Shown here piece after piece: positions 1-64,000 of a stretch of DNA of 64,000 nucleotides. Both the position numbers and the translations under genes were made by a program. Each line of letters opens with the position of its first letter. Positions within the stretch are counted from its first letter, which is position 1. Origin of the DNA: Stachybotrys elegans (Eukaryota; Ascomycota; Sordariomycetes; Hypocreales; Stachybotryaceae); the NCBI GenBank assembly GCA_020746835.1, contig JAGPNK010000023.1, positions 1 to 64,000 on the forward strand, written 5' to 3'. Under the pieces are notes generated by a model that saw only the letters and a list, made by a program, of their open reading frames with translations, was not told the DNA's origin and did no database searches.

Positions 1-626
1 ATGACCCCAGGCTACCTCGATGGTCAATCTTAGATCCCTGGCGGCTCGTATCCTGCACAAGGACGGAAAATTTCTACCAGCGACGATTGGGCATAATGAT
101 GAGCCGAAATGGACAGATGGACTTGCCGAATACTGGATCGAATACCGGAGAAAGGAACGGGGTCTAGTAATAATATACCCTCTCTGTCAGACCAGTCGAA
201 ATGAAAAATTTCCCCTTACATTTAACTCGTCGACAGCATAACTCGACCTGCTATCAGATTTTGACTCGACCCTCTTCCATCTCTTTCCTGGGAGAAGATG
301 GACCAACCGGCTGATACCCTGCCCCCCAAGGATGCGAGTTAGGCTGTTTATGCATTTGGTCACCTGATCATGCTACAACATCTAATCACACTTGCTATCG
401 TCAGCTCCCCATAGCTGGAGTAGGGAGGGGGGAGAGCTAGGATGACGCAGGCCTCCCCGAGGAATGATGGGCTACATATATGCCTGTCCACTCCTGCAGG
501 TCTGCCTTGCATCTGGTTGCCTTCTTGCACTTCCCCCCGTCACTTCTCCATGGTTCGCAGCCTCATTGCACAGCCCTGCACTGCCCTGTCCACCTAATTT
601 GCTCTTGCCCAGCCCCCACGATCGCC
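1..626. other. left edge, no firm gene
   Basis: I see no firm gene here. An open frame at 20-241 (+, 73 codons) reads without interruption but matches nothing I recognise. It may be the last exon of a gene entering from the left, because no TATA or start context supports its ATG. Overlapping frames at 464-767 are low-complexity and unsupported. Confidence 0.3.
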
Positions 627-1023
627 ATGTGCAACTACGTCTACGTAAGTACACATCAACATATTTCTACACCTCCCGTGGCTAGACTAATATGTCGTCT
701 ACAGCGAAGTATAGTTGCGAGCACCACTACCACCTGGTTGAGTCCTGGTGTCCAAAATACATTGTAACGGAAAAGATGCCTCCAGTAGTTGTCTGTAAGG
801 AGTACTGGTAGGCTGCCCTTATACAAAAAAAAGTACATTGGCTAATAACACTTATATAGCGTGACGAGATATGCGGTATGTCGATGTCTTGCGCAGTTCA
901 CATCGTCTAGCTAACTTCTTCGCCACAGGTGCATGCCGTGAACGCCACAGCCTAGCAATCACCCGTGTGCCAAGATGGTATTCCGCCGTGTCTCATCCAT
1001 ACCACCACCGCGTCTCTGCCTAG
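627..1023 (+). CDS. small Cys-rich hypothetical protein, possibly frameshifted
   Basis: Four short exons can be read: 627-644, 710 to about 808, 860-875 and 929-1023. Together they give a protein of about 70 residues starting MCNYVY and containing C-x-H, SWC, MPP and a final ICGACRE segment. This pattern (C..H, WC, CPP-like, CG.C) recalls a family of small fungal hypothetical proteins with paired cysteines, probably zinc-binding. That is recall, not a search. The junctions after exons 1 and 3 have good GTAAGT/GTATGT donors and CAG-type acceptors. The exon 2 to exon 3 junction does not keep phase with the obvious GTAGGC donor. Either I have misplaced that splice or the gene carries a one-base lesion. 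Confidence 0.4.
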
Positions 1024-1616
1024 AAGGGAGCTCTTTGCGAACGATCCACCCCTGTATATCCGATGTATACCGCCTCGACCACCATGCTGCGGTAGCCTCG
1101 CTCTCTCGGGATGAGACTGACGCTCGCTCGCACGCCGGCCAGCGCCTCTGTCTGAATGTGCACGGGATTACATAGTTTTAACAGTAATAATATGCCTCGT
1201 CAGAATGCTTTCTGTACCTTTTCATGTCGTATGTCCCTGTCCACGTTCTGGCCTTTGGCCATTGGCAGGATCCATGCCAGCGCATTCACATGGACTACCT
1301 GACCACCACTTTCCCTTGCCCCCTGCTGCACAAGGTAGCATTCTTTCAAAGAGCCCCTTGGCGAAGAAGATGGAGGGTGGCCGAGTCATCACCCTTAACA
1401 AGGCAGGTGAGCCAGAAGTCCGTTCTCTCTTGCCCCTTTACTACATATGGTACACATACCCCTCATCGGCCTGCCACCCGTCATCAGCCACCCACGTCGA
1501 CCTGCGGCCTTTAACCGAACTGTCGATAAAACATATCTCTGCCCATCTGTCTCAGCGTTCTTCTTTCTACGCCTGCTTTTCTATTCAATTCTAGTCAGAT
1601 CGCTCAACTGCCCACC
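1024..1616. other. intergenic, holds one copy of a diverged duplicated segment
   Basis: The open frame at 1205-1594 (+) has no recognisable domain. The stretch 1301-1375 (GACCACCACTTTCCC, then GAAGATGGAGGG) recurs in diverged form at 4583-4628. This region and 4.5-4.7 kb are therefore old copies of the same segment, and the frames are probably not live genes. Confidence 0.35.
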
Positions 1617-2717
1617 ATGCCGCCATTATCCTTCCTTCTATCTTTGTTGGCGCTTTGTGTCTTGATCGGTGCCCAGGATATCTGCGAACCTGTGTCGCTC
1701 TTCAAACATGCTCATTGTCCTCTACCAAGTCGCCTTCTATCATTGGACCATCCTATTATAAGTCTCTCCAGAGACCATGACAGGCTGCAGAAAGATCTGG
1801 AAGACACATACCGCAATGGGGGACAAATACTCAAGGAATACTTTTATGATCATGGTAACTGGGACAGTGTCGCTCGAAAATCACCTCAGACTGATGGCGA
1901 TCTTGATCTTCTGTACCAACACATGCCACATATTGTTGGAAAATTGGAGAGCTCATCGATAATCTTTGAGCTTGGTCCAAGGTATTTGCCATCACCCATG
2001 CCAGGTAAAGATGCTAACATCGTACCAGCACATACATGAAAAAGTCACGCGCCATTCTCGATGCACTCGAAGCGACCGGATTCCACTACTGGTACGTCCT
2101 GGTGGAATATAACCAGGATATCATCTCCAAGATCGAAGAACTACAGAAGGATTATAGTCGGATCACCTTCATTGTTATATGCGGAGACTTCGACCAAGCC
2201 TTTCCTATAGCGCGAGAGTTAGCCTATGGGAGAACAGCAGCCTTAATTTCTTTGGGAAGCACCTACACGAATGCCGAAAGGAACGTCCTTGGCAACAGGT
2301 TTGGGACCTGGGGTAGCATTGTCTCTGCCATGGGAGCTAGCCAAGACTTGAAGGCGGATGACTGGCACAAACATTACCATTCCCCGGAAATGATGAAATT
2401 CATCTTCGACGCATTCAAACGGGCCGATAAAATAATTGGAAAAACTTTGTTCAGTGACTCGACAGAGCTAGAATGCCGTCTCACACCGACCAGCCACGCC
2501 TATAGGTTTCGACTTAATAACGGCAAGATCATTGAAGTCTTCCCATCCATCAAATCCAACGAGGCGGCTATACTGGACCCCTCAATCCACCAGCCAATGG
2601 TCTTCAGCGAAGTCTTGGGTGCTGAGAGTACAACAATGAGTAAGTTCGATCTCTCTTACAATGGCATGATCTATTCTAACACCGCTAGAATTATTTATTT
2701 TGATAATCCCCACTTGA
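1617..2717 (+). CDS. EgtD-like SAM-dependent methyltransferase (histidine/tryptophan N-methyltransferase superfamily)
   Basis: Exons 1617-1981, 2029-2639 and 2689-2717 give 334 residues, the usual length for the family. The core reads IIFELGPSTYMKKSRAILDAL (helix after motif I), then LISLGSTYTNAERN (the family LGSSIGN position) and a C-terminal MKLFILIIPT that resembles the family's final strand. This superfamily includes EgtD (ergothioneine) and fungal DMAT N-methyltransferase (EasF type), which use SAM to methylate an amino-acid alpha nitrogen. Oddities: the first 20 residues are a hydrophobic leader ending in GAQ, unusual for a cytosolic enzyme, and the glycine-rich motif I is degenerate. 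Both introns (47 and 49 bases) have consensus signals, and splicing the second restores the expected C-terminus. Without that splice the frame ends at 2728 with an unrelated tail. Substrate unknown. No biosynthetic cluster surrounds it. Confidence 0.7.
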
Positions 2718-3387
2718 GGGAGGAATAAAAGTCAAACGCAGCTCCCCCCGACTACATATGCTTTGCTGCCGCAGGCGCAGCCCCTCATTGTTCTCTGGCT
2801 CCAGCCAAGGGTGATGGCAGCTATGGTCTGACAATTCCTTCATTGCTTGATTCTGTTCTTTGGTCCTGCGGGTAGCATACACTATTGTCCTTTTTCTCTC
2901 GCTGCATGCATCTACTTCATCATAAGAAGCCAAATGATCATGTATGTAGACGGGAGATGATGGGGGAGTCGTCTTAAGCTACAGCCAATCAATTCAACTG
3001 TCTACCTACGCTTCCATTGCTAAGCCCTGCTATTGTAATTGCAGTACTGGGATATCCACTTTGCAGAGGAGAGTAGACACGCGGCACGCTGACATGTGAT
3101 TAGAGATTGAGAGGGAAGCTGACGAGTTGGCACGATCGCAACGACGGCAGCTGGTGGGCCGAGACTCAGCTCGGATCACTCAGCTCGGGTCGTCCGCCGA
3201 TCACTCAGGTCACTCTCTCTTCGGCCTTCCCGATGGATTGCTCTTCTAGCCATCTACTTATTATCTCCCTAGAACGCACATTATTTTATTACTACTTCTC
3301 GACCATCTTCCTTCTACCAACATCGCCATCAGCATCACGCATAATAACTGCCACTTACACGGAATTATCCCACTTCAAATCATTGCA
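2718..3387. promoter_or_regulatory. intergenic, probable promoter of the bZIP gene
   Basis: No gene is seen on either strand; the minus frame at 2691-2933 is a shadow. The last 150 bases are pyrimidine-rich and A/T-rich, typical of a fungal core promoter and 5' leader before the ATG at 3388. Confidence 0.3.
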
Positions 3388-4205
3388 ATGGCCCCGCGCA
3401 AAGGCATGTCCATCCTGCTCATCATTCTCCCTGAAGCACCCTCACCAGAGATGTATCTGACTTGGTAGGAATTGCAGGAACCCGCCGTGTCTCAAGCTTG
3501 AGTCCTGCTCAGCTAGAACGCAAGCGTGCCAACGATCGTGAAGCTCAGAGAGCCATCCGACAACGTACCCGCGTACACATTGAGAAGCTCGAGGCTGATG
3601 TTGAGAGCCTCAAGGCCTCTACTTCTTTCAAGCAACTCCAGGCTCTCTCCCAGCGCAATGAAGAGCTCGAAAGGGAGGTAGCGGCCCTCAAGGAGGCTCT
3701 CATTCTCGCCAGCGGCCCCCAGACGGCTTCCTATTCTCCCGGAACTGGCGACTGCACTTGTCTCGACTACAGGCCGCCCCCTTATGCCATCCAAAACCCT
3801 GAACAATGGTTGCCCGCTACGCCTGCCGTATCCAACTTTTCCTCGGGCGTGCCCAGCCCAACGTCGTCCGTACTTGACCCCTCCAACAGCCGCGAAACCA
3901 GCAGTGCCTTGAGCAGCAGCGCCGGTTACCTCATGGAACCCAATTCCTACAGCGACGCCGGTCACAGGGTTATGGATCCCCAGCTGGAGGGAGGCAGGCC
4001 AATGGTGATGGGGTGGAATGACATAATCACGCCCCCCGTTGCAGCTGGCCAGACCCATCAAGATCTGATGCTCACCACCGGAGGTCGTATCCTGTGTGAT
4101 CTGCCTGTACGAACTCGTACAGGTGGCTGGGGACTAACCCGTGGGGTTACAGGATTTCCCGATGGATCGGGAAATCCTATGGAGTCATTTACGTCATTGA
4201 GCTAG
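3388..4205 (+). CDS. bZIP transcription factor, C-terminally short
   Basis: Exon 1 (3388-3403, MAPRK) joins exon 2 (3469-4205) across a 65-base GC-AG intron (AAAG|GCATGT ... TGGTAG, branch CTGAC). The result is 250 residues. The basic region RKRANDREAQRAIRQRTR (about residues 24-41) is followed by a leucine-heptad zipper to about residue 80, then a Ser/Pro-rich linker. This is the fungal bZIP type that normally carries a C-terminal DUF3425 domain and totals 350-500 residues. Here that domain seems only to begin (CDLPVRTRT at about 213) and is replaced by a glycine-rich tail encoded by three consecutive hairpins at 4105-4177. The intron-less reading lacks the MAPRK start typical of the family. 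Probably nuclear. Activity without the C-terminal domain is uncertain. Confidence 0.75.
4105..4177. repeat. three tight inverted repeats in the bZIP 3' coding end
   Basis: CTGTACGA-AC-TCGTACAG spans 4105-4122. A TAACCC/GGGTTA pair lies around 4136-4150. GGATTTCCCGAT-GG-ATCGGGAAATCC spans 4152-4177. Loops are only 2-4 bases and the 8- and 12-base stems are perfect. They sit exactly where the expected DUF3425 domain is lost. Confidence 0.8.
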
Positions 4206-4308
4206 ATGAATGTATATACCACCGTTCTTTGATGTTGACCGAAGGGATAGTCGATATCCAGCAAGCATCCCCCATCACAAGTGGACCCCAACGGATGGGC
4301 TGCCATCA

Positions 4309-4331
4309 CAACACTCCTGTGAGGAGTGTTG
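4309..4331. repeat. perfect 10-bp hairpin, 3-base loop
   Basis: CAACACTCCT-GTG-AGGAGTGTTG. No gene overlaps it. It belongs to the same class of tight hairpins as those at 4105-4177, 5411-5429 and 5479-5510. Confidence 0.85.
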
Positions 4332-5410
4332 GGCCGACACTTCTCTGGTTCTTCATGTAACTATAACAGCCGATGGGCGAGACTGGTGCCCGTAGAAATT
4401 TACGCATTCTAGCTCGATCAAAGTCTATACTGTTGAGGCCTGTAGCAGCAACTGAACTACGCTCAAACATTTGAGGTAGAGAGAAGGCATGAAACCAGGA
4501 CGCGCATCAACGCTCAGCACCAAGACCAACGCGCACTTCAATGATATCTGCCAGGATCTGGAGGAGGGTGCCACGAGCTGTCTGACCACCACTGTCCCTT
4601 CCCCCTGTAGCCCAGGGAAGATGGAGGGAGGTCGAGACTCACAATTATCGCTATTATCCTGCTCCGTTATCAGCCCTCCTCATCTAGGCCTTGCCAAACT
4701 CATTGATGGGTCCACGTCCCCACACACCACATATCCCACATCCTGTATATGGCGGTCATCGGGGACAGGACCCGGCTTCTTGCCGCCGTTTCGCTCGCAA
4801 GCGACCCTCCATGTATGGCTGGTTGTGTCGACGGCCCCCATCGCTTGGTCACAGGACCATCACTTCCTCCTTATCAGCGATGTAGCCGCCGGGACTTCTG
4901 TTCCCCCTGTACTTACCCCTCTACCTTGTTCCCTCCAGCTCGTATTGGGCCTGCAGTGGTACAGCCTTGCAGATGCATCTACCCTCCTCATGACGATGAG
5001 ACATCCTCGCTGTCCATGGGCCCGCCGCCACCGGCCGTCAGCAGTAGTGCCACCTGAGTGATGCGGAAGTTGGAGGCCAGTGCATGAGCGATGAGGCTCG
5101 GGAATCATCTCGCCCCTGATTTTGTGGGCATTGGGCAACCAGAATGCTACCGCCAATTGTCCGCGTCAGCGACGCTCCCCATAGGCGCGTGTACCATCAC
5201 TTCTCAGCGGGGACGGGGGGACGGGCCGTGTGCGCAGGTGTGAACGCCTTTGCGATATCAACTTGTTTGGTGTGGTTTGGCACCAAGCCTTGATCATGTA
5301 TCTCTTTACTGTCTTTATTTTTTTCTTCATTACCACAAGCAAAAGGTTGTCATATCCAGTTCTCAGACATGTGCCACCAGGCAAGCGTTGTCTTGTTCCG
5401 ATGTAGACAA

Positions 5411-5429
5411 GGAGCAAGCTACTTGCTCC
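5411..5429. repeat. perfect 8-bp hairpin, 3-base loop
   Basis: GGAGCAAG-CTA-CTTGCTCC, in intergenic sequence. Confidence 0.85.
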
Positions 5430-5478
5430 ATAGAGGGTCAGGTATTTCCTGTCCTGCCATCAGTACCTAGCGATACAT

Positions 5479-5510
5479 GTATAGGGACGCGTCAAGGCGC
5501 GTCTCTATAC
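5479..5510. repeat. 13-bp hairpin with one mismatch
   Basis: GTATAGGGACGCG and CGCGTCTCTATAC are separated by six bases (TCAAGG). Twelve of 13 positions pair. Intergenic. Confidence 0.8.
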
Positions 5511-7470
5511 CTTGTATTCCTGGAGCAAATCAGGGACGGGGATCAGGGGTCCGTATTGAGTCCTTGTATTCGTTCACGACTTGTGCACTGTGGACCGTGC
5601 TTTATGCTTGGATTATGATGATCATTTCTTCCTGCAGTTGCCGACCTACACGCATGCCTCCCCAGCCACCGTGACGGCACGTGCTTCCTTACTGTGCGGT
5701 TGTACAGTAGCGACACCTGAGTGCCGGTTTGCTGCTTTACAGCCGTTTCGCTCGCAAGTGACCCCATCCCCGGCAGAGTGCTGTATGATGCATTGGCTTA
5801 ACTGGATGATTGCTCCGTAGCCCCTATCTCTTGCCACTGGATGGCTACGTCCTTGAAGGAAGCGTCTTATCGATGATGTAGCCGCCGGACAAGGAACACC
5901 TGGTTATAGCGACAGGCGAGCCAAGCCTGACAAGTGGCTTGCAGGGAAGTGAGGAGGTAGGCGCAGAAAGCCAGCTGTCTGCCACTAGATGTCAGCCACG
6001 TCGACTGCAAAGAATCATCATCCTAGACTACATATGCATATATTGGCCGCGGCCGCCTTGGCCGCCCTGACCGTCTCTTCCAAGCGACCCAATCCCATGT
6101 AGCATTGTGCAGGTTGCATTGATAGTTGGTGCTAACTCTTTGACCTGGTGGACATCATTTGCCTTCGCCCACCCACACGACAGCGCCTTCATTGGAGCAT
6201 CCCGTAACCACCGCATCATCGTCCCCGTCCATCACCTCGCTTACTATTCTCCTGCATTTGTAATGCAGCGCTGCGATGTCTTACGCCCCCAACCTGTCTT
6301 GCCACCGGACATCCCTCGGCGATGAACTATAAGAACCCCTTTGGTCCTCCGATTGCAATGGAACTTTTCATTGCTTAAAGTCAATCCGGCATAAAACCAC
6401 CGACATCTTTTTAAGGAGACTAAGTATGTATGTCCATTTCCTCTACTAGATTTTAACTAATTTTAGGGCTTGGAAGAAACTTTACCGAGAACTTAGTCGA
6501 AAAAAATGGAAGGATATAGGATTTATCATCATTCGAAGGAGATGGAACGTAAGTAACGTGTTGACCTTTGTGGTACATCCTAATAATATTCTATAGTCAG
6601 GCCACATACTACCGTGGTTGATAGAGGACAACTTAAGGATCTACGCCTTCGTTGGGCCAACGCCGGGGAAAACATCCCTTTCACGGAGGAAGATCGTCTC
6701 ATTGTTGTAAGGCCTCGCACTCTAAGCGACGTATGTTGGGATGCTATGAACAATATGGGTTTTCTTTTCCTGGGTGTGTACGCTCTGAGTCCAAAATAGT
6801 CGCCCAAGTTGATGGAGGAGGAGGAGGCTCGGACATAGAGCCAGAGGTAGAGCTGGTTAGCAACTATGTGACGCACTCATTACACCCAGAGGCTCGCTAA
6901 TGCAAGATGTTCACCGCCCCCACACTGCTCCTCGTCACACTGTCCCTGGGGTATTAGTTAATGACCAGGTCGGAAAGAGAAAACTACGTCAACAAGTCAG
7001 TCGAAGCTTTCCGCCTGGACGTCGAGTAAGCCTCCAAGCCGCCCCAGTCCTTTGTTGCTTTGGACACGGCCAAGTCAATATCCCCTACGGAAGCCACTCG
7101 GGAGCTGAGGCGTGGACGTAAAATGGATGAGAAAAATAGTGATGGTCATGCTGTACAAGGACCGCCCGTCAAGCCAAGAGGAGAAACCAGCTCGGGTGTT
7201 AGGTAGGGTCGCACCATGACAACATAGCATGTAGCTGCGGCTCCGCGGCCAAGAGCGGATACGCTGGTTGTGGGGGGTGTTTTTAGAGCCAGGGGCGCTT
7301 ATAATTAGCCCCTTATATCTGCACCCCACTCTCTTTATTTAAGCCTACCTCTCCCTTTTCCTAACAAGACTATGATATTTATCACGTATGAAGTGACACT
7401 TTCACTTTGCTTCTGCCTATCTAGAGTTGGTTATTTAAAATTATACTCAGTCGGCTAACCTTGATAACAG

Positions 7471-7642
7471 GCATAAAATGTCGACATTGCGACACTTGGA
7501 CTCGATTGTAGTACTTGCCCCTGGCGGGCGCATCATGGAACAAGGGTCTCACGATGAGCTGATGGCGAAGCGTGGGGAGTACTACGAGCTAAGACGCATA
7601 AATGAGGGACTGGAACCTCGGCCATTGCTGGAAATAAACTGA
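7471..7642 (+). pseudogene. orphan 3' exon of an ABC transporter
   Basis: After an acceptor-like ATAACAG, the frame reads HKMSTLRHLDSIVVLAPGGR and then IMEQGSHDELMAKRGEYYEL, ending at a TGA at 7640-7642. This is the last part of an ABC nucleotide-binding domain: the H-loop histidine (H-x-x-ST), the D.I.VL..G.I.E.G.H.EL strand-turn and a short tail. No Walker A, signature (LSGGQ) or Walker B motif can be found upstream, so only the last about 55 codons of a B-type or multidrug exporter survive. The neighbouring sequence is the same decayed region. Confidence 0.65.
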
Positions 7643-7911
7643 CGCTTGTCAATTACTAGGGAACACTCTCCCTGCATGAAGGCAGTTTCGACTGAATATG
7701 GATGCAATAGCTTGTATCTATATTCAGTGTCTTTAGAATCTCTCACACTAAGCAAGCTCTACACTCAATCATAGTATACAACTGTTAAATTAAACAATTT
7801 GCTTTCTCTCTTGGAACCCGCTGCGCATTCATCTTCGGTGAATGTTTATGTTGTATTAGTTTATTGGAGGTCCGCCACGTTGAGCAATATTGCTATCACC
7901 AAACCATCTTG

Positions 7912-8379
7912 TCAAGAACCCATCCGGTTCATGGCGTTTCTTCTGAATATCCTGATTAGAAAACCCAGGCCTAACAAAGCCGCCAGAACAAGACTAGTGA
8001 TGGCAGTAAATTGCGCAGGAAGGATAAGTCGCTTAGGTCCTTCGGCTGCAAATAGCCTCCACCATTTCAAGGCCTTGTCGCCTAGGAGACTATATGCAAT
8101 CAGTAGGAAGATTGATTCTAAGCCTCCACTGAAGTTGAAAGATTTAGACTGGCGAATGAGCATGAAGAGGCGGAAGCCAGTATACGCAACAGATATCCAG
8201 TACGTGGCTATTGCCAGTTCGGCCCATCTACTCTCACTAGAGATGCCTTGATCGTCGAAATGGCGGTGGATCCTCAATGCATAAATGGTGACGAAGACAC
8301 TCAACGTTATAGAGCCAGCAAGGTCGATGAGTGCAGAGAATAATAGCCATTTTTCTACCGCACTTACAGGTCGTGCCAT
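7912..8379 (-). CDS. small integral membrane protein, unknown
   Basis: An intron-less frame of 155 residues from the ATG at 8379 (MARPVSAVEKW). The frame extends to an earlier ATG at 8475, which would add a hydrophobic leader. I prefer the inner start because it places a polar N-terminus before the first membrane helix. Four hydrophobic segments are visible: around residues 12-34, 52-72, 85-102 and 121-145. I do not recognise the family. A short segment at about 8290-8335 recurs in diverged form at about 11983-12020, so this gene once had a relative downstream. No operon-like neighbour. Function unknown. Confidence 0.5.
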   Translation of the reverse strand: MARPVSAVEKWLLFSALIDLAGSITLSVFVTIYALRIHRHFDDQGISSESRWAELAIATYWISVAYTGFRLFMLIRQSKSFNFSGGLESIFLLIAYSLLGDKALKWWRLFAAEGPKRLILPAQFTAITSLVLAALLGLGFLIRIFRRNAMNRMGS

Positions 8380-8479
8380 CTTGGACGGTGTCGGGGTGAT
8401 GCTGAGTAGACAGTAAATGCTTAATATTATCGGGAAGCTGCCTCGGGGCAAAGAGTATGGGGCTGTACTTAACATGGCT

Positions 8480-9542
8480 ACACAATCCGTATACTTACGA
8501 TTACATCAATGTATATTGCACTCAGATGGAAGAGTCAATAATGGTTGTTGCAGGTGGGCCCAACAGTTGACGTAGGTTTTGGATCCAGAGGTTTATTCTT
8601 AACTTAGAGAGAGGTAGGTACCGGTACAGGACCTCGTAGTAGCTTACAATAGCAGATCTGTCCTTGATCCTGCAAGATACGATTAAAGAAGTGGCAATGG
8701 ATCAATGGTGTAGCCGTACACAGAAGTCCCTTCCTATGAAGACGATATTGAGACTGTTGGTCGGAGGCTGCCGTGCCGATGGTGGCGTTGGGCGGCCAGA
8801 AATGGCTTCAGCCACAAAGTGCTTCGGCCGAGTAACGCGATCAAGGCCGTGTGACCGTCTTGCAGCGGGCACCAAGGCCTTCCACCAAGCTGGCTGCTCC
8901 GCCCCCTTTTCTGGCTTATGTCATTGCGTCCCGAGTAAACACGTAAGAGTGGTTAGCTCTGTGTTCTCGGCACGTAAACAAAATATCCTCAACAGTTTAG
9001 GGTTTGAGTATCTCCAAGCATCAATAATGGCATTGGGCAGGCAACGTAGCGAATAGTAACTACCGTTTGCAAAAGCATCCCCGAATGGCACGTATATGTA
9101 GGATTTCCTGTTGTGTGCCCAAATGGTATATAGACCAGTGACTTCAAGGAGGCCCCGTCTAACAATAAAGAAATATTAGATCAATAGAAGACAATTGGTT
9201 AAAAAATTCGACTGAGAAAAGCTTGTGGCCGCGGCTGATGTTAAAGCTTTCCAGCCACCTATACCGCAATTGGTCGGGAGCTTCCGTCGTGGTGTCGCCG
9301 CGGCGTCGGCGCCTAGGGAAGGCTTCTACGAGGGGCTTCGGCGAGTGATAGTAACGACCTAGAAACATGGAGGAACTAGACGCTGGCCAGTAAGCCAGGC
9401 TCTATATATGTCCAACAAGATTAATTGAACCCCCCCATTGGCCTCCCTATGGGACCGTAGTCCTTGAATTCTGGCTCAACAATTTCTCCTCAAGCAAAGG
9501 AAGTAATTCATTGAGGCTGGGGACGACCTGCTTCAAGAAGCC
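8480..9542. other. gene-poor, diverged duplicated segments
   Basis: No convincing gene. The frame at 8664-9056 (+) has no domain. Segments 8758-8847 and 9101-9155 recur at 12047-12134 and 11897-11952. Confidence 0.4.
8758..8847. repeat. diverged duplicate, GC-richer copy
   Basis: It aligns with 12047-12134 over about 90 bases with one gap. Most differences read as C-to-T or G-to-A from this copy to the other, the pattern left by repeat-induced point mutation. Confidence 0.65.
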
Positions 9543-11618
9543 TCATACATACAGAGGATAGCCCGCCCAGGAATCAAAGTAAGCTTTGCGTATACACCAT
9601 GGTTTATGGCGCTCTCCAGTCCCATGAGGCAAGTCCTTCACAATATCGACCCATGTGTGGCCCCGACCCAGACGTACCTCAATGAACTCGAATTGTTCGC
9701 TGCTGAGGCTGTAAGTGGGCTCCTCTAGCCAATCTCCTTCCTCCCACTCCATCTCCTCGCACCTTTCATACTCATCGCTTACCTTGTAAAACTCCATAGG
9801 CCCAAGGCGCCCGAAGCCAAAAGTTCAACACTACACACTATATATTAGCAATGGGTAATAAATCAATGGCGATGGGGCGAAGGCTTACGGATCATGCCAG
9901 TTGCCAAGCACGCCTCGGGCGCTGCGTATGCCGCCAATCTGAATGCCTTCACATCTTCGCCGCTCCTTACCACAGTCAATAGACAATGTCCACTTGACCT
10001 CACCCTCTCTAGTAAGTCGTACTGTGCCTTTACAGTAAAAAGGTCAGTAACTTGTTTTCTTCACTTACAATGTGACTTACCTTGGACCATGGATGCTGTC
10101 ATATCTTCGTAACCCGTTGATGTAACGCACTTCGAGATACCAGCAAAATGCACAACAGGCAAGGCCTGACCATCGTTGGACCCGGTGGCTCGATCTTGGT
10201 CACGTAAATACGCATTCGAGTCCTATCGATTTCCGGGGCTGGACATATCTATGAGAATAAAAGCTCCAACGAGAGGGAGTATTCTAGGGTATAAGATCAG
10301 CGTACACTCCTTTTGCTAAGATAAATCAGGAATAAAAGGCTACTAACTCGGTACCAAGTGCCAGTAACTCCAAAGGGGTCTCTGGCCTCCAGACTCAAGG
10401 GATCGAGCATTTAGCACATCCGCGATAGCTATTCGACCAAGCCCCATAGAATGGAGTAGCTGAGCGAACAAGGTCAATGCTATTCTTTTCTCTTTCCACA
10501 AAACGGCGGATGAGAACAAAAGCAATCTCAACCTTCTCCCAGTCTACCTGGTCTGTACCACTTATAAATGGGCCCCGTCTGTCATCTTCGGCCTCATAAT
10601 TAAGAAACCCCGTAAGTGCCAAGGAACAAACACGATTGTTGGGGTCGCTGATATCTGTAAGGGGTTGGCCGTAAAGACAGTGAAGCTTGGCACTCCTTTG
10701 GAATTCCGCTTGATATGGGCCTTCATAGGAAGGTCGCGAATGCTCGCGCTGCAAGAGATAAGATCGTTGCATATAGGCTTTTTGAGCAAAGTCATCGTTG
10801 AATAACTGAGCCAAGAACCTTGAGTTCCGGGAATAGAAAGTTCTATTGTCGGTATCGTCAGAGGTGGCGTCAATATCAGGAGAGGCATTAGCTAGGAGGC
10901 GGTCCGCTGTCTCCCAGACAAAGAATAGCTCATTGTTGCCAAGTTTGGACTGGCGGCATAGATATTGCGCCTTGACTAAGTCTTGTAGCTCTTTTTCCCA
11001 GTCGAGCATTTTGTTCTTGGGAGGGTTATCCTTCAAGAGATAATTAGTTTAGTAGTCATTTCTCTGGTTTCTCTGACTTACTAAAGTATTGAGATAGACA
11101 GCATGGTATAGTGATTGGTTGTTTTTGGAGAATTTGCGGAATTCCTGGCATACGAGGGGTAGAACGAAGAGGTCTGAAGGTAGAAGCAATTGGAAAATTT
11201 CGTGTAGTATTTCTCCTGGCATAGAGGTTAGGTGCGCAACTACACACCTTTCGAGATTCCTCGTTGTGCTAGCAGACGTCTCACATGGAGAGTGTGGCAG
11301 CAGTTTGGCGATATCTTTGGGCTCATCAGGGTTGTGAACATCAGTTGTTGTTACGCGCTGGCGCTTGCAACGGCGCCTCTCATCCATTGCCGGTGAATCG
11401 TACTCCGGCCTGCGGGCTGTAGCCTGAGGGTTGGCCTTGACTTCTTGCAAAGCAGTTCTTCTCCGTGATGGTGGCAGGGCTCCCTGCCAAGGTGAGGGAG
11501 GCACCTGCTGCAGCAAGTCAACATCAGCTGGGCTGGCCATTGCAGGAGGTTGTGGCTGAACTTGAATGCCTTGAGATGGAATTGTATATAGAGAAGGTAA
11601 GAAGTTTGGGCTGGCCAA
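9543..11618 (-). pseudogene. F-box protein gene, broken in its C-terminal half
   Basis: Exon 1 (11618-11082) and exon 2 (from 11030) join across a consensus 51-base intron. They encode a basic linker, an F-box around residues 132-170 (MPGEILHEIFQLLLPSDLF) and a long domain through WEKVEIAFVLIRRFV. The frame then stops at 10395 (YRGCAKCSIP), but matching sequence continues: DPFGVTGTWYRV in another frame (about 10348-10390), RMRIYVTKIEPPGP (about 10180-10225), a further one-base shift, DGQALPVVHFAG (to 10081), then after an intron GTVRLTREGEVKW (10027-9889), and GPMEFYKVSDEYE running to a stop at 9543. These blocks follow the order I recall for a large fungal F-box family. At least two frame breaks argue for a pseudogene. 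Live members would be SCF ubiquitin-ligase substrate adaptors. Confidence 0.6.
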
Positions 11619-12505
11619 ATTGCTAATTTTTTAGGTTGGTGAGGAGGGCAGAGAGGGTAGTGAGGGTGTTAAAGAGGGAGCAGGGAGGGGTATTTATACC
11701 TCTGCTGTATTGTCAGGGGCCTGGACAGCGCAGCACTAAGACAAGCGTCTGCTATCCTAGCAAAAGGAGTTAACATAGCCGAGTCCAGTGCCTGATAACC
11801 TCCCTGTAGCGAGAACATATCTGTTGGCCGCGAGCACTCGGATTATTTCTTTATTCACCGGGAGGCAGCCTTTCACCAGTTCATTGCCTTGTGTATGGGA
11901 TTCCCTGGTCGTGTGCCCCAATGGATACAAACCAGCGACTTCGAGGAGGCCCTGACAATTGGTGAATAGCGGCAATACCCAACGCAAAAATGACGAAACA
12001 CACTCAATGTTATGGAGCCAGCCCTAGATTGGCGAAAGCGCGAGACTGGTTGGAGGCTGCTGTACCGATAGTGGTGTCGGATATCCAGAAATGGCTACAG
12101 CCACAAGTACTTTGGCTAAGTAATGGGTCAAGGCGCATGGACAGGCAACTCGGTCATGGGCACCATGAATATTATAGCCATGTACGTTCCATACAAGCGA
12201 CCCTTCGGACGTCAGTGACACCTTGACAACTCCTGAGACAGGCATCGTCGGGATATTCTCGCTGGAGTTTGGAGCTGCTTTGAAAGGCCACGTTGCTCTT
12301 TCAATGTCATTAAGAAACACAACTACCACAAATTGAAAAGATGTCTCACGAATGGGGAAACTGTAAAACAACGATGTTCAGTCTGCTATATTTCCTCTCA
12401 TACTGCGCAACCACCACCAATAGGATGAGAGGGCTCTTGGAAGAGGCTCGGGAATGTATCCAGTTGAATCCGTCCGTCGTTTGATCCCTCATACCGTCCA
12501 GAGAC
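11619..12505. other. promoter of the F-box gene and RIP-like repeat copy
   Basis: 11619-11760 is the likely upstream region of the minus-strand F-box gene. Beyond that lie diverged copies of 9101-9155 (at 11897-11952), of about 8290-8335 (at 11983-12020) and of 8758-8847 (at 12047-12134). The minus frame at 12024-12371 is not supported as a gene. Confidence 0.4.
12047..12134. repeat. diverged duplicate, A/T-shifted copy
   Basis: Partner of 8758-8847. Here the variable positions are mostly T or A where the other copy has C or G. Confidence 0.65.
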
Positions 12506-13111
12506 TCATTCACATGAACACTCTGGTTCCTCCTCGGTGCTGCACTCTGCAGACTTTTGGGCTTCACCTATCAAGATAAATTCCTTCCTCATGTTATATA
12601 ACTCCATCATTCTCTGAGGGAGCAACTCTTTCCATACACCAAATTGTTCGTTTCCTACAATCGCATAGAGTGGTATCTCGTCCACTAATAGAATCGCATT
12701 GTTGACGCTACCAATCATCTCATCGATACGATGCATCGGGCCGTAGTCGCACAAGGCCTCTGCGGCGTCGGCAGCCAGCAGAGCGATAATAGGCGGAAGT
12801 AGGTTTCCAAAGAATGGCCATCGTTGGATCATGAATTGCGCAGTTTGTATGGTCTCAAAGGCCATCTTCGTATAGTCGCATATTTTGCCCACGATCTGGT
12901 TGCATTCTTCGCCAGTCGGCTGGAGAGCCTTCTGCTTGAGCCGGTATAGCTGGATGCCGGCATCATCGAATAGAATCCACAGAGTCAGAAAATGTGGCCA
13001 GGTAGCCAGCTCCGGTGCCTGCTCCTCCCAGATACCACACCCAAATAACCGTTTCCATGGTTATTTGGCGATGTGATCGGCGTGTCTGAGCACGTTCTTG
13101 GGCTCAATCAT
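12506..13111 (-). pseudogene. unknown helical protein with an in-frame stop at a hairpin
   Basis: From an ATG at 13111 the frame reads MIEPKNVLRHADHIAK, then a TAA at 13072-13070, then continues in the same frame as PWKRLFGCGIWEEQAP and on to a stop at 12506. The joined product would be about 200 residues of mixed helices (LTLWILFDDAGIQLYRL, LLPPIIALLAADAAEAL). The frame stays open upstream of the ATG for a short way. I do not recognise the family with confidence; it resembles the helical C-terminal region of fungal regulators. The only lesion I see is the stop, which lies inside the right arm of the hairpin at 13050-13077. Promoter and N-terminus are not visible, so this is probably a 3' remnant. 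Confidence 0.45.
13050..13077. repeat. perfect 10-bp hairpin, 8-base loop
   Basis: CCAAATAACC and GGTTATTTGG. It overlaps the in-frame stop of the minus-strand pseudogene. Confidence 0.85.
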
Positions 13112-13642
13112 CAGGGGGGCCGGGTCTGTGGCTAAGGTGGTATAATTGCCTCCTCAAAGGTGAAATTGCCTTCGACTTCTATTTTAGGTATCATATATCC
13201 ATTCTATCCTTGTCGGCTATGTCCGGTCATGCATGTGCACTAATAGAGGTAGTCATCTCCGTCGGCTGCTGCAGATAACCGTCAACCACACCCCCTTATG
13301 GTTCTCCCCGTCATGCATTGCCGCTCTCTAAATTTATCTATGTCGGCTTCCCCGAAGTCTGCCTCGCTTACCCGTGAAGTATGAACCAAGCCTCCATATG
13401 ACGCGTCGAGAGGTGCTACGTCATCTGTGACTGGATGTTGCAAACCAACTTAACCGCGTTCCAGGTATATATATTTATTCTTCTATGTTCTTTGGTCCTG
13501 TGGGCAACGGGGTAACCATTTTTCGCATACACTATTGTTCCTTTTTTCTCACCTCATGGACCTACTCTATCATATTTATTCTTATATTGACCCATTGCAA
13601 ATTTGCCTTCCTGTACAAAATAGTGCACACAACGCTCTCGCC
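13112..13642. promoter_or_regulatory. intergenic, promoter side of the 551-residue gene
   Basis: No gene is seen. An A/T-rich run (ATATATATTTATTC, about 13466-13480) lies about 165 bases before the ATG at 13643. Confidence 0.3.
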
Positions 13643-15474
13643 ATGACCACCAAGGGGCTGCAGGCACTTCGATATGGCGGAAAGTACTACACGTACCGGA
13701 AACAGTAGTAAGGCAGCTGTCTCCCCTTTCTATTTCCTGGTCGGCTAACACGCCAACCTCTCCTTCACAGTATTTCGGACGATCTGACTGAAATCCTTGC
13801 TGATATCCCGCGGAACCCTTCTGAGTTCCGAGACTGGCTAGACAAGAAGCGCAGCGACTGCGAGGCGTTGAAGCAGCGCTTGGAACGAGCGTGGATCGTC
13901 TTGCCGGACGCTGGCGGCAAGTTGGGGCTGCTCCACGAAGCCGCCGGGACTGAGGACCTGTTCCTCGCGCCAGGCTATGTGAAGCCTCACAGTAAAGGGT
14001 CCCAGGAGCCCACCATCTTGTTCGATCTCGACCGACAACTCCTCGACATTGATGGAGATTGCTTCTTCCACCTAGCCCAGCTGCCACAAATCCTTGATCC
14101 GCCGTTCCTTGCGCTCGCCAGTCGGTACCGTCTATGGATCGACAAACAGCCGGCAGCCACCTGCATAACCAATGTGGTGCCTGCGCCGCCTAATGACAAT
14201 GAGGGGATTGTTTCCGGGTATCTTGCGCTGTGTCCTCAAATGGAGGCACCCCTGTCGCCCACGACAACGTCGATGAATGCCTTGAAGTCCTTGGTAACCC
14301 AGGCATTCGACCACGTGGGAAAGACGTACCAACACGCTATCACTCAAGCGCGCGATGAGTGCTACGAATCGGATCCCTTGTTTCTCGAGGTGAGCTACAT
14401 GATTCTCAGCATGGCCTCTTGCTCCCCCGACCACCTTAGGGTTGTAAATGCCGAGGGACTGGGGTGGTCGACCAGGGTGGGGGAGTGCCTGAGAGAGCTC
14501 TCATTAGTCAAGTACGGTATCCTAGGGGGCGATGGTGATGCTCGGCCCCGAGAGCTGGTGTCGACTTTCCTCAGCGATTTCCACGAGGCCAAGAAGGCAC
14601 CTGGGAGTGCCCCGTCCGCTACGTCATACTGGATGGGGCCGGTGTTCGTATCGCTGACACGCAACTTGCTGTCCCGCTCGAGGTTCAAGGCCGCCATCTG
14701 CGTGGCCGTGGCAGAGGGCCGAGCTGCGGGCAAGGGCAAGTTTCTAGGAATTGTGTTTTCTATTCGACACTTTGTAATGATTCGCGTAACGCCCAACAGG
14801 GTGTTCCATTCAAAGCGCCACGCTCTGTGGACCAAAATCACTATTCCCAAAATGATCTACCACAAGACCAGACTGTTTCATCTTGCCAGGGCACACGAAA
14901 ACTCAGTCAACTATGGTAAACCCGAAGATAGGGACTGGGTTGATAGAAGCTGGGTTGACAGCGCCGACTCGAATGACAACGTCTGGGTTGAACGCGACGA
15001 CCACGGCAGCGACAAGCCCGGCTTCGAAATGCTGACGCGATTTTTTCTCAGCGCTTATTCGCCCTCGGAGAGTCCAGCGTTGAGGTAATGCCTTAGTGTG
15101 CCCCATTTGTCCCCTTCAATGGCTACTAATCAAGCACTTGTTCTTTTGCACTCTCGATTATATCTGCCGTGTAAATTACTGACATGCGTCGGTACAGGGC
15201 ACCTGAGGGGCTTGCCATGGACAGGGAGTTCACGGTCGTAAATAAGCTTCAGGGCGAGCTTGATTTATTGCAGTCTCCCGATCCGGACGAGATAGAGCGC
15301 AAAGGCCGATTTCCCCAGTTAAACCGCGAAAGTGTCATGGACAGCCGAGTCCGATGCATTATGGTTGTCCGAGCGAGCAGTAGCTCCTGCACATCAAGCA
15401 TGCTATCCGTACCGGTGCTGTGGGAGCCCTGGGCCAACCCGTTGCGGGTGAGGACAGCCAATCAACCAGTATGA
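13643..15474 (+). CDS. hypothetical protein, 551 residues
   Basis: Exons 13643-13707, 13771-15084 and 15198-15474. Intron 1 (63 bases) has branch GGCTAACAC and acceptor TTCACAG. Intron 2 (113 bases) has branch CTACTAATC. Both keep phase, and splicing intron 2 replaces an immediate stop with 92 further codons. The N-terminus GLQALRYGGKYYTYRKQY is followed by a charged helix. The rest is a mixed globular sequence without membrane segments or a signal peptide. I recognise no catalytic motif or domain. The acidic stretch DWVDRSWVDSADSNDN near residue 380 is low-complexity. Codon use looks normal and GC-rich relative to the flanks, so I consider it a live gene, but its function is unknown. Confidence 0.65.
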
Positions 15475-16206
15475 TTTTCAGACGGCCTCACCGATGAAGA
15501 GTCAAGTCACAGCATTTTGCACAAGACTCGCCATAGGGCACGTACTGTGGCGAGGACAGCGCCTGCGCGGCCATCTGATCTCTTACTCACCCAGTAAGGG
15601 CACGAAAGTTGGTACACACAACACAAACAACATACAGAGGCCGCAGAAAAGTTCCATTTAAAAGCACCACATTTCAATCTTAAATAAAAAAATTTCTGGC
15701 CAAACATGGAAATTTACACAAGTTACTTCGTGCATCATGCCTTAACCTCCTGTTCCTGGAGTTTTACCTATACCGCGTTTATCGCTGCTTTGCGATTTCC
15801 TCTTCTCTGTATGGTTGTGACGTCTAGGTATAGGGTCAGGACTGCCTGGGCAAGCGACGTGGTTTGTGACGAAGTCGCTGCCGCCTGCCAGTCGGCTACC
15901 CTGTACGGGCAGCCTGACATGGCCTCATTGTTGTTTCTCTCTACTGTTTACGACTGCATTGATTGCCGGGGCACTAGGTACCACTTCTACTGCTTACACT
16001 GCACACTCTTTTCCTCATCACAGAATTGTGACATTTAACTCGTAAATTTTATTCCACTTATGGCGTGTATAAAACAACTAGCTCTGACTTAAATACCGAC
16101 TTCACATCCTATTGTAGTGTAATAGAATCTTCGGTACATCAGAGGCATGGAAAGGCTTTGGTGTAAATGAAATTCAGATGACGTAATTGTTCGCAGGTGA
16201 AAGTTT
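15475..16206. other. intergenic, nothing recognised
   Basis: Frames at 15507-15707 (-) and 15706-16038 (+) carry no domain or splice support. No repeat is seen. Confidence 0.3.
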
Positions 16207-17013
16207 CTAATCGGTCTTGCGGCTTCCACGCGCCGGTTTGCAGCAGCAAATAGTAAATAGCCAAAATAACCCAGAGCTTATGGCAAAGGCCACACCGAGC
16301 CAGACAGTAGCGATGAATCCGCCATTGATCTGTCCATGAACCCCATACCACTGTGTTGTTGTCTCCACAGCGCTAACGACAACAACTGCTTGTGCAGTGA
16401 CCAGCGAAGCTGCAATGCAAACCCAAATAATGGCAACACCTGCAATTAACCATGTAATGGCGGAAATTAATCGAGAATAGTTCGAGAGAGTACCCACGAT
16501 CAGCTCAATGCCTAGAGCAAGGAGGGCCATGACAATAGCAGCTTGAGTCCACCTAGAAATGCGGAGGAAAATCCTCAAGGCATTATTGAGCTCGTCCGGA
16601 AGCTGTATCCTAACGCCAGAAGGCGATCGAAGATCATCAAGTGTAGTAGTGTTGAGGTAATTTGAAGCCCAGTCAAAGTCCCTATCTGAGCAATGGTAGT
16701 CATTACTGTCTTGGTCTATCCAGCAGAAGCCAAAGATATTCACATCATATCTTTTAGCGAGATGGAGGTCCTCTGCAGTAATGTTGTCGATCTTGTCTAT
16801 CTTGATGTCCTTGTTATTGGCATCGAGAAACCTGCCGGCAATTCCCTCGATGTTGGCCGGATCGATTAAGAGGTCTTCGGTGTCAAGCCGGAAGAGGTAG
16901 AGCCGATGATGGGTGGCTCCACTCAAGCTCAAGGCGGCGACAAGAAAGACAACGAGGGCTGCGGTAGTGAGCAAAACAGGAAGACCCACGCAGAGCAAAC
17001 GACCGACTCTCAT
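16207..17013 (-). CDS. SUR7/PalI family membrane protein
   Basis: Single exon, 268 residues. The first helix is at residues 8-30, then a long external loop with FGFCWIDQDSNDYHC (paired cysteines) and an N-T-T glycosylation site, then three closely spaced helices at about residues 157-177, 185-210 and 232-252, and a short basic Cys-rich cytoplasmic tail (CCCKPARGSRKTD). One helix, a large Cys-containing loop and three helices is the architecture of the fungal SUR7/PalI (Rim9) family, found in eisosome-associated membrane domains and in the ambient-pH sensing complex. The sequence does not tell which. The ATG at 17013 is the first in frame and gives a proper signal-anchor. It is divergent from the repeat-protein gene at 17440. 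Confidence 0.75.
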   Translation of the reverse strand: MRVGRLLCVGLPVLLTTAALVVFLVAALSLSGATHHRLYLFRLDTEDLLIDPANIEGIAGRFLDANNKDIKIDKIDNITAEDLHLAKRYDVNIFGFCWIDQDSNDYHCSDRDFDWASNYLNTTTLDDLRSPSGVRIQLPDELNNALRIFLRISRWTQAAIVMALLALGIELIVGTLSNYSRLISAITWLIAGVAIIWVCIAASLVTAQAVVVVSAVETTTQWYGVHGQINGGFIATVWLGVAFAISSGLFWLFTICCCKPARGSRKTD

Positions 17014-17292
17014 CCTGGGACTGAGAAATTAAAAATTAGTTATGAATTGAGTTATTGTAAGAAACTCTTGAGAAGTGGAATGGGAAGGGGGAAAGGAAGT
17101 TGGTTCTTAATATTTAGATAAAGCGTGGAATTCTGTTGTCGTGCTATACTTCAGCACTCAAAGGGGGGTATTTGACAAACGAAGGTTTGTTTAAATTTAC
17201 ACACGGTAAAAGAACTAGGGCCTTTGACTTGATTTAGGACTTCGTGTGAATGTTGAAGCACCAAGTTTTGGGACAGAGCAGCCGCACTGTGG

Positions 17293-17337
17293 CCCATTTT
17301 TGGGCTGTCTCGTAATTCAGGAGGGCCCTGTTATGGG
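17293..17337. promoter_or_regulatory. two CCC-N6-GGG (CArG-like) elements
   Basis: CCC-ATTTTT-GGG is at 17293-17304 and CCC-TGTTAT-GGG at 17326-17337; a half-similar AGTTTTGGGAC lies at 17264-17274. They sit 103-147 bases before the ATG at 17440 and are also upstream of the divergent PalI/SUR7 gene. The first contains a perfect CArG core, CC(A/T)6GG. Confidence 0.6.
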
Positions 17338-17439
17338 ACCATTTCTGAACAGGAACGTGGACAGGTCATCGTGCATAAATACGGAATGAATTTCCCAATT
17401 CTTGGTTTTAGTAAACTCCATATACAGCTTCAGTACAAC

Positions 17440-18624
17440 ATGCCCTCACGAAAGCGTGGCCGCGAGGAAAGCGACAATTGGCTCGCTTCAAAGCGTCGCA
17501 GAGCAAAAGCTATCACCACAATTATTGCATCTCAAAAGCGCAAGCTAGAAGATGATGAGACTATTACTGATTCTCCAGCCAAGCGTCACGCAACCAAACC
17601 TCACGCAATAGAATTTATAGCCACGGTCGTTGCATCTCAAAAGCGCAAGCTAGAAGATGACAAGAGTGATACTAATCATCTAACCAAGCGTCGCGCAATA
17701 GAAGTTATCGCTACAGCTGTTGCATCTCAAAAGCATAGGCTGGAAGAAGAAGGGACCAATACTGATCATCTATCCAAGCTTCGCGCAGTAGAAGCTATCG
17801 CTACAGTTGTTGCATCTCAAAAGCATAAGCTGGAAGACGGCGAAACTGATAATGATCATATAGCAAAGCGTCGCGCAATAGAAGCTATCGCTATAGCTGT
17901 TGCATCTCAAAAGCGTAGGCTGGAAGATGAGGAGGATGATAGTGATCCTCCAGCCAAACGTCAAGCTTTAGATAGTGACGCTGGTATATCTGTGAAGAAT
18001 CAAAAGCGCAAGCTGGAGGACGATGAGACTAATACTAACCTTCCAGCCAAACGCCAAGCGTTAGATAGTGATGCTGGCATAACTGAAAAGAATCACAAGC
18101 GTCCACTTGAGGAAGAAGATGATGCCAATCAACGACCCACGAAGCGTCAACCTCAAGACAATCCTTTCAAGTCTATGGCAAAAGACAGAATGAAGCTTAG
18201 AAAAACATTTCACAACTGCACGTGGGACGAATATCGTCACGTGCTGCGCATGTTCGGGAAAGATGCGCACTCAATGGCCATAGCATTGATGGATTCTCCG
18301 GAGGAGTTCCGGCTTGAAGCAATCCGGAAATTGAAAGACCCTTATCGCAATAAGGTTGTGGATGCAATTTCGGATATTCAAATCAACAAGAACAGGTTTG
18401 ATCCATACAGTCTGTTCCCTTCAATCATTACACACCAGCTGTTGGATAGATTATTGGTAGACTCTGCTCTATGTCTCATCTGTAAGGACAAATTCATTGA
18501 CTGTACCGACGTCATCTGGAAACACTGCAAGCAGCATCTGATGCATACCGCTTGTTTCAGGAAGGTGGTTGAGCAGGGGGAAATGCCGCTTTTTGGTTAT
18601 TGTGATTGCATCAAGGACTCTTAG
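17440..18624 (+). CDS. Lys/Arg-rich repeat protein with C-terminal Cys/His zinc-finger-like module
   Basis: Single exon. I chose the ATG at 17440 (ACAACATGCC context, MPSRKRGREE) over the in-frame ATG at 17371; this gives 394 residues. Residues 20-230 hold about six tandem copies of a unit of 30-37 residues built as AKRRAIEAIATAVASQKRKL followed by an acidic run and a proline or histidine turn. The repeated KRK and KRR clusters look like nuclear localisation signals. The unique C-terminal part ends with CLICKDKF, a C-x3-C/H cluster (HCKQHLMHTACF) and YCDC, an arrangement like a divergent RING or other cross-braced zinc finger. I do not recognise a named family. Likely nuclear, possibly DNA- or protein-binding; ubiquitin-ligase activity is speculative. 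Two CArG-like elements lie just upstream. Confidence 0.65.
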   Translation: MPSRKRGREESDNWLASKRRRAKAITTIIASQKRKLEDDETITDSPAKRHATKPHAIEFIATVVASQKRKLEDDKSDTNHLTKRRAIEVIATAVASQKHRLEEEGTNTDHLSKLRAVEAIATVVASQKHKLEDGETDNDHIAKRRAIEAIAIAVASQKRRLEDEEDDSDPPAKRQALDSDAGISVKNQKRKLEDDETNTNLPAKRQALDSDAGITEKNHKRPLEEEDDANQRPTKRQPQDNPFKSMAKDRMKLRKTFHNCTWDEYRHVLRMFGKDAHSMAIALMDSPEEFRLEAIRKLKDPYRNKVVDAISDIQINKNRFDPYSLFPSIITHQLLDRLLVDSALCLICKDKFIDCTDVIWKHCKQHLMHTACFRKVVEQGEMPLFGYCDCIKDS

Positions 18625-18842
18625 CTTAGCCACTTTGAAATGAAGACACAGCGTTCTACAGAGTTATATTTCTATAGGCAATTGAGTTGTGCTTTTTGCG
18701 TCTCAGTTATACACACCAGTACTTAAGATGGCGATTGCGGGTGACACTGAACGCGGAGTCTAAGTTTCATCCAACAATCCTCTCGAGCTGTGAACATGAT
18801 TGCAAAAGTCAATACTGTATTGTCAAACTCTTGTACCTATGA

Positions 18843-18854
18843 CCCTGAAATGGG
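18843..18854. promoter_or_regulatory. CCC-N6-GGG element before the LPMO gene
   Basis: CCC-TGAAAT-GGG, 164 bases before the ATG at 19018. Related half sites follow: CCCCGAAATGAGG at 18861 and AAAACAGGGACC at 18887. Confidence 0.5.
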
Positions 18855-19017
18855 CCCAAACCCCGAAATGAGGACCAGGTGGCTACAAAACAGGGACCTG
18901 GCACAAAACTGTATCCAGTCTTGGTTTATCAAGGTATATAGAGTGAGGAATTCTTTTGAGAAATGGTTTTGTTGTCTGGTGTAACCATCTCCCAATGAAC
19001 ACGCCAGGCTTGCAAAA

Positions 19018-19980
19018 ATGAAGACAGTCGTATCACTTGGCGGATTCATTGCTTTTGTAGAGGCACACATGATAATGAACGCGCCTGTTCCCTATGGCAG
19101 GTCTTCTCTCAACAACAGTCCCCTCTTTTCCGATGGTTCAGACTTCCCATGTAAACAACGACCCGGATTATACGCACTTGAGGGTGCGTCAAACACCTAT
19201 GCTCTTGGGTCTGTAAATCCTCTGAATTTCATCGGCACGGCTGTGCATGGTGGTGGTTCATGTCAAGTATCAATCACTTACGACAAGGAGCCAACCGAGA
19301 ACTCTGTCTGGAAAGTCATTACTTCTATTGAAGGTGGATGTCCAGCCCAGGGCCAGACTATAAACATGGGTGAAGATGCCAGTGCGCCAAACCCTTACCA
19401 ATATGAATTCAGTATTCCATCTAATATCCCTACTGGAAAGGGCACGATCGCCTGGACTTGGTTCAACAAAGTTGGTAATCGAGAAATGTATATGAACTGT
19501 GGTCCTCTCACCCTGACAGGAACCAGTGGATCTCAAAGGAATTTTGATCGCCTACCGGACATGTTCAGAGCTAACATTGGGAATGACTGTTATGTGCCTG
19601 AAAATGCAGATGTTGCTTTTCCTCATCCAGGAGAATATGTGACGAGGCTGAATGGCGCTACTAATGCCTTCCAGGCTCCAACCGGACTTGCCTGTGATTC
19701 TGTAGCGAGTCCAATTCCTACGAGCACTTTCACAGATTCTGATCAACCCAGTGGCACTTTAACCTTCAGCGAAAGAAGGATGCAAATGAATACCCATACA
19801 AGCGAGGCAATCGAGCCTATCCAAAGTGATGCTATAGAGTCAGTGTGCACAGAGGGTTATTGGAACTGTATTGATCCAGTTACCTTTCAACGATGCGTCG
19901 GGGGCACTTGGTCAGTGCCACAGAAACTCGCCCTAGGTGTCTTCTGTAGCCCAGGAATCTCGTCGGAACTCTGGGCTTAA
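19018..19980 (+). CDS. AA11-type lytic polysaccharide monooxygenase with C-terminal Cys-rich (X278-like) module
   Basis: Single exon, 320 residues. A signal peptide ends at VEAH, so the mature protein starts with histidine 17, the first ligand of the copper histidine brace. A second histidine follows in TAVHGGGSCQVS, and AWTWFNKVGNREMYMNC is a hallmark of the AA11 fold. Family members oxidise chitin chains outside the cell using copper. The catalytic domain ends near residue 225. After a Ser/Thr linker comes a Cys-rich tail (CTEGYWNCIDPVTFQRC, ending CSP), which fits the X278-type module often attached to AA11. The next gene, convergent and 252 bases away, is a GH16 glucanase, so the pair may act together on fungal wall polymers. 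A CArG-like element precedes it. Confidence 0.8.
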   Translation: MKTVVSLGGFIAFVEAHMIMNAPVPYGRSSLNNSPLFSDGSDFPCKQRPGLYALEGASNTYALGSVNPLNFIGTAVHGGGSCQVSITYDKEPTENSVWKVITSIEGGCPAQGQTINMGEDASAPNPYQYEFSIPSNIPTGKGTIAWTWFNKVGNREMYMNCGPLTLTGTSGSQRNFDRLPDMFRANIGNDCYVPENADVAFPHPGEYVTRLNGATNAFQAPTGLACDSVASPIPTSTFTDSDQPSGTLTFSERRMQMNTHTSEAIEPIQSDAIESVCTEGYWNCIDPVTFQRCVGGTWSVPQKLALGVFCSPGISSELWA

Positions 19981-20232
19981 GAGCCTATGTTGCCTAATTA
20001 TTATCTAGTCCAAATATTTATGTATTTAAATAGAGTATAGATAGACTATGGTATATGGTCATTTGTTCGCATGCACTAGAGGTTAATAGGGGTGTATAGA
20101 AGCTATTCTGCCTTTTGGTCTTGAGGGTCCCTCTTGAACCTTTGGATATCTCAGACAATCCAGAACCTCATAGCAGGCGTCTAAGATCCCCAAGCCATAA
20201 TATCAGTTCTTCATGCAGCACTGACACCTTCA

Positions 20233-21173
20233 TCAGCTTGAGTAATGGGCAACATAACCATATTCAACCATTGAGCCGTATCCATCCTGAGTAGCGTCAT
20301 TGGGGTTTCCAGGCTGTGATGCATATTAGCAAGAGCGCGTCATTTGTCACGCCCTGAACTCACCCAGTTACCTCCAACGGCCATGTTAAGAACGAGGAAG
20401 AATGGTGAGTGAGCAAGGCGCTCCCAAGCCTCGTCATCGTTAATATCATTTTTATGAACCCGGTGATACTCGGAATCATCAAGAAACCAAGCTATACTCT
20501 CCTGATCAAGGATATCGGGCCGACGATCGATCTCGACACGCCAGGTATGCCAACCCTGGTCCGGAATACTAGTGTCAGCACTGATGCCAGGTCTGCTCTC
20601 AAAGTGAAGCGTCCCATGGCCAACCAGTTCGCCATTGATGTTCTCCATAATATCGATCTCACCACAAAAGGGCCAGGATATGCCTTGCCGAATTGACGAA
20701 CCCAACATCCAAAAAGCAGGCCATAGACCTTGCTTACTGACACCTGAGTTACTACCAAAGCGTAGTACTGACTCAATTCGAGTCAACTTTCCAGAAAGAG
20801 GTGTTAGGGTACTGTACATGAATTTGAAATCAGCCTTTCTATGAATGTACATGTAAATCATGGGTTCCTACTAAATGCTCTCAACTCGGCCAGAAGTCCA
20901 TCCTCGAGGGGCGCCTTCATCCTTCCAGGGTACAAGCTGGAGAGTGTCGCCGCCGCTGAGCTGAATGTTCCGTGTATCTGTTGTGTAGATCTGAAGCTCA
21001 TTGTTCACACCAATATCACCATCGATGATGTTCCAGTTGGCAAGATTGGGGAGATGGCCTTTAGTACCTACGAAGTTATCTTGCCAGATGCGGGTGAGTT
21101 CGCGATACTGCGGCGATTCCCAACCAAGAGTGAAGCACGGTACAAAGGCTGCAAGAATGAAGAAGGGATGCAT
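20233..21173 (-). CDS. GH16 family beta-glucanase, secreted
   Basis: Exons 21173-20872, 20811-20364 and 20313-20233 give 276 residues. The start at 21173 gives a signal peptide (MHPFFILAAFVPCFTLG); the open frame extends further upstream without one. The introns (60 and 50 bases) have GTAGGA and GTGAGT donors. Splicing the first gives SGRVESIYTLTPLSGKLTRIE and splicing the second gives VGGNWPGNPNDATQDGYGSM, both family hallmarks. The catalytic motif is GEIDIMEN (E-x-D-x-x-E: nucleophile, assisting Asp, acid/base), followed by NINGELVGHGTLHFE and the DQGWHTWRVEID segment. GH16 enzymes of this branch cut beta-1,3(4)-glucans. The short length implies a bare catalytic domain. A MITE lies 149 bases upstream of the start and may have displaced its promoter. 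Confidence 0.85.
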
Positions 21174-21321
21174 AGATGCCAGCTTGGAATAGTTGTCCAG
21201 GCTCTTTGTCTTAACTTCTTTAGTATAGGATGAAGCCGTCAAGCCGTCAATGTAACGATGGTTTTGCGTTTGAGTCACTATAGAGTACCACAGCATGAAG
21301 TCAAGAAGCGCTAGAACATAT

Positions 21322-21568
21322 CCCCTTGAGTGTGGAGGAGGAGCAAGCTTGTATATGCCCTATACCTGCTCAATCGGCCCCCACGTACATAGAAGCTACA
21401 GTTTACTACCCTCTAGCTAGAGGGTTAAAAAGGTACTACATCAGTAACTGGTAATACTTACTATTAATATAGGCTATAGTAGAAAGAACAAGTATCTCTT
21501 TCTCTTCTACTTGTTATTGGCTAATATCCTGTTAGTGACTACCTTGCTCCTCCTCCACACTCAAGGGG
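21322..21568. mobile_element. MITE-like element, 247 bp with 26-bp perfect terminal inverted repeats
   Basis: The left end CCCCTTGAGTGTGGAGGAGG... (21322-21347) is the exact reverse complement of 21543-21568. The interior is A/T-rich, non-coding, and contains the 18-bp palindrome ACCCTCTAGCTAGAGGGT. Flanks are ACATAT and TTAGAG; I see no clear target-site duplication, so the superfamily is unassigned. The perfect repeats suggest recent insertion. It sits between the GH16 start and a GGACCAGTTTTCGGCC element at about 21655-21670. Confidence 0.85.
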
Positions 21569-21644
21569 TTAGAGCTGAGCTAGTTCCTGTGCCTAGTTTT
21601 AGGATCGCTTCTCTACCACGAAGCTGTCCAGCGGGCCGATAGAT

Positions 21645-22130
21645 GTGTGGATTGGGACCAGTTTTCGGCCACGGCTCTCGGAATTCTACTGTCGCTGGGC
21701 CCTCTTTCTGTCCTGGGAACAGATCATGGGTCACTTGGGGCCACACCGAAATCGTAAGAAACCCGTAAATGCACCCCACCATAGGTATGTGATTAATTCC
21801 GTTGCCTCTACTCCGTATGTACAAAAAAGCTGGAAGGTTTCCGGTCGGTCCAGAGAGACAAAGGCAAGCCTTACATTTAAGAATCCAACTAGGCAACAGC
21901 GCTGCGGTATGTTCATCACTCACCGATTCTTTTGCACTGGGACTAAACATCTTTCAGGACATGCTTTTTGCAGAAAATGCTTGACTAATCGCCGACGAGG
22001 TGGTGAAATAGCTCGGCAATGTCCTAGAACTCAGTGCTGTAGGAAGAAATACTGTGAATCCCAATGTTTGCGCCCCCTTTGGTGCGCAGAAAGCTGGCCT
22101 GAAGTTAAGAAGGAATCTCCAGTGGTCTAG
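21645..22130 (+). CDS. possible RING-like zinc-finger gene fragment
   Basis: The unspliced frame has 161 codons. A good intron can be read inside it (GTATGTTCATC ... ACTAAACATCTTTCAG, about 21906-21956), and splicing gives RQQRCGHAFCRKCL followed by ARQCPRTQCC. C-G-H-x-F-C-x-x-C and a later C-P-x-x-x-C are typical of the second half of a RING finger. The first cysteine pair is not seen in frame, so either an upstream exon is missed or this is a remnant. No start can be fixed. The minus-strand frame overlapping it (21561-21950) is a shadow. Confidence 0.3.
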   Translation: MWIGTSFRPRLSEFYCRWALFLSWEQIMGHLGPHRNRKKPVNAPHHRYVINSVASTPYVQKSWKVSGRSRETKASLTFKNPTRQQRCGMFITHRFFCTGTKHLSGHAFCRKCLTNRRRGGEIARQCPRTQCCRKKYCESQCLRPLWCAESWPEVKKESPVV

Positions 22131-22500
22131 GTAGATGGAGTAGCAACGCTCTGTTCTTGTTTCGACCTCGAGATATGATGTGATTGATGTGTTATGTCAT
22201 TGCCGACCAGTGGACTTTTGCTTACTGCTGCCTACCAGCCGGTCCCCCTATTTTTAGTCAGTTTAGGTACTTCTGTGCAAGGCTTGGAGCTATTTTAGGC
22301 TAACCTGTGGGTATGGAACCACCTAGTGATCCAAAAACTGGTTCCAGGAACAGAAATAGCCTGTACAGGTCCAAAAAGGGGTTTCTATTTAGCAACGCCG
22401 ATTCTGGACGATAGGTGGGAATCAGCAAACCCCTTATATGAACTATGTCTCTCCTTTGACTGTGCATTTGATGGTCTAGTGAGAAATCGCAGACAATTAA

Positions 22501-23045
22501 ATGGATTACAACTGGATGTTTCAAGACGAGCTCAAACTCGATCCCCAGCTGCTGGGTTTCCAGAGTCCTGGAGCGAGCGCCGAGGGTCCCTCAGGTGGAC
22601 AGAATGAGCCAAGCTCTATGGACTTTCTTTCTGGCCAAAGTCAGACGAATATATTGGATTCTTTGTTGGCTCCATGGCCTTGGTCAGAGAAAGTTCCTTC
22701 GCCGAAAAGGGGGGAACAGAAACAGGACAGTACACCGGCCGAGAAAAATAGCTGCGAACGTGAGACCCAGCAAATCAAACAAGCTATTGGCCGTCTTGTG
22801 GAAGAGTTGAATCGGATGGACGAGCGCCTAGGCAAGCTAGAGGGACGGATTAATGCCCTCGGAAATGGGTAAGTGGATTATATGCAAATAATCTTTCATC
22901 TGCTGACTTGGTTGGAAGACTGGAGCAGGAAAAAGACCGAATGAGCAAAGAAATAGACGGAAACATCCAAAAACTTCGTAAGTGGGCAGATGAAGTGGGA
23001 AATATTGTGAATGGGGTCATGAATACGATGACAGATTCCCAATGA
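22501..23045 (+). CDS. coiled-coil protein, PWPW family copy 1
   Basis: Exons 22501-22868 and 22919-23045 with a 50-base consensus intron (GTAAGTGG, branch CTGAC) give 164 residues. The N-terminal third is acidic and polar, with the conserved block NILDSLLAPWPWSEK at about residues 51-65. The C-terminal half is a continuous coiled coil (EELNRMDERLGKLEGRINAL, then EKDRMSKEIDGNIQKLRKWA). It is a clear paralogue of the minus-strand gene at 39381-40006. Both share the PWPW block, the SPK element after it, the coiled coil and the same intron position after the codon for NG. It is convergent with a DLWA-family coiled-coil gene at 23232-23915. I recognise no named family. An imperfect element (CCAAAAACTGG, 22331-22341) precedes it. 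Confidence 0.65.
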
Positions 23046-23231
23046 GATCTGCACATGTAACTAAGTTGAATAAAATCCTGACTATCAAACTAGGCCTTGT
23101 CCTGCCTTTCATAATATTCATGCGAGAAGGAATATGTTCTTTGCGGTTCCAACTTATGCTACGATTTTCGGATCCGCCTGCCTTGGCTGCTCGCAGCGCT
23201 GTCCAAACCCTCAAAACTAGATTCCTCCAAA

Positions 23232-23915
23232 CTATGTCCTCGCTTGTTTCTTGGCGCTTGCCTTAAGCTCATTGAGCGCCCCAACCACCCTGATCTCGGC
23301 TATAAGAGTGCTGATTTGCTCTTGAGGTATGACACTGCCACGTGTCGAAGCTACATTGTTCAGATCTGGCAGCTCGGCATGTTGGGTCATTGGGTGCTCT
23401 CCGATCTCCTGACTCTTCCTCGCCTTCATTGCGAGCAGCTCGTCATTTTTCTCCTGAAGTTGGATTTCGAGTAATTCATTGTGACGTATTTGTCGTTCCA
23501 GCTTTTTCATCAATGTCTCAGAGTCAGCTAGGACATCCTTGTACCTTCTCCGTTGCCGTTTGTATGCAGTCTGAAAGTTATCAGCCTTCCACTTCAATGC
23601 TCCATTCTCCTTCTCCAGATTTTTGATGAGAAGCAAGTTGCGGATGCGCTCCCTAATGCATTGCTTAATTGTTGTTTGGCTAGCCCAAAGATCTCGGCCA
23701 AGGTCATTTGATTCCATGGAGCTTCCAGCTGGGTGGTCAACTTGAACCTTGTAAGAATCAGCAAATTTATCTTTAATGCAGTATCTCGACTTTCTAACAT
23801 TGGCGGTGCGCTCCTCATCCATGACTCGGCTAGCTGCCAGAACAGATCGAGGGATAAGCTCTGATATTTGTTGGGTAGGCCTTCCGTTCTGCATGCCACT
23901 GAGCTCCGACCTCAC
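23232..23915 (-). CDS. coiled-coil protein, DLWA family copy 1
   Basis: Single exon, 227 residues. A polar N-terminus is followed by NDLGRDLWASQTTIKQC, a long coiled coil (residues 95-185) including RYKDVLADSETL, and a basic tail KASAKKQART. It is paralogous to the plus-strand gene at 36367-37444, which has LDRDLWAAAQTIRACRQ and YNSVLADSTKL at matching positions. The partner at 22501-23045 converges on it with 186 bases between the stops, and a copy of each family recurs at 36-40 kb, which suggests the two families travel together. No known domain. Probably an oligomer or an adaptor. Confidence 0.6.
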   Translation of the reverse strand: MRSELSGMQNGRPTQQISELIPRSVLAASRVMDEERTANVRKSRYCIKDKFADSYKVQVDHPAGSSMESNDLGRDLWASQTTIKQCIRERIRNLLLIKNLEKENGALKWKADNFQTAYKRQRRRYKDVLADSETLMKKLERQIRHNELLEIQLQEKNDELLAMKARKSQEIGEHPMTQHAELPDLNNVASTRGSVIPQEQISTLIAEIRVVGALNELKASAKKQART

Positions 23916-25267
23916 GGCTGAATAGGTTGAGAAGGTACTTGGTGGCGTGCCATATTCTACGCTGCAGCTAGACGATCATATATCCATGCAAATTCGCTCT
24001 CCCGTGAAGGCTTGATTGCTATTTTGGGTTGTGGATCTTGGAGGTGTGGCAAGGTGACTGCTGATATTTCACACCTGAGATATTTACTGATTGACGATGT
24101 CGAGACTAATGATAAAGATACTCTATTTGAATGACGTATGTGCCCAAAATTAGCCCCTTTCCCGTAAGCGCAGGCAATGTGAGATCCGGCAGCTCTGGAA
24201 ATTCTAGCACGGTGCTACGTTGGTACAACTTTGGTGCAGCTTCGGCCTCCTTTTCCCGAAAGCCGGTGCCAGTCCGTAATTTCTTTTCTACGTTTTCTGG
24301 TAAAGGATTCCGGGCCCCGACCTGCGCTTTCCATCATGGTATTTTTGATTTGCATTAACTGAGTTAACATGAACAATCAGCCCCCACTGTCAGTCATTAT
24401 GCATGATTCGATCCTCAATATAACCTCTTTATATGGTAACTGAAGTTAGGTAGATTGATTGTGTTAAGATGTGGAATATCTAAAAATAAACCGAATGTAG
24501 CTGTAATGCCCGGCAGGATAGGGTTACATCGCTTATTGCCCCCTCTTGAGGATCGGCTTTACCGTACCTACCTGCAGACTGTTTTAGTCAGGTGATGCTA
24601 TTGATTCAATTGCCGAAGTATCGGCTGTAAGAAAGCAGTAATGAGACCTTTACGGTGACCAATCAGCCAGAGAAACGGGCTAACGTTTCATTGCCCTGCG
24701 GAGTAGGTAGGGGGCTATTCTCTGGAGATAGGATCGCAAGGGCAACCGACCTGCCCAACTCCCGGTCGATCAATCACTTCAACTCGGTCAGATGACCATG
24801 AACTCTAAGCGAGGTGTGGGGCGATGGCGTAGGCAGGATCGCCATTTTGCTTCGTAATCGTGTTCAGTGACACAATCGTTCTGTTTGTATTATGCAGTTG
24901 GTCGACAGTCACTTTTGGGTGATAATTCCCAGAGAAATATGGGTCTACGGAGCCTTTTTAACCGCTTGTATTGGTTACCCTTGTGTCGGGTCACGCTAGT
25001 GATCGGCAACATGACTGATCAGCGTTGGTTGGCGATCGACGGAGTACTCCGTTGATGCACAAGACAGATGATGAATGCTGTAGCTGGGGAAGGGTGGAGA
25101 ACGAGGGATTCAATCCCATGTCGAGCCTCGGGCCATGTCGGCAATTGGCTAGTGCACACGAGTCTTCCATCATGCACTGAGACAGATAAATAATGCCTCC
25201 ATCAGGGGACCATATCCGTTGTTGCCGACGTCAGGCATCAACTCGCTTTGCATTGATCTTCTGAACC
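23916..25267. other. gene-poor, includes decayed repeat copy
   Basis: No supported gene. About 24965-25010 carries the motif TTACCCTTGTGTCGGGTCACGC, which recurs in diverged form at about 31930-31965 and 32575-32612. A perfect 14-bp palindrome (ACGGAGTACTCCGT) lies at 25039-25052. Confidence 0.4.
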
Positions 25268-26056
25268 ATGACCATGAGTAACTCCCAGTACCCGAACACT
25301 TGGCCTTCGAATGTTCATGGAGCACAAGCAAGATATCCTCCACATACACCTCCTCCTCAGCCTCGCGGACCAGCTCCTGGTCAAATGCGTCCCCAGCCTG
25401 ATTTGGCTCCACCCCCAATGCTTCATCCACCCCCAGTGCTTCATCCACCACCACCAACAACGACGCCTTATCCATCTCAACAGCAGATAGCTCGCACAGA
25501 AGCTCAACGTGCCGAGCTGCTGCAGTGTGAGAAGGAAAGGACGAGGCAATACCAATTAGCGCTAGAGAAGGAGCGCGTCCAAGTATTGGGGCAAATGGTT
25601 CAAGCCTTACTTCCTAGGCCCGGGCAATGGACCCCCCCAGGCACGTCCGACCCATCCTAAACTACTAAACCAAGCCCAGCTGACATATGTACTTGTATGC
25701 TGCAAACAGGTACTTCACCCCGTCCAGCTGTGATCCAAGGGAACACAGTTCCAACTTCAATGGGCGCCCCATTACAAACAGCGAACACTACTCCGGGCTC
25801 TGTTACTCAACCGCCATACATGGTACTGACTAAAGAGGGTTGGCCTTCAACTTTTCACCATCATAAAATGCACACACATGAAACAGCCAAAGCTCACAAG
25901 CGACCTCGACTTAAACGAGCCAATTCGACAGTAAGCCGCCTGGCGACGAGCTCCCAGGAAGTGGCCGGACCGGAGGAGCAAAGCGAAAGTTCAAATCTGG
26001 TGTCGGCACCGGAGCAGTTGCAAGACACAGGAGCACAGAACACGGATAGAGAGTAG
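25268..26056 (+). CDS. proline-rich hypothetical protein
   Basis: Exons 25268-25640 and 25710-26056 can be joined across a 69-base GC-AG intron (CCAG|GCACGT ... AAACAG, branch CTAAAC). Phase 1 is kept and the product has 239 residues. Without it, exon 1 ends three codons later at a TAA. The N-terminal 70 residues are proline-rich with a short direct repeat (MLHPPPVLHPPPP). A charged helix follows (TEAQRAELLQCEKERTRQY...). The second exon is Ser/Thr/Pro-rich with a basic patch KAHKRPRLKRANS. There is no known domain. Probably disordered with one coiled coil, possibly nuclear. It lacks a CArG-like element upstream. Confidence 0.5.
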
Positions 26057-27122
26057 TGGCCAAGCCAAGCTGTTTCGTATCATAGTTCTTCTTTTTTTAT
26101 AAACCTGCTGTTTAGTCCCCATCTGTGTTTGCAATCAATGCAATGTTCGCTAGCCACTGATAATGGAGTCAAACCTAGGCAGTAATTGACCAAACTGGAG
26201 GACGTTGTACAAAAAGTTCTGGACTGGGGAACCCATATGAGATTCACAAAGGTTTCTTGTCAATCGACATGCAGCACCTTGCCAAACTATGCAACTCGCA
26301 TCGCAGAGTCAGCCTCACAACAGAAGAATCCATCGGGATAAACACCACTTCATATTGCTTGTCTAGGTTGCTATACACTGCTAGACGATCTTGCTGCACA
26401 CCTTGTCCATCACAGCAGGCATCTCTCTGGATGCAGCATGCAAAGTTAACTGGCAGGAGATGTGGTTCGATGAAGGAGAGAGAATAGATGGCAGAAAGAT
26501 TGGGGGATGGCTAGGTACCTGAAATCAGGCATCGCGCAGCACCGGTAGTTGGTCTAGGCAAGGCAGATATTGCCATGTGGGGACCTCGTTGAACTCATCA
26601 CCAACAACGAAGGAAGACCCACCTCTCCAGCCCTTACGTATGACACCGGCAAATGGCATTGGTATCTCCGATAGACGGCCTGTTCCAAACGCCCGATTGC
26701 CGACCCTTGCAATCCATCAGAAGTTGAGACCCTCAGGCCACGTCATCCTTTTTGCTGCCCATGAACCGCCTTGGAGGCAGTCAAGCAACGTCTTGTAGAT
26801 ACTATTCCTACGCTACATGGTGGTTCCTTCTATAAATACATCCATTCAAAATCTATGACCTCACTCCAGGGCAATAATGACTGCTGACTACGTGGGGCCG
26901 TAACCTGAAATCGACTTTCGCGAAGAGGAGGGAGTAGAGCTAGCTTTCCTCCCAAATTGGGCTGAACGATGATACCATTCCCAAGCACCTGAAAGACCAT
27001 GGTATCAGAACGTTGAACTGCTTCTAGAATTACAGCAGTAAATCAATTCAAGAGATTGGTATTCGATAAGAAAGATTTGAAAACGAGCTCGGTCGGGAAT
27101 AAAGCCATCTCGCCAGGGGATT
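26057..27122. other. intergenic, nothing recognised
   Basis: Frames at 26257-26487 and 26577-26798 are short and lack domains. Neighbouring frames contain brief open blocks that could be relics of a dead gene, but I cannot name it. Confidence 0.3.
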
Positions 27123-28633
27123 CTAGCTGTGATAGTTCTTGTAGGGTTTGATTCCATCCCATGGTCCTGAATTCTCGTGTTCCCCTTTGTTCCCAACCTC
27201 ATTGTCCATACTCAGGAACATGGCATTGCTGTTTATCTCCACAGAGATTTCAGTTGTTCGCAAAATCCTGTTTTGATCAAACCTACCTTGTCTATCGCAG
27301 ATTGTTGTTGATAGTTCGTTAACCGGTCCATGAAATTCTGTGGGCACCGCATTTTCGTGCCATTGAGGACTGTTTCCGCCCGCCATGGATGGCTGTTTCT
27401 GAGCGTTCCTCTTTATATCCTGAACTTTGGATAGTGGATATTCGAACATGGTCAATACCCACGTATCATGGAAGGCCTTCGGGAAGAACGGGACGCAGAA
27501 CACGAGCAGGACGCAGGTACTCTCAGCCAGAAACCAGAGAACTGCTGGCCCTTGATCGAAGATGAAGTCCGCTTCATAATCCAACCGACTGATTGTGTAC
27601 ACGAGCCCGGTGGCACAACCAACCGCTCTGTGCAAACATGAATTAGCAGGCTGAAGGGAATGGGCGTGAGAGATCACTCACAGTAACCCAACGGAGAAGA
27701 CAATGGCAATGCCTGCCCTTCTCTTTCGTGTTGCTTGAAGGCCCCAAATCGTCCGTTGGGGTAGAATGAATATAAATACGTCGAGAACCAAGTTAAAGAC
27801 TGCTGATGGAATATCCAGGCTGCCTCGTGTATAACATTCCCCGGGTACCCATCTCCTCCAAATCTTGCTATACGGTCGACAGTGAAACTGAAGCGCAATA
27901 AAATACGCGATATAAAATATAACACTGATAATAATGAGGGCATTGCAAGTACGCGAGAATCGGTTCTGGACGCCATAGGGCACGAAGATTCGCTTCCATT
28001 CGTAGAGGATCGCGGGTTTAATCAACACTGTGAATAAGCAGTAGAAAATAGGCTGAAGGTAGAGCTGCTAAAACCAGGCAGGATATTCGTTAGCCAGGAA
28101 ACATGAAAGAACACTTGACTCACAAATAATACGTGTGATATTTGTAGGAAGGAGAAGTTCCATTGGTGATTCCAGAATGTCCTCAGCATTGCAAGTCGAT
28201 AGGTCGTACCAACAAGACCGCAATAGGCACCCTAGCAGAGCATGTTAGCCCTTTACCCTGAACAAGCAGACACGAGCCGCAGTAATCTCACAAACGATAG
28301 AAGGCCCAAAACTTGATTTAGAGTTAGCAGGTCGGATTACTGAATACAACACTTCAACTGACCATTTGGCAGTGATAAAAGCCTGCCAGTAATGAACTGC
28401 GAGTAGCATCGAACTGAAACAGCAAACGATGTCAGAACCAGAAACGTTGTTGTCACAGCGATAGCGATATCGCCCCTATGATGTGGACTAGAGAGATTGG
28501 GTATAACGCCATCCGGTGGCTGCATCACTGGACTATTTAGGACGATGGTCCTGTTCGGCTCTGGGGGCAAGTCAATGTTGAGCTGTTCCGCCATAATTAT
28601 TGAGTCGTTTGCGGATACCGGGGAGATGTCCAA
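27123..28633 (-). CDS. fungal rhodopsin-like seven-helix membrane protein (PTH11-related)
   Basis: Five exons: 28633-28363, 28311-28292 (20 bases), 28231-28124, 28067-27682 and 27627-27123. Phases match throughout and the product has 429 residues. The external N-terminus carries N-R-T and N-L-S sites. Seven hydrophobic segments follow, with the FHCRPYSKIWRRWVPGECY loop typical of this fungal family (C-x-P-x3-W ... G-x-C) between helices. The C-terminal tail of about 110 residues is cytoplasmic and polar. Members are orphan receptors or membrane organisers; many act in host sensing, but ligands are unknown. It is divergent from the MFS gene at 29175 with 541 bases between starts. The 20-base exon is needed to keep phase and has good flanking signals. 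Confidence 0.75.
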
Positions 28634-29174
28634 GGCCAGTAATGACGAGAAAATGCGTTCTATAGAGGCAAAATCTCATACAATCCAACGGTCCTGTATA
28701 TACATAAGTGTGCGGCATCATCCCTCATGAATTGGAGCCCGGCTCAGAACCTCTTCTCGTGCTTGCTAGATGAGTGGCGAAGTGGACCAATGTTGAGCCC
28801 TCAGCCAACTTGGAGGTTGGCCCACTAACGTCGGCCGCCAAATGATTCTCTGAGCGCACGTAAGGCAAGGATGACGGCCCGATCTGCCCTAAGCGAGGTG
28901 TGCAAGGTCCAAGGACCTCGTGGTCTGTTGAATTGATCTTCATGTGCCCACTCATGCAAGGAGAGGAGGAGGGGAGAGTGGGGGGGGGTTGCCTTGCAGG
29001 CTTTCGAATACGAACAAACCAACACAAAGTCCGAACGGTGCTGGCGGGGGAGGGTATTTCCTTATCTGCAGGCCATCCCCCGAATTTTCCAGACATACTC
29101 TTTTCACAATTTCCAAATTTCTCCTTTCCTTGTTCCCTGCATCATTCTGTTCATCCAGAGGCCCCTTTTGCAGC
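28634..29174. promoter_or_regulatory. divergent promoter of the 7TM and MFS genes
   Basis: Shared upstream region. It has no CCC-N6-GGG element, unlike the accessory genes. A G-rich run (GGGGGGGG, about 28980-28988) and a TATA-like TATATACATAAG (about 28695) are present. The plus frame reaching upstream of 29175 is only an extension of the MFS frame. Confidence 0.35.
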
Positions 29175-31153
29175 ATGGCGCATGAGATTCACAAAGGCTT
29201 CCAAAGCCCACGGGGCCGTGAAGACACACGCAGATCCGATTCTCCTCCTGGCATACAGCCGATGGAACAAGAGCGCCCCCTTAGCGGGGAGAGCGAGGGG
29301 TTATCTGCTGAACTACCACGCTTTAACTATCCTCAAGGTGCTCAGTTCTGGCTCTTGTCCTCTTGCATTGCCGTCATGATGTTCATGACAAACCTGGAGA
29401 TCCCCGTTGTCACAACAGCCTTGGTCGAAATAACAGATGACTTAGGCGGCTTCGAAGAAGCTGGGTGGATAGTCGCCAGTTATTTACTTGGCTACGTTTG
29501 TTAGTTTTACCCATCATAACTTGCTACAATATACTAACATATTATAAAGCTGTTAGTGTCATTAGCGCCAAGTTCAGCGACATATTCAGCAGGAAATTAG
29601 TCTTTATGATAATGATAGCCATTTTTATCATCTTCTCGGCTGCTTGTGCGACTGCGCAGACGATCGTTCAGTTGTGAGTTGCCCGCGACCTATATATATC
29701 ATGTTTGTTGACGCCCCGTGTAGTATCGTCTTCCGGGCTTTTCAGGGTGTTGGTGGCGGTGGTTCTTTTGCGCTTTGCAACATCATGGTCATCGAAATTG
29801 TCCCACCAGACCATTATCCACAATATGTGTCGAACATCGCGATCGTTAATGCCCTCGCCTTGGTTCTTGGTCCGATACTTGGCGGTGCTATTTCATCTAA
29901 TACGACATGGAGATGGATATTCATTATGAAGTATGGATTGTTTTGTTACACAAATATATCTGATCCCTAGCCTGCTGACCTATCCATTCTATAGTGTTCC
30001 CATTGCTCTGATACCCTTCATCATCGCCTGGTTTATCATGCCAAAAGATTTTCCCTACCAGGGGCTCACGATTGATCACCCATCAGCCAAACTCGGTCGG
30101 ATCGACTGGCCCGGAACTATTCTCATTCTTTTAGCTACATTGGGTATAACCACAGCTTTTGAGCAAGCTGAGCGACGCTTCCCCTGGAGGTCGGCCTATG
30201 TTATCTCTCTTCTTACCACCTCGGGCATTCTCTGGATTCTTCTCTTATGGTGGGAGCGACGTATCACTCTATATCAAAAGAGTGACCGAGAGCCTATCCT
30301 ACCATGGAGATTCTTTACAAACCGAGAGATGATAGGCATTCTACTGTAACGATTTCCTTACCCAGGTCATGGTCACTACTAATGTAATACCTTTCTAGAA
30401 ACTTTTTCTACCTTGGAGGGCCTACAGTGAACACAATGTTCATTATTCCCTTGCGGTTCCAAGTTATATATAAGACATCAGGCCTGGAAGCTGGAATTAG
30501 GCTTCTGCCATTTACTAGTGCCTTACCCATAGGTGCTTTTACAGCATCATTACTTACAGGTAGGGTTAAAGTACCTGCTGTTTATCTTTTATTTTCAGGC
30601 TCTATTCTCCAAGTCATTGGATTTGCACTTTTAAGTACACTTCCAACGGATTTAAGTGTCCCAAATCAAATTTATGGCTATGAGTTTCTCAGTGGTATGG
30701 GATGCGGTATTAACTATGCACTCCTCTTTATATTGATCCCTCATGTGAGCGAGAGGATTGATCACGGTAAAGTACCCCAGTACATTTTCTTCTATTTCTT
30801 TAAACAAGGGAAATGGGTTTTAACAACTTCTCCTTTTTCTAGCTGTCGGAATGGGGGCGGCTGGACAGATCCGAATGATTGGCAGCACCGTGTTGCTTGC
30901 TATATCAACGTCAATATTCAACAGTTACTCGAGCCCAAGAGTAAGAGAGATCGTTGGCTCACTACACACTCTCCCTGAATGGAGTCTTTCTTCAAGTGAA
31001 GCGATTGAGGCGCTTCCAACGGAGATCCAAGACAATGTGCGCGAAGTACTTGCGGAAGGCTTCAATTGGCAAATCCTCACCCTTTGTGTGTCTGCTGCGT
31101 TGCAGATTCCTGCCTCGCTCATGATGCTAAGAGGAAAGAACATTAGGGTTTAG
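29175..31153 (+). CDS. MFS drug exporter, DHA2 (14-helix) type
   Basis: Six exons: 29175-29499, 29550-29673, 29724-29930, 29995-30345, 30399-30766 and 30843-31153, with phases consistent; 561 residues. A cytoplasmic N-terminus of about 48 residues precedes helix 1 (FWLLSSCIAVMMFMTNLEI). Motif A-like AKFSDIFSRK, motif B RAFQGVGGGG and antiporter motif C LVLGPILGGAIS are all present, followed by the long second half expected of a 14-helix proton antiporter. Such proteins export toxins or drugs from the plasma membrane or vacuole. No biosynthetic gene is adjacent, so the substrate is unknown. The ATG at 29175 is the first that gives a normal-length N-terminus. Confidence 0.85.
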
Positions 31154-33481
31154 AAACAAATGCAGAACCGCTGCTCTCTTGGGTCCCCCGGGCGCAACGG
31201 CCTATCAAGACTGAAGTTAGCTCCTAGGCTATTGAGAGATCCGGCAGTGGGAGCTTCAGCCCATCTTGAGAAGAAAACTGGAGGTTGGGCAATTGGAACA
31301 ATGGTGCGGTATCAGGAACAACTACCCTAGAGCACGCTGAGCCAGCCTTCCGAAGATGTTGTTGCATTTGGAAGGCCTACTGGTTGCCTAAGCAGTGCCT
31401 GGGGCCCTGTATGTAGATTAGCTAGTTTGGCTACAGCAGCCTTCAATTTAAGCCAATCCTGCCTCTCTGATCCTTCTGAAAACCACGTCTGACTTCCTGC
31501 TGAACCGAGTCTGAGACCTTACATCATGTACAAGGGAGTGGCATCATGGCTCAATATGTTTCTTTGCGGACCTTTGGGTATCTACGGCTAATACTCGAGA
31601 ATAACTGCCAGTAATCAATTATAACTTGTCATTTCCTGTGCAGTCAATTTTCTAACAAGCCTTTGCAGAGTCGGTTTGGTCCGGTCTGGTCGTGAACAGG
31701 GGTTTGGAAAATATTACCTAACACGGGCGATGCATTACGACTCTCCTCGACGTCGCTGCTGACCAATTTCGGCCGTACTCTGTTGTTATTACCTAAGTGA
31801 CTAATAGCGAGAGGAAGGACCTGGATTTTTTTTTATCTCCTTGTTGGTCATCACGCGATATCTTATGCTGCAGTTGGCCGGCAAGTCGACGAAAGGATTG
31901 TGGATGTAGCCCTCCAACCACTTAGATGACTTACCAAACTGTCGGGTTGCGCTAATCGTTTTCGGCCTAATCCTGTCCTCTGATGCAAGGGGTTTGTACC
32001 ATGCAGACTTATGGAGACTAAAGGATTCTTATCCATGATAGAGTTTATTTTCACGGCAGTTGAAGTCGGAGACACCGATACCATGACTCGCCCCTCCTCG
32101 TAACAATCAAAAGTTTCCCCTAGCAGGGCAGAAGCGAGGTTCTGTCGCGTTTTCAACTAACTGGCTAACTCTCCATGACTGACAGCCCTGTTCTAGAATG
32201 ACCCGGTTTTGGGGCTGCAAGAAGTGAGAGACATTACATAGTGAAGGTCAGCATAGGACAAGAAATGGGAACACTTCCACAAATCGATCCCAGTCAGTGT
32301 AGACGTTGCCCCCACCATTGTTGAGGACGGCCGCCTAGAAGAATTTTCCAATGACGTAAACTATGTAAAACGAGCGTCTTTCCCGGGCACGTCCAATTTG
32401 CCGAGTCGTCCTCAATTTTTAAAACCAACTCGAGCTTGTTGGTCCGGTGATCCGAATGAAACCAAGGTATGATGTGGGTCTACGAAAAGTAATGTATGCT
32501 TGATTGTATGCCGTCGTGTGATGGTCTAACGGCAACTGGTTTCTGAAAATTTTGGGTCTGCGTCGCTTTGGCCACTTACATGAGTTACCATCGTGTCGGG
32601 TCGCGCTGATCTTGCTAGCTGCGGAGTCGCCGTAGACGCAAACATGCGGAGATGCATATGCAGAGGGGCGACGATCTCCGGTGCGGATTGGGAACTTATT
32701 AAGATATTATCACCAACCAGCCCCCCACACAATCCCATAGGATTCACAGGATCCACCACCACCCCTGTCTGATTTTGATGTCTGAATCTAGCTGCCGGAA
32801 AGACTCGGGGATATGGCGGCGGTTAGAACAGCCATCCGCACATATCGGAAGTCTCATAGCCACCTCCATGAGGATTCAATTAACGGCCAGTGTGGTATTC
32901 TAGAAGGATTCATCTGGCACCTGGGCCCGTGCGGCTAGCAGAGGTGGATATTTTTCTTGCTTTCTTTTCTTTTTCGGAAAAATTGGTAATAAATGTGACA
33001 TACAAGGAGTGGACCTCAGTGGGAAAGGAATCGACGAACAAGAAAAGGGTCTCGATCTCGCCCCCTCCATACGAGACCAAGTTTGCCCCCTCGTATACCG
33101 TCGGGAATCACACCAGTGAATGACCTCGGCAATCAACAATAGCCTAGCCACCCCTCTTCTGTATTACCAATCCGCCTCGTGATGTATGCCTCGCGGGATC
33201 AAAGAACAAAGCCAACAGAAATAGATGACCCACTCATAATGCCCTACGTCATGTCACTTGACCCTCCTGCTTGCGTAAACCCCCGCACATGCTTTGGCTG
33301 ATGTGTGTGTGAACAAAAAATCAAAGTTAGCGTGGGCATGTGATCTTAAAGCCAGCAGGTGAACCAAACGATTATGTTAGCTCCATGAAGTCTAATTACA
33401 GATCTCCCCCAATCGTTACTTCCACGAAGTCTAATCGTTGGTGCGATGTAAAATATACTATTCTTAGAACCCTGTTCTCCA
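31154..33481. other. gene-poor, decayed repeat segments
   Basis: Minus frames at 31863-32156 and 32526-32762 share a short block (PD-x-x-V-x-H-x-SG) because they lie on diverged copies of one repeat, so they are not independent genes. A CCC-GGTTTT-GGG occurs at 32202-32213 without an assigned target gene. The last 300 bases before 33482 are the 3' side of the ferric reductase gene. Confidence 0.4.
31925..32612. repeat. two diverged copies of a dispersed repeat (third near 24970)
   Basis: CACTTAGATGACTTACCAAA with CTGTCGGGTTGCGCTAATC (about 31919-31957) parallels CACTTACATGAGTTACCATC with GTGTCGGGTCGCGCTGATC (about 32573-32611), and both match about 24965-25005. Differences are largely transitions. 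Confidence 0.5.
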
Positions 33482-35173
33482 TCAAGGCATGTTGCGCTCG
33501 GTTGCCAAACTACTAAATTTGTCTGGTCGAAATTCAAGTTCCTTCAGAGAAACAACATCACCTCTTAGGTCAGAGACTGATTTACGGATTGAAACCCCTG
33601 TGTCTTTGTCCACACAAGCTATTCAAGGTCAGTAAGTGATGGAATCGATCGTATCTGGCTATCACTTACTCAAAATGGCTAAGCGACCCTGTCGCTGTCC
33701 CGACTCTTGTTTGACAATACTGTCAACGTTCATTGCCTTGTACGTCACATCGATTTCAAGATCGCCCCGTGGAATACGGCTTCCCTCCTTGGTCTCGAGT
33801 GAAAGGTAGTCAGACAAAACATATATCTGAATGTTGAGGATCTAGCTTCTGTTAGCACCTGTTGTAGGACAGCGAAACTATCAACCAACCTGAGACACAT
33901 CCTGACTTGTCAACTCAATCATCCTATCCGCGACCCATGCCATATGAACTTGTTTAAGTGTCAGCTGAGTTAAGAATGCTGTCAGTTGGTTTGTTACCTT
34001 CACGCTCTACTTGCCAGTATAACTGGATCTTTTTGGTCCTAGACTGGCCCGTCTGAGACCTATTTAGAAGCTGCCAGATGTATGATAGCTGAGCCGCGAT
34101 TCCGATTCCTGTTGCGAATAGCAAGACTGTACCATATGAATCCAAGTCAAGTTCTCGTCCGTATGGTCCTTCTATCAAGGCTACCATTTCGGCACTATTG
34201 TTCAGCTCAATACTACGGTGGGAGCAGAGCTGTTTTGTGAATCCATGTTTCTTCTCGATAATGAGTACGATGTAGTCGCTGCCATCCTTGCTATACCACC
34301 AAGCAACACAAAAGGGATGAAGCTGCGCGAAAGAAGTGCGGCTTACTCCTGGCATATATAAATTTATATACTGCCCAGCTCGATATGTCCATTTTCTTGG
34401 TAGTCGTACATGTACATGAACAGCATCCAAAAGAGGTATGTTTTCTTGTCTTGACCTCCTGTAGACAATAGTGTGTATGGACGCTCGACTGAGAGGCTTT
34501 TTGAAACCTACGCTGCGATATATTGTGAGAGTAAGCCGCCGCAAAACTGTTACTATCAGCAACCCGACAGCTATGGTCAGGTAAATAGTTGGAGGTGTGA
34601 AAACAGATGTTGGGTTATGTAGATAAAGCGCAGCAATGACCGCGCCGCTCAGTATGTAGTGCGAGTTAATAAATATTTCGTAGCCACGTCGGCGCAAGAC
34701 GCTGGACAGACAAATGGCAAAAATTAGTACGGTTGCCTGTTGGCCTGCGTTAGTCGGCAAAATCACGTCCTAAATCCCAAGGGCCAACTTACGGCAATAG
34801 CCGCTGCCAACGACGGAGTAAGGGAGTCCGGTCTTTCGGTTGACAAAGTGACTATGAGATGGACAGTGCCCTCGACAACAAGGATCCCGCTGAGCCAGCG
34901 ATGTATGATGGCGAAAAATCCTGCGCCAACGCCATACCCCTTGACAGTCACGTTCATTTGACCTCCTAAAAATAGTGGCATGATGTTGATGGTGGAGACC
35001 AGCCCAGCTCGTTTTCCAAGCCCACGCACATCGCTGACACCAATGGATAAAGCAAGAGAGTTGCCTAGTATCAAGAATAGCGGCAAAATAAGATCAACCC
35101 AGGTTACGATTCCTAGGTACCTGAGGTACCGGGGAAGGACTTTGTAGACTGTAAGCCACTGACTAACACTCAT
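33482..35173 (-). CDS. ferric/metalloreductase (FRE), copy 1
   Basis: Exons 35173-34793, 34736-33998, 33948-33890, 33841-33670 and 33618-33482 give 495 residues. A membrane haem domain carries histidine pairs IIHRWLSGILVVEGTVH and NSHYILSGAVIAALYLH. An FAD-binding segment follows (GQYINLYMPGV, LHPFCVAWW, where HPF is usually followed by S or T). The NAD(P)H part has GPYGRELDLDSYG and LLFATGIGIAAQLSYI, ending with KELEFRP. Splicing the last three short introns supplies the NADPH-side C-terminus; the unspliced frame stops early at 33954. Family members pass electrons from NADPH through FAD and haem to reduce iron or copper outside the cell. FRE is a recurrent Starship cargo family. Divergent from the MADS-like gene, with a CArG-like site between them. 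Related to copy 2 at 60.6 kb. Confidence 0.8.
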
Positions 35174-35253
35174 GGCGCTCAGCGGAGGAAATGCGTATTA
35201 TTTTTGAGAATGCAATTGAGGGCGAAGGCAGGGTTAAATACTACTAGAAGAGT

Positions 35254-35265
35254 CCCAAAATTGGG
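35254..35265. promoter_or_regulatory. CCC-N6-GGG element between FRE1 and the MADS-like gene
   Basis: CCC-AAAATT-GGG, a perfect CArG core. It is 81 bases upstream of the FRE start at 35173 (-) and 135 bases upstream of the MADS-like start at 35400 (+). Confidence 0.7.
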
Positions 35266-35399
35266 CCCAAAGATGAAGGTACCAGACATGGCGGCGGAGA
35301 GTCCTTATTTAAGGACAAACCATCTGCTTCCCAATCTCCCCGCGATCCAATGCCTACTCTCACTTCTTCGAGACCTTTGTTTGATTTGGTCTCAGCAAG

Positions 35400-35867
35400 A
35401 TGGCGAACTCGAAAGTTTCTGTTCGAAAACACAATAAAAAGCTCAATAGAAATCTTCAGGGTCTATTGAGTAAGTGCTACAAATATGGAAAGCTCCATGG
35501 CGTCAGGTTAGCCTTATACATCGAGTACGTAGAAAAAGAGGACTTCCTCTCTTTCGAGTCAGATGAGCAGCATTTTGGAATTAAGCAAATCACAGAAAAA
35601 GTAAGTAAAGCACTGGGATTTACACATTGCCCTATTCTGACCTCATTATAGAAAGCCCATGATAAAACGAGGAAGCTTTCGCCGGAGGACGTAGAGAAGA
35701 AGCTGGGTATTGCCCCCAAGGGCGTGAAGCGCAAGGCCAATAATTCGAACACAGGCCAAGCTTTGGTTCAGCCTAGATTGAAAACACGACGAAGGCCTGA
35801 GATACGCTCGTTTCCGGAGCTGCCGGAGTTTGACATATCTGTCCTGAAGCAACAGCATGGCAAATAA
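35400..35867 (+). CDS. MADS-box-like small protein
   Basis: Exons 35400-35600 and 35652-35867 (51-base intron, GTAAGT, acceptor TTATAG) give 138 residues. Residues 9-50 (RKHNKKLNRNLQGLLSKCYK, then YGKLHGVRLALYIEY) align without gaps with the second half of the MADS box: the basic N-x-x-R segment, the G-L-x-x-K-x-Y helix, L-x-G and the hydrophobic strand, as in SRF or Mcm1 (G-I-M-K-K-A-Y-E-L-S-T-L-T-G). The first basic arm is short. A basic tail (GVKRKANN, RLKTRRRPEIRS) could add DNA contacts or nuclear import. MADS proteins bind CArG boxes as dimers. The shared promoter element in this block contains such a core, including one in this gene's own promoter. The MADS call is by-eye and the regulatory role is inference. 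Confidence 0.6.
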
Positions 35868-36194
35868 TCAATATACTCCTCAAGTAACATGATGTATCTG
35901 AGTAATGAGGGCCTCTTTGTGCGTAATGCGACGTTCCTTTCCTAAATAATCCAAACCACATCACCAACAGTAAGTCTACAGCGTGCTAAATTTGTATTCC
36001 TGTGTCATGTGCTCTCACCTTCTTAGGCAAATAGTAATATTTGGCGCTAAACTTTCTGTTTCCACTACAGGCGGGGCGTTCACACCACTTTGCTTTGGCT
36101 CATACAGGTGGAGTGGAGGTTATGGTGGTGTGGAACAGTTTCACGGAAATAGTCGTGGTCACATTTTAGGGTACCAAAACAAGTCCCAAGAGAT

Positions 36195-36255
36195 CCCAAA
36201 ACTGGGACATCCCGAAAACAGGGACATCCCAAAACAGGGACATCCCAAAACTGGG
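36195..36255. promoter_or_regulatory. tandem array of four CArG-like elements
   Basis: Units of 16-17 bp: CCC-AAAACT-GGG (36195-36206), CCC-GAAAACA-GGG (36211-36223, spacer 7), CCC-AAAACA-GGG (36228-36239) and CCC-AAAACT-GGG (36244-36255), each followed by ACA. The array lies 112-172 bases before the ATG at 36367. It looks like a site amplified by tandem duplication. Confidence 0.75.
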
Positions 36256-36366
36256 ACACCCCATGAGTAAAGCACAATTAAAGTATAAATCAGTGGGAAA
36301 TTTCTTGTTTAGAACTTCTGGAAGGCAGAGCTTGATTTGCAGCTTAATCAGGAATCTTGTTTGAAA

Positions 36367-37444
36367 ATGACCAACCAGCTGAATGGCAAGACGACGCAGG
36401 TCACGAGGCCGACCCCTCAAAGGCCTGCTTTGCAGCTAACAAAAGGTTTAACCATGTCCGAAGGCCGCCCCATACCTGAACTCCATGAAAACAAGGCCAC
36501 CACCCGAACGCAAGGGACTGAAATGAATATGGTAAGCATGTGATGTCTCTTCGGCAATGAGGGATCTTGTTAACAGTCACAAGATGCAACCAGGCATGCA
36601 AGATGTAGCTAGGTCTACAAACATAGATCCCTTGGATCGAGACCTCTGGGCTGCGGCTCAAACGATTCGAGCATGTCGCCAAGACCGTATCGCTGTGTCA
36701 CAAGGCTATCATGCCCTGCAAGAGTCCCGAAATAAGCTGCAAAATAACTATACAGGGTTGGTGGCAGATTATGACGAGCTCTACAACAACTACGACACCC
36801 TCCGGGCGCGTTACAGTTACCTCCACAAGAAGTACAACTCTGTTCTAGCCGACTCAACAAAACTTGAAAGTGCTGAAGCGGCGCTTGAAGAGCAGAAAGC
36901 ACTTATGAGAGTCGTGGAAGCGGAACTGGCACAGACTAAAGATGAAATGGAGAAGAAGAACAATCAGGTAGCCCAACTTGAGAAGCAGCTGGCAACAATC
37001 TGGCTGCAAGGAATCGATGACCAAGGCAATGACACTGAGAGACTGAAGGCAACAATCGCAGCGCACAACCAAACCATAAACAGCTATAAGGAAGAGAATG
37101 CAGCTCAAGCTACTGAGAACATAGCCGCCAAAACGCTCATTCGGTATATGGAAGATTTCCAAAAAGAACTTGAACGAGCCCATGCACAAGAGCTAGCAAG
37201 CTTACGCCAGAAGAACAAGGATCTTGAAGAAGCTCTACGGGAGGCCGTGAAGGTGCAGGAGGAGCGGAAGGAAATTGCTGAAAAGTTGGAGATCGACAGT
37301 CAGTTGCAGAGCCAGCAATTGGCAAGCGTCAAGCAAGCTCTAGGGAATTGGCTGCCGGACCTGCATGATAACTTTGATAACATCACAACGGTCTTCGCAG
37401 AGTTGGAGAAGCGGACACGAAAGAAGAGGAAGCAAGTCCAATGA
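36367..37444 (+). CDS. long coiled-coil protein, DLWA family copy 2
   Basis: Exon 1 (36367-36531) and exon 2 (36584-37444) join across a 52-base intron (GTAAGC, branch GTTAAC, acceptor CACAAG) and give 341 residues. A frame from 36557 without exon 1 is also open, but the exon 1 model keeps phase and places the ATG at the usual distance from the CArG-like array. Residues 65-80 contain LDRDLWAAAQTIRACRQ. After that an almost continuous coiled coil runs to residue 320 (YNSVLADSTKL, ELERAHAQELASLRQKNKDL), ending in KRTRKKRKQVQ, a likely nuclear signal. It is paralogous to the minus gene at 23232-23915 and longer. No enzyme motif. Possibly structural or an adaptor. Confidence 0.65.
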
Positions 37445-37673
37445 GCTTCACTGCGCAATGTGTTCGAAGATTTAGTTTATTTTATTTTTTTTCCAGTCGT
37501 GCTTCTATCCTTCGCTAGTCAGAAATAACGGTTGATATATATATATCATTGTGGCCATTTGTCTATTTTTTCTGGCATTAAGGATGCGTGTAATTAATGT
37601 GGTCGCAAGCATATTCGCAGTGTATCATATAATTACTTTTCACCCGGATAGGCGCTCTGAACTTGATCACTTA

Positions 37674-38601
37674 TCACCATATTCTCTCTGGATTGCATTG
37701 TTGTAAACACTGTTTAACACCAAATGCAACGCTAGCGGGAATCTCGCGGCGGAGAATATCAACATCTTCCGCTGCAAGCATCTGCCCGAACGAAGCTCCA
37801 ATCACGTCATCCGAAAAAGCAAAAAGTTGGTCAAACATGTACTCAGTACCGAAATCCTCGCTGGCGAATGACGAAACAAAAGTCACGTTCGTACAGTCCG
37901 GGTTGAACTGTGTATGAACGGAACCTTGATAGAATGGTGTCATCTGATAGGGTCCAATCTCGTTCCTGATGACACGGCGTGTTCCGTCCGCGTTGTTACC
38001 CGAAACCATTTCTGTAACGAGGCGGCCTTGAACAACCAATTGCAATTCCGCAGAACGAGGGTGGACATGGAATTTATGTAAGCCACATGCTGTTATTACC
38101 TAAGTAAGTAGGAAATGAGAATCGTTCATCGGATATGACTTACGTCCGATTCGGCCGACTGCCATGCCTGTCCCTGTGCCAATGAGAGCAGGGAAAGTTC
38201 CTCGACTCGCCACCACAAACTCACCGTTATTCTCTGATTCATTTTGGGATTGGTTAAAGTCAAATACGAATTGTGAGTCGTCTCGTAGGAGGTTAATACG
38301 ATCAGAAGTGCTGTCAAGTCAAGTGATGAGTAATCATGCTAAATCGAGGAAGGAGATCAACTTACGTCTCAGCTAGCAGGAGCTGCTGATTGAGACTCAA
38401 ACTTGTGGCTGCTGGTATGCTGGAAGTACGAGTTGATATGATTCCCAACTCTGTGGACCTCATAACCTCGTCGGTCGACAGCGTGGAAAGCATGCGACTG
38501 CTGGTGGTTGAGTTGGAGAACGGAAATCTCCAAGGCGCGATAGTAGCTAGCACTGGAAAGCCACAGGCCAAAGACACTGTAATAGTGGATGACAAGTGCA
38601 T
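37674..38601 (-). CDS. germin-like secreted cupin
   Basis: Exons 38601-38366, 38310-38144 and 38089-37674 give 272 residues. The ATG at 38601 opens a signal peptide (MHLSSTITVSLACGFPVLA). The cupin core has the metal motif HKFHVHPRSAELQLVVQG (H-x-H-x-x-x-x-E region) and the second motif with FYQGSVHTQFNPDC; FVSSFASEDFGTEYMF follows. This matches fungal secreted spherulin/germin-type single-domain cupins, whose activities vary (oxalate oxidase, superoxide dismutase, or none known). Splicing brings GRIGPCGLHKFHVHP together, which supports the model. It is divergent from the small coiled-coil gene at 38854. An imperfect CArG-like element (CCCAGAAAATGG, 38729-38740) lies between. Confidence 0.75.
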
Positions 38602-38853
38602 TGCTTGAAGGTAGGTGTCTAATTTGCCAAGGATCGCGCAGCACGGTCGGACAGACGGATTGGGACATGCACCTTTATACTTGAGTGTATCAACCTTAAA
38701 TCTCCATGGTCCCATTTTACGTACCGTGCCCAGAAAATGGCCAACGGGGTACAGTTTTGTAGCCACTTGTCCCTTTCATGTACATAAAAACCTCCTCTAC
38801 CCTCTGGTCAATTGGCTGGCTCAGGTAAGGTGCATTGGGGGTTCACTAAGATC

Positions 38854-39234
38854 ATGCTAAAACATCAACGAACCAAGGCTTGGCTTGGCCTTAATGATAA
38901 AGCTCCAGAATCATTGACACCTTCAGTCAAAAATGAACCGACTCATGAAAATCCTGTCAGCAATGAAGTCTTAGGTTATTCGGAGCATCCTAGGGATAAA
39001 CAACCATGTAGACTCTCAAAGATCGTTGAGCAAAGAACCTTGGAGAACGGTCAACTCAGACAAGACTTGGCGGCTGAAAAGAGGAAAAGCCAATCAAGCA
39101 AATACCTTCAGGAAGAAGTTAGACGTGTGACAGAATCTCTTCAGCAAGTTCTCATCAGCTTTCAGAATTTCAACAACGAGTTTGGAGAGGAATCGAGAGA
39201 CTATGTCCCTCAAGTTCCCGCTAGATATAGATAG
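38854..39234 (+). CDS. small coiled-coil hypothetical protein
   Basis: Single exon, 126 residues from the ATG at 38854. The frame reaches back to 38812 without changing the conclusion. The N-terminal half is polar. The C-terminal half is a coiled coil: TLENGQLRQDLAAEKRKS, then LQEEVRRVTESLQQVLISF. This aligns loosely, without gaps, with the coiled coil of the gene at 40480 (DTENTLLRDLISAYRRN ... LEEAQAALVTLHKALSF), so the two may be distant relatives. No known domain. It shares a promoter region with the cupin gene. Confidence 0.5.
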   Translation: MLKHQRTKAWLGLNDKAPESLTPSVKNEPTHENPVSNEVLGYSEHPRDKQPCRLSKIVEQRTLENGQLRQDLAAEKRKSQSSKYLQEEVRRVTESLQQVLISFQNFNNEFGEESRDYVPQVPARYR

Positions 39235-39380
39235 AAGGGTTAAAAGGGAGTAAAATAAAAACGTCTTGAGTCCCACTGCATCACCCTAATTCACAATGAA
39301 TATGGCTAGCATGGCTATTGGTGAGCGACTACTGACTACTAGAACAATGTAGTGATTGAAAAGAAACCCTGCTAATGAAT

Positions 39381-40006
39381 CTATCTCTTATGGGTTGTTT
39401 GGGGCTCCGTTACAGAAGCTACAATCATCTTGACTTCAGATGCCCAAGCTTGTAGTTTCCTGATGTAACTCTCAATCTCGGTTTGGACTCTTGCTGCTTG
39501 TTGTTCTAGCCTTAAGTTCAAGAAATTCAGTAATTGTCGAGGATATTGACACACTGGGGGGGGGGGGGGCGAACTTACCCATTTTGTGAATCATTGACTT
39601 GTCCTTCAACTTCGGTGATCCTTTTCTCCATCTGGTCCTCAAAATTCTTCATCCTCTGACGGATCTCCTCCACAGCATGCTCAATCACCTGTTGCGTTTT
39701 TTTATCGTGACATTGCTCCTGACACTGATCAATGTCTTGCCCTGAGGAACCTTGTGCTGATGACTCTTTTGGCGAGGCGGTTTTTTCAGGCCAAGGCCAT
39801 GGAGAGAGGTCCGTGTCAAGAATGTTGTTTTGATTCTGCCGAGAATCCACGAAATTCTGTGTACCCTGGAGATTCAAGGAATACTGGGCGTCGATTTCGG
39901 CGTTTGGAAAGTTCAGAAGTAGAGCATCAAGCAGGATCTGGTCCTGTTCATTCCCATGTGAGTTCCAATCGTATGACATCATATTGGTGCTGCTCTTGGT
40001 GTTCAC
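39381..40006 (-). CDS. coiled-coil protein, PWPW family copy 2
   Basis: Exons 40006-39579 and 39510-39381 give 185 residues. The 68-base intron contains a run of 13 or more G on the plus strand. The conserved block NILDTDLSPWPWPEKTASPK sits at about residues 61-80. A coiled coil follows (EEIRQRMKNFEDQMEKRITE, then ARVQTEIESYIRKLQAWA). It is the paralogue of 22501-23045, with the intron in the same place after NG. This strongly supports both models. The start at 40006 could instead be an inner Met (MMSYDW), which would match copy 1 (MDYNW) better. A 15-bp hairpin carrying a CArG-like core lies 90-124 bases upstream. Confidence 0.7.
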
Positions 40007-40095
40007 TTTCGAAAAAGATGCAAGGTGGGATATATAAATTTTGTCCCTGTTTTCGCCACTGATCGTTGGCTCTTCGAGAGGAGCTCGTCAATGTA

Positions 40096-40130
40096 GACCA
40101 TTTCAGGGTCCACAAGACCCTGAAATGGTC
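40096..40130. repeat. perfect 15-bp hairpin, 5-base loop, in a promoter
   Basis: GACCATTTCAGGGTC-CACAA-GACCCTGAAATGGTC. Each arm carries the CCC-TGAAAT-GG core of the shared promoter element. It lies upstream of the minus gene starting at 40006. Confidence 0.85.
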
Positions 40131-40479
40131 CCTTGCAGGATCACTTCTGTAAGCAAGAGCTGATCCCGATTTTGTACCCTCCTTACATAGGTCATGAGGC
40201 CCGGTTGCGCTCATTGCTTTATTCATAGAAACAAAGTCCACCGAGCTCGAACTTCTTTCGTGAACTCCCAACAATAATCATCTTCCCCCTATCCTCAACT
40301 CTGCGCACACCGAACCACAAAAAGTCATTCCTCTGAGAATTTCAGCCCCACCCCCCCTCTTCCTCACGTCGATAGCACAGACATACGGGAAAAACTTGTT
40401 GGCGTAAGTAAGTTTTTGACAGAGGACGCTGCCATCTTATACCATTCATTCCTAGGAAGTCACCGCAGATCCCAAGGTC

Positions 40480-40788
40480 ATGCAAGACATTTCAATTAGC
40501 TCCTTGATACGTCGTGTGGACGACTTCCAAAGAGCAACGGAAATAGAAACACTTGAAAGGCTTGACACCGAAAACACACTCCTTCGCGACCTCATTTCTG
40601 CTTACCGACGGAATTGGTCCCATACGATGGATTTTTTGGAAGAGGCGCAGGCTGCGCTCGTGACTCTACATAAAGCACTGTCATTTTGCATCAGTGAAGA
40701 GATCGCCGCTGAACGAGCTGTTCTGGGATTCTGGGGCATTGGAAGTGACGGAGAAAATGCTCCGTGTGTTCCTGGAGGGTACATGTAA
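40480..40788 (+). CDS. small coiled-coil hypothetical protein
   Basis: Single coding exon, 102 residues: LIRRVDDFQRATEIETLERL, DTENTLLRDLISAYRRNW, then LEEAQAALVTLHKALSF and a tail AERAVLGFWGIGSD. The sequence looks like a real, conserved helical protein, but I cannot name it. A consensus intron (GTAAGTAAGT ... TTCATTCCTAG, about 40405-40456) lies just upstream and is probably in the 5' leader, because no upstream ATG is in frame. Confidence 0.55.
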   Translation: MQDISISSLIRRVDDFQRATEIETLERLDTENTLLRDLISAYRRNWSHTMDFLEEAQAALVTLHKALSFCISEEIAAERAVLGFWGIGSDGENAPCVPGGYM

Positions 40789-40967
40789 ATCATCTTATTT
40801 TAAGCAAGTGTCTGCGCGGTTGACGCGTCCTGCATGCTCTGCAGCGGCGGAAGGCGATGTCATGCGTAATTAGGTCTTATTTCCCCGCAAAAATCCTCCA
40901 AATTTAGAAAATAGTTCAAACCGAGTAAGTCGGCGCACATATATGAAGTTATCAGGACCCCTGTTCC

Positions 40968-41767
40968 TTGGCTAGGTCCCATTTTCGGGGCACATCCAAG
41001 CTTAGGCGAGTGTTCTCTGCCCCACCACCACCAATATCCTTTGCTCCCAGCCACTCCACTGGTGTCAAAGGTGTTATCAACGACGCTCGCCACTATGAGA
41101 CCACTCGCCGTAACAAATGGACGAACGTCATACGCAACAGCATTTTCGGTATCCATGGCGTATATACCAATAGCTACATTGGCTCTCGCCGTCTTGGCGG
41201 CAGCAGTAGGGCGGAGAAAACAGTCGTTGGCAGCATCTCGAACGTTATAGATGCCTCATTCCTTGAATGGTGTGATAGTCGCCGTCGTAGCCTTGAGAGT
41301 CAAGCCAACAGGACCACCTGCACCAAGAGAAGTAGGCCTAGCGCTAGATTTTACGGATGCTTAGACGAGGTCGATGCGATCGGATACCTCGATGCCATTG
41401 AGAGAGTCAGCAAAGACACGATTATTATCGTGCTCATCTACAACCATGCTGTATATTCCTCTTCTTATGTTACTTTCCCCCTTGGAACCAAGCCCTAACG
41501 TTTCACTAGGATAAAACCTCGGCCACTGTCAACTCAGCCTTACTGCCCATTGTTGAAAAAAATACAGATATTCGTTTTGTTAAGATTCACTACGAGACTA
41601 TGGAAGTTGGCCAAGCTGCCACGCCCGCCATTCTCGCCTACAAAAACCAAGGCGACCTCTTTGCCAACCTGACAGGTCTCGCCGAGTTAATCTCTGACAA
41701 CACTTTCAATTCAGACGTACTGGAACAACTCCCGGAAAAACACGGCATACCGTCGAGATTATCTTAA
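40968..41767 (+). pseudogene. phosducin-like protein lacking its N-terminal start
   Basis: Exon A (open from 40968, no ATG in frame) and exon B (41510-41767) join across a 59-base consensus intron (GTATAT, branch CCTAACG, CACTAG). Recognisable blocks are STGVKGVINDARHYETTRR, then RLDEV-like CLDEVDAIGYLDAIERVSK, then IRFVKIHYETMEV and TPAILAYKNQGDLFANLTGL in the thioredoxin-like fold. These match fungal phosducin-like proteins (BDM-1/PhnA type), co-chaperones for G beta-gamma assembly. The middle linker is poorly conserved and the usual acidic N-terminus and start codon are missing. Either an upstream exon escapes me or the copy is truncated. A CArG-like element (40978-40989) lies inside the open frame, which hints that transcription starts downstream of it. 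Confidence 0.55.
40978..40989. promoter_or_regulatory. CCC-N6-GGG element before the phosducin-like sequence
   Basis: CCC-ATTTTC-GGG, embedded in GGTCCC...GGGGCAC. Confidence 0.5.
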
Positions 41768-42058
41768 ATGGCCGCTGTTTTCTTATTATCGAAGCGGTAG
41801 TGGTTATGCTGCTACGCTTTAATATCTCCATTGGAGGCAACCATGCTTGACAGCGCGAACAACACATTACATCACTTCACGTTCCCAACACTATACTCGT
41901 GAAAGAATTACGTAGACCACGGTATCATCAGAAGAAAAGGATGGTTAATTCTAGAGCATTAACCCGGATAATGCATCTACTTTAGTTCTAAATTTGTTCT
42001 ATAATGCACCAGGGAAGATATATCGTGTGCCACAATGCTGCTTTTCGACACTGTCTCT

Positions 42059-42539
42059 TTATGAGTGACCAAAGGGCCATCCATTGGGAAATGCCGGGTT
42101 TGTAGTTGAATACTCTGCGCAGTGAAGTGCATGCCAGTCCATAAACCGCTTATGGCAATCAAGGCCTGTGCCGTCAAAATGCTGTGCTCCAGTTTCGCCA
42201 ACAGCAGCATAGCAGTCTCCGATGTGCACCTTCACTGCACGAGGATCAAAAGTCGGGTGTGGGCCTTCGCATGGGACAGGCCCCTCATTAAACGTATATT
42301 GGCATTCCTCAATGTGGCCAGCCCATGGCGGTCCATCCCAAGGAGCAAAATCGAATTCTCCTTCGCCACTTACATAATACTATATCATATGGGTTAGAAC
42401 AAATCGCACAAAGTTGCTGTGCTACAGTAGAACTGACCTGACGTGAGGATGAGTCACAGTCTTCGTCTTCGAAAACCGTCAATGACCAAGCTGCTATAGT
42501 TGAGCCCAAGAGTGGGAGCATGATCAAGGACAGCTTCAT
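42059..42539 (-). CDS. small secreted protein, 140 residues, six cysteines
   Basis: Exons 42539-42438 and 42379-42059 with a 58-base intron (GTCAGT donor, branch TCTAACC, acceptor GATATAG). A signal peptide (MKLSLIMLPLLGSTIAA) precedes a mature domain with six cysteines and many aromatic and histidine residues (FAPWDGPPWAGHIEEC, CHKRFMDWHALHC). The unspliced frame reads only 76 residues, and splicing extends it to a natural stop. I know no family. Size, secretion and even cysteine count fit effector-like or antimicrobial secreted proteins, but nothing proves a role. It is divergent from the LURP-one-like gene, with a CArG-like element between them. Confidence 0.65.
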
Positions 42540-42861
42540 CGTATCACGTGAGTTCTAGAACTGAAAGAGTCTTTAAAATTCCCTACTCTGTAAATTATCG
42601 ACCTCAATGGCAGGATAAGATAAGGAATGAACCTTAATCGACTTTAGATAGAGCGAAGAAGTATAATGATGGATGGATGTATTCTATCGGCGGTCAGTAA
42701 ATTGTTTCCTTGCTGGCTGCAGAGGGCATTATATTACACCGCTGGTCTTAATGTAGGCCTTTTCGTGACACATCTCGGGACACTCTTGGATCCTAGAACT
42801 GGGAATTTCGCCTAAGCGGTGAACTAGTTCTGGGACTACCAACGAAATTCAGGTTCAGTTA

Positions 42862-42873
42862 CCCTGTTTTGGG
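42862..42873. promoter_or_regulatory. CCC-N6-GGG element in a divergent promoter
   Basis: CCC-TGTTTT-GGG, 163 bases before the ATG at 43036. Half-similar TCCTAGAACTGGGA (42791) and CTAGTTCTGGGAC (42824) lie closer to the minus gene at 42539. Confidence 0.6.
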
Positions 42874-43035
42874 ACTAGGTGGATTTTAAGCTAATGTCAC
42901 AATATAACTACACTCCAGTGCATCCAGTATGCACACTGTGTTATCTCGACCTTTGGCCTTAGCAATATAAATACCCCACCGTGTCCCCTTTTTTGACAAA
43001 CTTGACGATAAAATTTTGGAGTTTCTAAAAACAAT

Positions 43036-43654
43036 ATGTCGAACCGAGTGGATCATCATGAGATTGACATCTTCAAGCCATTCATGGCTATGCTGACTCA
43101 AACAATCATTCTCAAGAAAAAGATATCTCCAATGGGGTGTAGCTTTGAAATCAATTTTGAAAATGGCCATCCTCTGATGTTAGTGAATGGCAAGTGGCGC
43201 TCCTTGTCAGGCCGCAAGAAAGGATATGATCTTTCCGGAAAGCACTTATTCGAGATTTATAAGGAGCATTTCCATTTGCACCCTACCTATATCGTCAAAG
43301 ATGGACAGGCTAATAGGATTATGGAGATCAAGAGCTCGATCCAAAGTAGGGCTAATCGTTTCCATGTCATGCTGTCTCAACTAACCCATTGTAGTCCACG
43401 GTTTCAAAGCGACGGCAACCTTAATGTACCATAATGGTCAATCGGATACGCTAGTCATGAAAGGCAACTGGATAGACACCTACGCGGATATTGTAGACCC
43501 GATTTCCAACGCGCCTATTGCCCGGTTCTCTAGGATATTGTCGAGCCGTGGTGAAGTCTTCGGTCAGCAGACGTACGCACTCACCGTCGTCACTGACGTC
43601 AATATGGCGTTAATGAGTGCGCTCTGCATTTGCCATGCGTACATGGTGAGGTGA
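43036..43654 (+). CDS. LURP-one-related (tubby-like C-terminal fold) protein
   Basis: Exons 43036-43345 and 43395-43654 (49-base intron, branch ACTAACCC) give 189 residues. The order of blocks fits the LOR family: MLVNGKWRSLSGRKKGYDLSG, LFEIYKEHFHLHPTYIV, then after the splice FKATATLMYHNG, LVMKGNWIDTYADIVD, FGQQTYALTVVTDVNMALMSAL. That is a twelve-stranded barrel around a hydrophobic helix, as in tubby C-terminal domains and phospholipid scramblases. Fungal members are of unknown function, perhaps lipid-binding. No catalytic residues are expected. The second exon is needed for the final strands and helix. Divergent from the secreted-protein gene. Confidence 0.75.
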
Positions 43655-44187
43655 ACTCACTATTACGTATACGCCCGGCCATACGGGACCAAAGGGTCGC
43701 AAAATGGAGAGAAATACTCCTTCCTTGTTTATCTTGAAGATACATATGACACGGTGAGGTTTGAATGCAAGTTGCAGGCAGAATAGACTTAATTCAAGAT
43801 AAGGAGAAGAGGCGCGCAGTCATGGTCAATAGAATTTACTAGGTGCTAGGCGCCTACCAAGACGCTCAACGCTCAAAGCGTGCCTTTCTGGGTAGGTATA
43901 ATGCTCCAAGCCGGTTATTGCCGACTGCTCGCCTCTTAGGACGTACTTAAGGTTCTTGAAGTGGGATCCATACTGCCCACCGCGAAATGAGGGGCTTAAC
44001 AACCACTTCGGAAATAATTATGTGCAACGCTGCCACGGCCCCCCATAGACGAAGCAACTATCTCATACTTTTATAGAAGACTTGATCTCTAACAAATAGA
44101 CACCATTTTGCATTGATAAGTCATATAATGTTGGTAAGCTATACTTCAGCCAGCCGCTTCATGAAAACTTCTGCTCCTTTGTAGTAA
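43655..44187. other. intergenic, nothing recognised
   Basis: No frame with support and no repeat seen. Confidence 0.3.
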
Positions 44188-44724
44188 CTATATCCAGAAC
44201 TCCGGTTTTGTCTTGTAATTTACAGCAGGCGGGAATTCTCCTTCAATCGATCCTTGATAGGGACTTGCCATATGCTGGGCCCATTTTGGAAACTCGCCTG
44301 ATAGTTCCGTCCTGCCTTTAACAGAGCTTTCCCTGTCAAGTTCATAAGGCTGCGTCGGAATAGATATGTCGCTATTCTTCTCATATGACGAACTGTTCGC
44401 GAAGAATTGGTGTTCGTCCTTTGGCGATTTAACAGCTAGATCTATGTCTGACCGTTTGCTGTTATTTATATAGTTGTGATAGTTGATTTGAATGCTGGTG
44501 TAAAGGCAGCTCTCTAGAGTGTTTTTCAACTCTCTACAACTTGATCTAGAACAAATAAGCTTGTCTATAACGCTGGTTGTACCTATGAGCGAGAGCCTAG
44601 ATGAACGCTCACGATTGCAGACAACGCATGGCAAGTTCCGCTTGTTTTTGCATGGTGGTGGCTTGGTCCCAATTAATTGGAGCTCCGCCCATTGCTGTAG
44701 CTTCGCGATGCATGTACGAATCAT
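44188..44724 (-). CDS. hypothetical protein with Cys pairs
   Basis: Single exon, 178 residues. Residues 25-64 hold C-x11-C-x2-C and, after a loop, C-x4-C (CKNKRNLPCVVCNRE, LICSRSSC), a possible zinc site. The rest is polar and Ser/Lys-rich with a proline- and acid-rich C-terminus (EGEFPPAVNYKTKPEFWI). I do not recognise a family. It is divergent from the RING-patatin gene and shares its promoter region with the element at 44869-44910. Confidence 0.5.
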   Translation of the reverse strand: MIRTCIAKLQQWAELQLIGTKPPPCKNKRNLPCVVCNRERSSRLSLIGTTSVIDKLICSRSSCRELKNTLESCLYTSIQINYHNYINNSKRSDIDLAVKSPKDEHQFFANSSSYEKNSDISIPTQPYELDRESSVKGRTELSGEFPKWAQHMASPYQGSIEGEFPPAVNYKTKPEFWI

Positions 44725-44868
44725 TACAAGAATTGATATGCATAAACAGTTGAGCTAGTTATGCTAGATAGCAAATGTCCAGGTGCAACATACGTAGGTA
44801 CCTGTATATACCAGATTTCAGTGCAGTTTTTGACGAGCTTTTAAGTTGAAAGTTTTGTTGGTCTGGAG

Positions 44869-44910
44869 GGCCAGTTTTCGGACCAAAACACCGGTCCAGG
44901 TTTAGGGACC
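44869..44910. promoter_or_regulatory. imperfect CArG-like pair in a divergent promoter
   Basis: GGCCAGTTTTCGGACC (about 44869-44884) and GGTCCAGGTTTAGGGACC (about 44893-44910) are CC/GG dyads with 7-base spacers. They are 125-166 bases before the patatin ATG at 45035. The first closely matches GGACCAGTTTTCGGCC at about 21655. Confidence 0.45.
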
Positions 44911-45034
44911 ATTGGGGATACCAGATTCGGAACACCAGGCCCAACTTTGGTTCCTCGCTGTAAAATTTTATAAAGGAGTGGCTCGAAGACAAGAGAAAGT
45001 AACTCCTTTTTTAATCAGAGAATCGCAAACCGCC

Positions 45035-48000
45035 ATGAAGCCGTGTAAGCACACATCGTGGCTAACCCTTCAATCCCACGGCCAAAACGCCGAGCTCCTC
45101 GTAACCAACCGGGTGCAGAGACTTGTAGATGGTATACCCTACTCCGATGATCAAAAGCCAAGCTTGCTCGTACTTATCGGAAATGCAACCAAGAGCATTG
45201 CTTTGCAAGAGCTCTTTGGGGTAAGGAGAACCCGTCAATTTAGATCAAGACGATCTTCTGAACTGCACCTACACGTAGAGCCTACGAGTATCTTCTTAGG
45301 CAGGCCCCGCTTGATAGTAGAAGGGGACATCTCTCTGGGGCTCAAAGGCACGGTCCCGACGTACAAGTGTCACGAGATAAAGAGGCAAGAAATTCGAAGA
45401 ACAAGTCCCGGCAGCAGCCTCGGTTCTGCCTCCAATAGCATCTACACAAAGCTCTTATTCCCATTTACCGACATCTTTTGCTTCTTCTGCGACGATCTGG
45501 GGGATTTGAACAAGTCGCACAGCATGTGGCTGCGTGGGTGGAAGATGGCTGCCAGTCTATGCTTCCAATAAACACGCGCCCAAGGATAGTCCTGGCAATA
45601 GAAAGATTACCAAGCGGAATAAAAACTATGCGAAGGGCAAAAACCGCTTTCCTTGAAGTAGTGAAGGAAATGACGACGAAAAACCTACTAGACCATGTTT
45701 CCGCGATTGATATAGTACAGCTCATTCCAGGAAGCTCACGGTTTGGGCAACTCGGGAATCATCTATTGACTTACTCGGATGAAGCAAGGAGGGGTAGGGA
45801 GGATGCTCAGGCGCTTTTCTCCCTTACTCATTTTGCCGCTCTCCTGAACAGCGCCTGTACTCACTTCTGCAGACATCAGGAGCCCTTCGACTTTATCAAA
45901 TCGTCGCGGGAAGAATATCCCGTCTCCTTGGATTGGGAAGAGCATATAGCTCGATTCCTCGAATACATCAAGTCTTCTGAACAGTTGATGGGGTTCGCGG
46001 CCCCCATTATCGCGTCAAGTCTCGTTCTTGACAGCTACCCACCCGACGCTCATTGTAAGTGCTATACACCAAGATAAAGTTTTCAACGTCTAACCTATAA
46101 CAAAGTCTTTCCTCCTTCAACGGTGTTTCAGACACTATATGTTGATGTACTCAAGAAGGCCAGCAAGAATGGGGTAATTGCTTTCACGGAATCAAAAGAT
46201 GTCGTTCTCCGAAGTGGGTTCCTCAAGAAGGTAAAAGAATGCTTTGAGAAGTTCTCAGAGACCTCCATTCGAAAGAATAAACCTTCAGCGGCAATTCACT
46301 ACAACAATCTCGCTCAACATCAACTTGAGTGGCTCGATATTTATAACGACGAGACGTGTTTTGCGTGCTTGCAGCATAGACCTATTGGTAGCTTATCTTG
46401 CCAGCATAGCATCTGTGTAAATTGCGCTCAGATCTTCGGGGCGCCTTCTGATCATGATGACTCGGAGTTCATTATCACGCGCTGCTTTCTGTGTCAATCG
46501 GAACTGCCCGAGGAAGTGAAAATCAAGATTCATCCACCCACAGCTGGTGTTGGGGTCGTTTGTGTTGATGGTGGAGGTGTGAAAGGCACGATCCCCCTAG
46601 GAATTATGAAACGAATACAAAAGCGTCTCGATCTCCCAATACGGTTCCAGCGTTTCTTCAAGGTTGCCTTTGGGGTGAGCTCAGGTATGCCCTTCGTCGT
46701 GGTGATGATGAGCCGTCATTAACGAATCTAGGTGGCTTGATTGTTGCTGATTTATTTATAAACGGCAACTCTATTGAGCAGTCGACTGGCAGATTCGAGG
46801 CATTGGCTAACCTTGCCTTCCAGCAGAGAGAACTTCTCAGCTTGTCACGTCTGCCCCAGTTTCTAAGGTTTCTAATTCCACACCTTACTAACTCTTTGCA
46901 ACCACTCCCGTATATTCTTCGTCTCTATAAGATACTCATGTCCTACTTTGGTGATGGGCTATACCCATCCAAGAATATTGAGCAGGCCCTTATACAAGCA
47001 TTTGGCACTAATAGGAGCATACTAGATCTATCCAGTGCTACAGCTACAGGCACTCTTGTAGGACTACCGGTTGCCACAACAGATGATAGGCCTACATCTC
47101 GACTGTTCACTAACTATAATGGAGTTGCTGGTACTGAACTCCAGGGTATGTAAATTTGGTTCATGCTAATAATGCGCAGCACTAACTGCGAATAGACTCT
47201 ATCATAAGGCCGAAAAAAGGATCAGGAAAACTCCTTCTGCAAGAAATGTGCGTAATAGTTAGAAGAAATACATGCTGGAAGTTGTCGCTAATTTGTTTCA
47301 GTGGCAGGGCTATCTCTGCTGCAGTTGGGTAAGTGACGGTGTTCAACCGTGAGGTCCCAGGCTGATTATAATCTTAGTTTCTTCCCACCTAAGCATATCG
47401 ATGGTGTCGGCCTTCTTCAAGATGCTGGGCCGCTCGAGAATGACCCAGCCTTATCAGCTCTTCTCACCGTCGCTACTATATGGCCCCATATTGACCAACC
47501 AGATTTCGTTTTATCGTTGGGAACTGGGGAGCCAAAGTTGCCGGAAACTCCACCTATGGTAGATGCTTCCAGCGCAATCAGGAATGGCATGTTCCTGCGA
47601 CTCTGTCGGCTATTCTGGGAGAAGATGAGAGATGGAAAAATGAGGCAAGCTCTCCAGACACAGCCGAGGTATCATCGCTTGAATGTCCACTTCAGCGGAG
47701 GTGAGCCACGTTTGGACGATGTTCAAGCGATTCCTGAAATGAAATCGAAAGTAGACGAGGACACATTGTTGTCCGCAAAGATTGATAACGTAGTACGACA
47801 TATGATTGCATCTCTATTTTACTTCGAACTAGATGCAATACCTCGCAGATATGGACAAAGATACCTGGGAAGCGGGTACATTCTATGCTCTGTAAAGGCC
47901 CAAGATCCTGCATTCCCTGCCTTAATGGAGCGTCTCAAGTCGTCCAGATTCCAGGTTGACAGCCACGCTGATATACAAGCTGTCGACGACCAGTGCTTTG

Positions 48001-48233
48001 ATGAGCATGGTAATTTCCGAAAGCTAGTGAAGCTGAACACGGAGGGCAGATTTGCCATAACCCTGACTCAAGAGAGCCTGGAACCTTGTCATATTAGCGG
48101 TGCCCCCTTTTCTGTAGAAAAATTGGCCAAGTTGCAAGCTCTGTCAGCCGTCTTTGGTCGGTCTGATCACAGAAAAAGGAAGAGATCAGGAAGCTTAGAT
48201 AAACCTACGCGAAAACGACTTAGGACTACTTGA
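45035..48233 (+). CDS. RING-patatin phospholipase-like protein (Starship PLP type), with a frameshift in exon 1
   Basis: Exons 45035-46054, 46106-46684, 46732-47145, 47196-47247, 47302-47328 and 47378-48233. The N-terminal region (PSLLVLIGNATKSIALQELF, LFPFTDIFCFFCDDLG) changes frame at a run of five G near 45498 and continues as GFEQVAQHVAAWVEDG. One base must be added to keep frame. A RING-like module follows (CFACLQHRP ... CQHSICVNC ... CFLCQSE). The patatin domain has the oxyanion loop DGGGVKGTIPLG, the nucleophile elbow FGVSSGG and, after three splices, RAISAAVGFFPPKHI and DAGPLENDP, the catalytic Asp motif (usually D-G-G/A). The C-terminus is basic (RKRKRSGS...RKRLRTT). Family enzymes hydrolyse acyl lipids, and relatives act in fungal non-self recognition. 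No NACHT/P-loop is seen. The tiny exons 4 and 5 keep phase. Either the frameshift is real or one G was lost in sequencing. Confidence 0.75.
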
Positions 48234-49419
48234 AGTTGCTTGTAGTCGCAGCATTAGATTGATAATATAGTCTATTATAGCAGTCAATGCTCCCTTCCGG
48301 GTAAGTCGTATGATATTCTTTCATTGTTTCTACCTTGTTTTGTCCCTGAATCATTTGGACTTCCTCACCATCATCTAATCAGATGTAACGAAGACATAAC
48401 GAAGTGAAAGCATCGCAGTCTTCAAATGCTTGTCTGTGATGAGTGATTCAAAAGAGGAACCTAACTTCGGTGGCTCCTTATTTACCTATATTACTATATT
48501 TTCTGCATCCTAAGCCCCAACTCTATTTCTTACAAAATCCGATATAGATAGGACTGGTACCCTTGTTCTAATAATTAGTATAGTATCTACTAGTTTCTAT
48601 ATGTTATTATTAAATACTACTATAATTATAGTGTCACAGCCTATTCGGAAGGGTGGAACAGGTAACAAGAACTCAAGCGCAGCTGTTACCAGCTGCGGCA
48701 AAAGATTCATCAGTATCCGGCCTCTGCCGGATTCTGCCCTTCTATATGCTATAACACTTACGCAGACTATGGCTAGGGGGTCCCCTCCCCCCCTCCCCCC
48801 CCCCCCCCTTCAGGGCCTGCTGGAACATATAGATTTGCCAGGGCAGTCCGTTCTGTATAGTAGGACTGTAGGCTAAAGGAAACCTATAGAGTATCTCTAT
48901 TTATCCTTACATAGTTATTATATCTGCAGGCACTTATAGTATAGATATGGTTTTATAATCTATCCCTTAAACATTTCTATTAATATTACTTTAGTGAGTA
49001 TTAATATTATGTAATAGACTATTATATTGGTATGACTATGAAGCTATGTGATTCTTTTGGCAAAAGAAGGAAGTCTGGCGTGCTAACAGTTAATATTTTG
49101 GAGCTAGAGGTTATCTATGCTTTAATTAACAGCCGATTAGGAGCGCCATGGGCAAAAACTATGTTCTTGCGCTTTCTTGTCCCTTGCTTAGGTATTAATG
49201 TCTTACTGAGTGCCTTTATTCTTTGAATTCTTGCTTATAATCTCTTCCTTAAAATAAGGAGTCTATTTATCTACCTAGTAATTGTTCACTCCTAAATTCC
49301 CAGCTCATACATTTACAAGAGAAGGTCCCTAGCGCCAATATTTAGATTAGGCTTGGAGCCAATGCGCACCTCCAGCCTGCTGTGTGCTGCGAAAGGTATT
49401 GACATTGCTGTCTGAGTCC
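48234..49419. other. AT-rich gene-poor spacer with poly-C run
   Basis: No gene is supported. 48540-49030 is strongly A/T-rich. A C-run (CCCCCCCCCCCCCC, about 48795-48810) sits in the middle. Confidence 0.4.
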
Positions 49420-52388
49420 CTAGAAACCAGATAGGCCAATGTTGCAATCCCATGGTGGCAAATCGACTAGCCGCGCGATATCGTCGCACTTGGCTCGTAC
49501 AACCAAATCCCAACAATCCTTAAATTCAGCACCCTTTGGCTCTGAGTCGATGTTAATCCAGGCCGTGAATCCATTATTGCGGCTGCGTGTAGCCTGACAT
49601 AGCTCCCTCACTAACCTGCGGGTACCAGGAACCTTGAGACTGGTACCAACAACAATAACAGCATCCGGGCGAGTCCTTAGATCGGCGCTTGAAACCTTTC
49701 CGATGGCATCCTCGTCTGGATTATACTCGTTATACAATACAAGTCTTGGACGCAGTCGCCCAATGCCACGGCCTCGCTTGCCAAGCGCGGTTTGTTTCTC
49801 GTCTTCGAGTTCGCAGTCTTTACAAAGAGGCGTCTCAGGTCCAACAAAGAGCTCTGCCTCAAATGGTTTAAGGGTGCCACACAAGGTGCAGACCATATTT
49901 TGTAGGCTGCCGTGAAGCTGAATGGTGGCTGGCCAGGGGCCCTTGATATTAAGAGGGATATTAGTAGACAAGGGCTTCATTTTAGTGTCAATACAATCAA
50001 TATTTTGAGAGTAAAGGCGCATTAGACGCCCTTCTTGGGCAAGGGAGGCAAGAAAGTGGTGGAAAGGGGTAGGCTTTGCATTCTCGGTTATCTTGGCTAT
50101 TTCCCTAATCATAGTGTGGAAGGCCTCTGTCGTTTCATTATGTTTGTAGAGAGAAGCGTCGAAAAGTTGCTCTCTAGATCCTTTAAGCTTATGTTGGGTT
50201 CTAGCTGTAGTGAAAAGACCAGTAGAGGACCGGAAGTCGGGGATGCCGGCAGAAACAGAGATACCAGCGCCTGCGATCACGGCAATCTTCTTCTTCTTGC
50301 GCAGAGCAGTAACTAGCCATTCTATCTGACTAGTGTCCTGATCATTAAAATTATTGTAAGCTTTGGTAAGATCCAGGTACTCGATAGTGCGCTCCTTCGG
50401 GGGCCGTGCTTTTCTGCGTCTCTTGGCAGGTGGTGGGCCGTGCCTATCTGTCAACTGATCATGAGACAATTGCGCTGAACGGTGCGACGTCTCGAGCCAC
50501 GCTTCTGCGTTATTTCTGGCGTCTTCAGTCTCGTCCAATAAAAAACCATAATCTCTCATAGAATCATCTCTAGATGGACTGGTGGCACCTGCCAGATCTT
50601 GAACTATATCGCTTGGTTCATCATCTAGATGCGATGTCTCTTCAAGGCTCGCTTCTGGTGGAGGGTCTGTATGGCTTGGAGACTGCTCTTGGCTCTGTCC
50701 CGTTGACGAGTGATCGCCATTATCGTCGTTGCTCGCAGATGCCTCGAGGTCGGTACCAGACGAGGTATTGCTCTGATTGGACTGATCTGTATGGCAAAAG
50801 GACTCGCTGTGGCTTTGTAGATCGAGTACTCGCCCCAGAGGACTGGTAGTCGTCGACTGTCGACTCAATGATGGGACGTTACGCTCAATGCTTTCAGTTT
50901 GAGCTTGAGTCTTGTTCTTAATTTGAATGGAGATCGTTCTTTCTGAAGACTCTACAATTGGACCACTGGTCTGAATTGAGTTCATGTGGGCGGCCAATAG
51001 CTCAGAGACAGGAATCTTTGCACAGTCCAAGCCATCGCGTTGTAGGTTCCGTATGTTGTTCTGAATTGTTGGTTCAAGGTTATACTTCTCAAAGTTTGGA
51101 ATGCCGATATCGCTACAGGCTTCGGATAGCCTAGAAACCATTCAGTTAATAGAAGAATGCATTTGCATTGAGACGGGTGCCTCACGAGATATTCTCAACA
51201 CAGGCTATGAAGATGTGTGGACACGTTATCTTTAACCCTGCCCATATGTCAATCCGCTCAATTTCCAAGAGAGCTTCTTGAGTCAGCTTCTGAGCATCAG
51301 CGATATTTTCTTTGCTAACTTGACCGAGAGCTGAGCCTAGGAATCCGGTCTCTGGACCTTGTTAGCGATGTTTGTACTTATTTTGTTATCGTCATACCTT
51401 CAAGCGCTGAATATATAAGGAGAGCAAATGGCCCCCACGTTGGTTCGAGAAAGTTCACAAGCTCACTTGTGAAAGCGCAAATCACCTCCTCCTTTTTCTT
51501 TTTAAATTCTTTGTCATACACGCCTGTTTCAGAAAAGCTAGTATCTAGATTGCGACGCCTATACCTGCTGTAGCGGTTATGGAAAGCAGCTGACCACTTC
51601 CCTGCCTTCATCGTCTGCTCGTATGATTGGAGAATATATTCTAATATTGTACTCTGGGATTGGGTGGCGTTGGCAGTATAGTTCTCGCGATAGTTGCAAA
51701 GTTGTGCTCCAATGCTGAGACTCGTGATCTCCTCTGCGGTTTCCTTGGACGTGACAAGGCCGCTCTTCCTTTTCTTAAGCCTCTGAAGTCCAGCTTTTAC
51801 CTTCCTTACATAGGATGATGCGACATCGGCCGTGGTACTATACGTAGCTTGGTTCGCCTTGCGGCTCCTAGGACTGTCAGTGGTATCATCCGTGACATCG
51901 TCTGCCGTAGTGTCTGCGGCATCGTCTGCGGCATCGTCTGTGGCATCGCCCGCCTTATCTTCTGCGATTTGATCTGTCGGGCTGGCGTCGAGCAGTCCCT
52001 GTGATTGCCATAACCCCTCGCCCTGCGAACGCGTACATGGGATTTGTCCTGGCTTGGGTGCTTTTCTGCGTGTATATCTGCTAAATGATTAATTTTTTTC
52101 CATATGTGAAGGTTTCAGATGTGTAGCGTACGAGCCGTATAACCAATTACCAGCTTGAAATATCTCATTGCAGATTTCCCGAGTATGTTTAATTGCATTT
52201 GCCTTGACCATATTGTTGTCAAGGTCGTTAACACAGCAAGGCCATGATTCAACGTGACAAAGATGGTATTTGCGATGTACGCCAGGAATGTTGCGAAGCA
52301 TATGCCGAATTTCAACCGACTCAGTATGACCATTGATAGAAATACTAAAAGCCGTCTTTGTTCTCGGGTTCGACACTGGGCTACCCAT
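49420..52388 (-). CDS. sirtuin (Sir2 class I, Hst3/4-like) with a novel N-terminal domain
   Basis: Exons 52388-52132, 52077-51398, 51357-51186 and 51130-49420, all in phase; 939 residues. The C-terminal 320 residues form a complete Sir2 domain: IAVIAGAGISVSAGIPDFRS (NAD), YSQNIDCID, catalytic HGSLQNMVC, zinc cysteines CTLC and CKDC, and VVGTSLKVPG. Before it lies a disordered acidic Ser/Gln-rich linker with a nuclear signal (PAKRRRKARPPK). The N-terminal about 470 residues are not a known domain to me: an opening segment (NGHTESVEIRHML), an Asp/Ala repeat (GDATDDAADDAAD) and an alpha-helical block (ILEYILQSYEQTMKAGKWSA, LEPTWGPFALLIYSALEG, FLGSALGQVSKENIADAQ). That layout is reminiscent of the helical N-terminal effector domains of fungal STAND proteins. 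Sirtuins remove acyl groups using NAD, and some act as NADases in immunity. Strong CArG-like sites precede it. Confidence 0.8.
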
Positions 52389-52465
52389 TTTTAACGCTGG
52401 TGATCTTTCGGCTGACCGCAAGGAGCGCATGGGGTGCGACCGCAACCTTGAGAGGAATTTCTAAT

Positions 52466-52499
52466 CCCTGTCTCAAGATTTTGAAATCTTGGGACAGGG
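52466..52499. repeat. 16-bp hairpin with one mismatch, 2-base loop
   Basis: CCCTGTCTCAAGATTT and AAATCTTGGGACAGGG flank TG; 15 of 16 positions pair. It lies next to the tandem elements at 52518-52574, upstream of the sirtuin gene. Confidence 0.8.
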
Positions 52500-52517
52500 G
52501 GCTTCAGCCTGCGAAGT

Positions 52518-52574
52518 GGTCCCGATTTTGGGATCAGGGGCTTCAGTCTGTCAAGTGGTCCCGATTTTGGGATC
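52518..52574. promoter_or_regulatory. two tandem CCC-N6-GGG elements upstream of the sirtuin gene
   Basis: GGTCCCGATTTTGGGATCAGG occurs at 52518-52538 and again at 52557-52577, inside a 39-bp direct repeat. Cores are CCC-GATTTT-GGG. They are 133-183 bases before the start at 52388 (-). Confidence 0.7.
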
Positions 52575-52579
52575 AGGAG

Positions 52580-53265
52580 GTTAGCAAGGATTTCATCTCG
52601 GGATAACCAAGGGCCCAAAAGTAGGTCGGTCAACTCAGAACCATTCAACACCACCCTCTCCAAAGAAAAAGAAGCAGGAAAAGCCTCACCCCGTATGCAT
52701 ATATGTACAGTAAAAGTAAGCCATGTTCAAGCTACTTTCCGACATACTTACATTCGTCTGTCAGCTGAAATCTGTTCGTGGATGCTTCGTTGCCACTTTG
52801 TATTGTTTGCCTCTGCATAAGTATGATACATAAGTCTAATTTATGCTAACGAGATGGGAACAAGAATAAGCATTGTCAGTACAGACCCAGCTCTGCCTAC
52901 AAAAATACACTTCTTTTCTACAGCTGGTACAGAATGTCCATTTCGGGGGGAGGAGGGGCATTTTGACCCAATGAGTATTTTTTGGAGTACAGTGGTACAT
53001 GTTCTTCGCGTATCATGAGGGACTCATCAAACTCATCAATACAACAGAGACTATACAGCGAACTGTCTTCTACAATGATCTGTTAGAGTGCACTAATGGG
53101 TCCGTGAATCTCTTGAATCTGGTGCGTTCTTTTACAATACTAATTAGTAGAAACTAATCTTCCAATATTGCTCATTTTCTGACTGTAAGGTGCTGTATAT
53201 CAGGATGTATTAAAGCTAGTATCGACTGTTACACTGTGTGTCCGAACTATCTTCCAAGAAGGTCC
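52580..53265. other. intergenic, nothing recognised
   Basis: No supported frame. Some intron-like signals, no repeat. Confidence 0.3.
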
Positions 53266-54474
53266 TTACGCTGGATACCTGTATCCTACGCTTGCCCAAA
53301 TAATAGATAAGCTCACAAGACCTTCAAGTCGACTTCGCGACCATGGAAGTTGCAATAATTCATGCTATATACAGTCAGTATGGAGTTCTTATAGCTCATA
53401 AAACACCCACTTGCCTTGAGAAGTTGATCCGTGTTGGTAGAATGAGTTGTTGCTAGAAGGAATTTGACCGCGAGACAATCCAACGGCCATCTTTCCGTAT
53501 CATCTATGCCAACGACTCCGTTTTCTTTTGAATATCCCTGCATGAGTTCCATCATGATCGAACTTAGGGCTCTGATGTCTGTATTCTGGCTGGATTTGAA
53601 TTGTGAATATTCATGTCCCCCTGAATGTCCTTGTTAGATGTCAAGAGCAGTAATAACGAGATGACATGACATACAGAGTTTTATAGTTCCCGTCTGATCA
53701 ATCAGGATATTGGAACTATTGAGTTGACCATGTTCAAGTCCATTTTTTTCCAAATATTGCAGACCATCGAGGACATATGTTAGGTCAGCGGGGTAATGGT
53801 TAGAGGAGGAGCTCACAACTTACTTGTCCTAAAATCGAGGCCAATCGGAGTTCATCGAGAAGTGGACAAGCTGCGAGCTCAGACAGGGATAATGGCATGA
53901 ACTCGAAGGCGACAGAAGAACTGCCTTCAGAGGATAGTATCTGTCGAGAAGTCAGAAAGTGGGGATGCTGAATCCGTTGGATAGATAAGATTTGGCTATT
54001 AATATTGGGCTCAGTGAGGCGTTTGATAATCACAAGAGATGACTTGTCACCTGACAATCCAGTAGTCTTCTCGGCTACAGTGACGTAGTCCATCTGACCA
54101 AACTTCAACTGGAATAGTCTGTTAAAGCCTTTCCAACCAGATGCCGAACTTTCCGATATCACTTTGACGGCCTGGGGGTCAGCTGTTAACTCCCTAGCAG
54201 GATGCCGTGGGGGAGCTGTTTGGGAGCTGAGTTTGCCCTCAGGACTCCATTGCACCGGCATGTCAAGGGCTGAGTCATGAGTGTTGACTCCCCGCATGTG
54301 GTGCTTGCGGTATGGTTTGGATTCTGGTGCATCCAGCCCGGCGATAGGGCGTTTCTGCCTCCGCTGAGTATCGATGGTTGAGGCAACCTTCTCCACAGGT
54401 TCACTCAACCCAACACTTCCAGGGAAAATAGTATTGCGATACCCTTCATTCAATCCCATATTGATAAATGACAA
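53266..54474 (-). CDS. kinase-fold protein, probable pseudokinase
   Basis: Exons 54474-53824, 53774-53675, 53620-53415 and 53364-53266 would give 351 residues. A disordered N-terminus (about 125 residues) precedes a kinase-like domain. The beta-3 lysine may be in VIIKRL, and LRLASILGQVLDGLQYLEKN is the E helix. The catalytic loop reads LEHGQLNSSNILI, so the HRD aspartate is lost. The DFG region is IKLWGHEYS, also without Asp, and DIRALSSIMMELM is helix F. So it is predicted catalytically dead. Two splice oddities: the first intron (49 bases, GTAAGT donor, CTGAC branch) would end in AT rather than AG, with no AG available; the last is GC-AG (AAG|GCAAGT). The missing acceptor may make the gene non-functional. 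Divergent from the DUF3723 gene. Confidence 0.6.
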
Positions 54475-54637
54475 TTGGGGTGATGTTTTACAGTGTGACT
54501 CCTTGTAAGGCAGGTCCTAACAGGTACGTCAGTATGTAAATATCTGTGTAAAGATCTGGTAAGGGTTGAACATGGTTGAATTTTACGGCAGGAGACCTTC
54601 CTATATGTAAGCTTTGGCAGGGAGGGAAGGTTTAACG

Positions 54638-54723
54638 GTCCATTTTGGGTGGCCTGCTTTTGGGTCCTTGAATGTCCCAGAACTTGGCCTTCCCTACCTC
54701 TTTCTGATCCCAAAATCGGGATC
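54638..54723. promoter_or_regulatory. CArG-like elements in the pseudokinase/DUF3723 divergent promoter
   Basis: CC-ATTTTG-GG at 54640-54649, CCC-AGAACT-TGG at about 54676-54687, and CCC-AAAATC-GGG at 54709-54720 inside GATCCC...GGGATC. The last is 128 bases before the ATG at 54848. Confidence 0.65.
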
Positions 54724-54847
54724 ATACAATCAACTACAAGAATAATGTTAGCTATCCGCGACCAAGCCATCTCTTTCTTCGTCCTTCTTTAAAAACTTTG
54801 AGTCATAAAATGCATGATTTGTAGCATATTACTTGCTCACTACAACT

Positions 54848-57767
54848 ATGTCTAACACAAAACCAAATATCCTATCCCAGCGTATCGAAGAAGAGAGAGC
54901 TCTGAAGCAATTGGGAACAGCAAGAGTCAAGCTAAGCTTCCTCGATTTTCCTTATTCAGAACAACTCCAGCGGACAAAGAAAGCCAACATCGACCGTCTT
55001 AAGCGAGTGTTTCGTGTCGAAGGTGGGTGCAGGCCAGATGACCTCGCTAATCGCATACCTGCCATCATTGATGAGGGTCAGTGGCAGCAGTACCTTAGTG
55101 AATCGAACATATCTATGGATCACGAGCCGGAAAATATTACCAGGACGCATGCTGAAATTGATTTCCCTCCTGGATTCCGTCTGCAATGTCTTCGCGGGCG
55201 ACACCGTGTAGAAGCAGCAAGACAGGTGCTTCCCGAGCGCGACCAGTGGTGGACTGTAGATTTCTACCCCTCCAGTAAGGTTAGCTTCGCAAAGATCCTG
55301 CACAGTCACTGACTCATGAATCAGGCATTACCGCGGAGTTGAAATGCACACTGATTGATGAATATACAAATGAGATCAAGCCAGATGATGGTGAGTTTTT
55401 TTACAAGATCCGTCAATTTCAAGGTGTTTTTGGCCGAAAAAACCCATACTTTGAGAAACGGTGGTGGGCTCGGCTTGCCGCAGTGTCGACTTCCCACAAC
55501 AAAAAGGAGCGACTTGAACAACTCTTCCGCCATGTCCATTTCGCTCCAGCATTCGACGCATTTCAACATATCCCAGCGCTTTACGTAGGCATGCGGATAA
55601 GCACGCTGAATAAGATGATATCGATGAAGTGCCATGAGGTAAGAGCACTCCTCGATATTGCTGGCTAATATACCAATAGTCTAAGTTATTTTTAGCTGCC
55701 TTGAGCCGTGTCCGGAACTGGTGGTATTATGCCTTTGAAAATAACGAAAGCATGATGCGGCGATTAAGCAGAACAGACATCGAGGATCTCCAAAACACTG
55801 CTCCCGGAGCCTGCGAAAGGGATTTTCAAGACCTAGTTTACCGCGTAAAAGCAGGCAAGATCCTCGCTGCATTTAGTGCCAGTGAGCGAGAGAGAATATG
55901 GGATAGGATTTGCTCATCTACTACTGATTGTTTAGTGCCATCTCTGCACGCATTTTTCGAGAATTTGAAGTATCTCAAAGGTCCTGCAGATTGCATGAAG
56001 CGGCTCATACGACCCAAAAGGGGTGAAACTATTCAATCGGCTTTGTGGGATGCATTTGCCGACCCAGGTTTACGCTCAGGAAAATGCATAATCCAAGGAT
56101 CTAAAAACACCTTCTTCTTCGCACAAGCTGATACCAATACCCGCTTCAGTCTTTCATATCGCCAACTTTGGCTGAATGCAATCCGAGATTACCGCGACAT
56201 GCCAAAGCAGGTTTGTCAAAAGCTGGCCAACCCCAAGAATGGGGAGGCAAATGAGACAGTTCTGTATGAATTTGCATCATTGGCGCATAAGCTTGGTTTC
56301 GAAACGCAAGAGATTAATGATCTCGTACAACATGACCCGGACGAAAAGATAGCTCGCCGCCTTCTTCGTACAGCCAGAAACCCTAGTCAATACAGATATA
56401 AGGACTTCAAAGGGTGCATCGATCGACTTGTCCAGATAATACATGAAGCTGAGCCGCTGGATGGTGAAAATCATAACAATCTTGAGGCTGGCGATGATAA
56501 CGATGATAGTCTGGGTGAGGAGCCGAAGCTTCAGCAGGTGAGAGCGCCAAATCGATGCGGCATCCCCAACGATGAGGACCAGGTTCGAGATGGGCCCTTG
56601 ATGTATTTGCCCAAGATCCACCATTCGACCGGTTCAAAACAGGCAGAATTAACATCCTTTTTCGTACAAAAGTCCCTGTATCTTTTCTTCTTTGGAACAG
56701 ATGCTGGGATTGACTTCGGAAAAGACTTAGAACCGGTATGTAGCGATGGTTTAAAGGATCTGATCCATCGAGAGCGATTATTAAATAGCACAGAGCGGCC
56801 CTTAGACAACAGGAACCAAGAAGGACATACTCTCCAGGATATGGAAGTCGAGATAGGTCAGGGCTCTGCTGCACGACTGGACGATGCGAAGCGAGAGTTG
56901 GAGGCACTGGAGGCACGCATTCAGCTGAAAGCAACCGAACAGCAGGATCAAGAAACTCGATTGAGAGACCTAGAAAACATAATTTCACAGAAAGAAGAGA
57001 CCCTAAAAGAGTTACAGGCCTCTGTCGACAAGCGCAAAAATGACCTTGAGCAAAACGCAAACAACGTGGATGAAGGTTGGCAAGCAAGCGAGGCTCAAGA
57101 AATCAGAGCAAGTATCCAGACAACTTCGCTGGAGCGAGAAATGGAAGCCAAAGCAAAAAATCTAGAAGAAGAACTGCAAAGAAAAGAAAGGGCGCTTGAA
57201 CAAGCTGGAAAGGAAGCAGAAAGACTGCGAGCAGAAGTGGAATCACTGAAGCGACAAGCTGAGGAGCAATTGAAAAGTCAACAACTTCTACCACCTAAGA
57301 CAACAATCAAGGACGTTCGTATAGGATTCATGATTAGCAACCGAAAACGTTGGGAGTTGGCGCAAGAACTCTACGTCGATCCACACGAACCTTCAGAAGT
57401 ACAGAAAATGTGTGAAGAATACCTGAAGAGAGGCATAGGTATTTTTGACCATAACCTTCGACATTTAAGGCCCAATACTTGCTACGAAGCAGTGATGTCG
57501 AACGGAAGTCGCATCGTAATGCTCTTTCCACAGTGGAGAATCGGCCATAATACTACACTGTCAGAAAAACAGGCGCTGCAATCCAATGGAAAAAGACTAT
57601 TCCAATTCTATGCTAATACTAAGACCGATCAAGTAGATCTTAGATACTTGGAAGCACAGGAGAACACTAAGCGGCTCAAGCAAGGTTCAAGTGGTGATTC
57701 ACAGGTTGATTCTACCAGTCAAAAGGCCATTGCTGAAGTGCCAGTCCTTACTGGGAATGAAGTTTAA
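54848..57767 (+). CDS. DUF3723 family protein (recurrent Starship cargo)
   Basis: Exons 54848-55274, 55325-55638 and 55680-57767 give 942 residues. Introns are 50 and 41 bases. Splicing them yields FYPSSITAELKCTLIDEYTN and MKCHESKLFLAALSRVRNWW, both of which fit the family. Hallmarks: CLRGRHRVEAARQVL and WWTVDFY near residue 120, DDGEFFYKIRQFQ, FDAFQHIPALYVGMRIS, then APGACERDFQDLVYRVKAG and VPSLHAFFENLKYL. After residue 610 a long coiled coil (about 660-810) leads to a small C-terminal domain. DUF3723 has no known activity; its genes are common in accessory regions and Starships. Nothing suggests truncation. The promoter is shared with the pseudokinase gene. Confidence 0.85.
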
Positions 57768-58345
57768 ATAGATAGTTAATAAATATAAAAATCTATATGC
57801 CTTGAGCAACGAAGTTCCGAAAGGTTCTTTCCTCCGCGCCCTTCTCGACAGCGAAAAAGCTCGGTCCACTTCGCGATCCGTGCGAGCTTCTGTTTTTAAG
57901 CCACATCAAGCCACATATCTGCGCCACACAGTTCCAACTTGGGAAATCCTTCTCTCCCTAAAGTCCTTACGGTTATCGGTCAAGGGATGAAATTATCCCA
58001 CAACACAGCCACAGCTTTAAGAACGAATGCTTCTGGTTACTATGGGTTGGCACTTTGCTCTAGGTAAGGGAAGAAAATCGTTATTGCTTGATTCTATACT
58101 CTACAGCATCATTGACAACAGAGCTACCGGTAATTAAGCAGCCGTAGTAAATGCAGCGCTGAACCCTAAGCGACCAATTAGACAGCAGCTACCACGCGGA
58201 AGACATCGTATCCGCTGAACCCTTATTAACCAATTGGGCCGCAGCTGTCCCACACATCTAAGGTAGTGTCATGGCAGCGTCATTATAATTACCTTTAAGG
58301 ACGAGGGATTATTTTACCATTTTCAGTTCTTAGATTCAAGAGTCA
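57768..58345. other. intergenic, nothing recognised
   Basis: The frame at 57802-57990 has no support. Confidence 0.3.
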
Positions 58346-58712
58346 ATGATATTCCTCGATGCCCCCTATATTGGCCGGGTCTCTGTTGCGGCAAATCCAG
58401 GTGAGTCTCCTCAATGGCCTTCTCTTAATTCTGTACCCGGAATCTCGCTGAGTATCGGTGTTTCCACTGGCCAGTTTGTTTCACCAAGGAATGGATACCA
58501 AAGAACCCTCCCCCAACCAGATGTCAACCGCAAACCAAGAGATTGAAAACCTCCTTGCAAAAAACGTTTCGCTCGAAGCTGAGATGTTTCGCCTACAAGC
58601 CGAAATGATAAGATTACGAGATCTTTCATTTGCGCACATACAGCGTTGCAAATCTGTCCGTGATGACACACACTCGCCATGTTTGCACAAAACGAAGAGT
58701 GAAAGGAAGTAG
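58346..58712 (+). CDS. small coiled-coil hypothetical protein, 92 residues
   Basis: Exons 58346-58400 and 58489-58712 (88-base intron, GTGAGT donor, CACCAAG acceptor) keep phase. A short N-terminus is followed by a leucine-heptad coil: IENLLAKNVSLEAEMFRLQA, EMIRLRDLSF. A polar basic end follows. In style it resembles the other small coiled-coil genes at 38854 and 40480, but I cannot show homology by eye. No element of the CCC-N6-GGG type is seen upstream. Confidence 0.45.
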
Positions 58713-59406
58713 TGGTTAATTGACAGTTTTCTGATTCATCCCTTTTGATGGAGATCTCACAAGGCACGGTGTATGCGCCCAAATTTTGGTCGATTGCGTT
58801 GAAAATTTGAAAGGACATATACTTTGTGCCTTGAGAAATGTATTTTGAGGAACGAAAATTTGTTCCTTCCTGGTTCAGCTTATTATCATAGTGGGCAGCA
58901 AAGGCGGGGAAATGTTCCTCTGCTCTCAAACAGTTCAGTTAGAATTATCCATAGAGAACAACAGCCCTCCACCTCTAAGCCAAAACTGCTACTTTTTATT
59001 TCTAATGACCTGATTTTTTTGGGCTTTTAGGATGGCCGATCCGTTAAGCATCACTACTTCATCACGAGCTATAGCCACAGCTACTATTCTATAATTGCGA
59101 AGGACATTCAAGGTGGCACGAGTATTAGTCAGTTTTGCATTGCTGTGTTGACTATCTTGGTTTCTCTTCTATTCTTTGGCCTTGAAACGTCCCGTGATTA
59201 TCCTTGAGATCCTCCCCCCGCTTGCCTGCTAACAGCAGCTACAAGGCGTCTTGCTTCTCAGCCTCGTTCCTCAAGGCAATGGCGGAACCCGTAGGGGGGC
59301 CGGTCTCTTGTAATTAAATTTAAGTTATGCTTTTGGAACGATGTGCCATGAGGAATGAAGAGTAGAAAGGATACGCGTGCGCCCCACGATTTGCGTACAA
59401 GTGGCA
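58713..59406. other. intergenic, nothing recognised
   Basis: Minus frame 58411-58929 and plus frame 58824-59030 are unsupported. Confidence 0.3.
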
Positions 59407-59700
59407 TGTACCAGCTCGAGCAGTGGGCCAGGACACGACATACTGGCCTATTGCTGAGGCCAGTATATAGTGTACTGGCCCTTAACCGAGGCCAGTATAT
59501 TGTGTGCTGGCCCTAACCGAGGCCAGTATGTCTATGTACCAGCCTGGGTTTGCGCTGGCCCATTTACGTACCAGCCCAAACTCTGGGCTGGTATATGATA
59601 TACTGGCCCAAGTTCTGGGTTAGTACAAGGCATGCTGGCCCAAAATGTGTACCAAGATTCTCTGTCCTGGCCCTTGGTCCAAGCTGGTATACAGCTCTAC
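59407..59700. repeat. array of degenerate GGCCAGTA/TACTGGCC inverted repeats
   Basis: TACTGGCC or TGCTGGCC and GGCCAGTA alternate about eight times with spacers of 10-15 bases (for example GAGGCCAGTATA-TAGTG-TACTGGCCC near 59457-59480, repeated near 59488-59512). Variants GTACCAGC and CTGGGCTGG extend it to about 59700. The array ends about 180 bases before the ATG at 59879 and borders the CArG-like site at 59754. Confidence 0.75.
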
Positions 59701-59753
59701 GACCCCACTTCATCAGGAACTCGGCCAATCATTGTACATTCTGGGCCAAGTGT

Positions 59754-59765
59754 CCCAAAACTGGG
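59754..59765. promoter_or_regulatory. CCC-N6-GGG element before the membrane-protein gene
   Basis: CCC-AAAACT-GGG, 114 bases before the ATG at 59879. It has the same core as two units of the 36195-36255 array. Confidence 0.6.
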
Positions 59766-59878
59766 CACAAGGCGAACTTGGGCCATAATTTGGGACTCCG
59801 AAACAGTAAAACATATAAGGTCACTCGTTACACGTAGTGCGAACGATCACAAGTCATTATACATACAAAATATTTACT

Positions 59879-60521
59879 ATGAGTGATTCCGGGACCGAGG
59901 ACAATGAAGTACAAGCTCCTGTCACGAAATATATGACGATGTCTGTTGAAGCTAACCAGGTAAAGACACTGTACAATTTACTGGCAGGAGCTTCAGCTTG
60001 GGTCACGCTTGCTGGGTTTATCACTCTCCCAAATACATTCACTTCTATACAAACATCTGACAGCCTTGCTACGATAACAGGGGGCGAAATAATTCAGGAC
60101 CGAGTACAAAACATCCCTCTTCTTCCGCTCGCCGGAGTACTTTGCTTTGCGGGCATAGCCGGAACAGCCTTCTTGTGGTGGAAATTCAAGTCAAACTGTA
60201 TATGGGTGATCAGAACTCTCTTGAAGTGAGTGCATAACCCGAAAACCCTAACAATAAGCTAACAACACAAGTCCCGGGATCTCAAACACGCTAATAAGTT
60301 TACTTTCCACTGCCGTGAATATCATCAGTACGCAGAATGGACATGTTTCTGTAACAGCAGGCATTACCATTGGCGTAGTTACGACACTGCTATCAGGCAT
60401 GTTGTGTCTACGGATAATACATTGGAAACGCTTACAGGATTTGAAAGTCCTTCATGAGAGGGAATTGGCAAGAAATAGGATTAAACAAAGTATCCAAGTC
60501 CAGCGTCTCGAGGAAGAGTGA
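59879..60521 (+). CDS. four-helix membrane protein, unknown
   Basis: Exons 59879-60225 and 60272-60521 (46-base intron, branch GCTAACAAC) give 198 residues. The acidic cytoplasmic N-terminus (MSDSGTEDNE) is followed by hydrophobic segments at about residues 32-52, 83-105, 114-133 and 141-165, then a basic amphipathic tail (HWKRLQDLKVLHERELARNR). The layout resembles a widespread fungal family of small hypothetical membrane proteins with an N-terminal Asp/Glu stretch, but I cannot name it. It is convergent with the second ferric reductase (106 bases apart). Confidence 0.6.
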
Positions 60522-60627
60522 TAGCAAGTCTCAAAGAAATAATATAAGCACAAGTTGGCGCAATATGAACAGTTTGGTGACTATTGAAATTGAAGGTAAT
60601 TATAGATGTGGCGATATGGATGAAGAT

Positions 60628-62448
60628 CTAAATAGAAAAACTCTCCTCAATCAAATCAATATTGCTCTTGCTTTGGTGAGCTCTGACAACCTGGCGGACT
60701 TCATCGCTGAATCCTCCAGGCCCACAAGACACGACGGCCATAGCACCTATCTGCTGCTCTTGTTCTTTTGCTACAAGCGTACCAATATTGGGCCGATTGC
60801 AAAATACCGTTCCTTGGAATGAGGGATTGGGGATCATGTCAAGTGAGTGTCGTCTCGATACGAAAATCATGATTCGAAGTGTTTCATTTTTCTCATCCAA
60901 GGCCTGTAGTTGTTTAATCCATGGCATTACCCACTCGAAATGTTCAAAGTGTTGAATAGACCAAATGAGTAGGATCTTACGTGCAGCCACGGTCCCTTCA
61001 TCAATGCCCACCATCAGATCCCTGATATACAGCAGGTGATGAGTGATACCTACGCCTCCAGCAAAGAATATGACTGTACCGTACGAGTTAAGGGAGTTTC
61101 CTACGCCGTAAGGTCCCTCTACAAGACACATGATCTTCGTTATCCCTCCAGGAGTGGCCAAGGCCTTGCGGTACAAGCTTTTGGTCATACCTGTTCTGGC
61201 ACGGATGACAAAAGATAGTTGGGGCTTCCGTATGGCTGCGCTGTGCTGGATATCGCTAAACAATCTATCGGGCATTAAATCGTTTCTTTCATCAGTCCAT
61301 GCTATAGAAAATGGATGTGATTGCCATAGACTAATGCCAGGCATGTATAAGTAGGCGTGTTGTCCTGGTCGGGGGGACCAGGCCCGAGGCATGGATATCA
61401 CCAGTCGACAAGCATCACCAGGAAGTGCTTCAACCGTCGTTGCGCTACCGGAGATGCCGATGTTTAGATATGCAATACGAAGACCGCGTATGACGTGATC
61501 CGCAGCCCAAAATGAAATAATTACGAACAGATACTTGATCTGAGCCAGCTCTCCTACCATGAGATGATACCATAAGCCTGCGATAGCAAGACCTGCCAAG
61601 CCAACATGGAGTATTTTGAATATTTCATACGCCGCGTGTCGGAGTGGTTTCCAAGCCTGAATGCATAGTCCAATGAGCGCGGCTGTGCCCTACAATATTT
61701 AGTACGATGCCTTCTAGGTAGAGATGGCCATAGACCTACAATAAAGCCCCACATGAAAAACGGTTCAGATGGTGATGTCATCATCTCTAGAGACTCCCGA
61801 GAGAATCTGCTTCTCGCTAGGTGAGCCATGGTGTGAGCGAGGGCTTCCAGAGCAACAATGCGTCCGAGCCACCGATGGAAAAAGTTGTGTAGGTCGAATG
61901 GAATGCCAAGGTATGGGGTCAAAGGATTGTTTCTGCTAGCTAGAAGGAAGAGCGGTATCTGTAACTTGGGCATTGTGCATACATTAGCTATAGGATCTCA
62001 TAAGGAATTACGGGGAGAGCAGAGCGACCATATTGATAGTAGCTAAGACACCGGTACGGCTTCCGATGAGAGTGAAGAATTCGTCATAGGAGCGATTGAA
62101 ACCTATGCCGACAATGGAGAAGGCCAGATTCATTGAGAAGTAGGCAAGCATCAATACAAGTTGTAAGCGCGTTGGTAGTGTGCCAAAACTAATTCGAGAA
62201 TGAATTCGAAGTTCTTGATTATGCCGCTTGCGAAAAATAGGAGCTTCGAGCACATGACGTTTGAAATTAGCGAGGCTAGGCGAGGCCTTGGTAAAGTATC
62301 GTTGGTAAGGATTGTCGATGCACAAGAGCATACGGCTGAAGCCGATGATGGCATTGATCGTCTTCCATGTTGCAACAGCGGCTATTACCATCCCGCAAAA
62401 GACTAAAAGATAGTGAGAGAGAACTTCATCCTGTTGTCCACTTGCCAT
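60628..62448 (-). CDS. ferric/metalloreductase (FRE), copy 2
   Basis: Exons 62448-62029, 61958-61740 and 61689-60628 give 566 residues. I prefer the ATG at 62448 (MASGQQDEV before the first helix); the frame extends to 62571 without a signal peptide. Haem histidines are in NFFHRWLGRIVALEALAHTMAH and ILHVGLAGLAIAGLWYH. The FAD motif is QSHPFSIAW (canonical HPFS). The NAD(P)H site has VEGPYGVGNSLNSYG and FFAGGVGITHHLLYI, and VVSCGPGGFSDEVR lies near the C-terminus, all intact. Intron 1 best fits a GTCGCT donor after ATINM, giving INMIPLFLLASRNNPL as in relatives; the stronger GTAATT donor breaks phase. The second FRE of the window and better preserved in its nucleotide-binding motifs than copy 1. 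Iron or copper uptake role by family. Confidence 0.85.
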
Positions 62449-62589
62449 TTTGAATCCAGTTACACAGTGTATCTGAGTCCTTGGGTCGGTTTGACAAGGT
62501 TGACCATGGACTGTAGGGCAACTTGGAATGATTTTGCGAATCGAAGGGTTAGAGGAAACGGCAACAGGCACTTAGTTAGACCGAAAGCG

Positions 62590-62652
62590 CTGAGGGACCA
62601 GAACTTGTCTGTGCCGTGATTTGGGCCAAAAGTCGTATGGGGCCACTTTTGG
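62590..62652. promoter_or_regulatory. CArG-like element upstream of FRE copy 2
   Basis: CC-ACTTTT-GG at 62643-62652, with GATTTGGGCCAAAAGTC (about 62618-62634) and GGGACCAGAACTTG (62594) nearby. These are 145-205 bases before the start at 62448 (-). Confidence 0.5.
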
Positions 62653-64000
62653 GTACAGTTCGTATGTGGGGTTTTCCACTATGACATACATACATAAAAT
62701 GACCCCAGTGCTGTGGCTGACCAATTGCACCAATTGAGGATAGAATTTATATTAGGGCACTGTAATTAGGCCCAGGAAGGCCAAGAAATCCCAACAAAAG
62801 ATTCATGACATTGGCAGAAGCTCTGGTAACTGGTGAGACTATTTCCGAGGCAAACGAAGCAATTGAAGAGGCGGATGCTGTTGAGGATGTGATCGAGGTG
62901 GGAGGGATGGAAGAAGTTGAGTTCAAATTCGGAGGAGGAAGAATTAGGTGTGGTACGCACACGCGCAGGGCGTGAAGTCAAAATACCGCGAAAATATTAA
63001 AATCCACTTCATTCTAAAACGAAATTCGAAAATCATTTCACGGGTTTTATTTTTGGTGAATTTTCAACATATGGTTGAAAAATAGCATTTTGTATGGGGG
63101 AATTTTTTTTTTGCTGTACGGTAGGTGGGTACGTACGGCAGGTGGGTACTGCATGGTACCTAGACTGGACCAAGGCTGAGGATGAGCGAATTGAAGCCCA
63201 GGTCGCTGAAGAGATGGGAGACAATCCTTTGGCTAATAGAAGAAGAGGCTTCAAAGACATTTGGAGGCGAATAGAAACGGACAGTAGGGAACAAGAAGCT
63301 TTGCACTTGGCTAGTTATAGCATAGAAGACTGTATCATGGTTGGAAGTCACGGATATCAGACAACCAATTGAGTGGCAAAGCCCCTGAACAACATATCTG
63401 TCAATTTGGGAGGCCCTTATATGAATCAAGCAACTCGAATCTTTCCATCTAAATAATAATAGGCGAAAGGTAGCCAAAGGAAGCTGTCAGCTCCGCTGAG
63501 TGTAATTTGGTGAGCTTTACTTTGCCCCGCGGAGACAGTGCCGACAGCCCATTTTGTATTACCAGCTCGGCAAATGGCACTGTGCTTAGTCATTTTCGCG
63601 GGTACCGCGAGCCTATTGGCTCCCCGTGTACGGGATGGTGCACCTATGGGCTCCCGCCTACGCGTGCACGAGTGGAGGCGCGCCTAGGCGTGTGCCTATG
63701 GGGCCCCGGGTCATATACATGCTTGGAGCCTTGTCACACTTAAGGGGATACAACGGTGGCTGTAGCTTCTCCAGCAACAGAACATGCGGCATAGTACTAT
63801 GGCACGACAATGATGTCAACAAGCTGAAGACCGTGCTGCGGACTTGTGGTGTATGTAGATGTGGCGGCGGTTTTTAGACTCCAGAAGGGCTTGCCAAAGT
63901 AAGCGGGTCCGTCAACATGGCGAAGATCTAGAACGCCAGAGACTGACCGAATCAAGAGATCCAAACCATGCTCAGCCAAATCTAGACTAAGCCACGACAT
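62653..64000. other. right edge, no firm gene
   Basis: A frame at 63094-63372 (+; acidic, with DWTKAEDERIEAQVAEEMGD) could be a gene or transposon remnant. A 19-bp direct repeat (GTACGGYAGGTGGGTAC) lies at about 63115-63150. The minus frame 63797-64000 starts at the window edge and may be part of a gene continuing to the right. The GC-rich stretch 63600-63720 holds nothing recognisable. Confidence 0.3.

Follow-up and report, generated by a model that had tools for sequence, protein, structure and literature searches.

An imperfect palindrome with the consensus KGKCCCAAAAYTGGGCC recurs upstream of most examined genes of a Starship transposon in the 64,000-nucleotide window (the whole stretch of DNA analyzed here). 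Judged from its sequence and placement, it seems to be a promoter code that spans the whole element in one Starship lineage. This pattern suggests that one DNA-binding protein may control the element as a unit. The initial annotation had read the sites as a shared CArG-like promoter element and had suggested a MADS-like protein for a binding test; the common promoter element for Starship genes was borne out and reaches beyond the window to the upstream region of the captain, but the MADS binder was not.

Enrichment of the Palindrome

All 13 sites picked out by eye in the initial annotation proved to be exact CCC-N6-GGG matches, and a count by program, on which that annotation had let its claim depend, retrieved 14 matches with a spacer of at least 5/6 A/T in the window, compared with a mean of 1.84 (sd 1.36, maximum 6) in 200 shuffles and none in 99.5 kb of control DNA from the same genome, which was not matched for promoter position. 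The bare pattern occurred 24 times against a shuffled mean of 12.28 (sd 4.24, maximum 23); the earlier chance estimate of about 2 for A/T-rich spacers thus agreed with the computed value, whereas that of 16 for the bare pattern was slightly high. Upstream intervals, whose start codons were picked by eye from open reading frames (ORFs) without transcripts and with the sites already known, hold 13 of the 14 strict A/T sites within 6,969 bp (18 merged intervals), and the match at 56232 in the DUF3723 coding region is probably due to chance. Across CCC-k-GGG spacings, the block peaks at k = 6 (22 against 6.4 expected), with 13 at k = 7 and 3–11 at each of the remaining spacers from 0 to 16, and no k = 6 peak was seen in the control DNA (9 against 21.8 expected).

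Motif discovery on upstream DNA, a check that the initial annotation had proposed, found the palindrome without a supplied motif. EM from random starts on the block promoters (a custom script, not MEME) recovered it at width 18 with a likelihood gain of 338, compared with 78–92 in five shuffles, 104–167 in three in-block non-promoter sets, and 116–174 in four genome sets. The 99.5-kb control combined window positions 1–16 kb, C16 104–144 kb, and 43.5 kb from 15 loci of 3 kb, each chosen for one CCCAAAAYNGGG match; density counts excluded the central 110 bases of these loci, and the EM genome sets, in this run and in the 9-piece run below, were drawn from the whole 3-kb loci with those bases included.

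Placement Relative to Genes

Most of the upstream regions examined hold one to six copies of the palindrome (table 1). The earlier statement that sites lie mostly 80–185 bases before start codons is roughly right, since matrix sites lie mostly about 45–320 bp before the ATG and some as far as 489 bp. Genes outside the block had been described as lacking the motif, which holds for positions 1–16 kb of the window (one matrix site of score at least 8 in 16 kb) but not for the 7TM/MFS pair, which shares a site at 28783 (score 9.1). Among 27 window genes, a number that includes the training promoters, three had no site scoring at least 8. Seven of ten held-out genes, whose start codons were set by eye after the matrix matches were known, carry such a site within 500 bp before the ATG, compared with 5.5% of control 500-bp pieces, and three of the ten have none.

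Table 1. Genes and palindromic sites in the window
Feature	Position	Strand	Remarks
SUR7/17440-ORF divergent promoter, strict site CCCATTTTTGGG	17293..17304		Further matrix sites: 17257, 17323
SUR7/17440-ORF divergent promoter, strict site CCCTGTTATGGG	17326..17337		
Strict site CCCTGAAATGGG	18843..18854		About 170 bp before the ATG of the 320-aa ORF at 19018
Ferric reductase 1	33957..35173	-	
Strict site CCCAAAATTGGG	35254..35265		Ferric reductase/35400-ORF divergent promoter; top matrix score of the window, 12.3
Two-exon ORF, "MADS-like" in the initial annotation	35400..35864	+	No recognized family
Tandem array	36195..36255		Strict sites 36195, 36228, 36244 and one imperfect copy between; before ORF at 36367
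Imperfect site GTGCCCAGAAAATGGCCA	38726..38743		Between cupin gene (-) and ORF at 38854 (+)
Strict site CCCATTTTCGGG	40978..40989		About 112 bp before presumed ATG (41095); uncertain gene model
Strict site CCCTGTTTTGGG	42862..42873		Between ATGs 42539 (-) and 43036 (+)
Two imperfect sites	44868..44954		Between 44724 (-) and patatin-like gene
Patatin-like gene	45035..48230	+	Weak Pfam match, E 0.0094, below curated cut-off
SIR2-domain gene	49423..52388	-	SIR2 in 49423–51141; joining to ATG at 52388 assumed
Two strict sites CCCGATTTTGGG	52521..52571		39-bp tandem duplication upstream of SIR2-domain gene
Strict site 54709 and matrix site 54673	54673..54723		Between 54459 (-) and DUF3723 gene
DUF3723 gene	54848..57764	+	Pfam PF12520; three open pieces; candidate regulator
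Strict match missed by the initial annotation	56232..56243		14th; inside DUF3723 coding sequence
Six matrix sites (score at least 7.5), including strict 59754	59508..59797		Before ORF at 59879
Ferric reductase 2	60631..62448	-	
Two imperfect sites	62611..62657		Before ferric reductase 2 (ATG 62448)

The Host Element and the Reach of the Motif

The block belongs to a Starship. Starship transposons carry a captain near one end, DUF3723, ferric reductases (FRE), and a patatin-like gene (PLP, here a weak match), all of which are features of this element too. The captain, a DUF3435 gene at 92.6–95.0 kb of C16, lies near one element end and points inward; its profile match (92981–94246, minus strand, 206 bits) is read across three TGA codons, which may reflect introns or damage, with the ATG taken at 95023 and the 5′ end of the element at 95933. 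One 5′ terminus is common to three insertions (C6, C11, and C16) with different flanks, and a search for the 3′ terminus recognized none.

Outside the window, EM on nine non-homologous intergenic pieces of C16 78–96 kb, unused in matrix building and chosen with the MITE-like L057 piece left out, returned tGggCCcagatcTGGgCC with a gain of 248, compared with 80–88 in five shuffles and 106–126 in four genome sets; with the upstream piece of the captain removed, the motif was unchanged (gain 203). The window matrix at a score of at least 9 gave 8 matches in the 20 kb of C16 76–96 kb against 4 in the 99.5 kb of controls (0 + 3 + 1), an enrichment confined to the fuller motif, as the strict CCC-N6-GGG alone numbered 6 against 3.5 there (p 0.14). 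The true matrix gave 14 matches, a number reached by not one of 300 permuted matrices (mean 1.84, maximum 7). In the C16, C6, and C11 insertions alike, arrays of the palindrome precede the captain gene; these captain regions are more than 90% identical and hence not independent. The array of the C16 captain lies about 475–700 bp before its ATG, near the 5′ end of the element. In five promoters aligned between C16 and C6, 258 of 278 site positions are identical, as are 1,242 of 1,400 in the remainder, and the excess of conservation inside sites is small. The 39-bp duplication is present as one unit only in the C6 copy.

Across ten captain loci from two further families, the counts were 0 and 1 site, although three of the ten have one similar site in common. 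In the third captain family, one of these two, the oriented matrix at a score of at least 12 gave 3 sites in 11 kb against 9 in the 99.5-kb control, the common homologous site lying upstream of three of its five captains; C6 67.4–73.5 kb holds one to two oriented-matrix sites in 6.1 kb, about the control density. Among the loci sampled, the motif is nearly restricted to one lineage and is not strictly private to it, and similar palindromes also occur in a MITE-like repeat.

Candidate Binders and Alternative Explanations

The sites are probably a cis-regulatory element common to the genes of one Starship lineage. We infer that the palindrome would work at the DNA level, as the target of a dimeric protein whose gene most likely lies on the element, and that captain and cargo would then be switched together as a regulon; the candidates comprise DUF3723, the captain with its finger-like C-terminus, a host factor, and a chromo-like protein beside the captain. 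The MADS-like protein that the initial annotation had suggested for a binding test found no support as the binder. CArG boxes and MADS regulons offer a natural comparison, and the inner CC-(A/T)6-GG core is shared by the 14 strict sites (at least 5/6 A/T), but the motif here is longer than a CArG box, with KGK...CC arms and, in place of a symmetric A/T core, an asymmetric A-tract as spacer, and the element carries no recognizable MADS protein. The ORF at 35400 adjoins the top-scoring site, and hhalign against a Mcm1 MADS domain placed 23 columns in the expected register, though without significance (E 0.21); it has no Pfam SRF-TF match, an SRF-TF profile search of the genome recovered loci on C60 and C61 and not this ORF, and exon 1, built without an alignment, yielded a poor helical model. 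The gene was found on the C16 element only (the C11 copy ends at the contig end, where a counterpart could be missing), although the sister insertions also carry arrays. A role for this protein as the binder is very improbable. A similarly slight probability attaches to the idea that the repeats are RNA hairpins in 5′ leaders or the debris of a spreading MITE-like repeat rather than a binding site. CCC-N6-GGG is able to fold, palindromes resembling these occur in a MITE-like repeat, and the 39-bp duplication did multiply one site; yet the arms of 62 sites lack stem-like covariation (187 complementary cells against 200.9, sd 7.2, with shuffled arms), blastn with one MITE-like copy found relatives only in L057 and L058, with the window and the pieces of C6 and C16 giving none, and a repeat search of the window (at least 25 bases) found none common to different promoters.

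As regards the identity of the binder, the sites may be operators of DUF3723 acting as a ParB/KorB-like global regulator, which is one way in which the regulon reading could hold and which we consider possible, if doubtful. The predicted N-terminal fold of a DUF3723 homologue appears to resemble ParB/Noc/sulfiredoxin, and the KorB structures 8qa8 and 8qa9 appear in the fold comparison. By sequence profile, neither Pfam nor hhalign against one ParB sequence revealed ParB similarity, and a PDB profile search gave no ParB support, the best 60 of 107 matches falling almost all in coiled coil; no DUF3723 relatives were found in viral_contigs, and DUF3723 and ParB were named together in no open-licence PMC paper by title or abstract start. 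KorB is a global regulator on plasmid RK2, and in the KorB/ParB regulons of bacterial plasmids one palindrome occupies many promoters of a mobile element, as it does here beside a candidate whose predicted fold may be ParB-like, but the present element is eukaryotic, its palindrome differs in sequence, and the binder is a candidate. Four matrix sites lie upstream of the DUF3723 copies on C32 and C47, and the copies on C15, C29, and C33 have different upstream sequence; this promoter swap was dropped as independent support because the site-bearing sequence is a dispersed MITE-like repeat. Rather unlikely, in our assessment, is binding by the captain, a recombinase that would repress or time the element from inverted repeats with a 6-bp core at the 5′ end and in promoters. 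Tyrosine recombinases use inverted arms with 6–8 bp cores, in C6, C11, and C16 alike the array adjoins the mapped 5′ end, the motif mostly tracks the captain family, and the captain C-terminus shows a Cys/His finger-like sequence (read by eye); given its distance from the ATG and its nearness to the 5′ end, the captain array could indeed be recombinase-binding repeats and not a promoter. However, arms of 6–7 bp would be short for a recombinase, recombination at promoters would be harmful, and the 3′ end was not found. Exploitation of a host transcription factor is conceivable, although we lean against it: a site of this kind, palindromic and ahead of the ATG, is typical of host factors, host SRF-TF loci exist on C61 and C60, and the inner CC-W6-GG is formally a CArG, whereas the control loci fall far below the element in site density and a genome-wide count of the loose palindrome showed no enrichment (697 against 695). 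That count argues against a host regulon built on the loose form and, with positions given for the first matches listed, is uninformative on clusters. The tighter oriented consensus occurs genome-wide at 63 places against 20 for its control; 15 of these are on C16 and C6, nine have MITE-like repeat sequence, and 39 are left.

Significance for Starship Biology

The control of Starship transposition and of cargo expression is little understood. The Starships in the literature searched are without a described common promoter element, which this element has; by title or abstract start, none was found in the open-licence PMC literature. In Aspergillus fumigatus, co-expression modules consisting largely of Starship cargo have been described (PMC12153272), and the element genes would behave as modules here likewise; the available passages of that study concern expression networks in another species and other elements and mention no cis-element, and they name the regulation of Starship transposition as a target for future work (PMC12153272, published in 2025). 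A palindrome upstream of both cargo and captain provides a concrete handle on this control, predicts which genes switch together, and can serve as bait for finding the regulator; it may also act as a signature by which orphan cargo genes are assigned to a Starship lineage. If DUF3723 turns out to bind the sites, a frequent accessory gene whose function is unknown would gain a role. As a still more tentative conjecture, Starships might have an operator-regulator system of their own, in which the promoters of captain and cargo are marked in each lineage by a separate palindrome that DUF3723, as a eukaryotic ParB/KorB-like protein, would read; if true, this widespread accessory gene would be the master switch of Starships.

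Starship Setting of the Element

The S. elegans genome comprises 43.4 Mb in 61 contigs, and the contig carrying the window (C16, of which the window is positions 1–64000) spans 339,031 bases. From approximately 17 kb of the window onward, genes typical of Starships were found, namely two ferric reductases, a SIR2 domain, a DUF3723 and a weak patatin match. The profile match of the captain, the DUF3435 tyrosine recombinase, runs through three TGA codons, reflecting introns or damage. The genome contains the 5' end of the Starship, TAATATCTACCTCCAYGTGGATG, three times (C16:95933, and C6:6768 and C11:502853 on two other contigs). Window positions 41.3–62.8 kb aligned with C6 73.6–94.6 kb in nine pieces of 71–96% identity, and C16:75.7–83.0 kb with C6:60.0–67.4 kb at 95%. 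The flank abutting the 5' end on C16 looks, from its sequence, as if this Starship had inserted into the 5' end of another one. A chromo-like protein adjoins the captain, as it does on C6 and C11, where its copies are broken by stops.

Features in and around the Starship (L-numbers denote genome pieces examined)
Feature	Location	Strand	Basis or character
Captain (DUF3435)	C16:92.6–95.0 kb, beyond window	minus	profile match
Chromo-like protein	C16:90828–92006 (L037:6828–8006)		Pfam Chromo E 0.08, under cut-off
Flank of 5' end, ~290 bp	C16:95.94–96.23 kb (L038)		87–90% identity to upstream region of a different captain family
LINE- and hAT-like ORFs or remains, inside Starship	C16:64136–75011 (L035, L036)		by reading; motif sites few
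Relic	C16:75530–75734		resembles the 35400 ORF in its promoter and exon 2; exon 1 absent
DUF3723	window 54848–57764		N-terminal domain predicted from homologue P0008
ORF behind the 17.3-kb sites	window 17488–18059		about six ~90 bp coding repeats, SQKRKLEDD-like
GGCCAGTATA-type repeats, ~31 bp	window 59450–59600; C6 76.8–76.9 kb		beside array; copy number unequal
MITE-like dispersed repeat	L057:268–446, L058, L074–L077		bears palindromes resembling the Starship motif

A Palindromic Promoter Element

The initial annotation had listed 13 CCC-N6-GGG sites with a spacer at least 5/6 A/T, all of which are real; counted by program, the window holds 14, against 1.84 (sd 1.36, maximum 6) in 200 shuffles, and 99.5 kb of control sequence from the same genome (window 1–16 kb, C16 104–144 kb and 43.5 kb from 15 other loci) holds none. 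Their proposed upstream position was also borne out, with 13 of the 14 falling inside 18 upstream intervals (6,969 bp) derived from 25 start codons. Shuffles gave on average 12.28 (sd 4.24) occurrences of the bare pattern, against 24 observed. A ranking of every spaced trinucleotide pair in the block of accessory genes (17–62.7 kb) placed CCC-6-GGG third, below two CCC/CCC pairs, with 22 occurrences against 6.4 expected; the corresponding values were 9 against 21.8 in the control, 11 against 5.3 (p 0.02) in C6 60–94.6 kb, and 6 against 3.5 (p 0.14) in C16 76–96 kb.

The palindrome was also recovered without a preset pattern, since expectation-maximisation (EM), started from random windows of the promoter intervals, converged on ggcCCAaattTGGGnCca and raised the likelihood by 338, compared with 78–92 in five shuffles, 116–174 in four sets of genome pieces and 104–167 in three non-promoter sets from within the block. 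The resulting matrix (width 18) scored at least 8 at 36 non-overlapping sites in the block (0.79 per kb), at 6 in C16 104–144 kb and at 7 in the other loci (43.5 kb); the claim that genes outside the block lack the element is borne out for window 1–16 kb, which has a single such site. With training promoters counted in, 24 of the 27 window genes have a site of this score in the 500 bp upstream of the start codon. Orienting 50 sites from C16 17–62.7 and 76–96 kb by their A-tract gave the consensus KGKCCCAAAAYTGGGCC, in which conservation is highest at the central G of GGG (0.96) and at the last two C's of CCC (0.90 and 0.86, in that order).

Independent Occurrence within the Same Starship

The region C16 76–96 kb, part of this element too, was excluded from matrix training, and blastn showed no similarity between it and the window, the closest match being the relic at 75.5–75.7 kb. 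These 20 kb contain five CCC-N6-GGG sites with a spacer at least 5/6 A/T and eight matrix sites scoring at least 9, against four in the 99.5-kb control, and yielded 14 hits against a mean of 1.84 (maximum 7) for 300 permuted matrices. An oriented matrix, trained on 36 window sites, found 18 sites scoring at least 11, against 15 in 99.5 kb. A fresh EM run restricted to intergenic DNA of C16 78–96 kb (nine pieces, 5,025 bp) returned tGggCCcagatcTGGgCC with a gain of 248 (80–88 in five shuffles, 106–126 in four genome sets), and removal of the captain's upstream piece left the motif unchanged at a gain of 203. In 7 of 10 held-out genes, the 500 bp ahead of the start codon contained a site scoring at least 8, against 5.5% of control pieces; one divergent promoter accounts for two of the seven, and start codons were placed by eye with matrix hits already known.

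Distribution and Turnover

Each of the captains on C16, C6 and C11 is preceded by an array, and their upstream regions are 91–97% identical to one another. No matrix site scoring at least 8 was found in 11 kb from five loci of a second captain family, and one was found in 11 kb from five loci of a third. There the oriented matrix gave three sites, the same at a threshold of 12, against 9 in the 99.5-kb control. Dense arrays thus occur in this Starship lineage and little in others; the separation is not absolute, since three of the five third-family captains (L067, L068 and L070) have in common one motif-like upstream site of type GGGACSAAAACTGGTCCC. Sequence ahead of seven further DUF3723 copies (two each on C33 and C29, one each on C22, C38 and C15) contained two sites in 17.5 kb. 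Genome-wide, a loose palindrome was not enriched (697 against 695 in the reversed control), and a tighter oriented consensus occurred at 63 places against 20; these include nine on C16 (seven in the window), six on C6 and nine of identical sequence GTGCCCAAAACTGGACC, of which the six read lie within the MITE-like repeat. In front of two DUF3723 copies, those on C32 and C47, this repeat begins approximately 16 bp from the start codon.

When C16 was aligned with C6 over five promoters (a sixth region was compared by blast only), 258 of 278 letters were identical within sites and 1242 of 1400 at other positions, a small excess of conservation. A 39-bp unit is present twice in the SIR2 promoter on C16 and once on C6, and repeat number in the array before 59879 is also unequal, indicating that the motif persists through turnover of the arrays.

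Possible Mode of Action

By reading, sites occur in both orientations relative to genes; their arms show no compensatory change (187 complementary cells against 200.9 with shuffled arms), and the spacer is an A-tract. Together, these features favor a protein dimer binding DNA, which would fit better than an RNA hairpin, and the position before start codons would suit an upstream activating or operator site. The captain array, placed approximately 475–700 bp before the captain ATG and 210–435 bp inward of the 5' end, might have a role for the recombinase itself as well; the simplest reading of an array upstream of the captain too would be coordinated control. For DUF3723, structure prediction gives the N-terminal domain a ParB/sulfiredoxin-like fold, with helices and then a long coiled coil behind it. 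Searches of open-licence PMC papers found none treating DUF3723 and ParB together; in the same literature, judged by title and opening of the abstract, no description of a shared Starship promoter element was found. We conclude that the promoter element is real and common to one Starship lineage, and infer that the site-bearing genes form a regulon, through which the whole element, captain included, would be under coordinated control.
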